A stretch of DNA of 64,000 nt from Erwinia amylovora (lineage in GTDB: Bacteria > Pseudomonadota > Gammaproteobacteria > Enterobacterales > Enterobacteriaceae), in contig NZ_CP066796.1 in NCBI RefSeq assembly GCF_017161565.1, positions 434,001 to 498,000 of the forward strand. The letters are read 5' to 3'. The translations under genes were made by a program, and so were the position numbers. The notes under the pieces were generated by a model. The model made no database searches. It was given only the letters and a program-made list of their open reading frames with translations, and was not told where the DNA came from. Shown piece after piece: positions 1 to 64,000 of the stretch. The number at the start of each line of letters is the position of its first letter. Position 1 is the stretch's first letter.

Positions 1-2
1 GC

Positions 3-272
3 ATCTATGGTGGCGCTTGCTATGCCTATGGTTGCCTGGCTTCCGGTCGTCTCGATCTCAGCGTCGATAGCGGAGGCATGCGTGAAGTTGATTACTGCGC
101 AATGGTACCGATCATTGAAGGCGCTGGCGGCAAAATCACCGACTGGGAGGGTGAACCACTCACCATGTATTCCGGCTCCAGCGTAGTTGCGGCTGGCGAT
201 CCTCAACTGCATGCGCAAGTGCTTTTAGCGCTTTCCCGCCACAATAGTTCGCCATCTCCCCTCCTCAAGTGA
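3..272 (+). CDS. Inositol-monophosphatase-family phosphatase, 3' end only
   Basis: This is the C-terminal end of a gene that begins before the window. The frame is open from base 3 and ends with TGA at 270-272, leaving about 89 residues. The pattern (Gly-Gly-Ala-Cys-Tyr-Ala-Tyr, then Gly-Arg-Leu-Asp, an Asp-Tyr-Cys-Ala segment, and Gly-Gly-Lys-Ile-Thr-Asp-Trp-Glu-Gly) is the C-terminal half of the FIG/IMPase fold found in inositol monophosphatases and HisN-type histidinol-phosphatases. These are Mg-dependent soluble phosphatases of small sugar or polyol phosphates. The substrate cannot be told from this fragment. A sugar-phosphate carrier gene starts 13 bases downstream on the same strand, so the two probably form one operon that imports and dephosphorylates a compound; this link is inferred. 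Confidence 0.75.
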   Translation: MYGGACYAYGCLASGRLDLSVDSGGMREVDYCAMVPIIEGAGGKITDWEGEPLTMYSGSSVVAAGDPQLHAQVLLALSRHNSSPSPLLK

Positions 273-285
273 CAGGGGTAACAAT

Positions 286-1623
286 ATGATTAAATGGATA
301 AAGTCAGCCCCGGAGCAACCATTACTTGCAGATAAAGAGCACGTTGATGATACGTATCGTTATTGGCGTATTCAGATCATGCTTGGCATGTATGTTGGCT
401 ATGCCGTGTACTACTTAACCCGTAAAAGCTTTAACTACGTGATGCCGGAGATGCTGCAAGATCTGGGATTCACCATTGCGGACGTCGGGCTGATCAGCAC
501 GCTATTTTATTTTATGTATGGCGCTTCACGTTTTATTTCCGGGGTGCTAAGCGATGCTGCTAACCCGCGTTATTTTATGGGCATCGGTTTGATTCTGACA
601 GGAGTGCTGAATATTTTGTTCGGTGTCAGCTCATCGTTATTCGCCCTGATCGTGTTATGGATTGCCAATGCGTTCTTCCAGGGGTGGGGGTGGGCTCCTT
701 GTGCCAAACTGCTCACTAGCTGGTATTCGCGCAATGAGCGGGGATTCTGGTGGGCAGCTTGCAATACATCGCACAATGTTGGCGGGGCTGTTATCCCCCT
801 GTTGGCCGGTGTGTTGGCTGTTCATCACGGCTGGCGCTACGGGATGATCGTGCCGGGGGTTATTGCCATTATAAGTGGCTGCTTTCTTTGCTTTCGCCTG
901 CGCGATCGCCCAGCTTCAATGGGGTTGCCGTCGGTAGGACGCTGGCGCAGCGATAGACAGGAACTCGATCAAGAGCAAAAAAGCGCAAAACTGCCTCTGA
1001 TGTTGATGTTGAAAAAATATATTTTTTTCAATAAATACATATGGTTGCTTGCCACATCATATGTATTTGTTTACGTTGTGCGCATTGGCATTAACGACTG
1101 GGGTAACCTGTATCTGACACAAAATCATGGCTTCTCGCTGGTGAAAGCTAACTCAGCGTTGACGATGCTGGAAGTCGGCGGCTTTATTGGCACTATCGTG
1201 GCTGGCTGGGGCTCTGATAAGCTGTTTGCGGGTAACCGGGTGCCCATGAATATCATTTTTATGATCGGTATTTTGCTCAGCGTGCTTTTGATATGGCTGT
1301 TACGTATTGATAGCTATGTGTTTAATGCCATCTGCTTTTTCTTTATCGGTTTCTTCATCTTTGGCCCCCAGATGCTGATTGGTATGGCAGCGGCAGAGTC
1401 CTCCCACAAAAATTCAGCAGGAGCTGCGACCGGGTTCGTTGGCATCTTTGGCTATCTTGGTGCCGCTCTGTCGGGATGGCCGCTGGCTAAAGTGTTGGAA
1501 AGCTGGAGCTGGGATGGCTTCTTCGTTGTCTTGTCTGTAACAACCTTAGCTTCAACGCTCCTGTTATTACCTCTGGCCATCGAACCACGGCGCGCAAAGC
1601 CCGAAGCTGCGGATGAAAGCTGA
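286..1623 (+). CDS. UhpC-like organophosphate:phosphate antiporter-family protein (MFS)
   Basis: The 445-residue protein is a twelve-helix major facilitator of the organophosphate:phosphate antiporter family. The start region (Tyr-Arg-Tyr-Trp-Arg ... Tyr-Leu-Thr-Arg-Lys-Ser-Phe-Asn), the Phe-Phe-Gln-Gly-Trp-Gly segment near residue 130 and the Gly-Ala-Ala-Thr-Gly-Phe-Val-Gly segment near residue 380 follow E. coli UhpC closely. UhpC senses external glucose-6-phosphate and relatives carry sugar phosphates or phosphoglycerate. No UhpA/UhpB two-component genes and no separate UhpT lie next to it here, so it may act as a transporter rather than a sensor. It follows an IMPase-type phosphatase gene by 13 bases. 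Transcription converges with the AraC-type gene at 1676. Family call is firm; substrate and sensor-versus-carrier role are open. Confidence 0.85.
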   Translation: MIKWIKSAPEQPLLADKEHVDDTYRYWRIQIMLGMYVGYAVYYLTRKSFNYVMPEMLQDLGFTIADVGLISTLFYFMYGASRFISGVLSDAANPRYFMGIGLILTGVLNILFGVSSSLFALIVLWIANAFFQGWGWAPCAKLLTSWYSRNERGFWWAACNTSHNVGGAVIPLLAGVLAVHHGWRYGMIVPGVIAIISGCFLCFRLRDRPASMGLPSVGRWRSDRQELDQEQKSAKLPLMLMLKKYIFFNKYIWLLATSYVFVYVVRIGINDWGNLYLTQNHGFSLVKANSALTMLEVGGFIGTIVAGWGSDKLFAGNRVPMNIIFMIGILLSVLLIWLLRIDSYVFNAICFFFIGFFIFGPQMLIGMAAAESSHKNSAGAATGFVGIFGYLGAALSGWPLAKVLESWSWDGFFVVLSVTTLASTLLLLPLAIEPRRAKPEAADES

Positions 1624-1675
1624 CTGCGGCTCACCTCTTTATTGGGGTTAAGCAAACAGTCATTCATTTCGTCAT

Positions 1676-2536
1676 TCAATTTTTGGTCGTGGCGCGGTAG
1701 GCGCGAGGCGTCGATCCTGTCATGATTTTGAACTGACGGCTGAAAGCACTGTGATCGGTATAGCCGCATTGTAATGCAATATCGGTGATGGGCAGATCGC
1801 TGGCCAGCAGTTCGCTGGCCTTTTCCAGCCGCACTTTGTGGATCATCTGGCGCGGCGTCAAGTGGAAAATACGTTTGCAGTAGCGCTCAATCCGCGCCAC
1901 GGAAAGACCGGTCAGCACCTTGAGTTCTGCCATCGCGATCGGTTTGTCATAATGCTGGCGAATATAGACGTCCAGCGCGGCCAACTGCTGATAGGCCGGG
2001 TGATTAGCCCTGGATTTTTGCAGATCGTGTGAGATCCCAGCCATGCCGATAATCTTGCCCTGCCGGTCATACAGAGCCAGTTTTTGCGTCAGGCACCAGC
2101 CGGTTTCACGGGCGCTATAGAGGTGCATCTCCAGCCGATCCTGGATTTGCACCCCCTGGCGTAATACACGCAGATCCTGCTCGGTGTAACCGGAACCCAA
2201 CTGTGCCGGAAAGACGTCGGCAGAAGTTTTACCTAACAACGGCGTGACGGTTTTAAAACCACAACGTTTGGCTAACGTGAGATTGGCCAACAGATAGCGC
2301 GCCTGCAGATCCTTAATAAAAAAGACCACATGGGGAATAGCGTTAAGCAACGGAGCGATTAATGCAAATGAATTCAGTACGCTATGCAACGAACAGGGGC
2401 GCTGTTTTGCCAGCCCGTCACATAACAGGGTAAGCTGATCGGCAGCAAAGTACTCTTCCTGCTGGTGCCCGGCAACGCAGAGAACGGGCGGTGAAGCCTT
2501 AAGGCTGGAAGTTAATTGCATAGCAAACCTTTTCAT
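1676..2536 (-). CDS. AraC-family regulator with N-terminal PAS domain
   Basis: This 286-residue protein has two parts. Residues about 55-170 form a PAS domain (Leu-Leu-Asn-Ala-Ile-Pro-His-Val-Val-Phe-Phe-Ile-Lys-Asp, and the closing Gly-Lys-Ile-Ile-Gly-Met-Ala-Gly-Ile-Ser), a small-ligand or redox sensor. Residues about 185-286 form an AraC double helix-turn-helix, with the second helix ending in the family signature around Cys-Gly-Tyr-Thr-Asp-His-Ser-Ala-Phe-Ser-Arg-Gln-Phe-Lys. The PAS-AraC layout is typical of regulators of nearby catabolic or uptake genes. It converges on the UhpC-like gene, its only non-essential neighbour, so that operon is a possible target, but nothing in the sequence proves it. 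The 354 bases upstream hold its promoter. Confidence 0.85.
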   Translation of the reverse strand: MKRFAMQLTSSLKASPPVLCVAGHQQEEYFAADQLTLLCDGLAKQRPCSLHSVLNSFALIAPLLNAIPHVVFFIKDLQARYLLANLTLAKRCGFKTVTPLLGKTSADVFPAQLGSGYTEQDLRVLRQGVQIQDRLEMHLYSARETGWCLTQKLALYDRQGKIIGMAGISHDLQKSRANHPAYQQLAALDVYIRQHYDKPIAMAELKVLTGLSVARIERYCKRIFHLTPRQMIHKVRLEKASELLASDLPITDIALQCGYTDHSAFSRQFKIMTGSTPRAYRATTKN

Positions 2537-2890
2537 TAAGCGGTATATGAGTGAGTTTTAATGAAGTGGATAATAATTAACTGCTTTATTACTTATCGGG
2601 CAAGGGCCTGCTGATAAATATGCCGATTAGCGCATACTTTTGTCGTTTATAATGATTGCTGAATAATGCTTTAGAAATCCCAATCCACTAACCTAATAAT
2701 GGATTGATGAATAATCAATTTGGCGAGTTGCCAGCTGGAAGTCTACGCAAACCAAAAGGTTTGCACTGGCGATGGAATAGGATGCGGATCCCGGCATTGC
2801 CATTGCCGGAATAGATTAAGCCGCAATAAGACTGTTTCGGTCAGTTTGATGCATAAGCCGGCGGATCCTTGATTCGATCCGCCGTCACTA
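2537..2890. other. Intergenic region between the araC-type gene and valS
   Basis: No convincing coding sequence is seen in these 354 bases. The left half is AT-rich and must contain the promoter of the leftward AraC-type gene. The right end holds the hairpin behind valS. Confidence 0.6.
2860..2883 (-). terminator. Hairpin behind valS
   Basis: An eight-base perfect stem (GGCGGATC / GATCCGCC) with an eight-base loop lies 8 bases beyond the valS stop codon. It has no strong T run, so it may act as a weak terminator or protect the 3' end of the valS messenger. Confidence 0.5.
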
Positions 2891-5746
<2,856 letters not shown>

Positions 5747-5751
5747 TTCTG

Positions 5752-6207
5752 CTATGTCTTAGGCAATGGGGGCGTTGCCGTATTCAAGTGGAAGCCAACG
5801 CTGCGATACGCTTTGTAGCGGTCGCGCGCCAGCTGTTTCAGGGATGCTTCATAGGGTACGAAGTCTATCACCTCATAGAAAGCGGTGGCAAAATCTGCAA
5901 ACTGCGGCAGCAGGCTGATCAGCAGGTCGCGCGGCGCATTGCCGCGACGCTGTGGCCAGGCCAGTTCGACCGGGGCGCCGTACTTCGGTCCTTCACCTGC
6001 CAGATTATGCGGTACAAAGGCGCTGGCCGGGCGCTGCCACAAGGCTTCGTCCAGCCGGATCGCCTGCACTTCGTCTTCACAGGCGATCAGCACGCGCTTT
6101 CCTTCTCGCCAGCGGGCCTCGGCCAGGGAACAGACCAGCGCTTCCTGAGCGCTCAGTCCGTCAACCGGGATGTCGGTTTCCAGCAGATAGAAAGTTGCGT
6201 TTTTCAT
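5752..6207 (-). CDS. holC: DNA polymerase III chi subunit
   Basis: The 151-residue protein starts Met-Lys-Asn-Ala-Thr-Phe-Tyr-Leu-Leu and has the [14 protein letters not shown] segment typical of HolC. Chi, with psi, links the clamp loader of the replicative polymerase to single-strand-binding protein. It sits between pepA and valS in the conserved enterobacterial order pepA-holC-valS, 5 bases ahead of valS. Confidence 0.95.
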
Positions 6208-6277
6208 TCAATGATGCCTGTTACTCAATAAAACGGGTGGAATAAAGGTCACCGGGTGACGGCAATGTGGGAAAGCA

Positions 6278-6302
6278 GGCCGCCAGCTCATCGCTGGCGG
6301 CC
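6278..6302 (-). terminator. Hairpin between pepA and holC
   Basis: A nine-base perfect stem (GGCCGCCAG / CTGGCGGCC) with a seven-base loop lies 30 bases beyond the pepA stop. No long T run follows on the minus strand, so it may attenuate rather than fully stop transcription into holC-valS. Confidence 0.55.
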
Positions 6303-6331
6303 TGACACACGCACCATCCGGGCTGAACGGG

Positions 6332-7858
<1,527 letters not shown>

Positions 7859-8096
7859 TTAAAGACAACGGCGCCTGCTGCGGCTAGAATGGTTCGCTTG
7901 TGTAACCTACGGGCTGGCGCAATACGTCGTTGTCAGATTGAGTTTTGGCGAGAACGTTTGTTTTTGCCTCACCAAAACGCGATTATTGTCATACTATTTT
8001 AGCTATGACGTGGGCCATTGATGATAAAAATGGCGTATAAGCGATGAAACTAGCGATTTTCCTGCAAAAAGACAAGTTTTCACAGGCGTACTCAGT

Positions 8097-9197
8097 GTGA
8101 TTATCATTAGATATCTGGTCCGGGAAACGCTCAAAAGCCAACTGGCTATCCTGTTTATCCTGCTGCTGATCTTCTTTTGCCAGAAGTTAGTCAGGATACT
8201 GGGAGCCGCGGTGGATGGCGAGATCCCTACAAATTTAGTACTGACATTATTGGGCCTTGGCGTGCCGGAAATGGCGCAGCTGATCCTGCCGTTAAGCCTG
8301 TTTTTAGCCATTCTGATGACGCTTGGCCGGTTATATACCGAGAGCGAAATCACGGTGATGCATGCCTGTGGTTTGGGCAAAAGCGTGCTGGTAAAAGCCG
8401 CGATGATCCTGATGCTGTTCACCGCGCTGCTGGCGGCGCTCAATGTCGGCTGGCTGGGGCCATGGTCGGCCCGCTATCAGAATGAAGTGATGCAAAACGC
8501 CAAGGCTAACCCCGGCGCGGCCGCGCTGGCGGCCGGGCAGTTTCAGCAGTCGGCCGACGGGCAATCGGTGCTGTTTATTGAAAACGTGAAAGGTAACACC
8601 TTCCGCAACGTTTTCCTCGCGCAGCTGCGGCCAAAAGGTAACGCGCGTCCTTCCGTAGTGGTGGCCGAACAGGGCCGTATGGAGCAGCGCGTCGACGGAT
8701 CGCAGATCGTGACGCTGGACAGCGGCACCCGCTTTGAAGGCACTGCGTTACTGCGCGACTTCCGCATTACCGATTTCAAAAACTATCAGGCGATTATCGG
8801 CCATCAGGCGGTGACGCTGGACCCTAATGATTCCGAGCAGATGAGCCTGGATACCCTGTGGCATTCTGACAAGCCCGATTTTCGCAGCGAGCTGCACTGG
8901 CGTCTGACGCTGGTGTTTTCGGTACTGATTATGGCGCTGATGGTGGTGCCGCTTAGCGTGGTCAATCCGCGTCAGGGGCGCGTGCTGTCTATGCTGCCAG
9001 CGATGCTGCTGTATCTGGTGTTCTTCCTGCTGCAAAGTTCGCTGCGCTCCAGCGGCGGCAAGGGCCGCATCGACCCGGCTGTTGCGATGTGGGCAGTTAA
9101 CCTCGCTTATCTGGCGCTGGCCGTGCTGCTGAATGCGTGGGACACGGTGCCGATGCGCCGTCTGCGCGCGCGCTTTAATCGCGGAGGATCGGTCTGA
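8097..9197 (+). CDS. lptF: LPS export permease LptF
   Basis: One of two inner-membrane permease subunits of the LptB2FGC complex that extracts lipopolysaccharide from the inner membrane and pushes it along the Lpt bridge. The 366-residue product starts at a GTG codon (Met-Ile-Ile-Ile-Arg-Tyr-Leu-Val-Arg-Glu), as E. coli lptF does. It has three membrane segments before a periplasmic beta-jellyroll (about residues 130-265) and three after it. The stop codon shares one base with the ATG of lptG (TGATG), so translation is coupled. Confidence 0.97.
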   Translation: MIIIRYLVRETLKSQLAILFILLLIFFCQKLVRILGAAVDGEIPTNLVLTLLGLGVPEMAQLILPLSLFLAILMTLGRLYTESEITVMHACGLGKSVLVKAAMILMLFTALLAALNVGWLGPWSARYQNEVMQNAKANPGAAALAAGQFQQSADGQSVLFIENVKGNTFRNVFLAQLRPKGNARPSVVVAEQGRMEQRVDGSQIVTLDSGTRFEGTALLRDFRITDFKNYQAIIGHQAVTLDPNDSEQMSLDTLWHSDKPDFRSELHWRLTLVFSVLIMALMVVPLSVVNPRQGRVLSMLPAMLLYLVFFLLQSSLRSSGGKGRIDPAVAMWAVNLAYLALAVLLNAWDTVPMRRLRARFNRGGSV

Positions 9198-10273
9198 TGT
9201 TTGGCGTTCTTGACAGATATATCGGTAAAACGATTTTCAACACCATCATGGCAACCCTGTTTATGCTGGTATCGCTCTCCGGCATCATTAAGTTTGTCGA
9301 CCAGCTACGCAAAACCGGGCAAGGTGAATATACCGTTTTAGGTGCCGGCCTGTACACGCTGCTTAGCGTGCCTAAAGACATTGAGATCTTCTTCCCGATG
9401 GCGGCGCTATTAGGTGCGCTGCTGGGGCTGGGAACACTGGCGCAGCGCAGCGAGCTGGTGGTGATGCAGGCTTCGGGTTTTACCCGTATGCAGATTGCAG
9501 CCTCGGTGATGAAAACCGCCATTCCGCTGGTACTGTTGACGATGGCTATCGGTGAGTTTGTTGCTCCTCAGGGCGAACAGATGGCGCGCAATTACCGGGC
9601 GCAGCAGCTGATGGGCGGTTCGCTGCTCTCCACCCAAAGCGGGTTATGGGCAAAAGACGGCGATAACTTTATCTTTATTGAACGCATGCGTGACGATAAT
9701 CAGCTTTCCGGCATTAGTATCTACCACTTTGACCCCCAGCGTCGCCTGAAGACGGTGCGCTATGCGGCCTCCGCAAAGTACAACGCTGATAAAAAGCTGT
9801 GGGAGCTGGCGCAGGTCGATCAGTCTGATCTGAGCGATACACAGCAGATTAACGGCAACCAGACGCTAAGCGGCGAGTGGAAAACCTCCCTGACGCCGGA
9901 CAAGCTGGGCGTGGTGTCGCTGGACCCGGGGGCGCTGTCGATCAGCGGCCTGTACAGCTATTCGAAATACCTGAAGCAAAGCGGCCAGATGGCCGGGCGC
10001 TATCAGCTGAATATGTGGAGCAAAATCTTCCAGCCGCTGTCGGTAGCGGTGATGATGCTGATGGCGCTGTCGTTTATTTTTGGTCCGCTGCGCAGCGTCT
10101 CAATGGGCATGCGTGTGGTTACCGGTATCAGCTTTGGTTTCCTGTTTTACGTGCTGGATCAGATTTTCGGCCCGCTTAGCCTGGTGTATAACATTCCGCC
10201 GATCCTCGGGGCGTTGTTGCCCAGCGCGGCGTTTTTCGCTCTCAGTGTGGCGATGCTGGTTAAACGGCGATAG
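9197..10273 (+). CDS. lptG: LPS export permease LptG
   Basis: Second permease subunit of the LptB2FGC exporter. The 358 residues begin Met-Phe-Gly-Val-Leu-Asp-Arg-Tyr-Ile-Gly-Lys-Thr-Ile, then show three N-terminal membrane segments, a periplasmic domain (about residues 130-265) and three C-terminal membrane segments. It overlaps lptF by one base, giving equal dosage of the two halves of the permease. Essential in E. coli. It is the last gene of the pair; a repeat-rich non-coding stretch follows. Confidence 0.97.
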   Translation: MFGVLDRYIGKTIFNTIMATLFMLVSLSGIIKFVDQLRKTGQGEYTVLGAGLYTLLSVPKDIEIFFPMAALLGALLGLGTLAQRSELVVMQASGFTRMQIAASVMKTAIPLVLLTMAIGEFVAPQGEQMARNYRAQQLMGGSLLSTQSGLWAKDGDNFIFIERMRDDNQLSGISIYHFDPQRRLKTVRYAASAKYNADKKLWELAQVDQSDLSDTQQINGNQTLSGEWKTSLTPDKLGVVSLDPGALSISGLYSYSKYLKQSGQMAGRYQLNMWSKIFQPLSVAVMMLMALSFIFGPLRSVSMGMRVVTGISFGFLFYVLDQIFGPLSLVYNIPPILGALLPSAAFFALSVAMLVKRR

Positions 10274-10774
10274 CCTTTCAGGGGTTATTCCTGTGCTGGA
10301 AATCAGCCGGGCTTCGGCATTGCTTAACGCCGCCTGGGGGGCAACGGTCAGGCCAGGATCAACATCTGGTCAGGTTCAGGTTCAGTTTCAAGGGCGTTTC
10401 GGCCGCCTTGCAGGCGGTCGGCAAGGGGGGCAGTCGCCCACACCCCTTCATCCCGCGCTTGCGGCTGGCGCAGCGCCCACTGGCGTGGGTTCCCACAGCC
10501 CGTCCGCTTTCCTGCCGCACCGGTCGTGAATCGATATCCTGTCTTTGCACGCCCTTGCGCCGACGTCCTGTCGGCTTAGGCTGGAAATCAGCCGGGCTTC
10601 GTCGCTGCTTAACGCCGCCCGGAGGTCCAGGTCAACGGCCAAACGAAGGTCAACGGCCAGGTCAAAGTGGAAATCCGGATGCAGCAACTCTAAACGTGGG
10701 TCAGCATAAGAGATCAAACGCCATAAGTTGCGTTTGGCGCTGTGCAGGATACAAATATTTGTGGTGCCAGCCGA
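10274..10774. repeat. Non-coding stretch with two direct repeats
   Basis: These 501 bases between lptG and yjiN carry short open frames on both strands, none with a domain or good ribosome-binding site, and I treat them as non-coding. Two near-identical blocks, 10295-10335 and 10580-10620, both read from GCTGGAAATCAGCCGGGCTT to GCTTAACGCCGCC. After the second block comes a run of phased short motifs built on GGTCAACGGCCA (about 10625-10670), and a related GGTCAGG/CAGGTTCAGG run follows the first block. It resembles a duplicated dispersed repeat rather than decayed coding DNA. Confidence 0.55.
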
Positions 10775-12052
10775 TCACAGCACCAGCGGTAGCAGCGACA
10801 GCAGATAGAGAATCAAACCTATCGTCGCCCCCACCAGCGTGCCGCTGATGCGGATATACTGTAGTTCCTTGCCAATGTTCAGCTCGACCTGATGTGACAT
10901 ATCCCCGGCATCCCAGCTTTTCACCGTATCGCTGATATGGCGGCTCAGGAACGCCGAAAACTCCGGTGCTACGCTGATCGCGGCCTTTTCCATATGCTGA
11001 TTCAGCGAAGCGCGCAGCGACTCATCCTGCATCAGCGTATCGCCGAACCACTGCCCGGCGGCGCTGACCTTTGCGTGCAGCAGCGAGTCTTCGCGGTTGA
11101 GATCCTCCTTCAGCCAGCTGCGCAGATCGCCCCAAAGCTGGCTGATATAGCCATTCAGCGCCTCATCCTGCTTCAGGTACGTTTTGATCTCTTCGGCTTT
11201 GGCCTGCATTTCCGCATCGTTGCGCAGGCGGTCGATCAGCCGCTGTACCGCGCGGTTAAACCCCTGGCGCAGCTGGTGGCTGTCATCATTCTCGATATCG
11301 TTCAGGATTGACTGTACCGCCTCGGCCGCCAGCGCGGCGCTTTTTTCCCCCAGCCATTCGGTTGGCAGCATTTTCTCTTTTAGCGGATGTTCGCGCTTCA
11401 GCCAGCGCACCACCTGATGCGCGATAAACTCGTGGGTAGCGGGTTTATTCAGCAGCTGCAGCATCTGTGCCAGCGCATCGTCCAGCAGCTGCTGATGACG
11501 GTTATTTTTCGTCAGGCTTTCAAGGATAACCGCCACCGACTGACTGAGATCGATCTTATCGATTGCCCGGTGAATGGCGCGCCGCATCAGCGCCTGGATG
11601 CGCAGGTCATCGGCAAGGTCAAGGAAGCCGCGCATCATCTTCAGCAGATAGCCGCTCAGGCGGGCGGCATTTTCCCGGGCGCTCAGCCAGCGGGCGATAA
11701 GCTGCGCCGGATCGTGACGGCGTATCAGCGCCAGCAGCGCCTCGCTGTTGAGGAACTTATCCTGCACGAAAAGAGCGAGATTATCGGCGATACGATCTTT
11801 ATTACGCGGGATAATCGCCGTATGACGTGCCGCCAGCGGGATCGGAACATGGCGAAACAGCGCGCTGACGGCAAACCAGTCTGCCAGCGCCCCGACCATT
11901 GAGGCTTCCGCCACCGCTTTCAGCCCGGATATCCACAGATTCAGCGGCGCATACAGCGGCCACAGGACGGTGAAAATAAACAGCAGCGCCGCCATCACCA
12001 GCATCAGCAGCGGCAGACGTTTTGCCTGCCGAAGTTCAGTTTCTTTATCCAT
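10775..12052 (-). CDS. yjiN: DUF445 inner-membrane protein YjiN
   Basis: A DUF445 protein of 425 residues. Two membrane segments lie at residues about 15-60, followed by the family block [13 protein letters not shown]. A long helical, probably cytoplasmic or periplasmic middle follows, and a final hydrophobic segment ends the protein. Its biochemical function is unknown. I chose the ATG at 12052 (Met-Asp-Lys-Glu-Thr-Glu) rather than an upstream in-frame codon, because this start is one base after the yjgR stop and gives the usual family length; the ribosome-binding site is weak, which suggests coupling to yjgR. Confidence 0.88.
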
Positions 12053-12053
12053 A

Positions 12054-13559
12054 TTACTTTTTACGGCCGCCGACAATACTGCCCAGCACGCCACGAACAA
12101 TTTGTTGCCCAATCTGTCTGGCGGCGCTTTTCGCCATGTTCTGCATCAGGCCATCGCGCTTTCCGCCGCGTGGCCCGGTGCTGCCAAACAGAATCTCCTT
12201 CAGGCCGCCGAGGATGCCGCTATCCAGCGCTGCATCACCCTTCGCCGCCGGAGCGCCTGCTTGTTCGCTGGCGGCCTGTACGCCCTGCTGCAAAAGCTCG
12301 TAAGCCGACTCGCGGTCAACCGCCTCTTCGTATTTGCCCGACAGCGGCGAGTGATTGATTAGCCCGTTGCGCTCATCATCACTGACAGGACCCATACGCG
12401 AACCGGGGGCGATGACCGAGGCGCGCTGCACCATCGACGGGCTGCCTTTTTCATCAAGAAACGACACCAGCGCTTCGCCGGTTCCCAGCTGCTGAATGAC
12501 GCTAACGGTATCGAACGCCGGATTGGTGCGCATGGTTTGTGCTGCCACTTTCACCGCCTTTTGATCCTTCGGCGTGAAGGCGCGTAGCGCGTGTTGCACG
12601 CGGTTACCCAGCTGGCCCAGCACCGCATCGGGGATATCCGCGGGATTCTGCGACACAAAATAGACGCCAACGCCTTTTGAGCGGATCAGACGGATCACCT
12701 GTTCGATCTTGTCCAGCAGCACCGCCGGGGCATCCGCAAACAGCAGGTGCGCCTCATCAAAGAAGAACACCAGCTTTGGCTTATCCAAATCGCCCGCTTC
12801 CGGCAGCTGTTCGTACAGCTCGGACAACAGCCACAGCAGGCTGGTGGCGTACAGTTTTGGCATCTGATAAAGCTTTTCGGCGGCGAGGATATTGATGATC
12901 CCTTTGCCGTTGGCGTCGGTTCGCATCCAGTCGTTGATATCCAGCATCGGCTCACCGAAGAAATACTCCGCTCCCTGCTGTTCCAGCGCCAGCAGGCCAC
13001 GCTGAATAGCACCCACCGAGGCGCCGCTAATATTGCCATACTGGTTCTGGAAGGATTTGGCCTTATCGCCGATGTACTGCGTGATGGCGCGCAGATCCTT
13101 GAAATCGAGCAGCAGCAGTCCCTGGTCGTCCGCCACGCGGAAGATAATGTGCAGCACGCCACTTTGTACTTCGTTAAGGTTAAGCAGACGCGCCAGCAGC
13201 AGCGGCCCGAGATCGGAGACCGTGGCGCGCACCGGATGGCCGCGTTCGCCGAAAATATCCCATAGCACCACCGGGTTAGTCTGCGTTTTCCAGTCGGTGA
13301 CGCCGCTTTCCGCCAGCCTGGCGAGCAGCTTTTCTGATGCCACGCCCTCTTCGGCTATCCCGGTCAGATCGCCCTTCACATCGGCCATAAACACCGGCAC
13401 GCCGATATTGGAAAAGCTCTCTGCCAGCTTTTGTAACGTTACGGTTTTTCCGGTGCCGGTTGCTCCGGTAATCAGCCCGTGGCGGTTAGCCATCGCCGGC
13501 AGCAGATGCAGTGGGTGTTCAGGAGTTTGCGCGATCGGCAGTGGCTCGTTCATCTTCAC
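12054..13559 (-). CDS. yjgR: HerA-like ATPase, DUF853 (YjgR)
   Basis: The 501-residue protein has Walker A Gly-Ala-Thr-Gly-Thr-Gly-Lys-Thr (residues about 31-39), a Walker B ending Phe-Phe-Phe-Asp-Glu-Ala-His near residue 270, and a C-terminal HerA/FtsK-like ATPase core. Length equals E. coli YjgR (500). The physiological role is not established; the family is related to DNA-translocating HerA ATPases but lacks a partner nuclease here. It forms a tight pair with yjiN downstream. Confidence 0.9.
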
Positions 13560-13653
13560 ATTCCATTTGGTTGCAGGTCAGGTGGAGGCTACGGTAAGCA
13601 TAGCAGGCAACGTTTTCGCCACTGTCTCCGGCTGGCATTCCTGACAGAGCGAT

Positions 13654-13677
13654 AAAAAAGGCCACACAACGGTGGCC
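13654..13677 (-). terminator. Rho-independent terminator of the DUF2501 gene
   Basis: On the minus strand a six-base perfect stem (GGCCAC / GTGGCC) is followed directly by six T residues, 47 bases beyond the stop codon of the gene at 13724. Confidence 0.75.
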
Positions 13678-13723
13678 AGGGAAGAACGGCGGGAGGGGAC
13701 AGCCTCACCACCTTTCAGAGAGA

Positions 13724-14233
13724 TCACGAGATAAACTGCTTACCCTGCTTCAGCACCAAATCACAGGCTTTGGTTTTTACCTTTTTGCCCATTTCGGTAT
13801 CGCCCAGCGACTTCAGATTCACCTGCTGATTATTGCCGGTATTCAGCAGGCCCATCAGCCCCTGCTTATAATCGGTGCTTTGCTGCTGTTTTTGCGTTTC
13901 CGCCAGCCCCAGCTTGCCGAGCAGCTGCTCTTTCACCGACGAAACATTGTTATCGACAATATTGTTTTTCATGCAGTATTGCAGCACGCCCGCCGCATTG
14001 CTCATGCTGTTGGAGCTAAGTGAATTGTTGCCGCCGTTCAGCAGCCCGGTCAGAGCACCAAGCGAAGTACCGCCCTGACTGCCGGTGGCCGGGGTGGCGT
14101 TACCGTTCGAATTTTGACCCAGTGCATTAGCGGCGGAGCTAAGTTGATCCTGCCAGTTGGCGGCGTTCGCGACACCGCTAAAAAGTGTACCGGAAATGGC
14201 CAATGCCAGAATCATCTTGGTTACTGCTTTCAT
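13724..14233 (-). CDS. yjjA: DUF2501 secreted protein (YjjA-like)
   Basis: The 169-residue protein begins with a clear signal peptide (Met-Lys-Ala-Val-Thr-Lys-Met then a hydrophobic run, cleavage probably after Ala-Asn-Ala near residue 24). It continues with a Gln/Asn/Ser/Gly-rich stretch and two conserved Cys residues (one in Gln-Tyr-Cys-Met, one near the C terminus). It matches the DUF2501 family, function unknown, probably periplasmic. I chose the ATG at 14233 over an earlier in-frame start because AAGGAT stands 8 bases before it and the signal peptide begins there. Confidence 0.85.
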   Translation of the reverse strand: MKAVTKMILALAISGTLFSGVANAANWQDQLSSAANALGQNSNGNATPATGSQGGTSLGALTGLLNGGNNSLSSNSMSNAAGVLQYCMKNNIVDNNVSSVKEQLLGKLGLAETQKQQQSTDYKQGLMGLLNTGNNQQVNLKSLGDTEMGKKVKTKACDLVLKQGKQFIS

Positions 14234-14582
14234 CGTTATATCCTTGAGTGTGATGTTACGCGCGGCTTCCACTCTGGCACCGCGCCGTCGAATACCTGTT
14301 CGGACTACCGGATGACCGGTGAGTTCCCTGTACCCCAGTCCGTTGTTAATTATGGTGCAAGGTTTAAGAAAATTCCGCAAAAGAAGTGAATGAAAGTGCT
14401 GCGCGGTACTGCTCGGGAGGCAGGCAGTACCGCGGGTGATGCAGCATGGTTACGCAGTTCGCGGCGAATATTTGGGTCAGCGTGCGTGTTTTTTCATCAT
14501 TCAGCCGTCGCCGATAGCGAATAGGGTTGCGTATGCAGGGGGTAAAGGTATAATCCCCAACGTTTTCCGCATACCCTTCAGT

Positions 14583-14667
14583 GCCGAAGTGGCGAAATCG
14601 GTAGACGCAGTTGATTCAAAATCAACCGCCGCAAGGCGTGCCGGTTCGATTCCGGCCTTCGGCACCA
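14583..14667 (+). tRNA. leuX: tRNA-Leu(CAA), leuX
   Basis: An 85-base tRNA with CCA encoded. The acceptor stem GCCGAAG pairs with CTTCGGC, the anticodon arm is GTTGA-TTCAAAA-TCAAC (anticodon CAA), a long variable arm follows as expected for tRNA-Leu, and the T-arm holds GGTTCGATTCC. It is nearly identical to E. coli leuX, a well-known island integration site. Here an integrase starts 186 bases downstream and part of the 3' end recurs at 38143-38155. Confidence 0.98.
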
Positions 14668-14681
14668 TAAGTATGTAAATG

Positions 14682-14704
14682 GACCTCTCTGGAGGTCTTT
14701 TTTT
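14682..14704 (+). terminator. leuX terminator
   Basis: GACCTC / GAGGTC hairpin with a TCTG loop followed by a T run, 15 bases after the tRNA CCA end. The same structure is duplicated at 38174-38197. Confidence 0.85.
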
Positions 14705-14780
14705 ATGCCTGAAATCCGTCAGTTACCTGCTTTTCTCGCTATATTTACTCTCTCAAGGTCAACCGACTTCAACGTACATC

Positions 14781-14840
14781 TACCAACACATGTTGGTACA
14801 GATGATGGTATTTCCGGTTCGATAATGCTTGTACCAACAG
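14781..14840. other. Putative integrase arm-binding sites, left end
   Basis: TACCAACA (14781-14788) faces TGTTGGTA (14791-14798) across two bases, and a third copy TACCAACA lies at 14832-14839 just before the integrase start. The same octamer recurs twice near the right end at 38067 and 38079. Clustered direct and inverted octamers at both ends of an island are what arm-type integrase sites look like; binding is inferred. Confidence 0.55.
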
Positions 14841-14853
14841 GGAGGGGATAAGC

Positions 14854-16131
14854 ATGGCTCTAACAGATATTAAAGTCAGAACAGCCAAGCCTACGGATAA
14901 GCAATATAAGCTGACTGATGGCAACGGTATGCATCTTCTCGTCCACCCAAATGGTTCAAGATACTGGCGTCTGCAGTACCGCTTTGGCGGGAAGCAAAAG
15001 ATGCTGGCTTTAGGCGTATATCCTGATGTGTCTCTTGCAGATGCCAGAGCTCGTCGCGATGAAGCACGTAAGCTTTTGGCAAACAGCATCGATCCGGGAG
15101 ACAAAAAGAAAAATGATAAGGTTGAACAGGAAGAAGCGCGCACTTTTGAGGAGCTTGCTGTTGAGTGGCACGCTACAAATAAAAAGTGGTCGGAAGAACA
15201 TAGCCGACGAGTATTAAAAAGCCTGGAGGACAACCTCTTTCCTGCCATTGGCAAACGTAATATTGCTGAACTAAAAACGAGAGATCTGTTAGCACCAATT
15301 AAAGCCGTGGAGATGTCTGGACGTCTTGAAGTGGCATCGCGTCTACAGCAGCGCACTACTGCAATTATGAGATATGCCGTTCAGAGTGGTTTACTTGATT
15401 ACAATCCCGCACAGGAAATGGTTGGTGCTGTTGCTTCAAGTAACAGGCAGCATAGACCTGCATTGGAGTTGAAACGTACCCCCGAACTGCTTCAGCGCAT
15501 AGACAGCTATACCGGTAGACCTTTGACCTGCCTTGCCGTTGAGCTAACCCTCCTTGTATTTATTCGTTCAAGTGAACTGCGTTTTGCTCGTTGGTCTGAG
15601 ATCGATTTTGAAACATCGATGTGGATGATTCCTGCCGAGCGAGAAGCTATTGAGGGAGTAAAGCACTCACAGCGAGGTTCGAAAATGCGGACACCTCATC
15701 TGGTTCCACTTTCCCGACAAGCTCTGGCGATTCTTGAGCAGATAAAAACGTTCAGCGGTGATCATGAACTGATCTTTATTGGCGATCATAACCCTCGCAA
15801 ACCGATGAGTGAAAACACAGTTAACAAGTCATTGCGAGTAATGGGATATGACACACAAATTGAAGTGTGCGGCCACGGTTTCAGGACCATGGCATGTAGT
15901 TCGTTGATTGAGTCAGGATTGTGGTCGAGGGATGCCGTAAAACGACAGATGAGCCATATGGAGCGTAACTCTGTGCGTGCGGCTTACATTCATAAGGCCG
16001 AGCATCTGGATGAGCGCAAGCTAATGCTGCAATGGTGGGCTGACTTCTTGGATGCGAATCGGGAGAAGGCGGTGAGTCCGTTTGATTTTGCGAAGATTAA
16101 CACATCGATAAAAATTCAGAATGGCTTATGA
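14854..16131 (+). CDS. P4-type tyrosine integrase of the leuX island
   Basis: This 425-residue tyrosine recombinase would catalyse site-specific insertion and excision at the leuX 3' end. It opens with the DUF4102 arm-binding domain typical of P4-like integrases (Met-Ala-Leu-Thr-Asp-Ile-Lys-Val-Arg-Thr-Ala-Lys-Pro). A SAM-like core-binding domain follows (about 100-200), then the catalytic domain with the first Arg in Ser-Ser-Glu-Leu-Arg-Phe-Ala-Arg-Trp, the His-Gly-Phe-Arg box and the terminal His ... Tyr in Ser-His-Met-Glu-Arg ... Ala-Ala-Tyr-Ile-His. All catalytic positions appear present, so it may be active. GGAGGGG stands 7 bases before the ATG. Orientation away from the tRNA is the usual arrangement. 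Confidence 0.95.
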   Translation: MALTDIKVRTAKPTDKQYKLTDGNGMHLLVHPNGSRYWRLQYRFGGKQKMLALGVYPDVSLADARARRDEARKLLANSIDPGDKKKNDKVEQEEARTFEELAVEWHATNKKWSEEHSRRVLKSLEDNLFPAIGKRNIAELKTRDLLAPIKAVEMSGRLEVASRLQQRTTAIMRYAVQSGLLDYNPAQEMVGAVASSNRQHRPALELKRTPELLQRIDSYTGRPLTCLAVELTLLVFIRSSELRFARWSEIDFETSMWMIPAEREAIEGVKHSQRGSKMRTPHLVPLSRQALAILEQIKTFSGDHELIFIGDHNPRKPMSENTVNKSLRVMGYDTQIEVCGHGFRTMACSSLIESGLWSRDAVKRQMSHMERNSVRAAYIHKAEHLDERKLMLQWWADFLDANREKAVSPFDFAKINTSIKIQNGL

Positions 16132-16196
16132 TTGCCGAGTACATTCGATGTGAATCTCAAAAGGTAGTACTCAACTCATAGATACTTGTAGTGGGT

Positions 16197-16221
16197 CTCA
16201 CTGACACGATGGGTCAGTGAG
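16197..16221. terminator. Hairpin between integrase and dptF
   Basis: A perfect nine-base stem (CTCACTGAC / GTCAGTGAG) with a seven-base loop lies 65 bases after the integrase stop. No T run follows it on the plus strand. It may end integrase transcription or serve as an operator for the dpt operon, whose promoter must lie between here and 16366. Confidence 0.45.
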
Positions 16222-16366
16222 GCTAATACCTTAGCTATCGATGCCTGCAGCCATGTGAGAGCAGCATTTGTTGAAACGCTGAGTGGTAATTGGAGAAAAG
16301 GTATATAGAGATCATGGGTTAGCTTGTATACAATGAGAGAATTCTTTCTTTAGAGAACATGAAGTT

Positions 16367-18013
16367 ATGAGCGCAATCACATTACGCAAAGCGTTGGGTG
16401 TACTCGCGAAGTCATCTTCGTTTTCTGTCACCACGGTAACGCACCGGCAAAGAGACGTGTTTGATCAGTTAAAAGAACAACTCTTTGTTAAACAAGATAT
16501 TGAAAAAGATTTACTACATCACTTGGACGCTGCTAAACCCGGTGAAATCATTTTTTTGTGTGGCAGTAGTGGGGATGGTAAGTCAGAAATTTTAACCCGC
16601 TGTCAGTCAAACCCACGTTACCAGCAGCGATTTGTCTTTCATCTGGATGCGACGCATAGCTTTGCCCCCCAACAGACCGCAATTGATGCTTTGGACGATT
16701 TGTTCGACAATCATCAGAAGCAACTATGTCCGTTGCTGGTGGGTATCAATACGGGGATGCTCGCCAACTTTGCGAGAGAAGGTGCTGAACGTCATCATGT
16801 ACTTCGTTTTGTGATTGATGCATTTTTATCTAGCCAGCAAGAAAGTAGTGGCCCTTTTCACAGTGACAATTGTTCTTTTTTTGATTTTGAAAATTATCCT
16901 AAGTTCCAGTTTGATGAAGACAGACAATACTCACCATTTATAAAAAAATTATTAAATCAATTAACCAGTGATGATGAAAATCTGTTTTACACTATTTTTC
17001 AACGTGATGAATCAATTAATCATGATTTAAAAACAGTTGCTAATTTCAAGCTGCTTTGTATGCCCGGCGTTCAGAATGTCTTAATCACCCAGCTATTTAA
17101 AGCCCGATTAATTAAGGACCAATTTGCTACAACAAGAACATTGCTGGATTTTTTGCATCACCTGCTTACTGGGCCGGGTTACTTGTTTGATAACCTCTTC
17201 AATGGTGAAGAGAATGACTTGATTAAAAAGGTCTCTGATTTCGATCCTGCCAGAATGCATACCTACGAGCTCGATCAGTTCATTTTACGTTATGAGCTGG
17301 GAGTGATTGATCCAGACTTGGATGATTTCCTCTTAACACTTGAGAAATTACATATTCAATTTGATCGCCAGTGTGTTAAGCCGGGCGATGCGGCCTCGCT
17401 AATTAGACTCTTCTGGCTGCTACAATATGTGTCGTTGGGTAATAATTATCATCATAAATTTTCAGGGTTTTTTAAAGAATCTCTGTTTGAACGTTACTCA
17501 CAAATCTGGCATTTGCATAAAAACTACATCGCAGATCCAGAGCAGAAAAGATCGTTGAACCGATTTTACTCTTCTGAGCTTATAGCTGGTATTCAGCGCT
17601 ACGCAAATCGTAAAGCGCCTGAGTTGATCACACAAAAAGAAGAGTTTTTTTTGGGCGAATTTGGCGGGGTAAAAGTCACCGCACCAGTGGTGGTGAAACC
17701 GGACTGGGATGCAATTTTCAGGAAAAATACAGCGCACTCAACCTGCTTCGACATTCATCTAAAGGTGGGACAAAACTCTTTGCTGCCTATTCGTATCGGA
17801 CTTAATTTATTTGACCTACTGAGCAAGTTGAATAACGGCTATCGCCCTAATAAGTATGACAAGAGTGCGATTGTATTACTGGATGAAATAGTTGAACTGA
17901 TTGCTGAACGAGCCAAATCGAGTAGTGAAATCAAGTTTTATGATGGCGCACAGCGGGTTTACACCGCTAGGGCCGATGACGACATGATCACCATCAGCGG
18001 CATGGAGAGATAA
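16367..18013 (+). CDS. dptF: DptF, phosphorothioation-dependent restriction ATPase
   Basis: First gene of the dptFGH restriction operon, which attacks DNA lacking the phosphorothioate mark made by DndCDE. The 548-residue product has a Walker A motif Gly-Ser-Ser-Gly-Asp-Gly-Lys-Ser at residues 66-73, right after Gly-Glu-Ile-Ile-Phe-Leu-Cys, and a long helical remainder without further recognisable domains. This layout and its position directly before DptG and DptH identify it. In characterised systems DptF, DptG and DptH are all needed for restriction. It is followed by dptG after 4 bases. The gene is AT-rich compared with the core genes around it, as expected for acquired DNA. Confidence 0.9.
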   Translation: MSAITLRKALGVLAKSSSFSVTTVTHRQRDVFDQLKEQLFVKQDIEKDLLHHLDAAKPGEIIFLCGSSGDGKSEILTRCQSNPRYQQRFVFHLDATHSFAPQQTAIDALDDLFDNHQKQLCPLLVGINTGMLANFAREGAERHHVLRFVIDAFLSSQQESSGPFHSDNCSFFDFENYPKFQFDEDRQYSPFIKKLLNQLTSDDENLFYTIFQRDESINHDLKTVANFKLLCMPGVQNVLITQLFKARLIKDQFATTRTLLDFLHHLLTGPGYLFDNLFNGEENDLIKKVSDFDPARMHTYELDQFILRYELGVIDPDLDDFLLTLEKLHIQFDRQCVKPGDAASLIRLFWLLQYVSLGNNYHHKFSGFFKESLFERYSQIWHLHKNYIADPEQKRSLNRFYSSELIAGIQRYANRKAPELITQKEEFFLGEFGGVKVTAPVVVKPDWDAIFRKNTAHSTCFDIHLKVGQNSLLPIRIGLNLFDLLSKLNNGYRPNKYDKSAIVLLDEIVELIAERAKSSSEIKFYDGAQRVYTARADDDMITISGMER

Positions 18014-18017
18014 CATC

Positions 18018-19340
18018 ATGTATCCCATTGCAACAACGTTAAAAGTGGGCAACAACCAACTGGATAGCTACCTGCCGGTGCGCAATAAAAACAATAATAT
18101 TGACTGGCAAATTGTCACTGGCTTGGTACTGAGTTATGCCGTGAAGTATAAAATCGACACTTATAATCTCGAACAATTTCGCGAAGATTGCAAAACTTAC
18201 CTGCAAACATTTAATGATGAACCAGCCTTCTGGCCTTTATTGGAGCGAATGTATTTTTCCAGCTTGGATATCTTTCGGGTTTCTCCGCTTTTTTTGCTGT
18301 TTCACGCCCAATTCGATGATGAAAAAATAAGCTTAGGCTCTATGGCAGATAAACGCCTTGGGACGTTGTTTGCCAATTTGATGAGAGGTTTCAGCCTAAA
18401 TTATCCGATACAGGACAAGCTGAACTTCATTGAACAACAAATGCTGAATAAGCTCAATGAGAAAGTAAAATTGCTGGGGGAAGGTCCGTTTGCCGAAGAG
18501 AAACCTTACCTGCCCTATCTGGTTACGTGCTTTCAGTCCGATCTGGCATTTCTGGCTGATCATCCGCAATATCTTTTGCAGGAATTGACTAATACTCTGC
18601 GTTTGTATGCCTTTAGCTGGTGTGCTCAACTGGCGCTCAACCTAGATAACTGGCGGGATGGTGAACCCAAAAGTAAGTCGCTGTTTTTTATTCTTGATAC
18701 CGAAAAAGCCAGCTCAGAACGGGATCAAATAAAGCGTTTTGGCTATAAGTGGTTTTCCAGCCAAAGTGAAAAACTTTTCCCCATACTTTCCGCGCTGGAG
18801 GTTTTGCAATGGGGAAAAGGGGCGAAAAAGCGTCCATTGTGGCAGGTTTATCAGGATACCTTGAATTATTCAGATCCTTCTTCGCAGATATTAAATGCTC
18901 TCAACAAATATTTGCAGGAATTTATTGAGGATCGCCAACTCTCCTCTCGTGATCAAGCTACAAACCTGGACGATGCTTTTAAACAGCTATTGTCCGTCGC
19001 TGTTGAACAGTTTCAAGGCAAGAAGTCTGAAAGGGCATCGGTAAATCGCAAATACATTAATGAGCTAGAGTGCCAGATTTGTGCTGATTTCATCCAGGTA
19101 CGTGGCCGGGCAGGGAAAGTACTGGTGTTGAATCAAGATCGACTGCTGCTGCTAACCAATCTTACTGTGGGTAAAAACAAAAAACTCCGGTTGCATGAAC
19201 TGCTGCGCGGTTTTGAGCAACGCGGATTTTATCTCGATAACCAGTCGACACAAATGCTGGTGGCGTTTTACGAACGTATGGGAAATGTGGAGCGAATGAG
19301 TGACAGTGGAGATGCCGTATATGTCCGTAAAACAGTATGA
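18018..19340 (+). CDS. dptG: DptG, phosphorothioation-dependent restriction protein
   Basis: The 440-residue protein has no motif I recognise by eye; it is identified by its place between DptF and DptH and by the usual DptG length. It is predicted soluble and mostly helical, with a Cys-rich point (Glu-Cys-Gln-Ile-Cys-Ala-Asp) near residue 355. Known genetics of Salmonella and E. coli systems makes it an essential part of the DptFGH restriction machine. It starts 4 bases after dptF and its last 20 bases overlap the start of dptH, so the three are translated together. Confidence 0.85.
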   Translation: MYPIATTLKVGNNQLDSYLPVRNKNNNIDWQIVTGLVLSYAVKYKIDTYNLEQFREDCKTYLQTFNDEPAFWPLLERMYFSSLDIFRVSPLFLLFHAQFDDEKISLGSMADKRLGTLFANLMRGFSLNYPIQDKLNFIEQQMLNKLNEKVKLLGEGPFAEEKPYLPYLVTCFQSDLAFLADHPQYLLQELTNTLRLYAFSWCAQLALNLDNWRDGEPKSKSLFFILDTEKASSERDQIKRFGYKWFSSQSEKLFPILSALEVLQWGKGAKKRPLWQVYQDTLNYSDPSSQILNALNKYLQEFIEDRQLSSRDQATNLDDAFKQLLSVAVEQFQGKKSERASVNRKYINELECQICADFIQVRGRAGKVLVLNQDRLLLLTNLTVGKNKKLRLHELLRGFEQRGFYLDNQSTQMLVAFYERMGNVERMSDSGDAVYVRKTV

Positions 19341-22300
19341 AACCTATCTGGCGAAAACCTTCATTGAATGGGTTAGCTGTACCATCCAGCCGGGTGAACG
19401 CTACCAGTTTAAATCTCCTGATCCCGATAACGCCTTAAAACTCTGGAAGGCTTTCGACTTTTTAGCTGATGGCAATAAACTGGAGATCGCGCCGGAGCAG
19501 CAACTTTCATGCGTCTCATGTAATGGCATCCAGCTTATTCCAGTATTGCACGGTTCAACTGCTCCTGCGTTTACGGAAAACTACATTTCCCATTTGCGCG
19601 ATAAAGTTTCCGGTCGCAACGGGATTTTTGCCAAAACGGCGTTGTTAATTATCCATAACAGCATGTTGGATACTTTACTCAATAGTACCAAGGATGTTGC
19701 CGCTCCGGATGCAATCTGGCATCCCGAAACTTTCTGTCATCAACTGGAAAAATTAATCACCACGAACAGCAACCATTCGCAAGTGTCCCGTTGTTTGCTG
19801 GGTGATCAGTTGACAACGATACTGGATGAAGGCGCAACAGTATTTGGTTTTTCGTCCTTATACCGTCTTTTGGAAGACGGCAACCTGGATTTCTCTGAGT
19901 TAAAGCTATTCAACGATAATAATGTATTGGATTTTAGAGATAAGCAGCTACGCGCCCGGTTGAATGAAAATCAAGAATTATATCGCCAGATAGAGGACAG
20001 TATTGAGCGTTACAGTGGGCAGCTGGAGAATGTGCTGACCGAGTTCAGTACTAAATTCATTCAGCAACACTTTGTCGATAAAGACGATTGGCGTGAGCTT
20101 GATTTTTCTGTCTACCAGGAAGAGAAAGCGCGTAACAGCGAACAGAAGCTGGTGCTGGAAAATATCTGCGTTGAAAACGGTGAGGTCTGGCAGAGAGCAA
20201 AAAGCATTAGTAAAGCGGGTAAGCGTGATATCAGTGTCTTGGTTCAGGTACAGCCGGGACAATCGCACGTAGAACTGGAGTTCAGCTTTCAGAGTAACGA
20301 CCTTCAGGATGATCAGATAAAAATTGCTCATCATCGCCAGCTAAAGAAAGAACGTTTCTGGCGCACCAGTCGTGCTGGGGGGAAAACCTCCCGCATTATG
20401 GCGTCAGTGCCTTTCGATGGGCGTCCCTGCTTCTTTAGCCTAGAAATAATCAACCGCAATAACTCGGCGGAAGAGTATAAGTTTCGTCTACTGTTAGTTG
20501 AACAGGGGCAATTCTGGCTGAACGAAATCCAGCATTGCTACCGCGTTGAACCTGGTAAAGAGCAGTTGACTCTGCAACTGGAAGATAATGAGTTACAGAT
20601 TGCAGAAACAGGCGACCAGATCTGTACGGTGAATGAAGAGAACAATGACATTGATTGTCTGCACTATGCGCGAGTGAATTTTGAGACGCTAGCGAATCAA
20701 AGCGAGTTGATAAAATTTGCGCTGATTTCAGGTGATTCCCGTCTACTGCTTAATATCGAAGGGCCGGGGGCAGAGGAAGGATTAACGCTACCACTGCTTT
20801 TTGATCAGAACCGTTTCAATAAGCTCTTCAAAGAGGAGGGTAATGCGACCTGGAACCGGATGAAGGGGCGTGTCATTTTGGATAACACCGAACATAACGT
20901 GGTCGGTGTACGCCAGCAGTTGCTGGCCCTGGAAGCCTCACTGATCGACCGTAACTTGCTCGGTATAGATAGTGATGACAGCGTATTTGCAGTGGAGGAA
21001 CTCCTTACCAGCTACCCCGACCTCCATAATGCGTATCATCAACTGCTGGCATACTATCAGCGGCGTAACACTTTGCCGAGCTTGGTGTCGTGGTCAGTGG
21101 AATACCGTACGCTGGTTAGCCATGTAGTCGCTACTTTTGAACAAGCACTACAACAAATTGGCCTGAGCAGAGCGCTGACGTTACAGGAAAAACGGTTGCT
21201 ACATCTGGGAATTTGCCGTGGCGATACGCATGAACGCCTCTCGCCATTACATCCTTTAGTGCTGGCTTATCATTTACAACTGGTAGAAACCATCATCGCG
21301 GAGCCAGAACAACCCACACTGGCTTCCTTTGCCTCATTACCACCGATTACCCTCGATCGCTTGGTTGTCTCTGGCTTAATGCCGTTTGTGTACCATAGCG
21401 AACATGAATATGCGCAGCTTCAATCAGTAGTGGAAAATCGATTCTGGATTGACGTTATTCCTCAGCGCCAGATGAGTCATGACTACGTTAAACGACTGGT
21501 AAAAGACAAACTTAACGAATTCACAGACGCCTATTCACGGTTGTTCCAGAGAGCTGGGAATAATGCATTGATTATCAATGCTATCAACCAAGGCAATGCC
21601 AGAGAGCTATTCCTGGGGCTGGTGGAGTACTTTAAGCAGGAAAAAGAGCGGGCAATTTCGGTACATGTAAACTGCTACGATGAACGTCTGCTGCCCAATG
21701 CCTTTGACCACTTTGCTGAAAGCGGCAGCTATGAACAACTTAAAATCGACCTTGGCCTAAACAGTGGTACATGGCGTGCAGAAGCCGATATGCTAATTGA
21801 TTTGCTGCGTAGCCGATTAACGTTCAGCAAATTTGTCCTGCCGTCAGCAAATGACAAACTGGCTTATGCTCATCTGGCGTTTTTCACCAATACCGCACCG
21901 GTGGATTGCCGCCAGATTTGCATTGAAGATGCCTCTAGTGGCGTGTTATGCCATGGCCTCATTGCGGGGGAAGGGGCTGAAACCCAGGGCGATGCATACT
22001 TTACCGCTTTTGGTTTGCGTAATGTCGATACTGAGCCTTATTGCGCCCTACGCCTTGCCCGGCTGTTGGGCTGCCTGTGGCAACCAGCGCGGCAGAGCAA
22101 CAGCCAGTATCACTGTCAGGGTATTGGTCTGGCAGTCAGCGGTAATTTTAAGCAGTTGCTCAACCACTCTTATGACAGCTCGCTCTGGACCACCATTATC
22201 GACCCCAAAGTCACGCTTGATTTTTTTACCAACCAGAAAGATGTGGTACTGATCCATTACTCTGACCAGTACACCAGTTGCGCAGGTTATGACGCTGTGA

Positions 22301-22425
22301 CTGTCACAAAGCAGGTTGAGTTGTTCCTGCGTCTGCTCCAGACAGGAAATCAGATCGGACAACCAACTGTTGACAGCCAGCACCTGCTTGCTGAATTTAA
22401 TGCCTTAACGGTGAATGGCTGCTGA
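19321..22425 (+). pseudogene. dptH: dptH, 5' part (reading frame broken at its end)
   Basis: This frame covers the first 1034 residues of DptH, the large subunit of the phosphorothioate-sensing restriction complex. I start it at ATG 19321 because GGAG lies 9 bases before, inside the end of dptG; an in-frame GTG at 19300 lacks this. The frame ends at TGA 22423-22425. Two bases later, in the -1 frame, begins a second long frame carrying the rest of the protein. Adding one base near GCCTT (22402-22406) would join them as Asn-Ala-Leu-Asn-Gly-Glu-Trp-Leu-Leu-Lys-Met. The joined gene would be 1693 residues, about what I recall for an intact DptH. So this is a frameshifted dptH, or a truly split gene, or a sequencing error. 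Confidence 0.8.
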
Positions 22426-22427
22426 AA

Positions 22428-24401
22428 ATGTTGCGTTCTGGTGAGAAGGAACGCAAAGAGAAGCACGGCATTATTGGTGCGTATAAGTTCGTGCAGTCGA
22501 TGCTGCATCAGTCTGATATTTGCTGGGTTCCGTTGTCGGTAGCTGAAATGATCCGCGTATCCGGCAACGTCGGACTGAGAATGAAAGAAAGTGATTTATC
22601 CCGCCATTTACAGGGTTACCAAAATGGTGCTATTTCTGACGATGTGCTCTTTGTGGGGTTTAAAGAGAACAATCTTTATCTACTGCCGCTGGAAGTGAAA
22701 ACGGGGGCTCGGCCTGATTACAATTATGCCGGGAGGCAGGCCCGCGAGCTGAAACGCTATTTACAGCAGGATATTTTGGGGCCCCAAACGCTGGCGTCGC
22801 AGCTATACCGGGCACTTTTTATCCGCCAGGTATTAATGCAGGTTGAAAAGCTGCGATTGTACGGTGTGCTGGACAACGACAAGCTATCTTCCCTGCTGGA
22901 ACGACGCGAATGGTGGCTCACTGGCGACTATCAGTTGGGTGAATTTTCCGACTATGTTGAGGGTTTTGTGGTGGCCCATGTGGACAGTGAGACTTGCTTC
23001 GATCTTTCATATAAAACGACACCAGATAATATCTTACAGATCGAAATCCCTTATTCATTGCTACCCTCGCTAATCGCTGCGCAAGGAGATGAACAGCAAC
23101 TTTCTGAACGTTATCGGGTACCAGAAAAATACTGTCTTAAGCCTGATTGTGATGTAGAGCCGTTGAAATATATTTTAGCGGCAGATACGGTATCTCAGGA
23201 CGAGGAACAATCTATTTCGGAACCGAAACCATCGCAGCCTAATGCTCAGACGCTGGCTTCTGAGTGCAGGGATACACCATTACAGATCCTATTTGGTCAT
23301 GATGCTGTGCGGCAGAGCCCGTTGTACTGGGAACCAACTAACACTGCGAAGTTCATGAATACCAATACTGGAATTATTGGCACGATGGGCACCGGGAAAA
23401 CCCAGTTTACAAAGTCGCTGGTTACGCAGTTGAAGCGCAATCAGTCCTGTAACGTTGATAGTAAGCCGATTGGTTTATTGATCTTCGATTATAAGTCGGA
23501 CTATGTGGACGAAGCTTTTCTGGAAGCAACTGGTGCTAAGAAATATAAACTCTTTAAGTTGCCCTACAACCCTCTCTCTTTGTTTGGCGATACGCCGATG
23601 TTGCCGATCCATACCGCAGGCGGATTATCGGAAACGATGGCGAAAGCCTATAGTCTGGGCCATAAGCAGCAACTTAAATTAGAAAATCTGATCCTGGAAT
23701 GTTACGAAGCAGCCGGTATTTCTCCTGAGGACCCAACAACATGGTCAAGAACTACGCCAACGATTGAAGACGTATGGCAACGATTCCTTGCCCAAGAGAA
23801 GGTTGAAGAAGATTCACTTTACGCGGCACTATCTAAACTGGCACGTTACAAGATATTCGAAACTATTCCTGAACAGATGACCAGCCTGTATGAATTGATC
23901 GATGGTGTGACCGTGATTGAATTGGCTGGCTATCCACCAGAAGTGCAAAACTTGGTAGTCGCACTGACGTTGGACCTGTTCTACGCTCAGATGCAAAAGC
24001 GTGGCAAACCGGTGGTACGGGGAGATTATCGTCAACTCACCAAAATGATTCTTGTGGACGAAGCAGACAACTTTATGCGTCAGGATTTTTCTAGCTTACG
24101 TAAGATCCTTAAAGAAGGTCGTGAATATGGTGTGGGTGCAATCCTGTCTACACAGGAGATTACTCACTTTAAGACCGGAGAGAATAATTACGCTTCCTAT
24201 ATTCTGACTTGGGTGATCCATCGTGTGTCCGAGATTAAGAATGCGGATATCAAAGCAGTATTTAACGTTGATGATAAAAGCGAACAAGAGTCTTTGATGG
24301 GGCAGATTCGGCAGCTTGAGAAGCATTTTAGTTTGTATATTGATGGAGATAAACGGGTTAATAAGATGCGAGACAAAGCATTTTGGGAGCTTATAGAATG
24401 A
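22428..24401 (+). pseudogene. dptH: dptH, 3' part: PD-(D/E)XK-like region plus HerA/FtsK-like ATPase
   Basis: This 657-residue frame is the C-terminal part of DptH. Residues about 55-95 hold Ser-Asp-Asp-Val-Leu-Phe ... Leu-Glu-Val-Lys (Asp71/72, Glu89, Lys91), the spacing of a PD-(D/E)XK nuclease core. An ATPase follows, with Walker A Gly-Thr-Met-Gly-Thr-Gly-Lys-Thr near residue 320 and Walker B Ile-Leu-Val-Asp-Glu-Ala-Asp near residue 543, of the HerA/FtsK translocase type. If translated alone from ATG 22428 it could keep both activities; the nearest purine-rich stretch, GGTGA, is some 13 bases upstream, so re-initiation after the TGA is possible but weak. It ends in a four-base ATGA overlap with the Mrr-type gene. 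Confidence 0.8.
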
Positions 24402-25219
24402 CAATTATTGAAGCCATAATTAAAGTATTGAAAGAGTATGGAAACCCGTTATCACATAATGATATCTATGATCGAATAATAGCGAATGATTATTATTCTT
24501 TTGGTGCAAAGGATCCCATTTCAGTCGTTAGAGGGGAAATAAGAAAACACTGCTATGATATTGACTTTCCTAGTGCTTCACCACGTAAGATATTCATAGA
24601 AGTAAAATCAAATCACCTATCTAAACCTCTATATGATTTGTGGCGTGGTCAGTCGACCAAAATTGAATCTCCGAAGCTGGAGAAAACTACCAAGGATCAA
24701 CTACCGGAAGAAATTATACATTCCAAGTATATTGAACACATAAAAAATGTTAAAAATCAATTGCTTGATGCTATTAATTCGTCAGATCCAGCTTTTTTTG
24801 AGCGGCTAGTAGTCACCCTATTGTTAAAGATGGGGTACGGATGGCATGAGTCTGAAGCGGGAAAAGTTATTGGTGGTGCTGGGGATGAGGGAATTGATGG
24901 TATTATTAATGAAGATAAATTAGGCTTGGAAAAAATATATATCCAAGCAAAACGATATAATAGTAAAAAAGTCCCACCTAGTGAAATTCGAGAATTCATT
25001 GGCTCAATGAATCAAAAAGGAGCTCACAAAGGTGTATTCTTTTCATCTTCATGTTTCACTGAGCAAGCAATGAATAGCGCACAAAAGGCCCAAGGCATGA
25101 CTATTACATTAATTGATGGACAACAGTTATGTGAATACTTGGTTCAAAATGGAATGGGGGTTGCTAAAGTAAGCACTTATGATCTTTACGAGATAGATAG
25201 GAACTTTTTTGATATATAG
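24398..25219 (+). CDS. HARE-HTH / Mrr-type restriction endonuclease coupled to dptH
   Basis: The 273-residue protein joins two domains. Residues 1-75 look like a HARE-HTH winged-helix domain (Thr-Ile-Ile-Glu-Ala-Ile-Ile-Lys-Val-Leu-Lys ... Pro-Leu-Ser-His-Asn-Asp-Ile-Tyr), known from restriction endonucleases and chromatin proteins. Residues 125-250 are an Mrr-type PD-(D/E)XK nuclease: Phe-Glu-Arg-Leu-Val, Gly-Asp-Glu-Gly-Ile-Asp-Gly (Asp167) and Tyr-Ile-Gln-Ala-Lys (Gln183, Lys185). Mrr-type enzymes usually cut modified DNA. I chose ATG 24398, which overlaps the dptH stop as ATGA and has GGGAGC before it. The overlap makes it the fourth gene of the dpt operon and suggests a joint role; it is not part of the classical DptFGH set. 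Confidence 0.85.
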   Translation: MTIIEAIIKVLKEYGNPLSHNDIYDRIIANDYYSFGAKDPISVVRGEIRKHCYDIDFPSASPRKIFIEVKSNHLSKPLYDLWRGQSTKIESPKLEKTTKDQLPEEIIHSKYIEHIKNVKNQLLDAINSSDPAFFERLVVTLLLKMGYGWHESEAGKVIGGAGDEGIDGIINEDKLGLEKIYIQAKRYNSKKVPPSEIREFIGSMNQKGAHKGVFFSSSCFTEQAMNSAQKAQGMTITLIDGQQLCEYLVQNGMGVAKVSTYDLYEIDRNFFDI

Positions 25220-25367
25220 TCTTAATGCGAAGAATAGCCTGACGTTTTAGAAAATTATCAGCAGGTAGTGATTTTTCATCATGGCTATAGTGTGATGATT
25301 TAAACTAAATACTCCAAGCTTAGTGATGATTGTGTTACATTTTATTAATTGTGTATATCAAATAGAG

Positions 25368-25391
25368 GTCTTAAGGATTATGCCTTAAGAC
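25368..25391. terminator. Hairpin between the converging dpt and dnd operons
   Basis: A perfect nine-base stem (GTCTTAAGG / CCTTAAGAC) with a six-base loop lies in the 204 bases between the stop codons of the converging Mrr-type gene and methyltransferase gene. It has no long T run, but its position suits a bidirectional end point. Confidence 0.55.
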
Positions 25392-25423
25392 ATCACTCTC
25401 AATATAATAACATTCAAGTGAAT

Positions 25424-25942
25424 TTATTTTATATATATGTAATTTACAAATATATCATTTGAATCTTTTAGATTAGAAGATGTTTCCCATTCTTTAATTA
25501 AAGTCATATTCAAATCATCTTCAAATAATTTTTTGATGAATTCTGAATCGTAATAATAAAATATCCTGCTATCATTTTTTGTGTTTTTTTTATTTTGTTG
25601 TTTTTTCAAAGAAAAATAGATCACTCCGGATTTTCTAGTTGCTTTATATAAACGAAATGAAGCATTTTTAAATTCGCTCTCATTAAGATGAAGTAATGAT
25701 GCACACGCCCAAATTAAGTCAAATTTAGGAGGGTAGTCAATTTCATTGAAATCTAATTTTTCACAAAATGCAAAGGGATATTGATTGCATAGATATACCA
25801 TTTCTTTTGATGCATCAAATGATGTGACTTTATAACCATGCCTTATAAAATATTCAGTATCTCTACCAATACCACACCCAGCGTCTAATATCGAGGATCC
25901 CGGTTTAAAATGCTTGCGAATTTCATTATAGATTTCGCTCAT
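25424..25942 (-). CDS. Class I SAM-dependent methyltransferase, N terminus upstream of any usable start
   Basis: From ATG 25942 the product has 172 residues and shows motif I, Leu-Asp-Ala-Gly-Cys-Gly-Ile-Gly-Arg-Asp (near residue 20), motif II with Thr-Ser-Phe-Asp-Ala-Ser, and Phe-Asp-Leu-Ile-Trp-Ala-Cys-Ala-Ser-Leu-Leu-His-Leu, a Rossmann SAM-binding fold of the small-molecule methyltransferase kind, not a DNA methylase with a recognition domain. The same frame stays open 31 codons further upstream and reads like a genuine start (Phe-Tyr-Asp-Lys-Asn-Ser-Ile-Asp-Tyr-Phe-Arg-Lys-Thr), but holds no ATG, GTG or TTG; an ATA stands where the start would be expected. It may use a rare start, be a decayed gene, or be shortened. 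It is last in the dnd operon. Confidence 0.75.
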   Translation of the reverse strand: MSEIYNEIRKHFKPGSSILDAGCGIGRDTEYFIRHGYKVTSFDASKEMVYLCNQYPFAFCEKLDFNEIDYPPKFDLIWACASLLHLNESEFKNASFRLYKATRKSGVIYFSLKKQQNKKNTKNDSRIFYYYDSEFIKKLFEDDLNMTLIKEWETSSNLKDSNDIFVNYIYIK

Positions 25943-26013
25943 ATCAATCGATGCTGTTTTTCTAAAATAATCAATACTATTTTTATCATAAAAAGAAATG
26001 TTTTTTTTTGTTT

Positions 26014-26787
26014 CTATGATGTTTTCTTTTTTGATTCAAAATTTATAATGACCTTAAGTTTTCTTATTTCGCTATCAATTGCACCATTTATCTCTAAAGG
26101 AAATACAATATCTTCAAGCTCAGAGTTATCTTTATTGAGAACTCCACGGGCTGCACATTTCAATATACGATAGTGAGCTATTAGCTTTCCGAGCAGTGTA
26201 TGTAGCTCTGGGTTATCTACATATCCAGAGTTACTTTCGATCAGTAGTGTTATTTTATCAGAAATATCAATTATTTGCTGTAACAACTCTTTATCATGGG
26301 TGTCAAGCACATTGTTATTGTTATTGTTATTGTTATTGTTATTGTTATTGTTATTGTTATTGTTACTTTGTATTAAGTAGCGTAAGGCTCGGAAGTATTT
26401 TCCTTCGGATCTAAGTTTTTCTTTTTCTTTCAATGCAAAGTGGCTATATATTATTCTTGACTCTTCTAATAATGAATTAAAAGGCCCATAGAATTTTTCT
26501 ATTTTTTCTTTTGCATTATTTGCGAAAGTAATTTTTCTCTCTCGTAACTCTATTTGTTGTTGTTGCTGCCTATCTTTCCGATACTTAGTGATAGTATGAA
26601 ATGCTATAGCCAAAGAAACCAAAGCCGTAATAAATGATGTTATAGCTGACAATTCAGTTGGTTGAAGCCCCAATAGTCCTTTTGAGGTATTATTACTGGT
26701 TGATTCAATATATACATTCGTTATTAGTGAATTATTAGAATAGTCCTTTTTAATATATGGAGTGATAATGTGATTTTTATTTTCCAT
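26014..26787 (-). CDS. Membrane-anchored protein with an 18-Asn tract, fifth gene of the dnd operon
   Basis: I do not recognise this 257-residue protein. One membrane segment lies at residues about 45-65 (Leu-Ser-Ala-Ile-Thr-Ser-Phe-Ile-Thr-Ala-Leu-Val-Ser-Leu-Ala). A basic Gln/Arg/Lys-rich helix follows (about 68-100), then a helical domain interrupted by 18 consecutive Asn near residues 142-159, and a final helical part. The basic region after the membrane segment suggests that the C-terminal bulk is cytoplasmic. It starts 4 bases after the dndE stop, so it is surely cotranscribed with dndBCDE. The Asn tract is a linker whose length can change in steps of two residues through its hexanucleotide repeat. 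Any role in phosphorothioation is inferred from location only. Confidence 0.7.
   Translation of the reverse strand: MENKNHIITPYIKKDYSNNSLITNVYIESTSNNTSKGLLGLQPTELSAITSFITALVSLAIAFHTITKYRKDRQQQQQIELRERKITFANNAKEKIEKFYGPFNSLLEESRIIYSHFALKEKEKLRSEGKYFRALRYLIQSNNNNNNNNNNNNNNNNNNVLDTHDKELLQQIIDISDKITLLIESNSGYVDNPELHTLLGKLIAHYRILKCAARGVLNKDNSELEDIVFPLEINGAIDSEIRKLKVIINFESKKKTS
26311..26364. repeat. Nine-copy hexanucleotide repeat (ATTGTT)9 inside a gene
   Basis: Nine perfect tandem copies of ATTGTT, read on the minus strand as alternating AAC-AAT, encode 18 Asn residues of the protein at 26014-26787. A six-base unit changes in number without shifting the frame. Confidence 0.97.
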
Positions 26788-26791
26788 GATG

Positions 26792-27145
26792 TTATATCCC
26801 GAATGAGAGGTCTTTTAGAGAACGGTAGTTTCTCAATGCCGCAATCCCATCCTCAACATGTGCCGCCCACGCTTTAATTAACATTTTCTGCTCTATCTGT
26901 GGATACAGCATTTTAAGAATTAAATCCGTGGCCTGTAATGTCTCCCCTAACCACGTAATTTTATCTAGTATCAAAACACCATCCAGCTTCATACTATCTC
27001 GCTCAGGCAAATAACGAAAATCGGTTTCCACCGAACGGAAAAACGCCAACCGTGCGGCGACATTCGGCGTGATCCCTGTGTATCCTTTTAGCTTTTTTAG
27101 TTGTTCTTCTGTCTGTCGACTGAGCTGCATTCGGTTTGGGAGCAT
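26792..27145 (-). CDS. dndE: DndE, DNA phosphorothioation protein
   Basis: The 117-residue protein matches DndE in size, position and sequence type (Leu-Ser-Arg-Gln-Thr-Glu-Glu-Gln-Leu-Lys-Lys-Leu-Lys near the start; Gly-Ile-Thr-Pro-Asn-Val-Ala-Ala-Arg-Leu-Ala-Phe). DndE is a small tetrameric DNA-binding protein that acts with DndC and DndD in replacing a non-bridging phosphate oxygen by sulphur. Its ATG shares one base with the dndD stop (TGATG) and has AAGGAGG 7 bases before it, a strong site giving coupled translation. The next gene starts 4 bases after its stop. Confidence 0.92.
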   Translation of the reverse strand: MLPNRMQLSRQTEEQLKKLKGYTGITPNVAARLAFFRSVETDFRYLPERDSMKLDGVLILDKITWLGETLQATDLILKMLYPQIEQKMLIKAWAAHVEDGIAALRNYRSLKDLSFGI

Positions 27146-29145
27146 CAGATTGCCTCCTTGGTTAATTCCCAGAAATAGCCTGGTTTTAGAATCGATGACT
27201 TGGTATGTGCATTAAAGACGATCTCATAAGCATGGGAGATGTCGTCACGAAGTTGATCGACAAAGTAACGTTCATCTACTTCTGTATCAGTGGACAGCAG
27301 AACAACTTGATGACTGGCCTCGGGGAAGTAATGGTTAATCAACTTATCTCGGTGCTGCGAGTCCAGACGTCCCAGCGGTGTATCGATGATAACTGGTAAA
27401 TCACGACCAGAGGTTTTAGCCAGTGCCTCAAGTATTGCAATTGCATAAATTTGCTTTTCACCAGCAGATAGTAATTTTCGGTTTATCACTGAACCATTTT
27501 CATCAATTAATTCCACATCAAACGTTCCAGGATTGATATGTGCACTAAGTTGTAAATCCTCTTTACGAGCCAACTTACGGTAGGCCAATTCAAAATTAGT
27601 AGCCAAAGTTTTTACTCGTGCTTGAGTTAAAACATCGCTGTAACGATCGAGTAAATTTATTGTTTCTTGAGCATTCTTAAAGGCGCTACTGTAATTGTGC
27701 TGATAGCGAACGGCATCATGTGCTTTTTGTATCTGGCGGACGCAATCCAGTTGTTGTTGTTTTGTGTGTTTAGCCTGTTCTAGAAATAAACAATATTTTT
27801 GCCGCTGAGCTTCGCGCTGCCGATCCAAATCGCGTAATTTTTCGAATAGATCCATTAACTGATCGTCTTCAGGCGCACGGGCAATGTTAGCAGCGGCTTG
27901 TTCAAGCTGTAGTTCAACTTCAGCTAACTGATTACGATAAAGATCAAAGTGTTGCCATGCTCTCTTGCTTTCCTGCCCGATGGAATGTTGAAGCATACCC
28001 GCTTCTCGTTCAGAAATATCAAAAAGCAAATCGCCTTTAGGTTTGTTTGCCATATACTCTTTCAGATTATCTGTAATGGCTTCAGTAGCGATTTTACTCG
28101 TGGTGCTGGAGCGCAATGCAATATCGTTTCCGAGTTGAGTTAAAAACTGACTCAGTTCTTTTTCAAAGCTTTTTGCCTGCTTGATCTCCGTTTCATTCGC
28201 AATCTGTTGTAGTAAACGGGACAAGGTATTAGGAGCCAACGCATAAGGTAGCGCACCATCAAATTCCTGACGTAATGCTTTCTCCAGACGTTCCCTATCT
28301 TTTAGTAAAGTTTCAGCCTTATTTTTTTCTTGCATCTTTGTCTGAGCAAACGCACCGCCTTGTGCATTCAATAGGCCTTCATAACGGATGATGTCTTTAG
28401 ACAGAAACTCGATTCGTGTATTGGCAAAATCAGCTTTTTCCAGCAGTTCTTCCGTCTGACCAGCTAATTTTCTACTTTGCGTCTCAAGCTTTGCAATATG
28501 TTGTTGCTGAGAACCTTCCAACTGGCTGGATTGCTGGCGCTTAATTAAAATCACTAAATCATTGCGTAGCTTAGATATCAGATCTAAACCTAACAGGCGA
28601 CGTACAGCAGTACGCAGAATATTGCCGGATTCATCTTCCGCCAGTTCCGCAATTTTTTCACCATCAAAAAAGAACAAATCAGCGATGCCATGCGGAATCA
28701 ATTCATTAAGGAATCCCTGGCATTGCTCATAATCGAACTCACTCAGAGGTTGCCCATCCTGCTGTAGAGAAAGCTGGTCTTTCTTGCCTTTTTCCCAAGT
28801 TCGCGTGACGGTAAATTCTGCCTCATTACCACCTTTATTGTAGGTAAACGTCAGTTCTACCGATGCTTCCGCCACCTGTTCACTACAGTACGCACCGTTA
28901 TGAATCAGTGCGCTGAGCTGCTCAATATATTCTTGTTGCTGCGTCGCGAGGCCAAATGCCATTCGACCATACAACGCCAGTCGGATTGCCGATAAAATCG
29001 AGGTTTTTCCTGCGCCATTTAAGCCACCAAACAATACGATAGGTCGTGGATTTTCATCGTGTAGACGCTTTCTGGGAGCTAAATCAATGGTGTGTGTACC
29101 GCTGAATACTCGAAAATTACGCAATACTAATTGCTTAATTAACAT
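27145..29145 (-). CDS. dndD: DndD, SMC-like ATPase of DNA phosphorothioation
   Basis: The 666-residue protein is an SbcC/Rad50-like ATPase. Walker A (Gly-Leu-Asn-Gly-Ala-Gly-Lys-Thr-Ser) lies near residue 40, and a long coiled coil fills residues about 200-510. The C-terminal part holds the signature Leu-Ser-Ala-Gly-Glu-Lys-Gln and Walker B Leu-Pro-Val-Ile-Ile-Asp-Thr-Pro-Leu-Gly. DndD is thought to use ATP to remodel or nick DNA during sulphur insertion. I place the start at ATG 29145 (Met-Leu-Ile-Lys-Gln-Leu-Val-Leu-Arg-Asn-Phe-Arg): it has GTGAGGA before it, overlaps dndC by 11 bases, and gives the normal family N terminus, unlike a start 30 codons upstream. Confidence 0.94.
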   Translation of the reverse strand: MLIKQLVLRNFRVFSGTHTIDLAPRKRLHDENPRPIVLFGGLNGAGKTSILSAIRLALYGRMAFGLATQQQEYIEQLSALIHNGAYCSEQVAEASVELTFTYNKGGNEAEFTVTRTWEKGKKDQLSLQQDGQPLSEFDYEQCQGFLNELIPHGIADLFFFDGEKIAELAEDESGNILRTAVRRLLGLDLISKLRNDLVILIKRQQSSQLEGSQQQHIAKLETQSRKLAGQTEELLEKADFANTRIEFLSKDIIRYEGLLNAQGGAFAQTKMQEKNKAETLLKDRERLEKALRQEFDGALPYALAPNTLSRLLQQIANETEIKQAKSFEKELSQFLTQLGNDIALRSSTTSKIATEAITDNLKEYMANKPKGDLLFDISEREAGMLQHSIGQESKRAWQHFDLYRNQLAEVELQLEQAAANIARAPEDDQLMDLFEKLRDLDRQREAQRQKYCLFLEQAKHTKQQQLDCVRQIQKAHDAVRYQHNYSSAFKNAQETINLLDRYSDVLTQARVKTLATNFELAYRKLARKEDLQLSAHINPGTFDVELIDENGSVINRKLLSAGEKQIYAIAILEALAKTSGRDLPVIIDTPLGRLDSQHRDKLINHYFPEASHQVVLLSTDTEVDERYFVDQLRDDISHAYEIVFNAHTKSSILKPGYFWELTKEAI

Positions 29146-30769
29146 TTTCGTTTTCCTCACCGGCAAATACAGATGATTCACTGGCATCGACAATTCTACG
29201 TTGTAAAACTTGAAGCTCAGCTTCCAGTCTGGCAACTTCTTCCTGATGAATATCCCGATCGTTTCGTTTCTGCAGTGTTATCTGATTTTGCTGAATCTCT
29301 TCCAAACTACCCCAGTCTTGCTTCAAAATTGTACCGAGCTTGTCAAATATCCCCTGACGGCGACTTAATCCTTCCATTGAAACTTCCAACTCAATAAGTT
29401 TCATTACCATCTCTGGTACAACGTCAAATCCTTGGGCAATCTGTATCAGCAAATCAGCATCGCTGGCATCAAAGCGTGATTGATCATCAACCACCCAGTC
29501 GAGTTCCTGCTGGTACACCTCACGGTAAATACCTGGGAGGGTGTCATACCAGTCAGGTTCATTGGGGTCTTTCAGCCACTCCTGACGGATAGCGTGCAAT
29601 TCCAGTTTGGTGATTAACGTAATGGTGTGACCCTGCGCATTCAAATCACGCTCAATTTTAAGTAAATCTTTTAGCCACTCCTGACGATATTTTAGCCAGT
29701 AAGGGCCAGGAACATGTTTACGTTCTGCGCTAAGCTCCTCACCATCCTTAGCGTATTGATAGCTCACTTTGCCGGTACGGCGTTTATAGTTGCGATAAGT
29801 GTCTTTATTAGCGGGATCGGTGGTAAATGCCAGAAGATCACGATATTTCAGTAACGGAGACATCCACTCTTCTCCATTCTTGATCAGGCTTTCCATCGCT
29901 TTATCTTTGGTAACCACTGTGCAGGTCCAGCAGCCAAAACGTGAATTTCCGCAGGAAGGGGTACTTTCGTCGATTACAAGTGGACACTCCCCCTGTGCGG
30001 AAGAATCCATATACAGTGTCCAAAGCGGACGATTGTTGCCTCCCCACGGGCTTTCCCACTCTTCAATATCTTCAGGAGAATATCGGAACGCACCACGTAA
30101 TAGCTTCCAGACATCTTCCACATCCCAAGCATCAATGGGAGTATAGATAAAAGCGTTTGCCAGCGTGGTATGTCGGGCGAGGCGCGAGCCATCAATTTTG
30201 TGTTTTGCAATTACCTGCGCACGGGAAGCGCTTTCGCTACTGCGCGAACCTAAAACCACAATCACCTCATCAAACTGGCTGACTTTATCTTTGATAAAAT
30301 CACTGACCGGGTTGATCTTCATTCGTTCGGTACACCAGCGGAAACTCCGAGTGGGTGCCGGATAACCTTTTCCTAGCAAGTTAACCCAGAACGTTTCATT
30401 AGTTTTGGGCATCACCGCATGCTGGGTGATTGGCAGGCGATTACGTTTTGCACCAGCCTCAATTTGCAACATGGTTTTCTTAATCAGATCAACCACTACT
30501 GGCGTTTCTACCAGAGTATCTGATGATACTAAGAAAACATCTTTATTGCGCATTTCCGGAGGCAGGCCCAGTAAGGCCAGATATACCAAAGTAATAACCG
30601 CTGAAGAATCTTTACCGCCACTGTAGCCAATTACCCACGGACGTTTATCCGCACAATAAATTCTCTGAACTTCTGTAACATATTCCGCCAGAGGGCGTCC
30701 GGCGAATTGTTCCTGATTAATAAAATCTTCGTACTCGGCCAGATCGAAGGCCTGAACCAGTTTACTCAT
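29135..30769 (-). CDS. dndC: DndC, PAPS-reductase-like sulphur transferase
   Basis: DndC delivers sulphur to the DNA backbone. The 544 residues show the PP-loop Gly-Tyr-Ser-Gly-Gly-Lys-Asp-Ser-Ser near residue 50 for ATP pyrophosphatase activity. They also carry a Cys cluster (Glu-Cys-Pro-Leu-Val ... Ser-Cys-Gly-Asn-Ser-Arg-Phe-Gly-Cys-Trp-Thr-Cys, about residues 260-285) that fits the known [4Fe-4S] cluster of DndC. The last 40 residues form a coiled coil. The sulphur must come from a cysteine desulphurase; dndA is absent from this island, so a chromosomal IscS would have to serve, as in other enterobacteria. It overlaps dndB by 4 bases and dndD by 11. Confidence 0.95.
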   Translation of the reverse strand: MSKLVQAFDLAEYEDFINQEQFAGRPLAEYVTEVQRIYCADKRPWVIGYSGGKDSSAVITLVYLALLGLPPEMRNKDVFLVSSDTLVETPVVVDLIKKTMLQIEAGAKRNRLPITQHAVMPKTNETFWVNLLGKGYPAPTRSFRWCTERMKINPVSDFIKDKVSQFDEVIVVLGSRSSESASRAQVIAKHKIDGSRLARHTTLANAFIYTPIDAWDVEDVWKLLRGAFRYSPEDIEEWESPWGGNNRPLWTLYMDSSAQGECPLVIDESTPSCGNSRFGCWTCTVVTKDKAMESLIKNGEEWMSPLLKYRDLLAFTTDPANKDTYRNYKRRTGKVSYQYAKDGEELSAERKHVPGPYWLKYRQEWLKDLLKIERDLNAQGHTITLITKLELHAIRQEWLKDPNEPDWYDTLPGIYREVYQQELDWVVDDQSRFDASDADLLIQIAQGFDVVPEMVMKLIELEVSMEGLSRRQGIFDKLGTILKQDWGSLEEIQQNQITLQKRNDRDIHQEEVARLEAELQVLQRRIVDASESSVFAGEENENVN

Positions 30770-31851
30770 GAGACAACCATTTGAGCTTCAAGCTCCTGTT
30801 CTTCAGGAGTGAGGGGAAGGGATAGCGCAATTTTTAGTGCGTTACAGGTTAGCTGAATCGCCGTACTTGTTTTGCTCAGCTTGCCATGTTGCATTGATCT
30901 TTTGATCAAATTCGGATTGTTTCTACGCCAGTTAAATGTTTTGAGTGCGGCAATTTTCTCCGGCCATTGCTCAGGATAATCCCTCAGTAGTGCATATCCC
31001 AGTTGTCCGAGAGCCTGTAAACCGATGCCGTGAGCGTGAACATAGTCCTGCCGTAGCTGGACAGGTGAGACCTCTTTTTTAGCTGCTAGTTGCCAATCCG
31101 GCATCACACTGAAAATAGCTAGCCAGTAACTGGCCGCTATTTGGGTACATTCTTCAAAATTGTCCTCTTTGGGTTCTTTTCCAAGTAGAGCGCGGGTTGC
31201 CTGCTTGATGCTGCTTAAGGTAAACAATTTATTTGACCGCTGGCTGATACCTGATTTTTCTAACTCAGTCATCCCTATGAACGGTTCAATGGACATCGCC
31301 AAATAACGAGCCAGATTTGAACTTGCATCACGATGATCGTAAAGCGACGATAATGAAGGACTAGGGCGGATGGCGTATTTGTTCAGATCGGCGAACATTT
31401 GCTGGCTACGTTTTAAACCTTCATCGACGAAAAATAGCACCGGAATATTATCCTGCCCTAATTCAGGGCGAGCATCTAAAGCGTCTTCAATCGCCTTACG
31501 GCGATGCTGACCGTCATTGATTAAAATTTGAGCATCCATTGGCACACATAGCGTCCCCAGATTATTGGAACCGGGAAACTCATCAAACTGGACATCGACG
31601 GCAATGGAGGCTGTCAGTGCTGAAAACACATAATCTTTTGGGTTTTCCAAGAGATAACGCACCATTTCGGGTATGCGTGATTTATTCAGTGTACGTTGTG
31701 CTCGTAATTCCGGTGGCACGTCGTTTTCATCAAAACTGAATATTTTCGGAATGATACGCATTGGGCATGTGGCAATGTAGAAAGGACGTCCAGCCTGAAT
31801 GCCACGTATAGCTGGAAACGAGTAGCAATAATCTGCATCAACATTAGCCAT
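30766..31851 (-). CDS. dndB: DndB, DGQHR-domain regulator of the dnd operon
   Basis: The 361-residue protein carries the family-naming motif Asp-Gly-Gln-His-Arg (Ile-Asn-Asp-Gly-Gln-His-Arg-Arg-Lys-Ala-Ile) near residue 113, followed by Phe-Phe-Val-Asp-Glu and Phe-Ala-Asp-Leu-Asn-Lys, a ParB-like fold. In Salmonella DndB represses the dnd operon and modulates the modification level. It is the first gene of the leftward operon and overlaps dndC by an ATGA. Two TACG-N10-CGTA palindromes lie 35-95 bases upstream of its start and may be its own operators. Confidence 0.94.
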   Translation of the reverse strand: MANVDADYCYSFPAIRGIQAGRPFYIATCPMRIIPKIFSFDENDVPPELRAQRTLNKSRIPEMVRYLLENPKDYVFSALTASIAVDVQFDEFPGSNNLGTLCVPMDAQILINDGQHRRKAIEDALDARPELGQDNIPVLFFVDEGLKRSQQMFADLNKYAIRPSPSLSSLYDHRDASSNLARYLAMSIEPFIGMTELEKSGISQRSNKLFTLSSIKQATRALLGKEPKEDNFEECTQIAASYWLAIFSVMPDWQLAAKKEVSPVQLRQDYVHAHGIGLQALGQLGYALLRDYPEQWPEKIAALKTFNWRRNNPNLIKRSMQHGKLSKTSTAIQLTCNALKIALSLPLTPEEQELEAQMVVS

Positions 31852-31885
31852 ATGTAGTCCGTATGAAGCATTGAGTGAATTCTGT

Positions 31886-31946
31886 TACGTCATATTTTAC
31901 GTAATACGTGATTAGATTTGTAGTCTTTTACGTGATTTTTTGCGTA
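31886..31946 (-). promoter_or_regulatory. Two putative DndB operators upstream of dndB
   Basis: TACG-N10-CGTA occurs exactly at 31886-31903 and again at 31929-31946, 43 bases apart (about four helical turns), within the promoter region of dndB. As I recall, this palindrome is the reported DndB-binding motif of Salmonella. Both spacers are AT-rich. Auto-repression by DndB is the likely meaning; binding has not been shown here. Confidence 0.7.
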
Positions 31947-31950
31947 CGAT

Positions 31951-32023
31951 AGCTAACATCTCAGTGATTAGTACACCCCGATGTTAGCTGTCCCATGAAA
32001 CAGATAGTTGCAATGGAACAGCT
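31951..32023. promoter_or_regulatory. Nested inverted repeats between dndB and a rightward ORF
   Basis: AGCTAACATC (31951-31960) faces GATGTTAGCT (31980-31989), a perfect ten-base inverted repeat with a 19-base spacer. A second imperfect pair, AGCTGTCCCAT (31985 on) and ATGGAACAGCT (ending just before 32024), overlaps its right arm and abuts the start codon at 32024. Such overlapping palindromes ahead of a short gene are typical of autoregulated operators. Confidence 0.5.
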
Positions 32024-32395
32024 ATGCGCACCGTCAGCATCCCTGAGGGGTCAAAGCGGTTCTGCTCTCGTGCGCCAGGCGAAGCAAAGGTATTCGTCCA
32101 TCATGCTGGTAAGCCTCGAGTTTTCTGCCTGTCGGTTAATGATCCAGATATTAACCTCCTCCTCGGAGCTACACTTCAGGTTCTCAGTCCAGTCAGTAAG
32201 GCAATTCCCCAGCATCAGATCGTACCAACACAACCAGACAAGCTTCAGACGCAGCTCATTACCGCTGAACTGCCGAAACAGACTGATGAGCTTATTAGCC
32301 AGCGAACGTTGTTTTTAAACGTACGCACTCTGAAAGCAGGACGCCTTCCAGCATGGGATGATGAACGAGCAAATGATCTTGCGTACATAAACTGA
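32024..32395 (+). CDS. Hypothetical protein, VapB-like first residues
   Basis: I do not recognise this 123-residue protein. Its codon use looks like real coding sequence. Its first six residues, Met-Arg-Thr-Val-Ser-Ile, equal the start of VapB/MvpA-type antitoxins, but the rest does not follow that family (no Arg-Leu-Pro DNA-binding strand). It may be a diverged antitoxin or a fusion. It is preceded by inverted repeats typical of autoregulation. Its last 101 bases overlap, tail to tail, a leftward open frame at 32295. Confidence 0.4.
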   Translation: MRTVSIPEGSKRFCSRAPGEAKVFVHHAGKPRVFCLSVNDPDINLLLGATLQVLSPVSKAIPQHQIVPTQPDKLQTQLITAELPKQTDELISQRTLFLNVRTLKAGRLPAWDDERANDLAYIN

Positions 32396-32645
32396 CGCTC
32401 AAATCATCCTCAAGAGATAATGGTGTCGCCGATGTTTTACCGTAAAAGATTTGGTGCAGACATTGAGGAAAAATAGCAATAACCGGTTCTTTACCCGGAA
32501 ACTTAAAGCAGCCGACTTTCAGATTGTGGGTGTAATAAATATTCTGGTGACACATGCCCTGACGAACGGCCCGCTTTGTAAAATCCAGTAGCCAGGTCAG
32601 ATAATATCTGTGGAGCTCTTCGTAACGAGGTTTATAGTTCTTCAT
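32295..32645 (-). CDS. Hypothetical protein
   Basis: A 116-residue open frame starts Met-Lys-Asn-Tyr-Lys-Pro-Arg-Tyr-Glu-Glu-Leu-His, with AAAGGAAA about 12 bases before the ATG. It is basic in its first third and contains four Cys. I recognise no family. It lies downstream of the AlpA-type regulator on the same strand. It overlaps the end of the rightward frame at 32024, so at least one of the two may be spurious. Confidence 0.4.
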   Translation of the reverse strand: MKNYKPRYEELHRYYLTWLLDFTKRAVRQGMCHQNIYYTHNLKVGCFKFPGKEPVIAIFPQCLHQIFYGKTSATPLSLEDDLSVSLCTQDHLLVHHPMLEGVLLSECVRLKTTFAG

Positions 32646-32752
32646 GACTTAATATTTCCTTTAGGTATGAATGACAAGTAGCAGAAAACCTCCAGGTAGC
32701 CGGATAATTATTTTCATGCTGCGGTTTTAGTTAGCGGGAAGGTCTATTTACG

Positions 32753-32950
32753 TTACTGGTTAATACGTTCCTGAAGCCAGGCTTCAACTTCGCTTTCAAG
32801 CCAGCGAGAGCTGCGCCCCAGTTTGATTGGTTGCGGGAATATACCGTCTTTGATGAGCTTATACAGCCATTTATCTGTCATTTGAAGCAGGTTGGTGATA
32901 AATGCCATGTCAATAAATTGATCTTCGAGCAGGGAAGGTTTGATCGTCAT
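32753..32950 (-). CDS. AlpA-family excisionase/transcription regulator
   Basis: The 65-residue protein is a MerR-like winged helix of the AlpA family: Phe-Ile-Thr-Asn-Leu-Leu-Gln-Met-Thr-Asp-Lys-Trp-Leu-Tyr-Lys-Leu-Ile, then Gly-Ile-Phe-Pro-Gln-Pro-Ile-Lys-Leu-Gly-Arg-Ser-Ser-Arg-Trp. P4-like elements use AlpA proteins to switch on integrase or excision and to regulate early genes. An A-rich sequence with TAATTCTCC complement (GGAGAATTA) stands before the ATG. It is the best-preserved piece of the satellite-like module and could still control excision of the island. Confidence 0.92.
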   Translation of the reverse strand: MTIKPSLLEDQFIDMAFITNLLQMTDKWLYKLIKDGIFPQPIKLGRSSRWLESEVEAWLQERINQ

Positions 32951-33049
32951 ATCGTAATTCTCCGGTAGGTAAAGGTGAGCCGGAGTTGGTTTAAATTATT
33001 ACCGTTGCTGCTCCGACATACCTATCGCTAGAACCGTAAAATATATGAA

Positions 33050-33422
33050 TTAGATGCTCCGGGGCCTTCCTGCTCGCGTAGGCTCACCAGCTTCATTACA
33101 TCCCCAAATAATTATTCCATTTTTTTGTTCCTCTTTTGTTAAATAACTTATTATTCGTCTCAGACTATGTACATCATCCACATTTCGGTGGTCATACTAC
33201 GGTATGAATATTATCCCGATGATAACCCTGAGGTTTACACCACTCATATTTTCCTTCCGAGTTAGTAACCTCACTCCAGACCCTTCCTGCATGTTGTATA
33301 AAAGGGAAAGACTTTTTTATTTTTTGACCATTTAAGTAAAATACTGCATGAGAGTGGAGTTTTCCGCTAGACGTCCATTCGATTACCCAGAAATAACCAC
33401 ATGAATCCTCTATACGCATCAT
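33050..33422 (-). pseudogene. Inovirus-type Gp2 (YagK/YfjJ C-terminal domain) remnant
   Basis: A first frame (33422 down to about 33192) encodes Trp-Val-Ile-Glu-Trp-Thr-Ser-Ser-Gly-Lys-Leu-His-Ser-His, the middle of the YagK/YfjJ-type replication protein. It breaks at a TGA near 33192. The gene resumes in another frame as Asp-Val-His-Ser-Leu-Arg-Arg-Ile-Ile-Ser-Tyr-Leu-Thr-Lys-Glu, then Trp-Gly-Cys-Asn-Glu ... Arg-Pro-Arg-Ser-Ile, stopping at TTA 33050-33052. The N-terminal half is missing. It lies directly upstream of AlpA on the same strand, as in P4-like elements. It is a non-functional remnant. Confidence 0.75.
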
Positions 33423-34106
33423 TTGTCCGTCAGAGATCTCATGTCAGCTTGGATCTCAACTAAGGAATTCCTGCTAAATCTGCTTGTCTCATGCAGATAA
33501 CCAAAATCTATTCTGCAACCTAATAGCTTAGAGTGCCTGAAAAAAAGTGTATTGAGATGATGATTTATCATGTTTAACAAGAAGTCGTTAGGGGTGATGC
33601 TTTTGAGGTAAGGTTAGTACCTTTGCATGATTGAATTCCTTTGGTGTGTTAATAAAAGTAATCGGTATCTATGTAATTTAATAAATGAGAGCTGTATGCC
33701 TGACGTATGCATTGATGTAGAAAGGGCTTACTCTATAATAACAATTAACCTTAATTAACGTTTTACGTGTGACGGTAGCCAGTTCGGTTTAAGTTTTTTG
33801 AGCTACAGCAGCGACATCATTTGATGCTTCAATCGTCGGTTCTCCAGAGATTTTAGATGTACTCATGGGCAACATACAACATGTGTAAGAGAATCTATTT
33901 AATCCAGGGTGTGATTCTTGTAACCTATTTATATTATTTTTTATTATTCTATTTTTTACTACGAAATTACTACGTTTTTAATTTGATTTTACTATGTTAA
34001 TCATTCATTTTTATGCGATTTTTTACGTAAAATATCTACAATATTAAACTGGCGGTCTTTGATGAATCTGTGTTAAATGTGCTGTATCAGCGTATGAGGA
34101 GGTAAG
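33423..34106. other. AT-rich stretch without a supported gene
   Basis: No long frame or clear ribosome-binding site is visible in these 684 bases. A 25-codon minus-strand frame (33866 to 33789) has a start codon but no binding site and I do not call it. TTTACGT motifs at about 33768 and 34023 resemble half of the TACG-N10-CGTA palindromes near dndB but have no partner. Confidence 0.5.
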
Positions 34107-34624
34107 ATGATGCAGAGGCTACTTAAGGTAAAGAAAGCCCTAATTGATAAAGAAATATATTGGTTGAAAAACAATCAAAGGGCATTGCACTTTTATTTTT
34201 TTTAAAACTGGAATATCAAAATAATAGATCTCAAGTTGTTGCTGAAAAAATTAATTCTGTTCTTGATCATAAAAATAACGAAGTTGCTAATCAGTGGGTG
34301 CATGAACTGGAAATACCAGCTGATATAATAAAGGTTCCTGTCTCTAAAATTGACGTAACAGAATTAACAGTTCATGAATTGACGGAAGATAATTCGAAGT
34401 GAGAGAGTGGAAGTATTAATGATATCTCCTTTAAGGAAATTGAGAAAATAATAGATGGTTTTGAAAGAACTTCTTCAATAGAAGACGCGTATGGTATCAA
34501 CTTTGGATATACTGTGAACGGTATCTCATCTGTTTATGATTATGAGCCAAACGATCATCATACGGGTCATGCCTCCTTCGGGAAGCATGGCCTTTTTGTT
34601 TTTAATCTCCGAAAAAGGAATTAA
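34107..34624 (+). pseudogene. Unknown gene broken by a poly-T frameshift and an in-frame TGA
   Basis: A strong site (GAGGAGGTAAG) precedes ATG 34107, which opens a basic, helical frame (Met-Met-Gln-Arg-Leu-Leu-Lys-Val-Lys-Lys-Ala) that ends after 32 codons at an eight-T run near 34194-34203. In the next frame, coding-like sequence goes on (Leu-Lys-Leu-Glu-Tyr-Gln-Asn-Asn ... Val-His-Glu-Leu-Thr-Glu-Asp) to TGA 34400-34402. Beyond that TGA the same frame continues (Phe-Lys-Glu-Ile-Glu-Lys-Ile-Ile-Asp-Gly-Phe-Glu-Arg-Thr) to TAA at 34622-34624. The whole reads as one former gene of about 170 codons with two lesions. I do not recognise the family. The middle piece alone could be an 80-residue ORF. 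Confidence 0.5.
34565..34602 (+). terminator. UUCG-capped terminator ahead of the DUF932 remnant
   Basis: A 12-base stem with one mismatch (GGTCATGCCTCC / GGAAGCATGGCC), capped by TTCG and followed by TTTTTGTTTTT. A stable terminator 25 bases before the next gene's ATG. Confidence 0.8.
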
Positions 34625-34626
34625 CC

Positions 34627-35201
34627 ATGACCCGATTAGTATCTCGCTTTGGCGCGGTAAACCTCGTTCGCCGTGACCGCCCGCTAACCCGCGATGAACT
34701 GGCCCACTATGTGCCGAGTGTCTTCAGCGAGGAGAAACATGAATCTCGCAGCGACCGGTACACCTACATCCCTACCATTACCCTGCTCGATAACCTGAAA
34801 CGTGAAGGCTTCCAGCCGTTCTTTGCCTGCCAGACGCGTGTGCGGGACTGGGGATATTTGACCGAGTGGAAGAGAAGCGTAATGCCATGCAGTCGCTGAT
34901 GTTACCGCCACCAGCACAGCAGGCGATGGCGAAAGCAGCATTGACCTATCGCTTTGGTGAAGAGCATCAGCCGGTGACGGAATCGCAGATCCTTTCCCCG
35001 CGCCGCTGGCAGGATGAAAGCAATGACCTGTGGACGACTTACCAGCGCATTCAGGAGAACTTGATAAAAGGCTGGTTGTCGGGACGAACGACTAAAGGCA
35101 AACGTGCACATACCCGTGCTGTAAAAGGTATCGATGGTGATGTGAAGCTCAATCGCGCCCTGTGGGTGATGGCCGAGAATATGCTGCAGCTTGTCTCATG
35201 A
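34627..35201 (+). pseudogene. DUF932 (YfjQ/YafZ-like) gene with an internal deletion
   Basis: The start (Met-Thr-Arg-Leu-Val-Ser-Arg-Phe-Gly-Ala ... Phe-Phe-Ala-Cys-Gln-Thr-Arg-Val-Arg-Asp) is the normal N terminus of DUF932 proteins. At about 34846-34850 the frame jumps: the next matching family text, Gly-Ile-Phe-Asp-Arg-Val-Glu-Glu-Lys-Arg, is in another frame and belongs roughly 100 residues further on. That second frame then runs intact to the true C terminus (Ala-Glu-Asn-Met-Leu) at 35201. So about 300 bases were lost with a frame change. Intact relatives have about 273 residues. Function of the family is unknown; it is common in CP4-57-like elements. Confidence 0.85.
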
Positions 35202-35226
35202 ACCTTTTTATTATCCCTTCCCTCAG

Positions 35227-35260
35227 GCCTTGCCAATAAACCGGCGAGGCTTTTTGTTTT
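35227..35260 (+). terminator. Terminator between the DUF932 remnant and the radC-like gene
   Basis: GCCTTGCC / GGCGAGGC stem (one G-T pair) followed by TTTTTGTTTT, ending 12 bases before the next start codon. Confidence 0.8.
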
Positions 35261-35271
35261 AAGGAACAAAT

Positions 35272-35742
35272 ATGTCTGTATTTAATTTATCCCCGGTATT
35301 TCCTGCAAACGAGCAACGCGTCATTCGTCGGGCATTACGCCTGCTGGAGAAATATCAGCGTCAACCGAGTGAGCCATTTACCTCCACCAGCTTCACTAAG
35401 ACCTGGCTGCAATTACAGATGGCTCATCAGGAGCGTGAAGTTTTTATCGTGATGTATCTCGACAATCAGCACTGCCTGCTGGGATGCGAAACACTGTTTA
35501 CCGGCACACTTAGCCAAACCGAAGTGCATCCCCGCGAAGTGGTTAAATTGGCTCTGAAACACAATGCCGCTGCGGTAATTCTGGCGCATAACCATCCGTC
35601 AGGTACGACAGAAATCAGTCAGCAGGATAAACACATCACTCAGCGGATAGTGAAAGCGTTAGCACTGGTAGAAGTGCGAGTGCTGGATCATTTGGTTGTT
35701 GGGAACGAAGTGGTGTCTTTTGCTGAGCAGGGTTTGCTTTAA
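35272..35742 (+). CDS. RadC-family JAB-domain protein (YfjY/YkfG-like)
   Basis: The 156-residue protein carries the JAMM metal motif: Ala-His-Asn-His-Pro-Ser-Gly followed ten residues later by Asp in Gln-Gln-Asp-Lys. It also has Val-His-Pro-Arg-Glu-Val-Val-Lys and a C-terminal Leu-Asp-His-Leu-Val-Val-Gly, typical of the MPN/JAB fold of RadC-like proteins in P4 and CP4-57 elements. Role unknown; it is not needed for DNA repair despite the name. AAGGAAC lies before the ATG. In the usual module a DUF987 gene sits between this gene and the CbeA antitoxin; here only 12 bases separate them, so that gene has been lost. Confidence 0.92.
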
Positions 35743-35754
35743 ACGGAGGTTTTC

Positions 35755-36078
35755 ATGTCAATCACACTACCTCATGAATGGGGTCTACAAAGCGATATCA
35801 CCCCACGATTTGGCGCGAGATTAGTTCAGGAAGGCAATCGGCTGTATTACCTGGCTGACAGGGCTGGATTAACGGTGAGCTTTAGCCCGATACACCTGCA
35901 GAAACTGGATCAGGCTTTCCCGCTGTTTGTAGAACAACTGGAAAATATGCTGCGTGCTGGCGAACTAAATCCACATCAGCAACATCAGGTGACCATTCAA
36001 CTTACGAGTTTAACCTGTATAGCTGATACCCGTGGTAGCTGCGGTTACGTTTACATTTCTATTTATCCAACCCCATAA
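35755..36078 (+). CDS. cbeA: CbeA/YeeU-family antitoxin
   Basis: The 107 residues match the YeeU/YfjZ family: Trp-Gly-Leu, Pro-Arg-Phe-Gly-Ala-Arg-Leu-Val-Gln-Glu-Gly-Asn-Arg-Leu, Tyr-Leu-Ala-Asp-Arg-Ala-Gly, Leu-Asp-Gln-Ala-Phe-Pro-Leu, and Cys-Gly-Tyr-Val-Tyr near the end. CbeA is the antitoxin of a type IV pair: it bundles MreB and FtsZ filaments and so counters CbtA without binding it. GGAGG stands before the ATG. The N terminus is shorter than in E. coli CbeA. The toxin gene follows after 36 bases. Confidence 0.92.
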   Translation: MSITLPHEWGLQSDITPRFGARLVQEGNRLYYLADRAGLTVSFSPIHLQKLDQAFPLFVEQLENMLRAGELNPHQQHQVTIQLTSLTCIADTRGSCGYVYISIYPTP

Positions 36079-36114
36079 AATCTTTTCTCTTCTTCTTTTC
36101 TCAGGATTCTATCC

Positions 36115-36435
36115 ATGCACATTTCAACTGTACCGGCCACGGTGCCGGTTTCGTCACGCCTGTCTCCCGTGCAGGTGTGGCAGCAACTTTTAACGTATCT
36201 GCTGGAGCATCATTACGGCTTGACACTAAATGACACGCCATTCCATGACGACGCGGCCATTGAGGAGCATATCGACGCAGGAATCACGCTCGCCGATGCT
36301 GTTAATTTTCTGGTGGAACGTTATGAACTGGTACGTATCGACCGCAAAGGATTTACATGGCAGGAGCAGACGCCATTCCTGGCCGCCACCGATATTCTCA
36401 GAGCAAGGCGAGCTACCGGATTAATAAATATTTAA
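36115..36435 (+). CDS. cbtA: CbtA/YeeV-family cytoskeleton toxin
   Basis: The 106-residue protein follows CbtA closely: [29 protein letters not shown], and [10 protein letters not shown]. CbtA blocks polymerisation of FtsZ and MreB, making cells swell. E. coli CbtA has 124 residues; this one stops soon after the Arg-Ala-Thr-Gly-Leu block and lacks about 18 C-terminal residues, so its activity is uncertain. Confidence 0.9.
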
Positions 36436-36500
36436 ATTCTTCGAGCCTCATTCCTGATTTTCCCTCTGAACTTCCAACCTTTTTTATTCATCGCATAATG

Positions 36501-36535
36501 CGCCTGCCACTCCCGGCAGGCGTGTTTGCTTTTAT
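36501..36535 (+). terminator. Terminator behind cbtA
   Basis: CGCCTGCC / GGCAGGCG perfect eight-base stem with a six-base loop, followed by GTTTGCTTTT, between cbtA and the DUF4942 gene. Confidence 0.75.
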
Positions 36536-36547
36536 GGACGATTAACG

Positions 36548-37381
36548 ATGCAAACAGAACCCGACGTGTTGACGGAACACAATGAGCTCATTCTTTCGAC
36601 CAGTATTGAGCGTGTTGTCACTGGTCGCGATACCGCACTCAAACAGATCGAACAACTCATTCAGCAGCTTGATGCCATTTCACGACTAACCTCAGAAATT
36701 GGCGGTGGTACAGCGCAAGACTGGGCGATGAAGTCCGGGCACCGCTACAATAGCTGGCTGACTGAAAAGGCTGATAAAGCGCTGCCTGCTATCATCCGCA
36801 ATATCGACCGCTGTATCTGGCGCGATTTGATGTTGAAATCCGGCATGATGGCCTTGATGGATGCACAGGCTCGCGACCAGTGGCATAAGAACCTCGAGGA
36901 GGGCGATCTTCCTGCTATCAGCGAGGCGAATATCCTCAGTACTTTTGAACAGTTACATCTCAACAAAATGGATGTCTTCGAACGTGGCATCATTAACGTC
37001 TTCAAAGGACTGTCATGGGATTATAAGACCAACAGTCCCTGCAGCTTCGGTAAGAAGATCATCATTAACAATCTGGTGACGCATAACCGCTGGGGCTTTA
37101 GCCTTAACTGGGGTTGGCGACGGGATCAGCTGGCTGACCTGGAGAGAATGCTATTTCTGCTGGATGGCAAACCCATCCCTGACAACCGGGGTGATATCTC
37201 CACTCGGTTGATGGAGCATATCCGGGATAATCCGGCTAAGGACGTTTACGAAGATGAGTTCTTCCGCATTCGTTACTATCAAAAAGGCACAGCGCACTTG
37301 GCCTTCAAGCGTCTGGAGTTGATTGAGCGAATGAATGACATCATTGCGAAACACTATCCGGGAATGCTGGCTTCGAGATGA
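36548..37381 (+). CDS. DUF4942 protein
   Basis: A 277-residue protein with the DUF4942 core: Ala-Leu-Pro-Ala-Ile-Ile-Arg-Asn-Ile-Asp-Arg near residue 80, Phe-Gly-Lys-Lys-Ile-Ile-Ile-Asn near 175, and a C-terminal Phe-Phe-Arg-Ile-Arg-Tyr-Tyr-Gln-Lys-Gly-Thr-Ala-His-Leu. The family routinely follows CbeA/CbtA in enterobacterial islands. Function unknown; it looks intact. ACG-rich spacing and a hairpin separate it from cbtA, so it may have its own promoter. Confidence 0.88.
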   Translation: MQTEPDVLTEHNELILSTSIERVVTGRDTALKQIEQLIQQLDAISRLTSEIGGGTAQDWAMKSGHRYNSWLTEKADKALPAIIRNIDRCIWRDLMLKSGMMALMDAQARDQWHKNLEEGDLPAISEANILSTFEQLHLNKMDVFERGIINVFKGLSWDYKTNSPCSFGKKIIINNLVTHNRWGFSLNWGWRRDQLADLERMLFLLDGKPIPDNRGDISTRLMEHIRDNPAKDVYEDEFFRIRYYQKGTAHLAFKRLELIERMNDIIAKHYPGMLASR

Positions 37382-37477
37382 TGGGGGGACTGAGGTTGTC
37401 TTCGCCACAGGTAGTTACGCGAACACAAACATGCTATTTTAATAAGTGTTATTAACTTTTATTAAAAGGTGACGGTC

Positions 37478-37726
37478 ATGAGACAACTCGCGAAACAGAC
37501 GATCAGCGCTCAGATCCCTGCAGAGCTTGCCGCGGCGGTTGAAAACCTGGCTATTGAACTGGACAGATCTAAAAGCTGGGTGATTAAAGAAGCGCTGACC
37601 GCCATGATTGAAGAGAGAGAGCGGCGGCATCAGCAGATTTTGAAAGGGCTTGCTGATGTCGATGCGGGAAGAGTGGTTAGCCATGCGGATGTAGTTGACT
37701 TCGCTAACAAACTGAAAAAATCGTAA
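37478..37726 (+). CDS. Ribbon-helix-helix antitoxin (ParD/CopG-like)
   Basis: The 82-residue protein has an N-terminal ribbon-helix-helix (Gln-Thr-Ile-Ser-Ala-Gln-Ile-Pro-Ala-Glu-Leu, then Leu-Asp-Arg-Ser-Lys-Ser-Trp-Val-Ile-Lys-Glu-Ala-Leu) for operator binding and a C-terminal helix to wrap the toxin. I choose ATG 37478, with AAGGTGA 8 bases before it, over an in-frame GTG at 37469. The region just upstream holds two TTATTAA/TTTATTAA steps that may be part of the operator. The toxin gene starts 3 bases after its stop. Confidence 0.88.
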   Translation: MRQLAKQTISAQIPAELAAAVENLAIELDRSKSWVIKEALTAMIEERERRHQQILKGLADVDAGRVVSHADVVDFANKLKKS

Positions 37727-37729
37727 CCC

Positions 37730-38005
37730 ATGGAAATACAGTGGACCCAAAAGGCCCAGGATGACCTGGAGCGTATTTATAGGTTTGCCTGTCAGTACAG
37801 TCGGCAACATGCTGACAACGTATTAGAGCGTTTGCTCATAGGAACCTCAGGGCTCGCCGACCATCCAAGAATCGGTGTTTCTCAGATAAGATATGAACCA
37901 CGAGAAGTGAGAAAAATCTTGTTTGATGATTATGACGTTCACTATGAAATTCAGCGCGACACTATCTATATTGTTGACCTTTGGCATACCCGAGAGGATC
38001 GCTGA
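37730..38005 (+). CDS. ParE/RelE-superfamily toxin
   Basis: The 91-residue protein is of the ParE/RelE fold: Trp-Thr-Gln-Lys-Ala-Gln-Asp-Asp-Leu-Glu-Arg-Ile-Tyr near the start, Leu-Ala-Asp-His-Pro-Arg-Ile-Gly in the middle and Val-Arg-Lys-Ile-Leu-Phe-Asp-Asp-Tyr-Asp-Val-His-Tyr-Glu-Ile at the end. ParE-type members poison gyrase and RelE-type members cleave messenger RNA; which applies cannot be decided by eye. It starts 3 bases after the antitoxin stop and would help keep the island in the chromosome. Confidence 0.9.
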   Translation: MEIQWTQKAQDDLERIYRFACQYSRQHADNVLERLLIGTSGLADHPRIGVSQIRYEPREVRKILFDDYDVHYEIQRDTIYIVDLWHTREDR

Positions 38006-38066
38006 AGTTCGTCATCTTCCAGGTAACTCTTGCCCCGATTCGAGTCCCAAAATCAACGATTTAATG

Positions 38067-38086
38067 TGTTGGTATCGATGTTGGTA
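38067..38086. other. Putative integrase arm-binding sites, right end
   Basis: TGTTGGTA occurs as two direct copies at 38067-38074 and 38079-38086, the same octamer that clusters in front of the integrase at the left end. Confidence 0.5.
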
Positions 38087-38142
38087 CATTATCTAAATGT
38101 TATTTTTTATTACTTTTAAATCAAAGGATTAATCTTTATGTG

Positions 38143-38155
38143 CGAGTCCGGCCTT
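38143..38155 (+). other. Attachment-site repeat of the leuX 3' end
   Basis: CGAGTCCGGCCTT matches CGATTCCGGCCTT of leuX (14647-14659) at 12 of 13 bases and equals the E. coli leuX version. It is followed by a copy of the post-tRNA flank and terminator. It marks the right junction of the element that begins at 14.67 kb. Confidence 0.75.
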
Positions 38156-38162
38156 TCCAACA

Positions 38163-38352
38163 GTATGTAAATGGACCTCAACTGAGGTCTTTTTTTTTGC
38201 CTGAAATCCGGCAGTTACGCTGTTTCTCCCCCCAGTTCTGTGTCTCTTGACGTCCACGCATATCTATCCACATATACCAACAAATGGTGCTATTACTGGT
38301 GATATCTTCTGTTCGACTGGTTTTGATTCCAACAACGGAGGTGTTAACTGAT
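38163..38352 (+). repeat. Second, diverged copy of the leuX flank and integrase leader
   Basis: The 190 bases from GTATGTAAATGGACCTC repeat, with divergence, the stretch from 14671 to the integrase start. The terminator hairpin, CCTGAAATCCG-CAGTTAC, the TACCAACA octamer (38275-38282), a CCAACA-GGAGG motif and a final ATGG all recur. After that ATGG the sequence stops resembling an integrase. It is the left edge of a second element whose integrase was deleted. A 418-base stretch (38006-38423) contains these att features and no intact gene. Confidence 0.75.
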
Positions 38353-38423
38353 GGTGTAACCAGCCCGCAAACGGGGGGCTGGAGATTTTCCGGCATACAG
38401 ATGGTGTCTCAGTGTAAATCGCT

Positions 38424-38772
38424 ATGCTTAAAGCCCGTTTAACCGAACACCAGTTCATTGCCGTTCTGAAGTCTGTCGAGGCTGGCAGAAAAGTGAAGGA
38501 TGTTTGCCGTGAAGCCGGTATGTCAGAGGCCAGTGAACAGAACTGGAAAGCAAAATATGGCGGTATGGGGGCCAGCGATATTAAGAAGACGAGAGATATG
38601 GCAGATGAAAACCGCCGTCTTGAATTTATATCTGTTCAGGACGCTTAACGATGTGCGGCAAATGACAGGGAAATGGCTGGGCGAATATAACGGTGAACGT
38701 CCGTTTGAATCCCCGAACCACCTGGCGCAGCAAGAGTACCGAATGACGAAGACTAACGCCGGAACCTCATAA
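38424..38772 (+). mobile_element. IS3-family remnant (orfA start fused to orfB end)
   Basis: From ATG 38424 the frame encodes the helix-turn-helix start of an IS3-family OrfA (Val-Glu-Ala-Gly-Arg-Lys-Val-Lys-Asp-Val-Cys-Arg-Glu-Ala-Gly, then Trp-Lys-Ala-Lys-Tyr-Gly-Gly-Met, Glu-Asn-Arg-Arg-Leu) and then breaks. In the next frame, from about 38630, the C-terminal end of OrfB follows directly (Phe-Arg-Thr-Leu-Asn-Asp-Val-Arg-Gln, Tyr-Asn-Gly-Glu-Arg-Pro-Phe-Glu-Ser) and stops at 38772. The catalytic DDE core is absent. No clear terminal inverted repeats were found. Confidence 0.85.
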
Positions 38773-38920
38773 AGTGCATGGAACTTAAACGGGTGCCCTT
38801 ACAGGGGCACCGTGGCCGATCGCAGTATATATTAATGTGATTGGCGAGACCGGGTCGGGCTAACACCATCGCTTCTCTGCTAACTCAAATGAGTTAATAT
38901 CGTCCCGTTTCATTGAGAAC

Positions 38921-41900
38921 TTAATCACTCATTATATTTTCCATATTTGAATGCGAATAACCCTTAACATCCTTGGTCATATCTTCACCCATCGATCCCG
39001 TTGTTCTGATTGGTAAGGTTCTTGCTACGTCGCTGAAACCGGGCAGACTTTGCCATACACTTGGATCGCCAATGACAAAGAAATGTTTCTTTGCTCGGGT
39101 CAGCGCTACGTTGAGCAGATTCGGTTTGCTGGAGGCCCACTTAGCGCCTCCATCATCATGCTCATCACATCCCAGTACCAGTATGACGATTTCGTTTTCT
39201 TTCCCCTGAAAAGTATGGACAGTACCGACACAACTCTTAAGCCATTGAGCGATCTCTTTGTGCTTTATCAAGGGTGAATATTGTCGCCATACTTTGAGAT
39301 CGCGTTGTTCCAGCAACGCTGATAGCGCTGTTTTAACCGCTTTAAACGGGGTAATAATGTAAATTGAATGCAGCGGCACATTTTCAGACAACAGACGATT
39401 CAATAAGTTGAGCAAACTTTTGCCGTGGCTGTCGCGATACTGCTTTTCCTTCAGTCCACCAGTTGCAGCCAGCCAGTGGTTATCAACGACTCCATTTACC
39501 CGCTGACTGCTTATTTTGTCAGAGGTAAACCCATGGATCATCCGATTGTCGTAGGCCATCTTGTTTGCCAGGGTAAACATCGGTTCAATGCAACGGCGGT
39601 GGACCCACAGGGGAATGCCGATCCATACATCGTGGTTCATCACCTTTAATTTACATCCCCAGGGATTGATGCGGTCGGTAACCTGTTGAACCGAAGTTCG
39701 TCCCGGATCCCAGTCTTCTGCATGCTGGTGCAAGGTGTTTCGGCACAAATGTTTCACAAGCACTGGCGAAGTGGTAAACACTGGTTCGATCTGTAAGGGA
39801 TCTCCAACAACCAGCACCCGCCTGGCACGCCATATAGCGCCAACAGCCTGCTGTGGCGAGGCCTGCCCGGCTTCATCGATCATCAGCCAGCCAAGTTCTT
39901 CCCCTTTCACTCCATGGAACATACGGCCAACTGAAGCAAAGGTGGTCGAAATTACAGGTACAAACATAAATAGAGTTTGCCACCAGCGTAAAGGGGTGGA
40001 TTCGGTATGAGGAGTGGAGAGAAAGTGACTGAGATCCCTGATATTCTTTCTGAAAGAACTTATGCTCAGAGCCTCATAAAGCCAGGCCTGATGCAGTTCC
40101 ATCGCGGCGATAAATAACCTGGAGCGCTGCCGATTTATTTCTGTGTCTTGCCAAAACGCCGTGCGTTGTAACTCTTTGTCATCTATCCGCTTATCAGCAT
40201 CCGGAAATGTTATGTGCGGAAACTTTTCTTTTAACCTCATCATAGCAACACTGTCATCAGCCTGCTGCCGGGTGGTTTTTTCAATATCCTGTTGTAGAGC
40301 GCTTTTTTTTGCCTTGATATCGTCAAGTTGTTTTCGCAGCTCGGTAGCGCGTTGCGTTTTCTGAACCAGCAATCCGGTCAGTGTTAATAAGTCATGCTGC
40401 GCTTTTAATCGTGCTTCCTGATACGCCTTGACCTGTTTGCGGTTTATAAGATGTGCCAGCCATCCGGGTGACTCTTTTTCAATAATTTTTTGCTGCTGTG
40501 CCGCATAGCGGATTTGTTTCTCAAGTAAGTCTTGTTCTTCGGTGATTTTTCTCAGTCTGTTGCGATACGTCTCACATGACTGTTCTGTCTGCTCCAGCTT
40601 CGATGATAAGGCGTTGAGTGCGCCATCAGGCTGTTTTGCCAGGAGGTTTGCCAATATCTCTAACTGTTGTTGTAATTCAGCTGTCTTTTTCTGACACGCG
40701 ATAAAATGCTTTTTAGCGTTAGCAAAAGGGGTTGCGTTATGATTACTCTTCCAGCGCCACAGGCTAAGAAAGTTTTCATCGGCATGACGAGATGTTTCAG
40801 CCCGGGTTTTACGTAAATGATGCTCATCGATCAGTAATCTCTGGGCAAACCTGGTGCGGTTTGCTTTTTTGCCCAGCGCTACCGAAATTAATCCCCAGCA
40901 ATGACTCTTTTCTTCCAACGGGCGGAAGAGATGATAATCACGTTCCTTGCCCTCGCCGTTTTTATCCCTTTTATGTTCACGTTTTGGGCGAGACGCCGCC
41001 GCTATTTGATTGGCCGTTGGTGCTAAATAGTCAACTGAACGAAATTCATCGGCAAGTGATTTTATCTGTGGCAACTCTTTTGAAATATTTTCCACCGCCG
41101 CATTATTAGATGACGCCATCACCATTTCATATCCGGTGAGTGCCTGCACGATAAAGCCGTCGCTATCCAGGGTATCAGTCACCTCTGCAAAACGAGAAAG
41201 TACTTTTGCCCGCTCAACAATATTGTGGGCGACCAGATCCCGTAGCAGGGTCGTTTTCCCCGTTCCCGGCGGCCCGTTAACTGATAGTATTCCCCCATCT
41301 GCAAGTTCATCTACGGCCGTATTAATGGCAAACTGCTGCATTAACGACATCGTATGCCCTGGCTCGGCAGGCCAGCGGCCTTGAGGCATTTTCTTTGGGT
41401 GCAATTGATCAATGACGGATGCAAGCCCGTCTTGAGAGTAGAGATCGGCATTTCTGGGCGCGCTTTCGCAGAGATAAGCCTTGAGCGTTTCACAGCGATT
41501 TTTTTGTTGCAGAGAAATAATGGCTCTTTCGATATCTTCAAAGAAAAAGCTATTCAGGATGGGGAGCGTGAAGGCTTTATCACTTTCGTTCAGAACATCT
41601 TCAATTTCACCTTCATTTTCGCAGGCTGTTTCAGTGCTGCCATTGTTACCTGTGAACCAGTCAATTTGTATTGCGTATTGCCAGGAAGGTTCATATCCAG
41701 CCCATTCGACTAAATGTGTTGTTAATAGCGTCAATATGTCGACAGTTCGCAGTATACCGTGACCCTTTTCTTGTGCGGGCTTGAGGGTCGAACGGAAATG
41801 ACTGAGAGTATCAGTAAGGCGCTTGCATGCGGCCGAGAAAACGTGCGATTCAAGTTGCTGAAGTTGTTGCTTTTGCAGGTGACCTAATGCCCAGGGAAGC

Positions 41901-42286
41901 GAGCTTACTGATAATTTATCCAGTGCGGGTACACCTTCTGCATTCAATTGAACCTTAGCAAAACATGTTGTTCCTTCCTGATTCAGGCGTTGCTCACATT
42001 CATCCACATCATGCCCATCGTTCTGGCCCAAAATAGACAGGCTCATCGTGCTGGCAATACTTTTCTCAAATAGTCCGAGATGTAAATTATATGATGATTT
42101 TGGTGGGATCTCGTATTGTTGGCGTAGTTCAGCCGAAAGCCAGGGCAGCACCTTATCACCTGACTGCTGTAGCTTTTTGAGAGGGATTAACAAGCTTTTA
42201 TCTTTTTTTTCAAGCGTATAGGGCTGGAAAAACTCAACGCGTTGCCAGGCTCTGAGAATGTCGTTCGGTAAGGGGATAGCTGCCAT
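38921..42286 (-). CDS. Large SF1 helicase/ATPase (UPF1/Dna2-like), candidate defence protein
   Basis: A 1121-residue protein stands alone between the IS remnant and the core genome. Walker A (Asn-Gly-Pro-Pro-Gly-Thr-Gly-Lys-Thr-Thr) lies near residue 338. A long Gln/Leu/Lys-rich coiled coil (about 500-680) is inserted before motif II, Trp-Leu-Met-Ile-Asp-Glu-Ala-Gly-Gln near 802. Motif III (Val-Val-Gly-Asp-Pro-Leu-Gln) and the C-terminal Val-His-Thr-Phe-Gln-Gly-Lys-Glu and Asn-Val-Ala-Leu-Thr-Arg-Ala-Lys-Lys motifs complete an SF1 helicase of the AAA_11/AAA_12 type. I see no nuclease domain. The first 300 residues are unfamiliar. Location in the leuX variable region and lack of partners make a single-gene anti-phage or plasmid-defence role plausible but unproven. 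Confidence 0.85.
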   Translation of the reverse strand: MAAIPLPNDILRAWQRVEFFQPYTLEKKDKSLLIPLKKLQQSGDKVLPWLSAELRQQYEIPPKSSYNLHLGLFEKSIASTMSLSILGQNDGHDVDECEQRLNQEGTTCFAKVQLNAEGVPALDKLSVSSLPWALGHLQKQQLQQLESHVFSAACKRLTDTLSHFRSTLKPAQEKGHGILRTVDILTLLTTHLVEWAGYEPSWQYAIQIDWFTGNNGSTETACENEGEIEDVLNESDKAFTLPILNSFFFEDIERAIISLQQKNRCETLKAYLCESAPRNADLYSQDGLASVIDQLHPKKMPQGRWPAEPGHTMSLMQQFAINTAVDELADGGILSVNGPPGTGKTTLLRDLVAHNIVERAKVLSRFAEVTDTLDSDGFIVQALTGYEMVMASSNNAAVENISKELPQIKSLADEFRSVDYLAPTANQIAAASRPKREHKRDKNGEGKERDYHLFRPLEEKSHCWGLISVALGKKANRTRFAQRLLIDEHHLRKTRAETSRHADENFLSLWRWKSNHNATPFANAKKHFIACQKKTAELQQQLEILANLLAKQPDGALNALSSKLEQTEQSCETYRNRLRKITEEQDLLEKQIRYAAQQQKIIEKESPGWLAHLINRKQVKAYQEARLKAQHDLLTLTGLLVQKTQRATELRKQLDDIKAKKSALQQDIEKTTRQQADDSVAMMRLKEKFPHITFPDADKRIDDKELQRTAFWQDTEINRQRSRLFIAAMELHQAWLYEALSISSFRKNIRDLSHFLSTPHTESTPLRWWQTLFMFVPVISTTFASVGRMFHGVKGEELGWLMIDEAGQASPQQAVGAIWRARRVLVVGDPLQIEPVFTTSPVLVKHLCRNTLHQHAEDWDPGRTSVQQVTDRINPWGCKLKVMNHDVWIGIPLWVHRRCIEPMFTLANKMAYDNRMIHGFTSDKISSQRVNGVVDNHWLAATGGLKEKQYRDSHGKSLLNLLNRLLSENVPLHSIYIITPFKAVKTALSALLEQRDLKVWRQYSPLIKHKEIAQWLKSCVGTVHTFQGKENEIVILVLGCDEHDDGGAKWASSKPNLLNVALTRAKKHFFVIGDPSVWQSLPGFSDVARTLPIRTTGSMGEDMTKDVKGYSHSNMENIMSD

Positions 42287-42672
42287 ATTAGCTCTTTAAT
42301 TATTTTCGCGAATATATCGATATCAAATACAGACTACTTCAATCAATATAATCTGTCCCTGAGATTCTTCCCTGTTACGCCGTCATTTCTGCACTCACCA
42401 TTTACTATTGCGCCACCACAATGGTAACGAAGCAGGGGGTTGGATCCATTATGCAACACTTATCGCCTTTGCGCGTCAGCTTCCTCTGCCATCCTTCGTG
42501 ACTGCTGATATTGACAGTCAGATCGACAGAACCCGGTCCAGACCTGCATTTCTGCAAGCCAGCATAAAAAAATTAAATTTCCCACGGTGGATTTTTCCCT
42601 TCCCGCCACCCAGAATAGCCTCAGGCCGGCATACGCCGGATGAAAATCGATATGCGCAGCGAGGGCAACAGT
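42287..42672. other. Junction between accessory region and right core
   Basis: No supported gene in these 386 bases. The first half is AT-rich and must hold the promoter of the leftward helicase gene; base composition becomes core-like from about 42400 on, so the boundary of acquired DNA probably lies here. Confidence 0.5.
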
Positions 42673-43230
42673 ATGCAGCAAGGACCATTAACGGAAGTCG
42701 AGCTGGAATGGCTCGACGAGATCTTAGTCAAATACGGTAATGATGAGTCAGTGCTCGATGTCTCTGAACTGGACGGGCTGTTTACCGCCATTCTTTCCGG
42801 ACCGGTGCTGGTTGGGCCGCAGGAGTGGCTGCCGCTGATTTGGGGCGGTGAAGAGCACGAACCTGACTGGGGATCCGAGGAGGAGTTCGAACAGTTTATG
42901 GACCTGATCGCGCAGCATATGAATGATATTGCCGATCGTCTTAATGACTATCCCGATCAGTTTGAACCGCTGTTTGGAACCCGCGAAGTGGAGGGACAGG
43001 CATTTACCGTAGTGGAAGAGTGGTGCTTTGGTTATATGAAAGGCGTAGCGCTGGGCGACTGGTCATCGCTACATGCGTCGCTGCATCCGGCCCTGCAGGC
43101 GATTGCGCTGCATGGTAAGGAAGAGCATTTTGCCGAGCTGGACACATTCTCACCGGATGAATATGAGCAGAGCATTGCGGCAATACGCCCGGCAGCGCTG
43201 AGTCTGCATCAGAAAAGACAGCTGCACTAA
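42673..43230 (+). CDS. UPF0149 (YecA/YgfB-like) protein
   Basis: The 185-residue acidic protein belongs to UPF0149: Leu-Asp-Val-Ser-Glu-Leu-Asp-Gly-Leu-Phe-Thr-Ala-Ile near residue 35, then Glu-Glu-Trp-Cys-Phe-Gly-Tyr-Met-Lys-Gly near residue 115. Longer YecA proteins end in a Cys-rich SEC-C metal motif; this one lacks it. The function is not established. I start it at ATG 42673, with GAGGG 7 bases before it, rather than at an ATG 11 codons upstream. Confidence 0.85.
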   Translation: MQQGPLTEVELEWLDEILVKYGNDESVLDVSELDGLFTAILSGPVLVGPQEWLPLIWGGEEHEPDWGSEEEFEQFMDLIAQHMNDIADRLNDYPDQFEPLFGTREVEGQAFTVVEEWCFGYMKGVALGDWSSLHASLHPALQAIALHGKEEHFAELDTFSPDEYEQSIAAIRPAALSLHQKRQLH

Positions 43231-43279
43231 GCCAGATCGTCGCCACGCACGCGGCTGCGTGGTGATGGCACGCCGTTGA

Positions 43280-44083
43280 CTACCAGCCAACCACGGCACC
43301 GCCGTTGAAGATTTTATCCGCTGCTGCCGCTACCTCTGGCGACTGGTACGCCCGAATGAAATCACGCACCTTCGCCGCATCTTTGTTGTTTGCGCGTGTC
43401 ACGATGATGTTGACGTAGGGCGACTGCTTATCCTCAATAAACAGGCTATCGCGTACCGGGTTCAGGCCAGTTTGCTGGATATAGGTTGTATTAATAATCG
43501 CTACGGTCACCTGGGCATCGTCGATCACGCGCGGCAACTGTGCTGCTTCTGTTTCGATCATCTTCAAATGCCGTGGATTAGCAGTCACATCCAGTGCCGT
43601 TGGCAGCAGCCCGCTGTTTGGCTTCAGGGTAACCAGTTTCTCTTTTTGTAGCAGCAATAGCGCGCGCCCGAGGTTGGTAGGATCGTTTGGAATGGCAACG
43701 GTGTCACCGTCTTTAAGTTCGGAGATGCGTTTAATCTTTTTAGAGTAACCGGCTATCGGGAAAACAAAGGTGTTGCCGACGGCGACCAGCGTTCTGCCGC
43801 TGGCTTTATTATCCTGTTCAAGGAACGGACGATGCTGGAACACGTTAGCATCAAGATCGCCGTGAGCGGTAGGTTCATTGGGCAGTAATGAACCGCTGAA
43901 ACCGACCAGTTCCACATTCAGCCCGTATTGCTCTTTGGCGACTTTTTTCGCCACTTCCGCCACATCCTGTTCGGCGCCGTTAATCACACCGACCTTAATA
44001 TGACGGGCATCCTGGTTTTTATTATCGCATCCGGTTAGCAGGGAACCCAGCAGCAGCAGCGCAGCAATTAAGGCACGATCCAC
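43280..44083 (-). CDS. nlpA: NlpA lipoprotein (MetQ-family substrate-binding protein)
   Basis: The 267-residue protein has a lipoprotein signal with lipobox Leu-Leu-Thr-Gly-Cys (Cys19) followed by Asp, which keeps it in the inner membrane. The mature part follows E. coli NlpA almost throughout: Val-Gly-Val-Ile-Asn-Gly-Ala-Glu-Gln-Asp-Val, Val-Phe-Gln-His-Arg-Pro-Phe-Leu-Glu-Gln-Asp, Asn-Asp-Pro-Thr-Asn-Leu-Gly-Arg-Ala-Leu, and Phe-Asn-Gly-Gly-Ala-Val at the end. It belongs to the MetQ family of methionine-binding proteins; NlpA can support methionine uptake in E. coli. No metN/metI genes are adjacent. Confidence 0.95.
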   Translation of the reverse strand: MDRALIAALLLLGSLLTGCDNKNQDARHIKVGVINGAEQDVAEVAKKVAKEQYGLNVELVGFSGSLLPNEPTAHGDLDANVFQHRPFLEQDNKASGRTLVAVGNTFVFPIAGYSKKIKRISELKDGDTVAIPNDPTNLGRALLLLQKEKLVTLKPNSGLLPTALDVTANPRHLKMIETEAAQLPRVIDDAQVTVAIINTTYIQQTGLNPVRDSLFIEDKQSPYVNIIVTRANNKDAAKVRDFIRAYQSPEVAAAADKIFNGGAVVGW

Positions 44084-44211
44084 GTTAATTATCCTTAGAT
44101 TCAGCCAGCTGGCTGAATGATAAATAACCGCAATTTCGCCGCTAAGTCAATAAGGCGGCTTATGATAAAAAGGCATGATTAATAAGCGGAAAACAGGAAG
44201 CAGGACAGGGC

Positions 44212-44469
44212 TTAAGGGTTATGGCGTTGCGCATGCCACAGCAGCACCAGCGCCGCAAGGTCATCTTCAAGTGTGTAGAGGTAGCAGGAAGGAACATCCA
44301 GCACGGCCGCCAGCCGGCATACCAGTTCAAAATCAGGAACGTGGATACCGCGCTCGTACTGATTCATCCGTGCGCTGGCGGTGGCTTCATCAATTCCCGC
44401 TAAAACCCCAAGCTTTTGCTGGGATAAGCCCTTTTTCAGGCGAGCTTCTTTCAAACGATGTGGCAGCAT
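44212..44469 (-). CDS. XRE-family helix-turn-helix regulator
   Basis: A single HTH_3 domain of 85 residues: Leu-Lys-Glu-Ala-Arg-Leu-Lys-Lys-Gly-Leu-Ser-Gln-Gln-Lys-Leu-Gly-Val-Leu-Ala-Gly and Asn-Gln-Tyr-Glu-Arg-Gly-Ile-His-Val-Pro. It has only a short tail, so probably acts as a small repressor. It diverges from the SfsB-like gene across 130 bases, which likely contain the control sites of both. Confidence 0.9.
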   Translation of the reverse strand: MLPHRLKEARLKKGLSQQKLGVLAGIDEATASARMNQYERGIHVPDFELVCRLAAVLDVPSCYLYTLEDDLAALVLLWHAQRHNP

Positions 44470-44599
44470 GTCGATCCTGACTTCTGAACAATTAACAGGA
44501 TTCTCTTAGCTGCTCATGTAAATTGTACTAAGTAATGCTTAGTGATAACGTTTAAGGGTAGCAGGAGTAACCGGACATAAATCAGGAGCAGAGGAAGGC

Positions 44600-44929
44600 A
44601 TGAAGAAAAGAAGAGATATGCACCCGGCCGATATCCTGGCTGCGTTCAAAAAACGCAAAACTTCACTGGCGGCATTATCGCGTCAGGCCGGTCTGAATTC
44701 AGGCACGCTGGCTAATGCATTGAAAAGACCGTGGCCAAAAGGGGAGTTTATTATTGCCGCCGCGCTGGGGTTACACCCGTCAGCGATCTGGCCCAGCCGC
44801 TATTATGATAGCCGGGGGCTGCTGCTGGCGCGTGAGCAGCGGTTGCGCCGTTCACGCGCCATCCCGCCAGCGGCTGACGCGCCAGAAACAGAGGAGAATA
44901 TCTTTATATTGCCTGACAGCATCGCTTAA
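44600..44929 (+). CDS. sfsB: SfsB/Nlp-type (Mu Ner-like) DNA-binding protein
   Basis: The 109 residues show the Ner/Nlp helix-turn-helix: Met-His-Pro-Ala-Asp-Ile-Leu-Ala-Ala-Phe-Lys-Lys-Arg, Thr-Ser-Leu-Ala-Ala-Leu-Ser-Arg, and the hallmark Leu-Ala-Asn-Ala-Leu-Lys-Arg-Pro-Trp-Pro-Lys-Gly-Glu, then Ile-Trp-Pro-Ser-Arg-Tyr. E. coli SfsB (Nlp) was linked to maltose gene expression. The C-terminal 25 residues extend beyond the E. coli protein. The symbol rests on similarity; the gene could be another Ner-like copy. Confidence 0.8.
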   Translation: MKKRRDMHPADILAAFKKRKTSLAALSRQAGLNSGTLANALKRPWPKGEFIIAAALGLHPSAIWPSRYYDSRGLLLAREQRLRRSRAIPPAADAPETEENIFILPDSIA

Positions 44930-44947
44930 CCTCGCTGGTGGTGTCGC

Positions 44948-46123
44948 TTAGTTAGCCATAATGCTCGCGGCTAACTGAGCGCTGCCGGATGTATTACCGA
45001 TAAGCTCGGTCAGCAGATTATTCGCCCCATCGCTCATTGGCGTAAAGCGGGTTTCTGCCGTCCGGGCTACCACGATAAACACCCCCACGCTGTACTGCGG
45101 CACCATCGCCATATAGGTAATAAAACCGCCGCCGCCGCCGGTTTTTTCAATAATGCCCGGACGCCCCTCGCGCGGAGCCATATATACCCAACCCATCCCC
45201 AGCGCATCTGCCCGGCCAGGCACATCCATACCTTCAACTTTGCTTAACTGACCGCGTTGATAAATCATCGTTTGCAGGCGATCGGCCTGTGGGCTGCGGG
45301 TATGTAAGTCAGATGAAAGGAATTGTTGCATCCAGCGCCCCATATCATCGGGGGTGGAGTAAACGCCGCCGCTGCCGATGGCCGCCAGCGAATTATCACA
45401 GGGGCTGGGGTTTTTGGCCGGTACGATCAGGCGACCACACTGATCGGGTGAGGGGGTAAAGGTGGTGTCCTTCATCCCCAGTGGACGGGTGATCTTCTCG
45501 CGAAACAGTGCGGCATAAGGCTTGCCGCCCGCCTTTGCCAGCGCATCACCTAGCAGGTCAAAGGCGAGGTTAGAATATGCGGCACGTTCGCCGGGCGCCC
45601 ACTTCAGCTGCGCGGCGCCAAGCCAGTTCCAGCGCTGACTGTAGGTAGGCCAGGTAAACACTGTACGCACCGCCTTACCACCGGGCTGCTCCCGTGGCAG
45701 GGCGCTGGTATGCGTAGCGAGATTAATCAGGCGGATCGGTTGCCCCTTAAAGCTGGGTACCCTGCTGCCTGAAGGAGCATATTTGCTGAGCGGATCGTCC
45801 AGCTGCAGACGGCCTTCTTCGGCCAGCTTGATCATTAGCTGGCTGGTCATCAGCTTGCTCAGTGATGCCACGCGTATCAACGAGTCTTTTTCTGGCGGCC
45901 GCTGACTACCGGGACGTACCGAACCACGGCTGGCAAACACCCGTTGATTGGCATCAATAGCGACTATCGCCATTGCGCTGGCTTTGGTGTTGTAAAAGAT
46001 GTTATCAGCGTAGCGTTCAACCGTTTTTGCTGCCAGCAGCGGGTCGGGAGCCGTTCGCGCCTGGCCTGCCAACGGCAGTGCCAGCACGGGAAGCAGCAAA
46101 AAAGCACAGAGCGATGGTTTCAA
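44948..46123 (-). CDS. ampH: AmpH, D-Ala-D-Ala carboxypeptidase/endopeptidase
   Basis: A class C beta-lactamase-fold enzyme of the periplasm that trims peptidoglycan peptides. It follows E. coli AmpH along its length: the active Ser in Ala-Ser-Leu-Ser-Lys-Leu-Met-Thr, Ala-Ala-Tyr-Ser-Asn-Leu-Ala-Phe-Asp-Leu-Leu (the Tyr-Ser-Asn motif), and Lys-Thr-Gly-Gly-Gly-Gly-Gly-Phe. No ATG opens the frame. I choose TTG 46123, with AGGAA about 9 bases before it, because it yields a clean signal peptide ending Leu-Ala-Gly-Gln-Ala and 391 residues (E. coli 385). Another TTG at 46189 adds 22 residues. A TTG start implies modest expression. Confidence 0.93.
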   Translation of the reverse strand: MKPSLCAFLLLPVLALPLAGQARTAPDPLLAAKTVERYADNIFYNTKASAMAIVAIDANQRVFASRGSVRPGSQRPPEKDSLIRVASLSKLMTSQLMIKLAEEGRLQLDDPLSKYAPSGSRVPSFKGQPIRLINLATHTSALPREQPGGKAVRTVFTWPTYSQRWNWLGAAQLKWAPGERAAYSNLAFDLLGDALAKAGGKPYAALFREKITRPLGMKDTTFTPSPDQCGRLIVPAKNPSPCDNSLAAIGSGGVYSTPDDMGRWMQQFLSSDLHTRSPQADRLQTMIYQRGQLSKVEGMDVPGRADALGMGWVYMAPREGRPGIIEKTGGGGGFITYMAMVPQYSVGVFIVVARTAETRFTPMSDGANNLLTELIGNTSGSAQLAASIMAN

Positions 46124-46696
46124 CGGGCGGCCGTTCCTGTCAGTAAATGAATGGGCGCTCCATAGTAGTTTTTTTGACTTTAACTGCAAGCCTTTCCTGA
46201 TGATAAATTGAGCCTGTCAGGGGGGCGGAGTGGCCCGCAGGCTGACAGGAGCAATCCCCGGTTTACGGGCAGCAAAACCATCCATTGTCCCCTCACTGGT
46301 TTTAATCGGCTGCGCTGGCGTAAAGGCAATGCTGCGCGCCTCCGTTGGGTTGCTTACCGGCCGCGATAAAGAGGCACTTAGCCTGAAGTCGGGCGCTAAC
46401 AGGATAAACGTACCTGATATTTCTGCTGGTGAGAAAATGATTAAGAAATGCGTGATTGTTCACAGAAATAAAGCTTCAGCCGCCATGCTGATTATTCTGA
46501 ACTTGCGACCCACCTTTATGAAAACACTCAGGTTCTAACTATCTGTTTATGTTGAAAAATCCATTAAATTCTGCCTTTGCCCAATCTATTCAGTTATCAA
46601 TGCAGCGAAAACGGCTCTGTTAGCGCTATTGAAGAACGGTCATGGGGATAGTATTCGCCAGCTGATCTTTTTTTTACGACAACACAGGGCTACAAG
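46124..46696. other. Intergenic region between ampH and the porin gene
   Basis: No well-supported gene. A 102-codon rightward frame from 46230 has no good ribosome-binding site, an erratic composition and no known domain. The AT-rich part after about 46540 is the likely promoter and leader of the porin gene. Confidence 0.5.
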
Positions 46697-47848
46697 ATGT
46701 TAATTAGAAAATCTATTTTAAACCAGGCCATGGGGCTGGGGCTGGCTGTTAGCTGTGCTTCTTTCGCGGCGAATGCCGAAATCACCGTTCTGAAGCAGAA
46801 CCCACAGGCAGGCGATCCGTTGAGCCGTCTTAACTTCACCGTTGGCGGCAGCATCCGCCCCCAGTTCAATAATTTCACCGGCGACGGTGACAAAGGGTCC
46901 TACAAGCGTAACGGCTTTGATGGCGGCAGTCGTTTGCGCTTTGCTGCTGATTACTATCTGTTCGATGACATCAGCTGGATCAGCTACTACGAGCTGGGGG
47001 TAGATATCCCGGCGCTGTTCGACTGGGATCATCACTATGCTGACGGGGCTAATGACACCTCGCGCCGTATGCTGTACACCGGCCTGAAAAGCAAAACCTG
47101 GGGGCAGCTGACATTCGGTCAGCAGAACAGCGTGTATTACGATGTGGTTGGTGCAAAAACCGATCTCTGGGATTACGACATGCTGGGGCAGGCACCGGGT
47201 AATGGTATTAAAGGCGACTACGATGGCTCATTTCGTTCGCGCAAGATGCTGAAATATAAAAATACCTTCGGTGATGCCGATGTTTACGCCTCTTATCTGT
47301 TCGCCGATAACGAATATCTGACGGGTAAAGGCCCGCGCTATAAGCGCGAAGGGGGCGGGTCGCTGGGCGTGGACTACCACATTGCTAAAGACCTGGCCTG
47401 GGGCACCGCGTGGAATTACACCCGGGCGGAGATGCGCGATCCGGTTAAAGGTAATGATAAAACCTGGGATCAGAACATCTTCGGTACCTCTCTGAGCTGG
47501 ACGCCGGACAACTGGACCTTTACCGTCGGCGGCGGCTGGTACGACAACTTCCTTCCCAGCAAAAACGCGGATGTTAATCACTACTTCGCTGGTGATGCCT
47601 GGGGTATTGAGTACCTTGCCGGCTACACCGTGGCGGTCAATCAATACGGCCTGAAGTCGGTGATGCCATACGTGATGGGTGATCGTATGCAATACGTAAC
47701 CGGCCGTGACTACCAGCGTATTGATAACGGCGTGGGGATGTCCTTCAAGCTGGATTACGGCTTCCGTGTTGACTACGAACATGTCTTTACTTCCAGTACC
47801 GACAACCTGGGTGATATGAACCTGGTTCGTCTGCGTTACGACTTCTAA
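46697..47848 (+). CDS. Outer-membrane porin
   Basis: The 383-residue protein has a signal peptide (cleavage after Ala-Ala-Asn-Ala near residue 27) and an alternating beta-strand pattern rich in Tyr, Trp and Gly. It ends in Leu-Arg-Tyr-Asp-Phe, the C-terminal Phe needed for assembly by the BAM complex. Segments such as Gly-Gly-Ser-Arg-Leu-Arg-Phe-Ala-Ala-Asp-Tyr-Tyr and Leu-Thr-Phe-Gly-Gln-Gln-Asn-Ser are those of Gram-negative general porins of the OmpC/OmpL class, but it is not OmpC or OmpF. Substrate is unknown. It seems to be a single-gene unit with a hairpin 10 bases after its stop. Confidence 0.85.
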   Translation: MLIRKSILNQAMGLGLAVSCASFAANAEITVLKQNPQAGDPLSRLNFTVGGSIRPQFNNFTGDGDKGSYKRNGFDGGSRLRFAADYYLFDDISWISYYELGVDIPALFDWDHHYADGANDTSRRMLYTGLKSKTWGQLTFGQQNSVYYDVVGAKTDLWDYDMLGQAPGNGIKGDYDGSFRSRKMLKYKNTFGDADVYASYLFADNEYLTGKGPRYKREGGGSLGVDYHIAKDLAWGTAWNYTRAEMRDPVKGNDKTWDQNIFGTSLSWTPDNWTFTVGGGWYDNFLPSKNADVNHYFAGDAWGIEYLAGYTVAVNQYGLKSVMPYVMGDRMQYVTGRDYQRIDNGVGMSFKLDYGFRVDYEHVFTSSTDNLGDMNLVRLRYDF

Positions 47849-47857
47849 GCTTCCCCC

Positions 47858-47882
47858 GTTCCCCGGCGTCACGTCGGGGAAC
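47858..47882 (+). terminator. Hairpin behind the porin gene
   Basis: Perfect eight-base stem GTTCCCCG / CGGGGAAC with a nine-base loop, followed by a pyrimidine-rich stretch with only scattered T residues. Confidence 0.6.
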
Positions 47883-48035
47883 TACCTCTTCTTCTCAACT
47901 GGTGTTTTTCGGCCTGATTTCATAACATTGCTGTCGCAGGCGAACCACCTGTTGGTCATTAGCGGCGGATCGCCCCCTTGTGAATTTGCTGGCTCTTGCA
48001 TCATCTGAGGGCTGCAGTGTTAGTGAGAAGAATCT

Positions 48036-48554
48036 ATGGCAGCACAGGGTATTATCGATATCATCCAGCCTGGTTTGCGGGTGCTGTTCTGCGGTATTAA
48101 CCCCGGCAAGTCCTCTGCCCATACCGGCTTTCATTTTGCACACCCCGGCAACCGCTTTTGGAAAACCATTTTCCAGGCGGGTTTCACCCGGACCCAGCTC
48201 AAGCCTGAGCAGGAGCAGCAGCTGCTGGAAACCGGTTGTGGCATCACCATGCTGGTCGAGCGGCCAACGGTGCTGGCCAGCGAGCTGACCAGCCGCGAAC
48301 TACGCAGTGGCGGACAGGCGCTGGTGGATAAGATTGAACGTTTTCAGCCCGCTGCGCTGGCGGTGCTGGGCAAGCAGGCTTATCAGCAGGCGTTTCGCCG
48401 TAGTAAGGTGGAGTGGGGCAGGCAGCCTCTGGCCCTGGGCGGGACGGAAATCTGGGTACTGCCCAATCCCAGCGGACTGAACCGCGCTTCCCAGCAGGAA
48501 ATGACAGCGGCCTATGCGCAGCTGCATGAAGCGCTCAGTCAGCAGGGGCGGTGA
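48036..48554 (+). CDS. mug: Mug, G:U/G:T mismatch-specific DNA glycosylase
   Basis: Removes uracil, ethenocytosine and thymine opposite guanine in base-excision repair. The 172-residue protein has the Mug active-site segment Cys-Gly-Ile-Asn-Pro-Gly-Lys-Ser near residue 20, then His-Pro-Gly-Asn-Arg-Phe-Trp-Lys, and Leu-Pro-Asn-Pro-Ser-Gly-Leu-Asn-Arg near residue 145, the second catalytic motif. Length is close to E. coli (168). Its convergent neighbour is rpoD, the normal enterobacterial position. Confidence 0.96.
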
Positions 48555-48620
48555 TTGGAAGTGTGACAAGCCAGGAAGGATGTTGAACAGGTAAAAGTCC
48601 CTGGCGACAGGGTATTGGGC

Positions 48621-48659
48621 AAAAAAAATGGCCCCTCGCGCAGAGCGGGGGCCATTTTA
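48621..48659 (-). terminator. rpoD terminator (bidirectional with mug)
   Basis: A strong stem (AAAATGGCCCC / GGGGCCATTTT) with A8 on one side and T residues on the other lies between the converging mug and rpoD genes; read on the minus strand it is a hairpin followed by eight T residues, 17 bases after the rpoD stop. Confidence 0.9.
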
Positions 48660-48675
48660 TATCGCAGAATATCGA

Positions 48676-50520
48676 TTAATCGTCGAGAAAGCTGCGCAGC
48701 ACTTCGGAGCGGCTTGGATGACGCAGTTTGCGCAGTGCCTTCGCCTCGATTTGACGGATACGCTCACGCGTTACGTCAAACTGTTTGCCCACTTCTTCCA
48801 GCGTATGATCGGTATTCATATCAATACCAAAACGCATGCGCAGAACTTTTGCTTCACGCGCGGTCAGGCCCGCCAGCACGTCATGGGTCGCTGAACGCAG
48901 GCTTTCAGAGGTCGCAGAATCCAGCGGCAGCTCCAGCGTGGTGTCTTCGATAAAGTCGCCCAGATGTGAGTCTTCATCATCACCAATCGGCGTCTCCATG
49001 GAGATCGGCTCTTTAGCGATTTTCAGCACCTTACGGATTTTATCTTCCGGCATCAGCATACGTTCGGCTAACTCTTCTGGCGTCGGTTCGCGCCCCATCT
49101 CCTGCAACATCTGGCGCGAAATGCGGTTGAGCTTGTTGATGGTCTCAATCATATGCACCGGAATACGGATGGTTCGGGCCTGGTCGGCAATGGAGCGGGT
49201 GATAGCCTGACGGATCCACCATGTGGCGTAAGTTGAGAACTTATAACCACGGCGGTATTCAAACTTATCTACCGCTTTCATCAAACCGATGTTACCTTCC
49301 TGAATCAGATCGAGGAACTGCAGACCACGATTGGTGTATTTCTTGGCGATAGAGATAACCAGACGCAGGTTTGCCTCAACCATCTCTTTCTTCGCCCGAC
49401 GCGCTTTCGCTTCACCGATAGACATACGGCGGTTGATGTCTTTAACCTGTTCGATGGTCAGGCCGGTTTCTTCTTCAATCTGCTGCAGCTTCTGCAGGCC
49501 GCGGTTCACATCTTCTGAAACATCGTTCAGCTTCTCCGACCACGGTTTGTTCATTGCCAGCGCGGCTTTGAACCAGGTTTCACTGGTCTCATTGCCGGTA
49601 AACAGCGTGATGAAGTTTTTCTTCGGCATTTTGCACAATTCAACACACAGCTTCATGATGATACGTTCCTGAGTACGAACGCGATCCATCATGACACGCA
49701 TGCTGTTCACCAGGAAGTCGAACTGCTTCGGCACCAGGCGGAACTGTTTAAATACGTCGGACAGATTCTGGATCTCTGCGATGGCATCAGCGTGACTGCG
49801 GCTTTTAGCTTTAATCACCGTACGGGTGGTTTCGTACTGGATGCGCAAATCGTTGAACTTTTCACGCGCCAGCTCAGGATCTATGCTGTTGTCATCATCC
49901 GAGCTGTCGTCGTCAGATTCTTCGTCTTCATCTTCGTCGTCGTCACGCTCTTCCGCAGACAGCTCAGAACCTACGTGCGTAGCGGTCGGGGCAATATCTT
50001 CTTCAGCGTTAGGATCGACGAAGCCGGTGATCAGATCGGACAGGCGCGCTTCACCTGCTTCAACACGATCATACTGTTCAAGCAGATAAGTAATCGCTTC
50101 CGGGTATTCAGCAACGGAACACTGAACCTGGTTGATGCCGTCTTCGATGCGTTTAGCGATATCGATCTCGCCTTCGCGCGTCAACAGTTCAACCGTACCC
50201 ATTTCACGCATGTACATACGCACCGGGTCGGTAGTACGCCCGATTTCAGACTCAACGCTGGAAAGCACCTGAGCAGCCGCTTCGGCAGCGTCTTCATCAG
50301 TATCGCTGCTGTTTTCATTCAGCATCAGATCGTCGGCATCAGGCGCTTCTTCCACGACCTGGATGCCCATGTCGTTAATCATCTGGATGATGTCTTCGAT
50401 CTGATCGGAGTCGACGATATCTTCCGGCAGATGGTCATTGACCTCGGCATAGGTCAGATAGCCTTGCTCCTTACCACGGGTGACAAGTAGCTTCAGCTGT
50501 GACTGCGGGTTTTGCTCCAT
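48676..50520 (-). CDS. rpoD: RNA polymerase sigma-70 factor RpoD
   Basis: The housekeeping sigma factor, 614 residues (E. coli 613). Region 1.1 opens the protein. The non-conserved region holds a very acidic Asp/Glu/Ser run near residues 190-215. Regions 2.3-2.4 contain [13 protein letters not shown], and region 4.2 ends with [10 protein letters not shown] and the final Leu-Asp-Asp. It is the last gene of the rpsU-dnaG-rpoD macromolecular synthesis operon. The 289 bases between dnaG and rpoD carry no gene, but enough room for the internal promoters known in E. coli. Confidence 0.99.
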
Positions 50521-50809
50521 AAGACGGTGTCCACACTTCTGTTAAATTAGATTGGTGTCGGTCGGCTAACGTGCCAACAATAACAGTGAGGGCGTTGAGA
50601 TTATTGCCGCTGCCCGTCGTGGCGGCTGTCAGGATCTACCTGACGCTAATTCGGCACTTAAGCCGCTGTATTCTGTGTTGAAGCTATCTCACTTGCCATT
50701 TTGACCTCTGGCCGTGCTGGGATCCCTGAGGTACTTCAAGTACGCTAAGGTCCTACGCGCTGGCAGCAATCAAACGGGCCGCGTCGATAACGTTTCTTAA
50801 TTCCGTTGG

Positions 50810-52588
50810 TTAAGTAGGGAAATAACAAAAAGGGTTCACCCTTTTAATGTTTTTCAGAGCCTGGCTTAGTGTCCACAGCTCGCGGCGCTCTTCGGCATTT
50901 AGCCCGTGCGTGCGGTCATGAGCAATCAGCTCTTCCAGCCGGCGCTCCAGCGCGTTGTTGTACATGCTGGCCAACGCATCCTGAAACATGGTTTCCACTT
51001 CGTCATCTACGATCATGTGGTTCCATGTTGCCAGTGTTTCAAGGCTCTGGCTAAATTTTGTGCCGCGATATAACTCTAGTAGCTGGCCGGTGGTCAGGCC
51101 AGGATGAGCAACGCAAGTGCTTACTAACTCAACAAACAGGGGGAACCCCGGCGTTTCCGACTGCTCTAACCCATCCAGTGGCGGCACTATCGTCGCCAGC
51201 TGCGGATTTTGGATAAGCAGCCCAATAAGTATACGCATAGTTGTGCGTTTTAGCTGAGGTTGCGCAACAGCTTTCGCACTTTCCGCCTGCCTTGGCAGCA
51301 GCTTATCCAGCTGACTGTCGTCAAGGATGCCAAGTTTGTTGCCCAGTTCCTGCCGCAAATAGATACGCAAGGTTTCACCGGGTACCTGACTAATAAGCGG
51401 TAATGCTAAAGTACTGAGCTGTGCGCGACCGTCAGGTGAGCGCAAGTCCACCTGCGGCATTAGCGTGTCAAACAGAAACGTGGAGAGCGGCATCGCCTGC
51501 TCCATCCGCGCTTCAAACGCCTCTTTACCCTCTTTGCGTACCAGCGTGTCCGGGTCTTCGCCGTCAGGCAGAAACATAAAGCGTAGCTGACGACCATCAT
51601 TCATGTAAGGTAAGGCGGTTTCCAGCGCGCGCCAGGCAGCTTCACGACCCGCTCTGTCGCCGTCATAACAGCAAATTACCGTATCGGTCGAGCGGAACAG
51701 CAGCTGGATATGCTCAGCGGTGGTGGAGGTACCAAGAGATGCCACGGCATAATCTACGCCGAACTGGGCCAGCGCCACCACATCCATATAGCCCTCAACC
51801 ACCAGCAATTTGCCTGGTTCTGGGTAATTTTTCAGCGCTTCATACAGGCCATACAGCTGGCGGCCCTTATGGAAAATCTCGGTTTCCGGCGAATTAAGGT
51901 ATTTAGGCATCCCATCGCCCAGCACCCGTCCGCCAAAACCGATCACGCGGCCGCGCTTGTCATGAATGGGAAACATCACCCGTTCACGGAAACGATCGTA
52001 ACTGCGCCCCTGGTCGTTTGTCACCAGCATACCGGCATCGATCAGCGACTGGCGATCGTCGGGATTGCTGCCAAAACGCTTTAACGCGTTGTCCCAGCCC
52101 GCCGGGGCAAAGCCAATAGAAAAATGCTTAACGACCTCATCGCTCAGCCCACGCTGCGCCAGGTAGTCGCGTGCGCCGGCCGACGGGCCCTGAGTCAGTG
52201 ACTGCTGAAAAAAATCGCGTAAACCGGTCATCAACTGGTAGAGGCTCTGGCGCTGGTGACGCTCAAGCTGGCTGGGGCCGCTGCCACTTTCATACGGCAC
52301 TTCAAGGCCATACAGGGTCGCCAGCTCTTCAATACTTTCGACAAACTCCAGACGATCGTAATTCATCAGAAAGTCGATGGCGTTACCGTGCGCGCCGCAG
52401 CCAAAACAGTGGTAAAACTGCTTTTCGCCGTTGACGGTGAAAGAAGGGGTTTTTTCATTATGAAAAGGACAGCACGCGTGATAGTTCTTGCCCTGCTTTT
52501 TTAGCTTAACGCGAGCATCGATAAGGTCCACGATGTCCGTGCGTGCCAGCAAGTCGTTGATAAATACACGCGGAATGCGTCCTGCCAT
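50810..52588 (-). CDS. dnaG: DNA primase DnaG
   Basis: Makes the RNA primers of replication. The 592 residues (E. coli 581) include the CHC2 zinc ribbon (Cys-Pro-Phe-His and Cys-Phe-Gly-Cys, about residues 40-65) and the TOPRIM core with Leu-Val-Val-Glu-Gly-Tyr-Met-Asp-Val near residue 265 and Cys-Tyr-Asp-Gly-Asp-Arg-Ala-Gly near 310. A C-terminal DnaB-binding helical domain closes the protein. It sits between rpsU and rpoD. Its upstream gap is unusual because it contains a 125-bp tandem repeat. Confidence 0.99.
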   Translation of the reverse strand: MAGRIPRVFINDLLARTDIVDLIDARVKLKKQGKNYHACCPFHNEKTPSFTVNGEKQFYHCFGCGAHGNAIDFLMNYDRLEFVESIEELATLYGLEVPYESGSGPSQLERHQRQSLYQLMTGLRDFFQQSLTQGPSAGARDYLAQRGLSDEVVKHFSIGFAPAGWDNALKRFGSNPDDRQSLIDAGMLVTNDQGRSYDRFRERVMFPIHDKRGRVIGFGGRVLGDGMPKYLNSPETEIFHKGRQLYGLYEALKNYPEPGKLLVVEGYMDVVALAQFGVDYAVASLGTSTTAEHIQLLFRSTDTVICCYDGDRAGREAAWRALETALPYMNDGRQLRFMFLPDGEDPDTLVRKEGKEAFEARMEQAMPLSTFLFDTLMPQVDLRSPDGRAQLSTLALPLISQVPGETLRIYLRQELGNKLGILDDSQLDKLLPRQAESAKAVAQPQLKRTTMRILIGLLIQNPQLATIVPPLDGLEQSETPGFPLFVELVSTCVAHPGLTTGQLLELYRGTKFSQSLETLATWNHMIVDDEVETMFQDALASMYNNALERRLEELIAHDRTHGLNAEERRELWTLSQALKNIKRVNPFCYFPT

Positions 52589-52592
52589 AAAT

Positions 52593-52886
52593 CCCCTTCA
52601 TCTTTCAGCGTCTGGCGGTGTTGGCTGCTTTCGCTCACCGCGGTCACTTACTTTTGTAAGCTCCCGGGGATGCGCTCAATTGCCGCCTTGCCAGTCACTG
52701 AAAGCTATTGGGGATTACCCCTTCATCTTTCAGCATCTGACGGTGTTGGCTGCTTTCGCTCACCGCGGTCACTTACTTTTGTAAGCTCCCGGGGATGCGC
52801 TCAATTGCCGCCTTGCCAGTCACTGAAAGCTATTGGGGATTACCCCTTCATCTTTCAGCGTCTGGCGGTGTTGGCTGCTTTCGCTA
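52593..52886. repeat. 125-bp tandem repeat, about 2.4 copies
   Basis: Two full units (52593-52717 and 52718-52842) and a partial third (52843-52886) follow each other head to tail with an exact 125-base period; only single-base differences such as GCGTCTGGCGG versus GCATCTGACGG are seen. Each unit runs from CCCCTTCATCTTTCAG to GAAAGCTATTGGGGATTA. Confidence 0.95.
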
Positions 52887-52928
52887 TCCTGTTGCTTCCA
52901 ACTGTTTATAGTTCATAAACGACAACAA

Positions 52929-52955
52929 GCCGCGCATTCCTTTCGGAAGCACGGC
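52929..52955 (-). terminator. Attenuator hairpin between rpsU and dnaG
   Basis: On the minus strand GCCGTGCTTCC-GAAA-GGAATGCGCGGC forms a stem with small bulges capped by a GAAA tetraloop and followed by TTGTTGTC. It matches in position the internal T1 terminator of the E. coli operon, which limits readthrough from the abundant rpsU to dnaG. Confidence 0.75.
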
Positions 52956-53005
52956 CTGAAAACTACTAACTTGTCTGTGAAGCGTAAAGGCGAACCTTCC
53001 GAATA

Positions 53006-53374
<369 letters not shown>

Positions 53375-53524
53375 TCAGGGGGCTGATTATACACGAATCA
53401 GACGCTTCGGGTGGAAAAAAAATCGCCTTACTGTACAAGGCTTAACCACGCAACGGGTAAATTTGCCGCCCGCCATGGTGCCATCATGCTACACTGCGCG
53501 CCGCAAGAATGAGGTGAAAAAACC

Positions 53525-54538
53525 ATGCGTGTTCTCGGAATTGAAACATCCTGCGATGAAACCGGCATTGCCATTTATGATGATGTTGACGGTTTGCTCG
53601 CTAACCAACTCTACAGCCAGGTCAAACTCCATGCCGATTACGGTGGCGTGGTGCCGGAACTGGCCTCGCGCGATCATGTGCGTAAAACCGTGCCGCTGAT
53701 CCAGGCGGCGCTACAGGAAGCCGGGCTGCAGGCGCAGGATATCGATGCGGTCGCCTATACCGCCGGGCCGGGGCTGGCCGGCGCACTGCTGGTGGGCGCT
53801 ACCATCGGTCGTTCGCTGGCATTTGCCTGGGACGTGCCGGCGATTGCCGTGCACCATATGGAAGGGCATCTGCTGGCGCCAATGCTGGAGGATAATCCAC
53901 CGGCCTTCCCGTTTGTTGCGCTGCTGGTTTCCGGTGGCCATACGCAGCTCATCAGCGTGACCGGCATGGGTGAATATACCCTGATGGGGGAGTCAGTTGA
54001 CGACGCGGCGGGTGAAGCATTCGATAAAACGGCCAAACTGCTCGGGCTGGACTATCCCGGCGGCCCCATGCTGTCAAAAATGGCCCAGCAAGGAGTGGAA
54101 AAACGCTTTGTTTTCCCACGGCCTATGACCGATCGTCCGGGGCTGGACTTCAGTTTCTCCGGGCTGAAAACCTTTGCAGCCAACACCATTCGGGACAATG
54201 ATGACAGCAGCCAGACGCGTGCGGATATTGCCCGTGCTTTTGAAGACGCGGTGGTTGATACGCTGGCGATCAAGTGTCGTCGGGCGCTGGATCAAAGTGG
54301 TTTCAAACGGCTGGTGATTGCCGGGGGCGTTAGCGCTAACGGTACGCTGCGCGCTAAACTGGCAGAGATGATGCAGAAACGTGGTGGAGAGGTGTTTTAT
54401 GCCCGCCCTGAGTTCTGTACCGACAACGGGGCGATGATCGCTTATGCAGGCATGGTGCGGTTGAAAGGCGGTGCGCACGCTGAACTCAGTGTTACCGTGC
54501 GTCCACGCTGGCCTCTGGCCGACCTGCCTGCGATCTGA
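53525..54538 (+). CDS. tsaD: tRNA N6-threonylcarbamoyladenosine transferase TsaD
   Basis: Transfers the threonylcarbamoyl group to A37 of ANN-decoding tRNAs, working with TsaB, TsaC and TsaE. The 337 residues (equal to E. coli) start [13 protein letters not shown]. The metal ligands lie in His-His-Met-Glu-Gly-His near residue 110. Val-Ser-Gly-Gly-His-Thr and Gly-Gly-Val-Ser-Ala-Asn complete the ASKHA nucleotide fold. It diverges from rpsU, the usual arrangement. Confidence 0.98.
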
Positions 54539-54547
54539 ATCAGCGGG

Positions 54548-55165
54548 TCAGGTTTCTCCTGGCCCTTTCTGCTGCTGCTTTTTCTTCCGAATCTTATTTT
54601 CCTGCCCACGCCACAGGCGCTGAATATTGTCATGATGACGTAACAGGATCAGGCATGAAAGCATCGCCACCGGAAAGGTAAACTGCGGCTTAAACCACCA
54701 GACATAAAAGGGAGCAATTAACGCGCTCACTATCGCCCCAAGGGAGGAGTAGCCGCTTAGCAGCACGGTAAGCAACCAGGTGCCGGTCATCAAACCTGTT
54801 AAATCCCAGCCAATCGGCGCAATTGCCCCCAATGCTGTGGCAACGCCTTTACCGCCTTTGAAGCGGAAAAACACCGGGTAGATATGACCGAGGCAGGCCG
54901 CAATCGCGGTCAGCCCCAGATAAAAAGGCGTCGCCCCTAAGTGATAAGCCAGCCAGACCGGTAGCATCCCCTTGAATACATCAAACACCAGCACCGTTGC
55001 GGCCACACCTTTGCCACCAATGCGCAGTACGTTTGTTGCTCCCGGATTACCCGAGCCGTGGTGACGAGGATCCGGTAATCCGAACAGCCGACAAACCAGG
55101 ATCGCACTGGAGAGGGAGCCACACAGATACGCGAAGAGGATCATGCCAGGCGCGAATATACTCAT
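54548..55165 (-). CDS. plsY: Acyl-phosphate glycerol-3-phosphate acyltransferase PlsY
   Basis: Inner-membrane enzyme that starts phospholipid synthesis by acylating glycerol-3-phosphate from acyl-phosphate. The 205 residues show five hydrophobic segments and the family motifs [18 protein letters not shown] and a basic C-terminal tail. I start at ATG 55165 (Met-Ser-Ile-Phe-Ala-Pro-Gly-Met), which matches E. coli PlsY, and not at distant in-frame codons that run back over folB. It diverges from folB across 108 bases and converges on tsaD with 9 bases between stops. Confidence 0.97.
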
Positions 55166-55273
55166 AACACCGTTCCGTCTTGTTGGGGGTCGTTTTGTTG
55201 TCGGTATCCGTGGATAATACGCATAAACTGCCGGGGATGGTATCCGGCGATAACAAAAACAGAGAGCCGCATC

Positions 55274-55633
55274 ATGGATATTGTATTTATCGATCAACTG
55301 TCCGTTATCACCACCATTGGCGTTTATGACTGGGAACAGACTATTCAGCAGAAGCTGGTGTTCGATGTCGAAATGGCGTGGGACAATCGTAAAGCCGCTG
55401 TCAGCGACGATGTAAACGATTGCCTGAGCTATGCCGACGTGGCAGAAGCGATCATTGATCATGTCGGTCAGGGCAAATTTGCGTTAGTTGAACGGGTTGC
55501 AGAAGAGGTCGCAACCTTGCTGATGGCTCGATTCGCCTCACCGTGGGTGCGGATAAAGCTCAGTAAGCCTGGGGCGGTGGCTCAGGCGCGCCAGGTGGGT
55601 GTGGTTATCGAACGCGGGACTATTCCGAAATAA
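55274..55633 (+). CDS. folB: Dihydroneopterin aldolase FolB
   Basis: Folate-pathway enzyme that splits dihydroneopterin to hydroxymethyl-dihydropterin and glycolaldehyde. The 119 residues begin Met-Asp-Ile-Val-Phe-Ile-Asp-Gln-Leu and include Thr-Ile-Gly-Val-Tyr-Asp-Trp-Glu with the substrate-binding Glu, Cys-Leu-Ser-Tyr-Ala-Asp-Val and Leu-Val-Glu-Arg-Val-Ala-Glu. It is divergent from plsY, as in E. coli, and is followed by a clear terminator before uppP. Confidence 0.97.
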
Positions 55634-55717
55634 ATTTAATGTGATTGCCATCACAATGAAACCAAATCACATTATCTTCTGTCCCAGTGTTGCGTTAATG
55701 CGAAACGGGCAAAATTT

Positions 55718-55745
55718 GGCGGTGGCGTAAAGCGACCGCCTTTTT
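55718..55745 (+). terminator. Terminator between folB and uppP
   Basis: GGCGGT / ACCGCC stem followed by five T residues, ending 25 bases before the uppP start; uppP therefore probably has its own promoter or depends on readthrough. Confidence 0.75.
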
Positions 55746-55770
55746 CATGTATTTAACAGGGGTAGATTTG

Positions 55771-56592
55771 ATGGCAGACATGCATCAGCTTTGGGTAGCA
55801 GCAATACTTGGGCTTGTGGAGGGGCTGACGGAATTTCTCCCGGTATCTTCCACCGGGCACATGATCCTTGTCGGCCATCTGCTGGGGTTCGAGGGGAATA
55901 AGGCAGAAACCTTTGAAGTGGTCATCCAGCTCGGCTCAATTTTGGCCGTAGTGGTGATGTTCTGGCGTCGTCTGTTTGGCCTGATTGGCATTCACTGCGG
56001 TGAAGTCAAACACGAAGGGATCGGACAGGGCAGACTGTCGTTAATTCATATTATGCTGGGCATGGTGCCAGCGGTAGTGATTGGTTTGCTGTTGCACGAT
56101 CGCATCAAGATGTTGTTCAACCCGGTCAACGTGATGTATGCGCTGGTGGTCGGCGGCGTACTGCTGATTGCGGCAGAACTGTTGAAGCCCAGGCAGCCCA
56201 AATCACCCGGCGTGGATGATATCACGTACCGTCAGGCGTTTATAATTGGCTGCTTCCAGTGCCTGGCGCTGTGGCCGGGATTCTCGCGTTCCGGTGCCAC
56301 CATTTCGGGCGGGATGCTGATGGGTGTCAGCCGTTATGCGGCTTCTGAGTTCTCATTCCTTCTCGCGGTCCCGATGATGGTCGGTGCGACCGGGCTGGAT
56401 CTCTACAAGAGCATGGGTTTCCTGACCATGGCCGATTTCCCGATGTTTGCCGTCGGTTTTGTCTCGGCCTTTATCGTGGCGCTGATTGCGATTAAAAGCT
56501 TTCTGCACATCATTAAACGTATTTCGTTTATTCCGTTTGCCATCTATCGCTTTATCGTAGCGGCGGCGGTCTATGCGCTGTTTGTGCTGTAA
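55771..56592 (+). CDS. uppP: Undecaprenyl-diphosphate phosphatase UppP (BacA)
   Basis: Polytopic inner-membrane enzyme that recycles the undecaprenyl lipid carrier for cell-wall synthesis; its overproduction gives bacitracin resistance. The 273 residues have the two signature motifs [14 protein letters not shown] (near 17-30) and Pro-Gly-Phe-Ser-Arg-Ser-Gly-Ala-Thr (near 170). I choose ATG 55771 (Met-Ala-Asp-Met-His), which equals the E. coli start and has AGGGG before it. Confidence 0.97.
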
Positions 56593-56605
56593 GTCACCGG
56601 CCACC

Positions 56606-56632
56606 GGGGCGAAGGGTATACGCCATCGCCCC
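56606..56632. terminator. Hairpin between uppP and cca
   Basis: Perfect seven-base stem GGGGCGA / TCGCCCC between the converging uppP and cca genes; no T run. Confidence 0.4.
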
Positions 56633-56683
56633 TGAGAGGTTAGCAGGCATAAGGTCAGCGCAAAGAGCAGAAGCCATGCTGCT

Positions 56684-57910
56684 TTATTGTTGAGTGTTTT
56701 TCCACGCTGTCAGCGCGGCAATCCTGCGGCGCGTCAGTTCATCGCGTACTTCCATCCCTTTGAATCCCGCATCCACTACCTCTTTAGTCGAGACGTTTTG
56801 CACGATTAGCCAGGCTTCGCGCAGATAATCACCCTGTGGGTAAGGATTACTTTCAAAGCCGGTGCGCCCTCGGGCATCGGCTTCGCTGGTTAACGCGAGC
56901 TGCTGTACGCGGTGCGGTTTGCGCCAGGCATCAACCCGGTCAAACAGCGCTACCAGCTGAACCGGTGGCTGGTGCTGAATGGTGTGCACCAGATCGTGAA
57001 ACTCGGTCACCAGCAGCGCCAGGTCACGCAGCGCATTTGGCACGCGCAGACGTTCGCATAATGCGGCAACCAGCGGTACGCCTGCCGGACCATGGCCGTG
57101 ATGGCTCGGCCACTTTTCCGGGGGCGTCAGGGCTTTACCCACGTCGTGGAACAGGGCGGCAAAGCGAATTTCAATTTCCGGACTAAGCCGGGCAGCCATC
57201 GCCAGCGTCATCAGGGTGTGCACGCCGGTGTCGATCTCCGGGTGCCATTTTGCCGGAGCGGGAACGCCGTACAGCTTATCCAGCTCCGGGAACAGCACCG
57301 CCAGTGCGCCACAGTCACGCAGCACCTGAAAGAACACCTGAGGGTTTGGCGTTTGCAGGGCGCTTTCCGTCTCTTTCCATACCCGCTCCGCCGTCAAATG
57401 TTGCAGTTCACCGCTGTCGGTCATGGTTTGCATCAGCGCCAGTGTTTCATCGGCAATGCGAAAATTAAGATCGGCGAAACGGGCAGCAAAGCGTGCTACA
57501 CGCAATACACGCAGCGGATCTTCATTAAAGGCAGCAGAAACATGGCGCAGCAGGCGCTGCTGTAAATCGCTGCGCCCGCCGTACGGATCGTAGTAATTGC
57601 CGTCAGTGTCCCGGGCAATGGCATTGATGGTCAGATCGCGGCGCGCCAGGTCCTGTTCAAGGGTAACATCCGGCGCGGAATAGCAGACAAACCCGGTGTA
57701 GCCCTGGCCTGATTTGCGTTCGGTGCGTGCAAGTGCGTACTCTTCATGGCTGTCCGGGTGCAGGAACACCGGAAAATCACGACCGATCTGCTGATAACCG
57801 AGCTGCAGCATCTGCCGGGGAGAGGCTCCCACCACCACCCAGTCTTTGTCTTTCAGCGGCAAATCTAACAGTCCGTCGCGTACTGCGCCGCCGACAAGGT
57901 ATGTTTTCAC
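56684..57910 (-). CDS. cca: CCA-adding tRNA nucleotidyltransferase with HD domain
   Basis: Builds and repairs the 3' CCA end of tRNA; the C-terminal HD domain gives the multifunctional enterobacterial form phosphatase and phosphodiesterase activity. The 408 residues open with [11 protein letters not shown] and Lys-Asp-Lys-Asp-Trp (the nucleotidyltransferase acids). They also contain Arg-Arg-Asp-Leu-Thr-Ile-Asn-Ala and the HD signature Phe-His-Asp-Val-Gly-Lys near residue 255. I use GTG 57910 as start (GGAG 8 bases upstream), giving the family N terminus; an ATG 9 codons earlier lacks a site. Confidence 0.97.
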
Positions 57911-58045
57911 TGAGCATCTCCAGAAGCGTGCCATCAAATGAATCGATGATGAATCGTCGCACTATACCATTCGCCTTGATGAAATGATAAATCGCAGACA
58001 CGGCAAAAGGGGCATCCGCAGATCCCCTAAGATTTTCGCCAAGGC

Positions 58046-58666
58046 TTAATTCATCCAGCGATTATTTTGTTTCCGGCGTGGGATCATCCTTGGCAACAGC
58101 AGCCCCAGCAGCAGGCCAATGCCCGCGACCCCGCCGCCATACATAAACCATTGCATAATGATGGTGCGCTGCTTATCGTCAAGCTGGACATTGGCAGCAT
58201 CGACCTTCTTCCTTGCCACCAACAGCTGATTCTTCAGCTGCTGGTTCTCGGCTTTCAGGCTGTTAATCGCATTATCACTGCCGGCAACTTTTTTTTGCAT
58301 GTCCGCCGTGCGTTGATTCCAGCTGCCATCGATATTGGCCAGCTTTGCCGACAGCTCTTTTACCTGCTGTTCCAGCTGCGGTACGCGGGTGCGCAGGCTG
58401 GGTTGCTCACTGAGCTGGGCCAGAGGGATCCAGGTGGTTTTTCCCTCGCTATCGCGGATCTGACCGTATTTGGTGTTGTCGTTTTTCTGTAACAATTCAA
58501 CTTCTTCGCCGGCGTTCAAGGTGCCAACCAGCCGATAATCGTTGCCCGGACCGCTGCGCGCCCAGGTAGAAAGGTCATCAGAAATATAGCGTTTTTCTGC
58601 GGCATGGAGGTTCGCCGTTGCGCTAAAAGCGAATAAAGTCAGGCTAATGAGGTGAGTTTTTTTCAT
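58046..58666 (-). CDS. ygiM: YgiM-like SH3-domain membrane protein
   Basis: The 206-residue protein has a signal peptide (to about Leu-His-Ala at residue 22) and a bacterial SH3b domain (Arg-Ser-Gly-Pro-Gly-Asn-Asp-Tyr-Arg-Leu-Val-Gly, residues about 35-90). A coiled coil follows at about 95-165 and one membrane segment near residues 172-192 with a basic tail. This is the TIGR04211 family next to cca in enterobacteria. It is thought to be an inner-membrane protein facing the periplasm; no enzyme activity is known. Confidence 0.94.
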   Translation of the reverse strand: MKKTHLISLTLFAFSATANLHAAEKRYISDDLSTWARSGPGNDYRLVGTLNAGEEVELLQKNDNTKYGQIRDSEGKTTWIPLAQLSEQPSLRTRVPQLEQQVKELSAKLANIDGSWNQRTADMQKKVAGSDNAINSLKAENQQLKNQLLVARKKVDAANVQLDDKQRTIIMQWFMYGGGVAGIGLLLGLLLPRMIPRRKQNNRWMN

Positions 58667-58911
58667 TCGAACTCTTTTATATCAGTGCTGGAAAAATTCA
58701 TGGCACAGTCTGGAGCGGCCCCGCAGAAACCTGAATGAGAACTGTCCTGATCTCATCCTGCTGAGCGCGCGCGAAGGCGTAATTTAAGCAGAGACAGCTC
58801 CGCCTGTTGTGCATTACTCTTTGCGGCAGTATCACACCCGATTTAGCGCAAGACAAACGCGGGCGTAATCTGACAATCTGACCGTGCCCCTAACGACGTA
58901 GATAAGACATT

Positions 58912-60216
58912 ATGACCATTGAAATCGAATTAAAGTTCATTGCTGCGCCTGAAGCAGCGACAAAAGTGGCGGCCAGACTGGCCGCGTGGCCTCATCAGCA
59001 CACGCCGGGCCAGAAATTGACCAATATTTACTTCGAGACGAACGACAACCAGCTGCGGCGTTGGGATATGGGGCTGCGCATTCGTGGTTTTGGTGACCGC
59101 TACGAGATGACGCTGAAAACCGCCGGACAAACCGTCGGCGGGCTGCACCAGCGGCCGGAGTATAATGTGCCGCTCACCCAACCTGAGCTGGATATCCAAC
59201 GGTTACCTGGCGAAATCTGGCCTGCTGGAACCGATGTTGCCGCTTTACAGCAGCAGCTTAACGTCTTGTTCAGTTCCCACTTTGTGCGGGAAAAGTGGGT
59301 GGTGACTTATCTGCAAAGCGAGATCGAGGTTGCTTTCGATAATGGAACAGTCAGTGCAGGCGCACTGAACCAGCCCTTAATGGAGATCGAACTGGAGTTG
59401 AAAAGCGGCCATCGTGACGACCTGCTGGCCTTTGCTGACGAGCTGGCAACGCTTGACGGGTTGCGCCTTGGTAGCCTGACTAAAGCCGCACGCGGCTATG
59501 CGCTGGCGCAGGGTAATCCGCCGGGTTCGCTGCGCCCGCTGCCCTTACTCAACGTCAGGCCGAAAGCCACGGTGGCAGAGGGGATGCAGGCGGCATTCCT
59601 TCTGGCGCTTAGCCAGTGGCAATATCATGAAGAGTTGTGGTTACGCGGTAATGCGGATGCGCTGCGCGAAGTGAAAGATGCGCTGGAAACCTTGCGTCAG
59701 GCTTTCTCGCTATTTGGTGTACTGGTGCCGCGTAAGGCCAGTAGCGACTTGCGCCAGAAACTGAGCCTGCTGGAAGAGGCGATGCTGGACGATGACATCG
59801 TGGCGGAAACCCTGTGCTTTAGCGCGCTCTGGCTGCAACCCCAGTTAGCGCTTACTAACTGGCTTGTCACCGCGCGCTGGCGGGAATTCGTCGACAGCAA
59901 GGCTGACGCTAAACTGCAAGGCTCATATAAGCGTTTTAGCGATGTTATGCTGGGCCGCATTGCTGCCGACCTGAAAGAGACCTTTGCTCAGGTTAACCAT
60001 GCAGGCGAGTATCAGGACAAACTGACGCGTCTGCATCGACAGCTGCTGGCTGTTCACCTGCTGGCGGGGTCTTATGACGCCGCTGCGGTCAACGCCTGGC
60101 TCCAGAGCTGGCAGCAGCTGGGGCAGGCGATTGTCAGGCAGCAGGATGCCTGGCTCGACGGTTATCTTCGCCAGGCTTTGAAACAGCCTGCATTCTGGAA
60201 AAACGGCAGCCCTTAA
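58912..60216 (+). CDS. ygiF: Inorganic triphosphatase YgiF (CYTH-CHAD)
   Basis: Hydrolyses inorganic triphosphate. The 434 residues begin with the CYTH signature Ile-Glu-Ile-Glu-Leu-Lys-Phe (ExExK) and continue with Leu-Arg-Ile-Arg-Gly, Met-Thr-Leu-Lys and Glu-Ile-Glu-Leu-Glu-Leu-Lys, the charged tunnel of the enzyme. Residues about 225-430 form a His-rich helical CHAD domain thought to bind polyphosphate. It precedes glnE by 41 bases, as in E. coli, so the two are probably cotranscribed. Confidence 0.96.
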
Positions 60217-60257
60217 CCTGTTGTTCAAGGTTCAATTGTGACGGGAGTGTTCACCTT

Positions 60258-63092
60258 ATGGTGCCATTATTAATGCAGCCCTTGCCGGCGCTGTTGGCTG
60301 ACCAGGTCATGCGGCTTGACCCGTTGTTCAACGGTGCATCTTCCCGTCAGCAGGCGGTGCTGGTCTTCAGTGACTTTATCCGCACCAGCCTGATTAATTT
60401 CCCCAGCTGGTGGCAGCAGCTACAACAGCAGCCGCCGCTGGTGGATGAGTGGCAATATTACCCGCAATGGCTGCAAACACAGCTTGCTGATGTGCAGGAT
60501 GAAAATGCGCTGATGCGCGAGCTGCGCCAGTTTCGCCGCCATATGCTGACGCGTATCGCCTGGATGCAAACCCTGGCAGAAAGCACCACAGAACAGAGCT
60601 TGCGCCAGCTGAGTGAGCTGGCGGAAACATTGATTGTCGCCGCTCGCGACTGGTTGTGGCGCGCCTGCTGTGCCGAACTGGGCACCCCGATGAATGCGGC
60701 AGGCGAGCCACAGCCGTTGCTGATCCTCGGCATGGGGAAACTGGGCGGCGTTGAGCTGAACTTCTCCTCTGATATTGACCTGATTTTTACCTGGCCGGAA
60801 AACGGCACCACGCAGGGTGGCCGGCGCGAGTTGGATAATGCGCAGTTCTTTACCCGGCTGGGACAGCGCTTGATCAAAGTGCTCGACCAGACGACCGCCG
60901 ACGGGTTCGTTTATCGTGTTGATATGCGCTTGCGCCCCTTTGGCGACAGCGGTCCGCTGGTAATGAGCTTCGCCGCGCTGGAAGATTACTACCAGGAGCA
61001 GGGGCGAGACTGGGAACGCTACGCGATGGTCAAAGCGCGCCTGATGGGCGATAGCGACGACCGCTGGAGCGCAGAGCTGTACCAGATGCTGCGGCCTTTC
61101 GTCTTCCGCCGCTACATTGACTTCAGCGTCATCCAGTCGCTGCGTAATATGAAAAGCATGATCGCCCGTGAAGTGCGACGGCGCGGGCTGACGGATAACA
61201 TCAAACTTGGCGCTGGCGGCATCCGCGAAACGGAGTTTATCGTGCAGGTATTCCAGCTGATCCGTGGGGGGCGTGAGCGCTCGCTTCAGCAGCGTTCCTT
61301 GCTGCCCACGCTGGCTGCCATCGGTGAGCTGCATTTGTTACCCTCAGATCGGGTGGATCAGCTGCAAGTGGCCTACCTGTTCCTGAGGCGGCTGGAAAAT
61401 CTGCTGCAAAGCATCAATGATGAACAAACACAGACGTTGCCGGACAGCGAACCGGACCGCGCACGTCTTGCCTGGGCGATGGGCTTTGCTGACTGGGCGG
61501 CGTTACACGCGCAGCTCGATCTGCATATGGCCGATGTGCGCACCATTTTCAACGATCTGATCGGCGACGATACGGCCGACAGCGCGGATACCCGCGAGGC
61601 CGGGGAATATGGCGCACTGTGGCAGGATCGGCTGGAAGAAACTGACCTGCAACCGCTGGTGCCGCATCTTGCCAGTAATGCTCGTCAGCAGCTGTTGCGC
61701 ACCATCAATGATTTCCGCCAGGACCTGGATAAGCGCACTATCGGCCCACGCGGGCGTCAGGCGCTGGACCAGCTGATGCCGCGCCTGTTGAGCGAAGTGG
61801 TGCCGCGTAATGATGCCCCGGTGGCGCTGATGCGCCTGACGCCGCTGCTGCTGGGCGTGGTGACGCGTTCCACCTACCTGGAACTGTTGAGCGAATACCA
61901 CGGTGCGCTGCAGCATCTGATCCGCCTGTGTGCCGCATCGCCGATGGTGGCCAGCCAGCTGGCGCGTTATCCGCTGCTGTTGGATGAGCTGCTCGACCCG
62001 GCCACGCTGTATCATCCCACCGCCACCGATGCCTATCGTGACGAACTGCGCCAGTACCTGCTGCGTATTCCTGAAGAGGATGAGGAACAGCAGCTGGAGG
62101 CGCTACGTCAGTTCAAACAGGCGCAGCATCTGCGCATTGCCGCTGCCGATATCGCTAAAACCCTACCGGTAATGAAGGTCAGCGATCATCTGACCTGGCT
62201 GGCGGAGGCGATAACTGAATCCGTGGTTCAGCAGGCGTGGAATATGATGGTTCAGCGCTATGGCCGTCCTTCGCATTTGGTCAATGATAACGAACGTGGG
62301 TTTGCCGTGGTGGGTTACGGCAAGTTGGGGGGATGGGAACTGGGCTACAGTTCCGATCTCGATCTGGTGTTCCTGCACGACTGCCCGGCCGACGCGGTGA
62401 CGCTGGGCGAACGCGTTATTGACGGTCGTCAGTTCTATCTGCGTCTGGCGCAGCGCGTAATGCATCTGTTCAGTACCCGCACTTCATCAGGCATCCTTTA
62501 CGAGGTGGATGCCCGCTTACGTCCCTCCGGTGCGGCGGGGATGTTAGTCAGCACGTTGGCTGCTTTCGATGAATATCAGCGCAACGAAGCCTGGACCTGG
62601 GAGCATCAGGCGCTGGTTCGGGCTCGTATCGTGTTTGGCGACAGCGCCCTGAGTCAGCGCTTCGACCGCATCCGGCGCAGCGTTCTGGCGCTACCGCGTG
62701 AGGCTCAGGCGCTGCAAACGGAAGTGCGCGAGATGCGTGAGAAAATGCGTGCGCACCACGGCCACAAGCACAAGGGGCGGTGGGATATCAAATCCGACGC
62801 CGGCGGCATCATCGATATTGAATTTATTACGCAATATCTGGTTTTGCGCTATGCCTCACAATACCCTGAACTGACGCGCTGGTCTGACAACGTGCGCATT
62901 CTTGAGCGACTGGCGCGCAGCGGTAAAATGGCGCCTGCTCAGGCGCAGGCATTGACCCATGCCTATGTGACTCTGCGCGATGCGCTTCATCATCTTGCTT
63001 TGCAGGAACTGCCGGGACAGGTCTCAGAGCACGCCTTTCTCCGGGAGAGAGCCGAGGTAAACAGATGTTGGCAGGCGTGGTTAGGCGCCTGA
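60258..63092 (+). CDS. glnE: Glutamine synthetase adenylyltransferase/deadenylase GlnE
   Basis: A two-headed enzyme that adds and removes AMP on glutamine synthetase according to the state of PII. The 944 residues (E. coli 946) carry two nucleotidyltransferase cores: Gly-Met-Gly-Lys-Leu-Gly-Gly ... Ser-Asp-Ile-Asp-Leu near residue 160 (deadenylation half) and Gly-Tyr-Gly-Lys-Leu-Gly-Gly ... Ser-Asp-Leu-Asp-Leu near residue 690 (adenylation half). Both Asp-X-Asp pairs are intact. A GGGAG stands 11 bases before the ATG; a second ATG five codons later is an alternative. hldE follows 88 bases on. Confidence 0.97.
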
Positions 63093-63180
63093 ATCCTCCG
63101 TTGCACGCGATGGTTAGCCAGCCAAACAATTATGCTATCATCGCGCGCATTCATTTTTACTGCTGTCTGGAGTCTCTGGA

Positions 63181-64000
63181 ATGAAAATTACCCTGCCCGA
63201 TTTTACCCGCGCGGGCGTGCTGGTAGTGGGCGATGTGATGTTGGATCGCTACTGGCACGGCCCAACCAACCGCATCTCTCCCGAAGCCCCGGTACCGGTG
63301 GTAAAAGTTGATAGCGTGGAAGAGCGCCCAGGCGGCGCGGCCAACGTTGCCATGAATATTGCTTCACTTGGCGCCAGGTCACGTTTAATCGGCCTGACCG
63401 GGGTTGACGACGCGGCGCGTGCGCTGGGCGCAGCCCTGTCCGGGGTTAACGTACAGTGCGATTTTGTCCCTGTGGCGACCCATCCCACCATCACTAAGCT
63501 GCGGGTGCTGTCGCGCAACCAGCAGCTGATCCGGCTGGATTTTGAGGAAGGATTTGAAGGCGTCGATCCCGCGCCAATGCATGAGCTTATTCAGCAGTCA
63601 CTGCCGGGTATCGGGGCGCTGGTGCTGTCTGACTATGCCAAAGGTGCGCTGGCCAGCGTTGAGACCATGATCGCTCTGGCGCGAAAAGCGGGCGTCCCGG
63701 TGCTGGTGGATCCAAAGGGAACCGACTTCTCTCGTTACCACGGCGCAACCCTTCTGACGCCAAACCTGTCGGAATTCGAAGCGGTGGTCGGTAAGTGCAA
63801 AAGCGAGGCCGACATTGTTAAACGTGGCACGGCATTGATGCAGCAGCATGCACTCTCTGCGCTTCTGGTCACCCGTTCCGAGCACGGTATGACGCTGCTG
63901 CAGCCGGGCAAAGAACCCTTCCATATGCCCACTCAGGCGCAGGAGGTCTTTGATGTGACCGGTGCAGGGGATACGGTAATCGGCGTGCTGGCCGCCGCTC
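63181..64000 (+). CDS. hldE: HldE, ADP-heptose synthesis protein (5' part, runs off the window)
   Basis: HldE makes ADP-heptose for the lipopolysaccharide core; its N-terminal half is a heptose-7-phosphate kinase and its C-terminal half an adenylyltransferase. The 273 residues present are the PfkB-type kinase: [12 protein letters not shown], then Pro-Gly-Gly-Ala-Ala-Asn-Val-Ala and the catalytic Thr-Gly-Ala-Gly-Asp-Thr near the window end. The adenylyltransferase half lies beyond the window. Its place after glnE matches E. coli. A binding site of GGAGT lies before the ATG. Confidence 0.97.

What the first reader, a model, noticed from the sequence alone, without database searches (positions are those of the whole stretch)
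14583..31946. Phosphorothioation island with extra genes on both sides: a candidate extended Dnd/Dpt system
The sequence shows dptFGH running right and dndBCDE running left, facing each other. Each operon carries additional genes. A HARE-HTH/Mrr-type nuclease gene is fused by ATGA overlap to dptH. A membrane-anchored poly-Asn protein starts 4 bases after dndE, and a methyltransferase follows it. Classical systems are described as dndBCDE plus dptFGH only. The tight coupling suggests that the nuclease, and perhaps the membrane protein, belong to the system: for example a second effector that cuts unmodified or otherwise modified DNA, or a membrane-linked abortive step. That role is inference.
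Basis: partly seen in the sequence, partly recalled or inferred. Interest (0 to 1): 0.75.

Follow-up and report, generated by a model that had tools for sequence, protein, structure and literature searches.

The report
Swappable extra nuclease in sulfur-DNA defence
Beside the genes that mark this bacterium's DNA with sulfur sits an extra DNA-cutting gene that, in the relatives examined, usually travels with such sulfur-marking genes, so it is probably an additional, exchangeable weapon of a known kind of anti-virus system, while two neighbouring genes are broken in this copy.

Summary
The island is real: tRNA-Leu, integrase, dptFGH and dndBCDE facing each other, extra genes between. Three corrections. 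(1) dptH lies in two ORFs in different frames (19300-22425, 22428-24401); 18 of 18 other dptH in an order sample are one frame. (2) The 'poly-Asn membrane protein' and the 'methyltransferase' are two pieces of one ~440-aa membrane-anchored methyltransferase gene, also frame-broken here. (3) 'Classical only' is outdated: DndI is a published second effector cotranscribed with dndFGH, and HARE-HTH/REase nucleases beside dnd genes are published.

The HARE-HTH/Mrr nuclease is the solid part. Close homologues lie in dnd islands in 6 of 6 genomes of a family sample (own included; 5 directly after dptH); a distant one (G824) sits with dndC, dndD and a cysteine-desulfurase-type gene in a genome where no dptH was found; 1 of 14 ordinary-Mrr control regions held dnd genes. 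In E. coli 9 of 9 copies overlap dptH. The dptH-dndE gap is an exchange slot (PIN, HEPN, HNH, AIPR, DndI-type or DGQHR cassettes, or empty).

Most likely a dedicated, interchangeable second nuclease of phosphorothioate (PT) defence; PT sensing is untested. New member of a known kind.

The parts
14583..14667 (+). tRNA-Leu (CAA), insertion site of the island
   Evidence: ARAGORN; same tRNA beside dnd islands of E. coli SE11 and FORC_041
14854..16131 (+). tyrosine integrase, open frame of 425 aa
   Evidence: Pfam Arm-DNA-bind_3, Phage_int_M, Phage_integrase
16367..18013 (+). dptF (dndF)
   Evidence: TIGR03238 E 3e-130
18018..19340 (+). dptG (dndG)
   Evidence: TIGR03236 E 1.5e-89
19300..22425 (+). 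dptH, N-terminal piece (frame-broken gene); homology with intact copies starts at residue 8
   Evidence: PADLOC DndH model positions 1-1017 of 1678; BLAST to E. coli DptH
22428..24401 (+). dptH, C-terminal piece in another frame; HerA/FtsK domain from its residue 283 on, the stretch before it expected to hold the REase domain
   Evidence: PADLOC DndH model positions 1025-1678; matches solved DptH chain 7es4 at residues 283-656
24398..25219 (+). HARE-HTH/Mrr nuclease, 273 aa, ATGA overlap with dptH
   Evidence: Pfam HARE-HTH and Mrr_cat; E135, D167, Q183, K185 invariant in 23 aligned relatives
25424..25942 (-). C-terminal piece (class I SAM methyltransferase) of the frame-broken membrane methyltransferase gene
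   Evidence: Methyltransf_25 E 3e-11; aligns to the C-terminal part of the 440-aa protein P0122
26014..26787 (-). N-terminal piece of the same gene: one predicted membrane segment (residues 46-64) and an 18-Asn run
26311..26365 (.). 6-base tandem repeat, 9.2 copies, encoding the Asn run; published as length-variable in this species
   Evidence: PMC10587187
26792..27145 (-). dndE
   Evidence: PF08870 E 1.6e-27
27145..29145 (-). dndD (the ORF runs to 29235; homology starts at its residue 31)
   Evidence: PADLOC DndD E 1e-297
29135..30769 (-). dndC
   Evidence: TIGR03183 E 4e-160
30766..31851 (-). dndB
   Evidence: TIGR03233 E 7e-138

Best explanation
A phosphorothioate (PT) modification-restriction island in which the gap between the convergent dptFGH and dndBCDE operons is an exchange slot for extra effectors. 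The occupant here is a two-domain nuclease (HARE-HTH reader plus Mrr-type PD-(D/E)xK cutter) that belongs to a subfamily dedicated to Dnd systems and works as a second restriction enzyme beside, or instead of, DptFGH. Shown: domain make-up, conserved catalytic residues, repeated association with dnd genes across species, one pairing with dndC, dndD and a cysteine-desulfurase-type gene where no dptH was found. Inferred: that PT marks on self-DNA restrain it and that it cuts invading DNA lacking them, as published for DndI and DndFGH; the HARE-HTH is the likely sensor. In this assembly dptH is frame-broken, so the nuclease may be the only complete PT-linked cutter left, unless the two DptH pieces are made separately and still assemble.
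For: HARE-HTH + Mrr_cat, E135/D167/Q183/K185 invariant in 23 of 23 aligned relatives. Family sample: close homologues (over 400 bits, a clear gap to the next at 196) in 6 of 392 genomes, own included; 6 of 6 in dnd islands, 5 directly after dptH, the sixth near dndE at a contig end. G824, the 196-bit hit, has it beside dndC, dndD and an Aminotran_5-type gene, and no DptH was found in that genome. Two more distant homologues (about 29%, L057 and L058) lie in dnd islands beyond dndB, each overlapping a class V aminotransferase of the cysteine-desulfurase type. Species-wide scan: 3 loci, 3 of 3 in dnd islands. E. coli: 9 of 5426 genomes, 9 of 9 overlapping the dptH end. Controls: 14 of the 35 other genomes with ordinary-Mrr matches were read, 1 of 14 has dnd genes in the region; Fisher p about 7e-5, not corrected for relatedness. 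Slot exchange. Published parallels: DndI (PMC11662687), HARE-HTH/REase with Dnd genes (PMC10853773).
Against: Nothing here measures PT sensing or cutting. The slot also takes cargo with no evident defence role (glycosyl hydrolase and AraC-type genes in L068) and can be empty (E. coli L165), so position alone proves little. One ordinary Mrr (L147) also lies in a dnd island. In G967 the copy lacks a recognisable start and one conserved residue (D163) is changed, so it can be lost or decay. None of the 16 dpt-dnd slots in the other order genomes holds the close subfamily. Which module it follows by sequence divergence could not be told. The class sample (369 genomes) held no full-length member besides the window's own.
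Confidence: 0.6

Rival explanations
1. A modification-dependent (type IV) nuclease: the HARE-HTH recognises base-modified phage DNA that escapes DptFGH, and PT plays no part in its control. It rides with the island because the two activities complement each other.
For: HARE-HTH domains are proposed readers of modified bases, probably cytosine (passages of PMC10853773 and PMC11037411); the Mrr family holds methylation-dependent enzymes (recalled); best PADLOC match is a 'Type IV methyl-directed' model.
Against: Ordinary type IV Mrr genes in the controls are mostly not near dnd genes (1 of 14), whereas this subfamily is; in L057, L058 and G824 it sits beside a cysteine-desulfurase-type gene, i.e. 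a modification-type gene.
Confidence: 0.27
2. A passenger of a defence hotspot with its own independent activity and no functional link to PT.
For: The slot is highly variable and sometimes empty or holds unrelated cargo; low G+C of the nuclease gene (0.354 against 0.451 for dptFGH) points to separate acquisition.
Against: The subfamily keeps company with dnd genes in different positions (after dptH, beyond dndB, with dndCD and no dptH found), which a mere insertion hotspot behind dptH does not explain.
Confidence: 0.13
3. A backup suicide effector that attacks the cell's own DNA once DptFGH or the PT machinery is overcome.
For: Rakesh et al. propose such backup roles for some standalone nucleases near Dnd cores (passages of PMC10853773).
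Against: The same passages assign nucleases fused to a DNA-reading domain, HARE-HTH included, to true restriction; this one has such a domain.
Confidence: 0.1

Closest known systems
DndI (Salmonella Cerro 87; IscS-DndBCDE-DndI)
   Same: Extra nuclease gene between dndFGH and dndBCDE, published as cotranscribed with dndFGH and able to work with dndBCDE alone (PMC11662687: abstract, Results part 1 of 2, Discussion).
   Different: DndI is DUF262 plus HNH with ATPase activity; the window's nuclease is HARE-HTH plus Mrr PD-(D/E)xK with no such domains. A DndI-type protein (GmrSD_N plus GmrSD_C) occupies the same slot in L070.
REase fused to HARE-HTH in Dnd gene neighbourhoods (Rakesh et al. 2024)
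   Same: Same domain pair, same association with Dnd genes, and a modification-discriminating role already proposed (passages of PMC10853773).
   Different: [quoted passage not shown] here it overlaps dptH of the restriction operon. Whether their members include this subfamily could not be checked (supplements not available here).
dnd island of Erwinia amylovora (Ham and Park 2023)
   Same: Same order tRNA-Leu, integrase, dptFGH, restriction endonuclease, SAM methyltransferase with a variable Asn repeat, dndEDCB (abstract, passages and section 5 part 1 of 2 of PMC10587187); almost certainly the same species.
   Different: There the methyltransferase is one gene of 442-463 aa and dptH is listed as one gene; in this window both are frame-broken. 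No role is proposed there for the nuclease in the passages seen.
Ordinary Mrr type IV nucleases
   Same: Mrr_cat domain, 30-46% identity over it.
   Different: Their matches start after the HARE-HTH region and only 1 of 14 read regions held dnd genes.

Membership tests
Dnd PT-modification module (DndBCDE) | intact dndB, dndC, dndD, dndE in one operon | tested here: met
Dnd PT-modification module (DndBCDE) | PT in the genomic DNA | not testable with these tools
   needs mass spectrometry or iodine cleavage
DptFGH restriction module | dptF and dptG present | tested here: met
DptFGH restriction module | one continuous dptH frame of about 1700 aa | tested here: not met
   two ORFs in different frames; 18 of 18 other order genomes and 6 of 6 further dptH hits have one frame; one E. 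coli copy is truncated
DndI | DUF262 (GmrSD_N) plus HNH/DUF1524 (GmrSD_C) | tested here: not met
   Pfam finds HARE-HTH and Mrr_cat instead
DndI | nuclease gene in the dptH-dndE gap, coupled to dptH | tested here: met
Dnd-linked HARE-HTH/REase nuclease | HARE-HTH fused to a REase-fold domain | tested here: met
Dnd-linked HARE-HTH/REase nuclease | genomic linkage to Dnd genes in other species | tested here: met
Dnd-linked HARE-HTH/REase nuclease | catalytic residues of the Mrr fold kept | tested here: met
   E135, D167, Q183, K185 invariant in 23 rows; assignment of these as catalytic is recalled family knowledge
Dnd-linked HARE-HTH/REase nuclease | discriminates PT or other DNA modification | not testable with these tools

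The most novel reading that the evidence does not exclude
The HARE-HTH/Mrr subfamily is a stand-alone PT-sensing restriction enzyme: with DndBCDE (or DndCD) and a cysteine desulfurase it forms a third PT defence type that needs no DptFGH, and its HARE-HTH reads the sulfur in the backbone, a substrate not known for this domain. In this strain it has taken over from a broken DptH.
Probability: 0.3. Interest if true: 0.62.

Novelty: new member of a known kind. Interest (0 to 1): 0.38.

Why it matters
If the nuclease depends on PT, PT marking would serve as a shared self-tag for a set of exchangeable effectors (DptFGH, DndI, this nuclease, perhaps PIN, HEPN, HNH or AIPR proteins) plugged into one slot, and the dptH-dndE gap would be a place to look for new PT-linked effectors. 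G824, with the nuclease, dndC, dndD and a cysteine-desulfurase-type gene and no dptH found, gives a natural test without DptFGH.

Tried and rejected
Type IV nuclease against PT-DNA (ScoMcrA-like): rejected as main reading because the same island encodes an intact PT-modification module, so it would attack its own host; not tested.

Methyltransferase as a DNA methylase for self-marking: disfavoured. At the motif IV position the sequence reads ACASLLHL rather than a DNA amino-methylase (D/N/S)PP(Y/F/W) motif (motif knowledge recalled), and its solved relatives are small-molecule methyltransferases. Its real substrate is unknown.

Asn run as functional: it is a length-variable 6-base repeat; database copy P0121 has 6 Asn where the window has 18, and a published survey of 245 genomes reports 6-30 (PMC10587187), so no fixed role is implied.

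Assembly error for the two frame breaks: not settled. The ORF tiling of the core flanks shows long open frames (valS-sized 951 aa, 944 aa and others) and no evident split gene, but no reference was used; reads are not available here.

Divergence analysis to decide whether the nuclease follows dnd or dpt: inconclusive (correlations 0.37-0.69 with dpt genes, 0.42-0.81 with dnd genes, six loci). Phage, plasmid and viral-contig searches: relatives were mostly the Mrr half; none of the 17 viral loci matched before residue 77; 3 of 63 plasmid records covered 80% or more, at 33% identity or less for the two such rows whose identity I could attribute; their neighbourhoods were not read. Promoter and terminator scans: promoter-like sites fewer than in shuffles, terminators at chance level, nothing drawn from them. 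The membrane methyltransferase in the family sample: 36 of 392 genomes match, but the other 35 match only the methyltransferase half, so no further context for the full gene.
Full report
What is there. The window (G000:C1:434001-498000 of a 3.84-Mb genome) carries an island next to tRNA-Leu(CAA) with an integrase, dptF, dptG and dptH rightward and dndE, dndD, dndC, dndB leftward. Its G+C (about 0.45) is well below that of the left and right core flanks (0.56 and 0.55); the nuclease (0.354) and the membrane methyltransferase (0.289) are lower still.

dptH is broken in this assembly. Two ORFs in different frames (19300-22425 and 22428-24401) match the first 1017 and the last 654 positions of one DndH model and align end to end with single E. 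coli DptH proteins. In 18 of 18 other genomes of an order sample (19 of 394 had DptH, own included) and in the 6 further hits, dptH is a single frame of 1689-1741 aa; of the E. coli loci viewed, one (L166) has a truncated dptH. The C-terminal piece contains the HerA/FtsK domain (match to solved chain 7es4 from residue 283); the REase domain published as lying before it should be in the same piece. The second ORF opens with ATG two bases after the stop of the first, so two separate polypeptides are possible; that is speculation. Sequencing error cannot be excluded.

The membrane ORF and the methyltransferase ORF are one gene. Of 26 database relatives of the membrane ORF, 20 are single proteins of 391-448 aa that also carry the methyltransferase domain, for example P0122 of Serratia ficaria (440 aa, 73%). 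P0121 shares the window's N-terminal sequence with 6 instead of 18 Asn and continues through the point where the window's frame ends. Split pairs also occur in Dickeya dianthicola (P0123 and P0148) and one unnamed source (P0125 and P0147). In L073 a 435-aa homologue lies directly after dndE. In the family sample only the window's own genome has the membrane half; the other 35 of 36 matching genomes have the methyltransferase half alone. Ham and Park (PMC10587187; abstract, passages, section 5 part 1 of 2) describe this gene in Erwinia amylovora as a class I SAM methyltransferase of 442-463 aa with an Asn run of 6-30 from a 6-base repeat, beside dpt and dnd. That, with the genome size (3.81 Mb plus 28 kb; that this fits the species is recalled), makes the species almost certain. 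Its substrate is unknown; solved relatives are small-molecule methyltransferases.

The nuclease. It is HARE-HTH plus Mrr_cat, with E135, D167, Q183 and K185 invariant in 23 aligned relatives. No solved chain matches at E 0.01. A protein search gave 7842 relatives among the 8000 scored, 120 listed, including Salmonella, Yersinia ruckeri, Photorhabdus, Vibrio and Pseudomonas.

Association. In 392 genomes of the family, 42 match the nuclease alignment at E 1e-15 or better. Six exceed 400 bits; the next has 196, and the rest 175 or less. I read 20-kb regions (some cut by contig ends) around the five others, the 196-bit hit and 14 of the 35 remaining genomes. Of the six including the window, 6 lie in dnd islands, 5 right after dptH; the sixth (G967) lies about 4 kb from dndE at a contig end, lacks a recognisable start and has one conserved residue changed, its dptH being on another contig. 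The 196-bit hit (G824) lies beside dndC, dndD and a class V aminotransferase homologue, in a genome rated 100% complete where no DptH was found. Of the 14 controls, 1 (L147) has dnd genes in the region. Fisher p is 7e-5 for 7 of 7 against 1 of 14, without correction for relatedness and with controls taken from the top of the list.

Further support. The third (Pseudomonas sp. K2I15, L077) has dptH and dndE adjacent and the nuclease beyond dndB, followed by a DUF262 protein and an AAA protein. In E. coli 9 of 5426 genomes carry it at megablast sensitivity, 9 of 9 overlapping dptH, among 225 genomes with a match to the dpt-dnd region. In two other Enterobacterales families (L057, L058) a homologue of about 29% identity overlaps a class V aminotransferase gene beyond dndB; DndA and IscS are of that type. 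In an order sample, five dptH-bearing genomes (G106, G210, G214, G247, G249) have only an ordinary Mrr on another contig or more than 200 kb from dptH.

The slot. In 16 of the 18 other order genomes dptH faces dnd genes in the region read (L064 ends at the contig edge, L072 shows none). Between dptH and dndE, 7 of 16 have a DGQHR-type gene by BLAST. Of 30 proteins given to Pfam from these and related loci, slot genes include PIN_8 (L059, L060), HEPN_Swt1 (L062), HNH_2 (L063, L066), a weak Mrr_cat (L063), AIPR (L065), GHKL ATPases (L057, L061), a PLD/helicase protein (L067), a DndI-type protein (L070) and, in L068, glycosyl hydrolase and AraC genes. In 11 E. coli loci viewed, of 225 genomes with a match: nuclease plus membrane protein (1), membrane or hypothetical protein plus DGQHR (4), DndB-like plus DGQHR (1), DUF262 plus ATP-dependent endonuclease (1), DUF262 with AAA genes (1), AIPR (1), none (1), and one with dptH itself cut (1). 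Ho et al. 2015 noted 1 to 3 hypothetical proteins between the clusters (passages of PMC4373003).

Mechanism. By analogy with DndFGH and DndI (PMC11662687), PT on self-DNA would restrain the nuclease while PT-free phage DNA is cut, the HARE-HTH doing the reading, as Rakesh et al. propose for such fusions (passages of PMC10853773). Domain make-up and linkage are shown; PT dependence, target and cutting mode are inferred. Pairing with a cysteine-desulfurase-type gene and absence of a detected DptH in G824 favour a link to modification rather than to DptFGH.

Novelty. The kind is known: PT-linked extra nucleases (DndI) and Dnd-linked HARE-HTH/REase fusions are in print, and the island is described for the species. 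What I did not find stated in the passages and sections seen (searches) is that this subfamily is near-exclusive to dnd islands, that it can occur with dndCD and a cysteine-desulfurase-type gene without a detected dptH, and that the dptH-dndE gap exchanges many effector types. Supplementary files could not be read.

Noticed in passing
L077:9998-13753: Pseudomonas sp. K2I15: beyond dndB, the HARE-HTH/Mrr nuclease is followed by a DUF262 (GmrSD_N) protein and an AAA protein; a DUF262 plus ATP-dependent endonuclease pair fills the dptH-dndE slot of E. coli GF124.3 (L163).
   Followed up: partly
L003:13955-14575, L076:10889-11503, L136:9192-9812, L137:10380-11000: A small protein with one predicted membrane segment (204-206 aa, no Pfam family in SE11) sits between the nuclease and dndE in four loci, in the place where the window has the membrane methyltransferase.
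   Followed up: partly
L141:8479-10502 (G824): Cysteine-desulfurase-type gene and HARE-HTH/Mrr gene side by side next to dndC and dndD, in a genome where no DptH was found.
   Followed up: partly
L060:17034-18448 (G247): dptG appears as three ORFs in another Enterobacterales genome with an open dptH; another possible decaying dpt gene.
   Followed up: no
L166:2184-6279: One of two E. coli ST2747 assemblies lacks the dptH C-terminus (annotated incomplete) with a DndE-family gene at the cut, while its sister (L165) has intact dptH, dndE and an empty slot.
   Followed up: no
window 22423-22430: The stop of the first dptH piece is followed two bases on by the ATG of the second, an arrangement that could allow re-initiation.
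   Followed up: no
window 32000-38800: Right part of the island: short, partly decayed-looking ORFs; Ham and Park list toxin-antitoxin, RadC, DUF932, DUF4942 and AlpA genes beside dndB in strain ATCC49946. Not annotated here.
   Followed up: no
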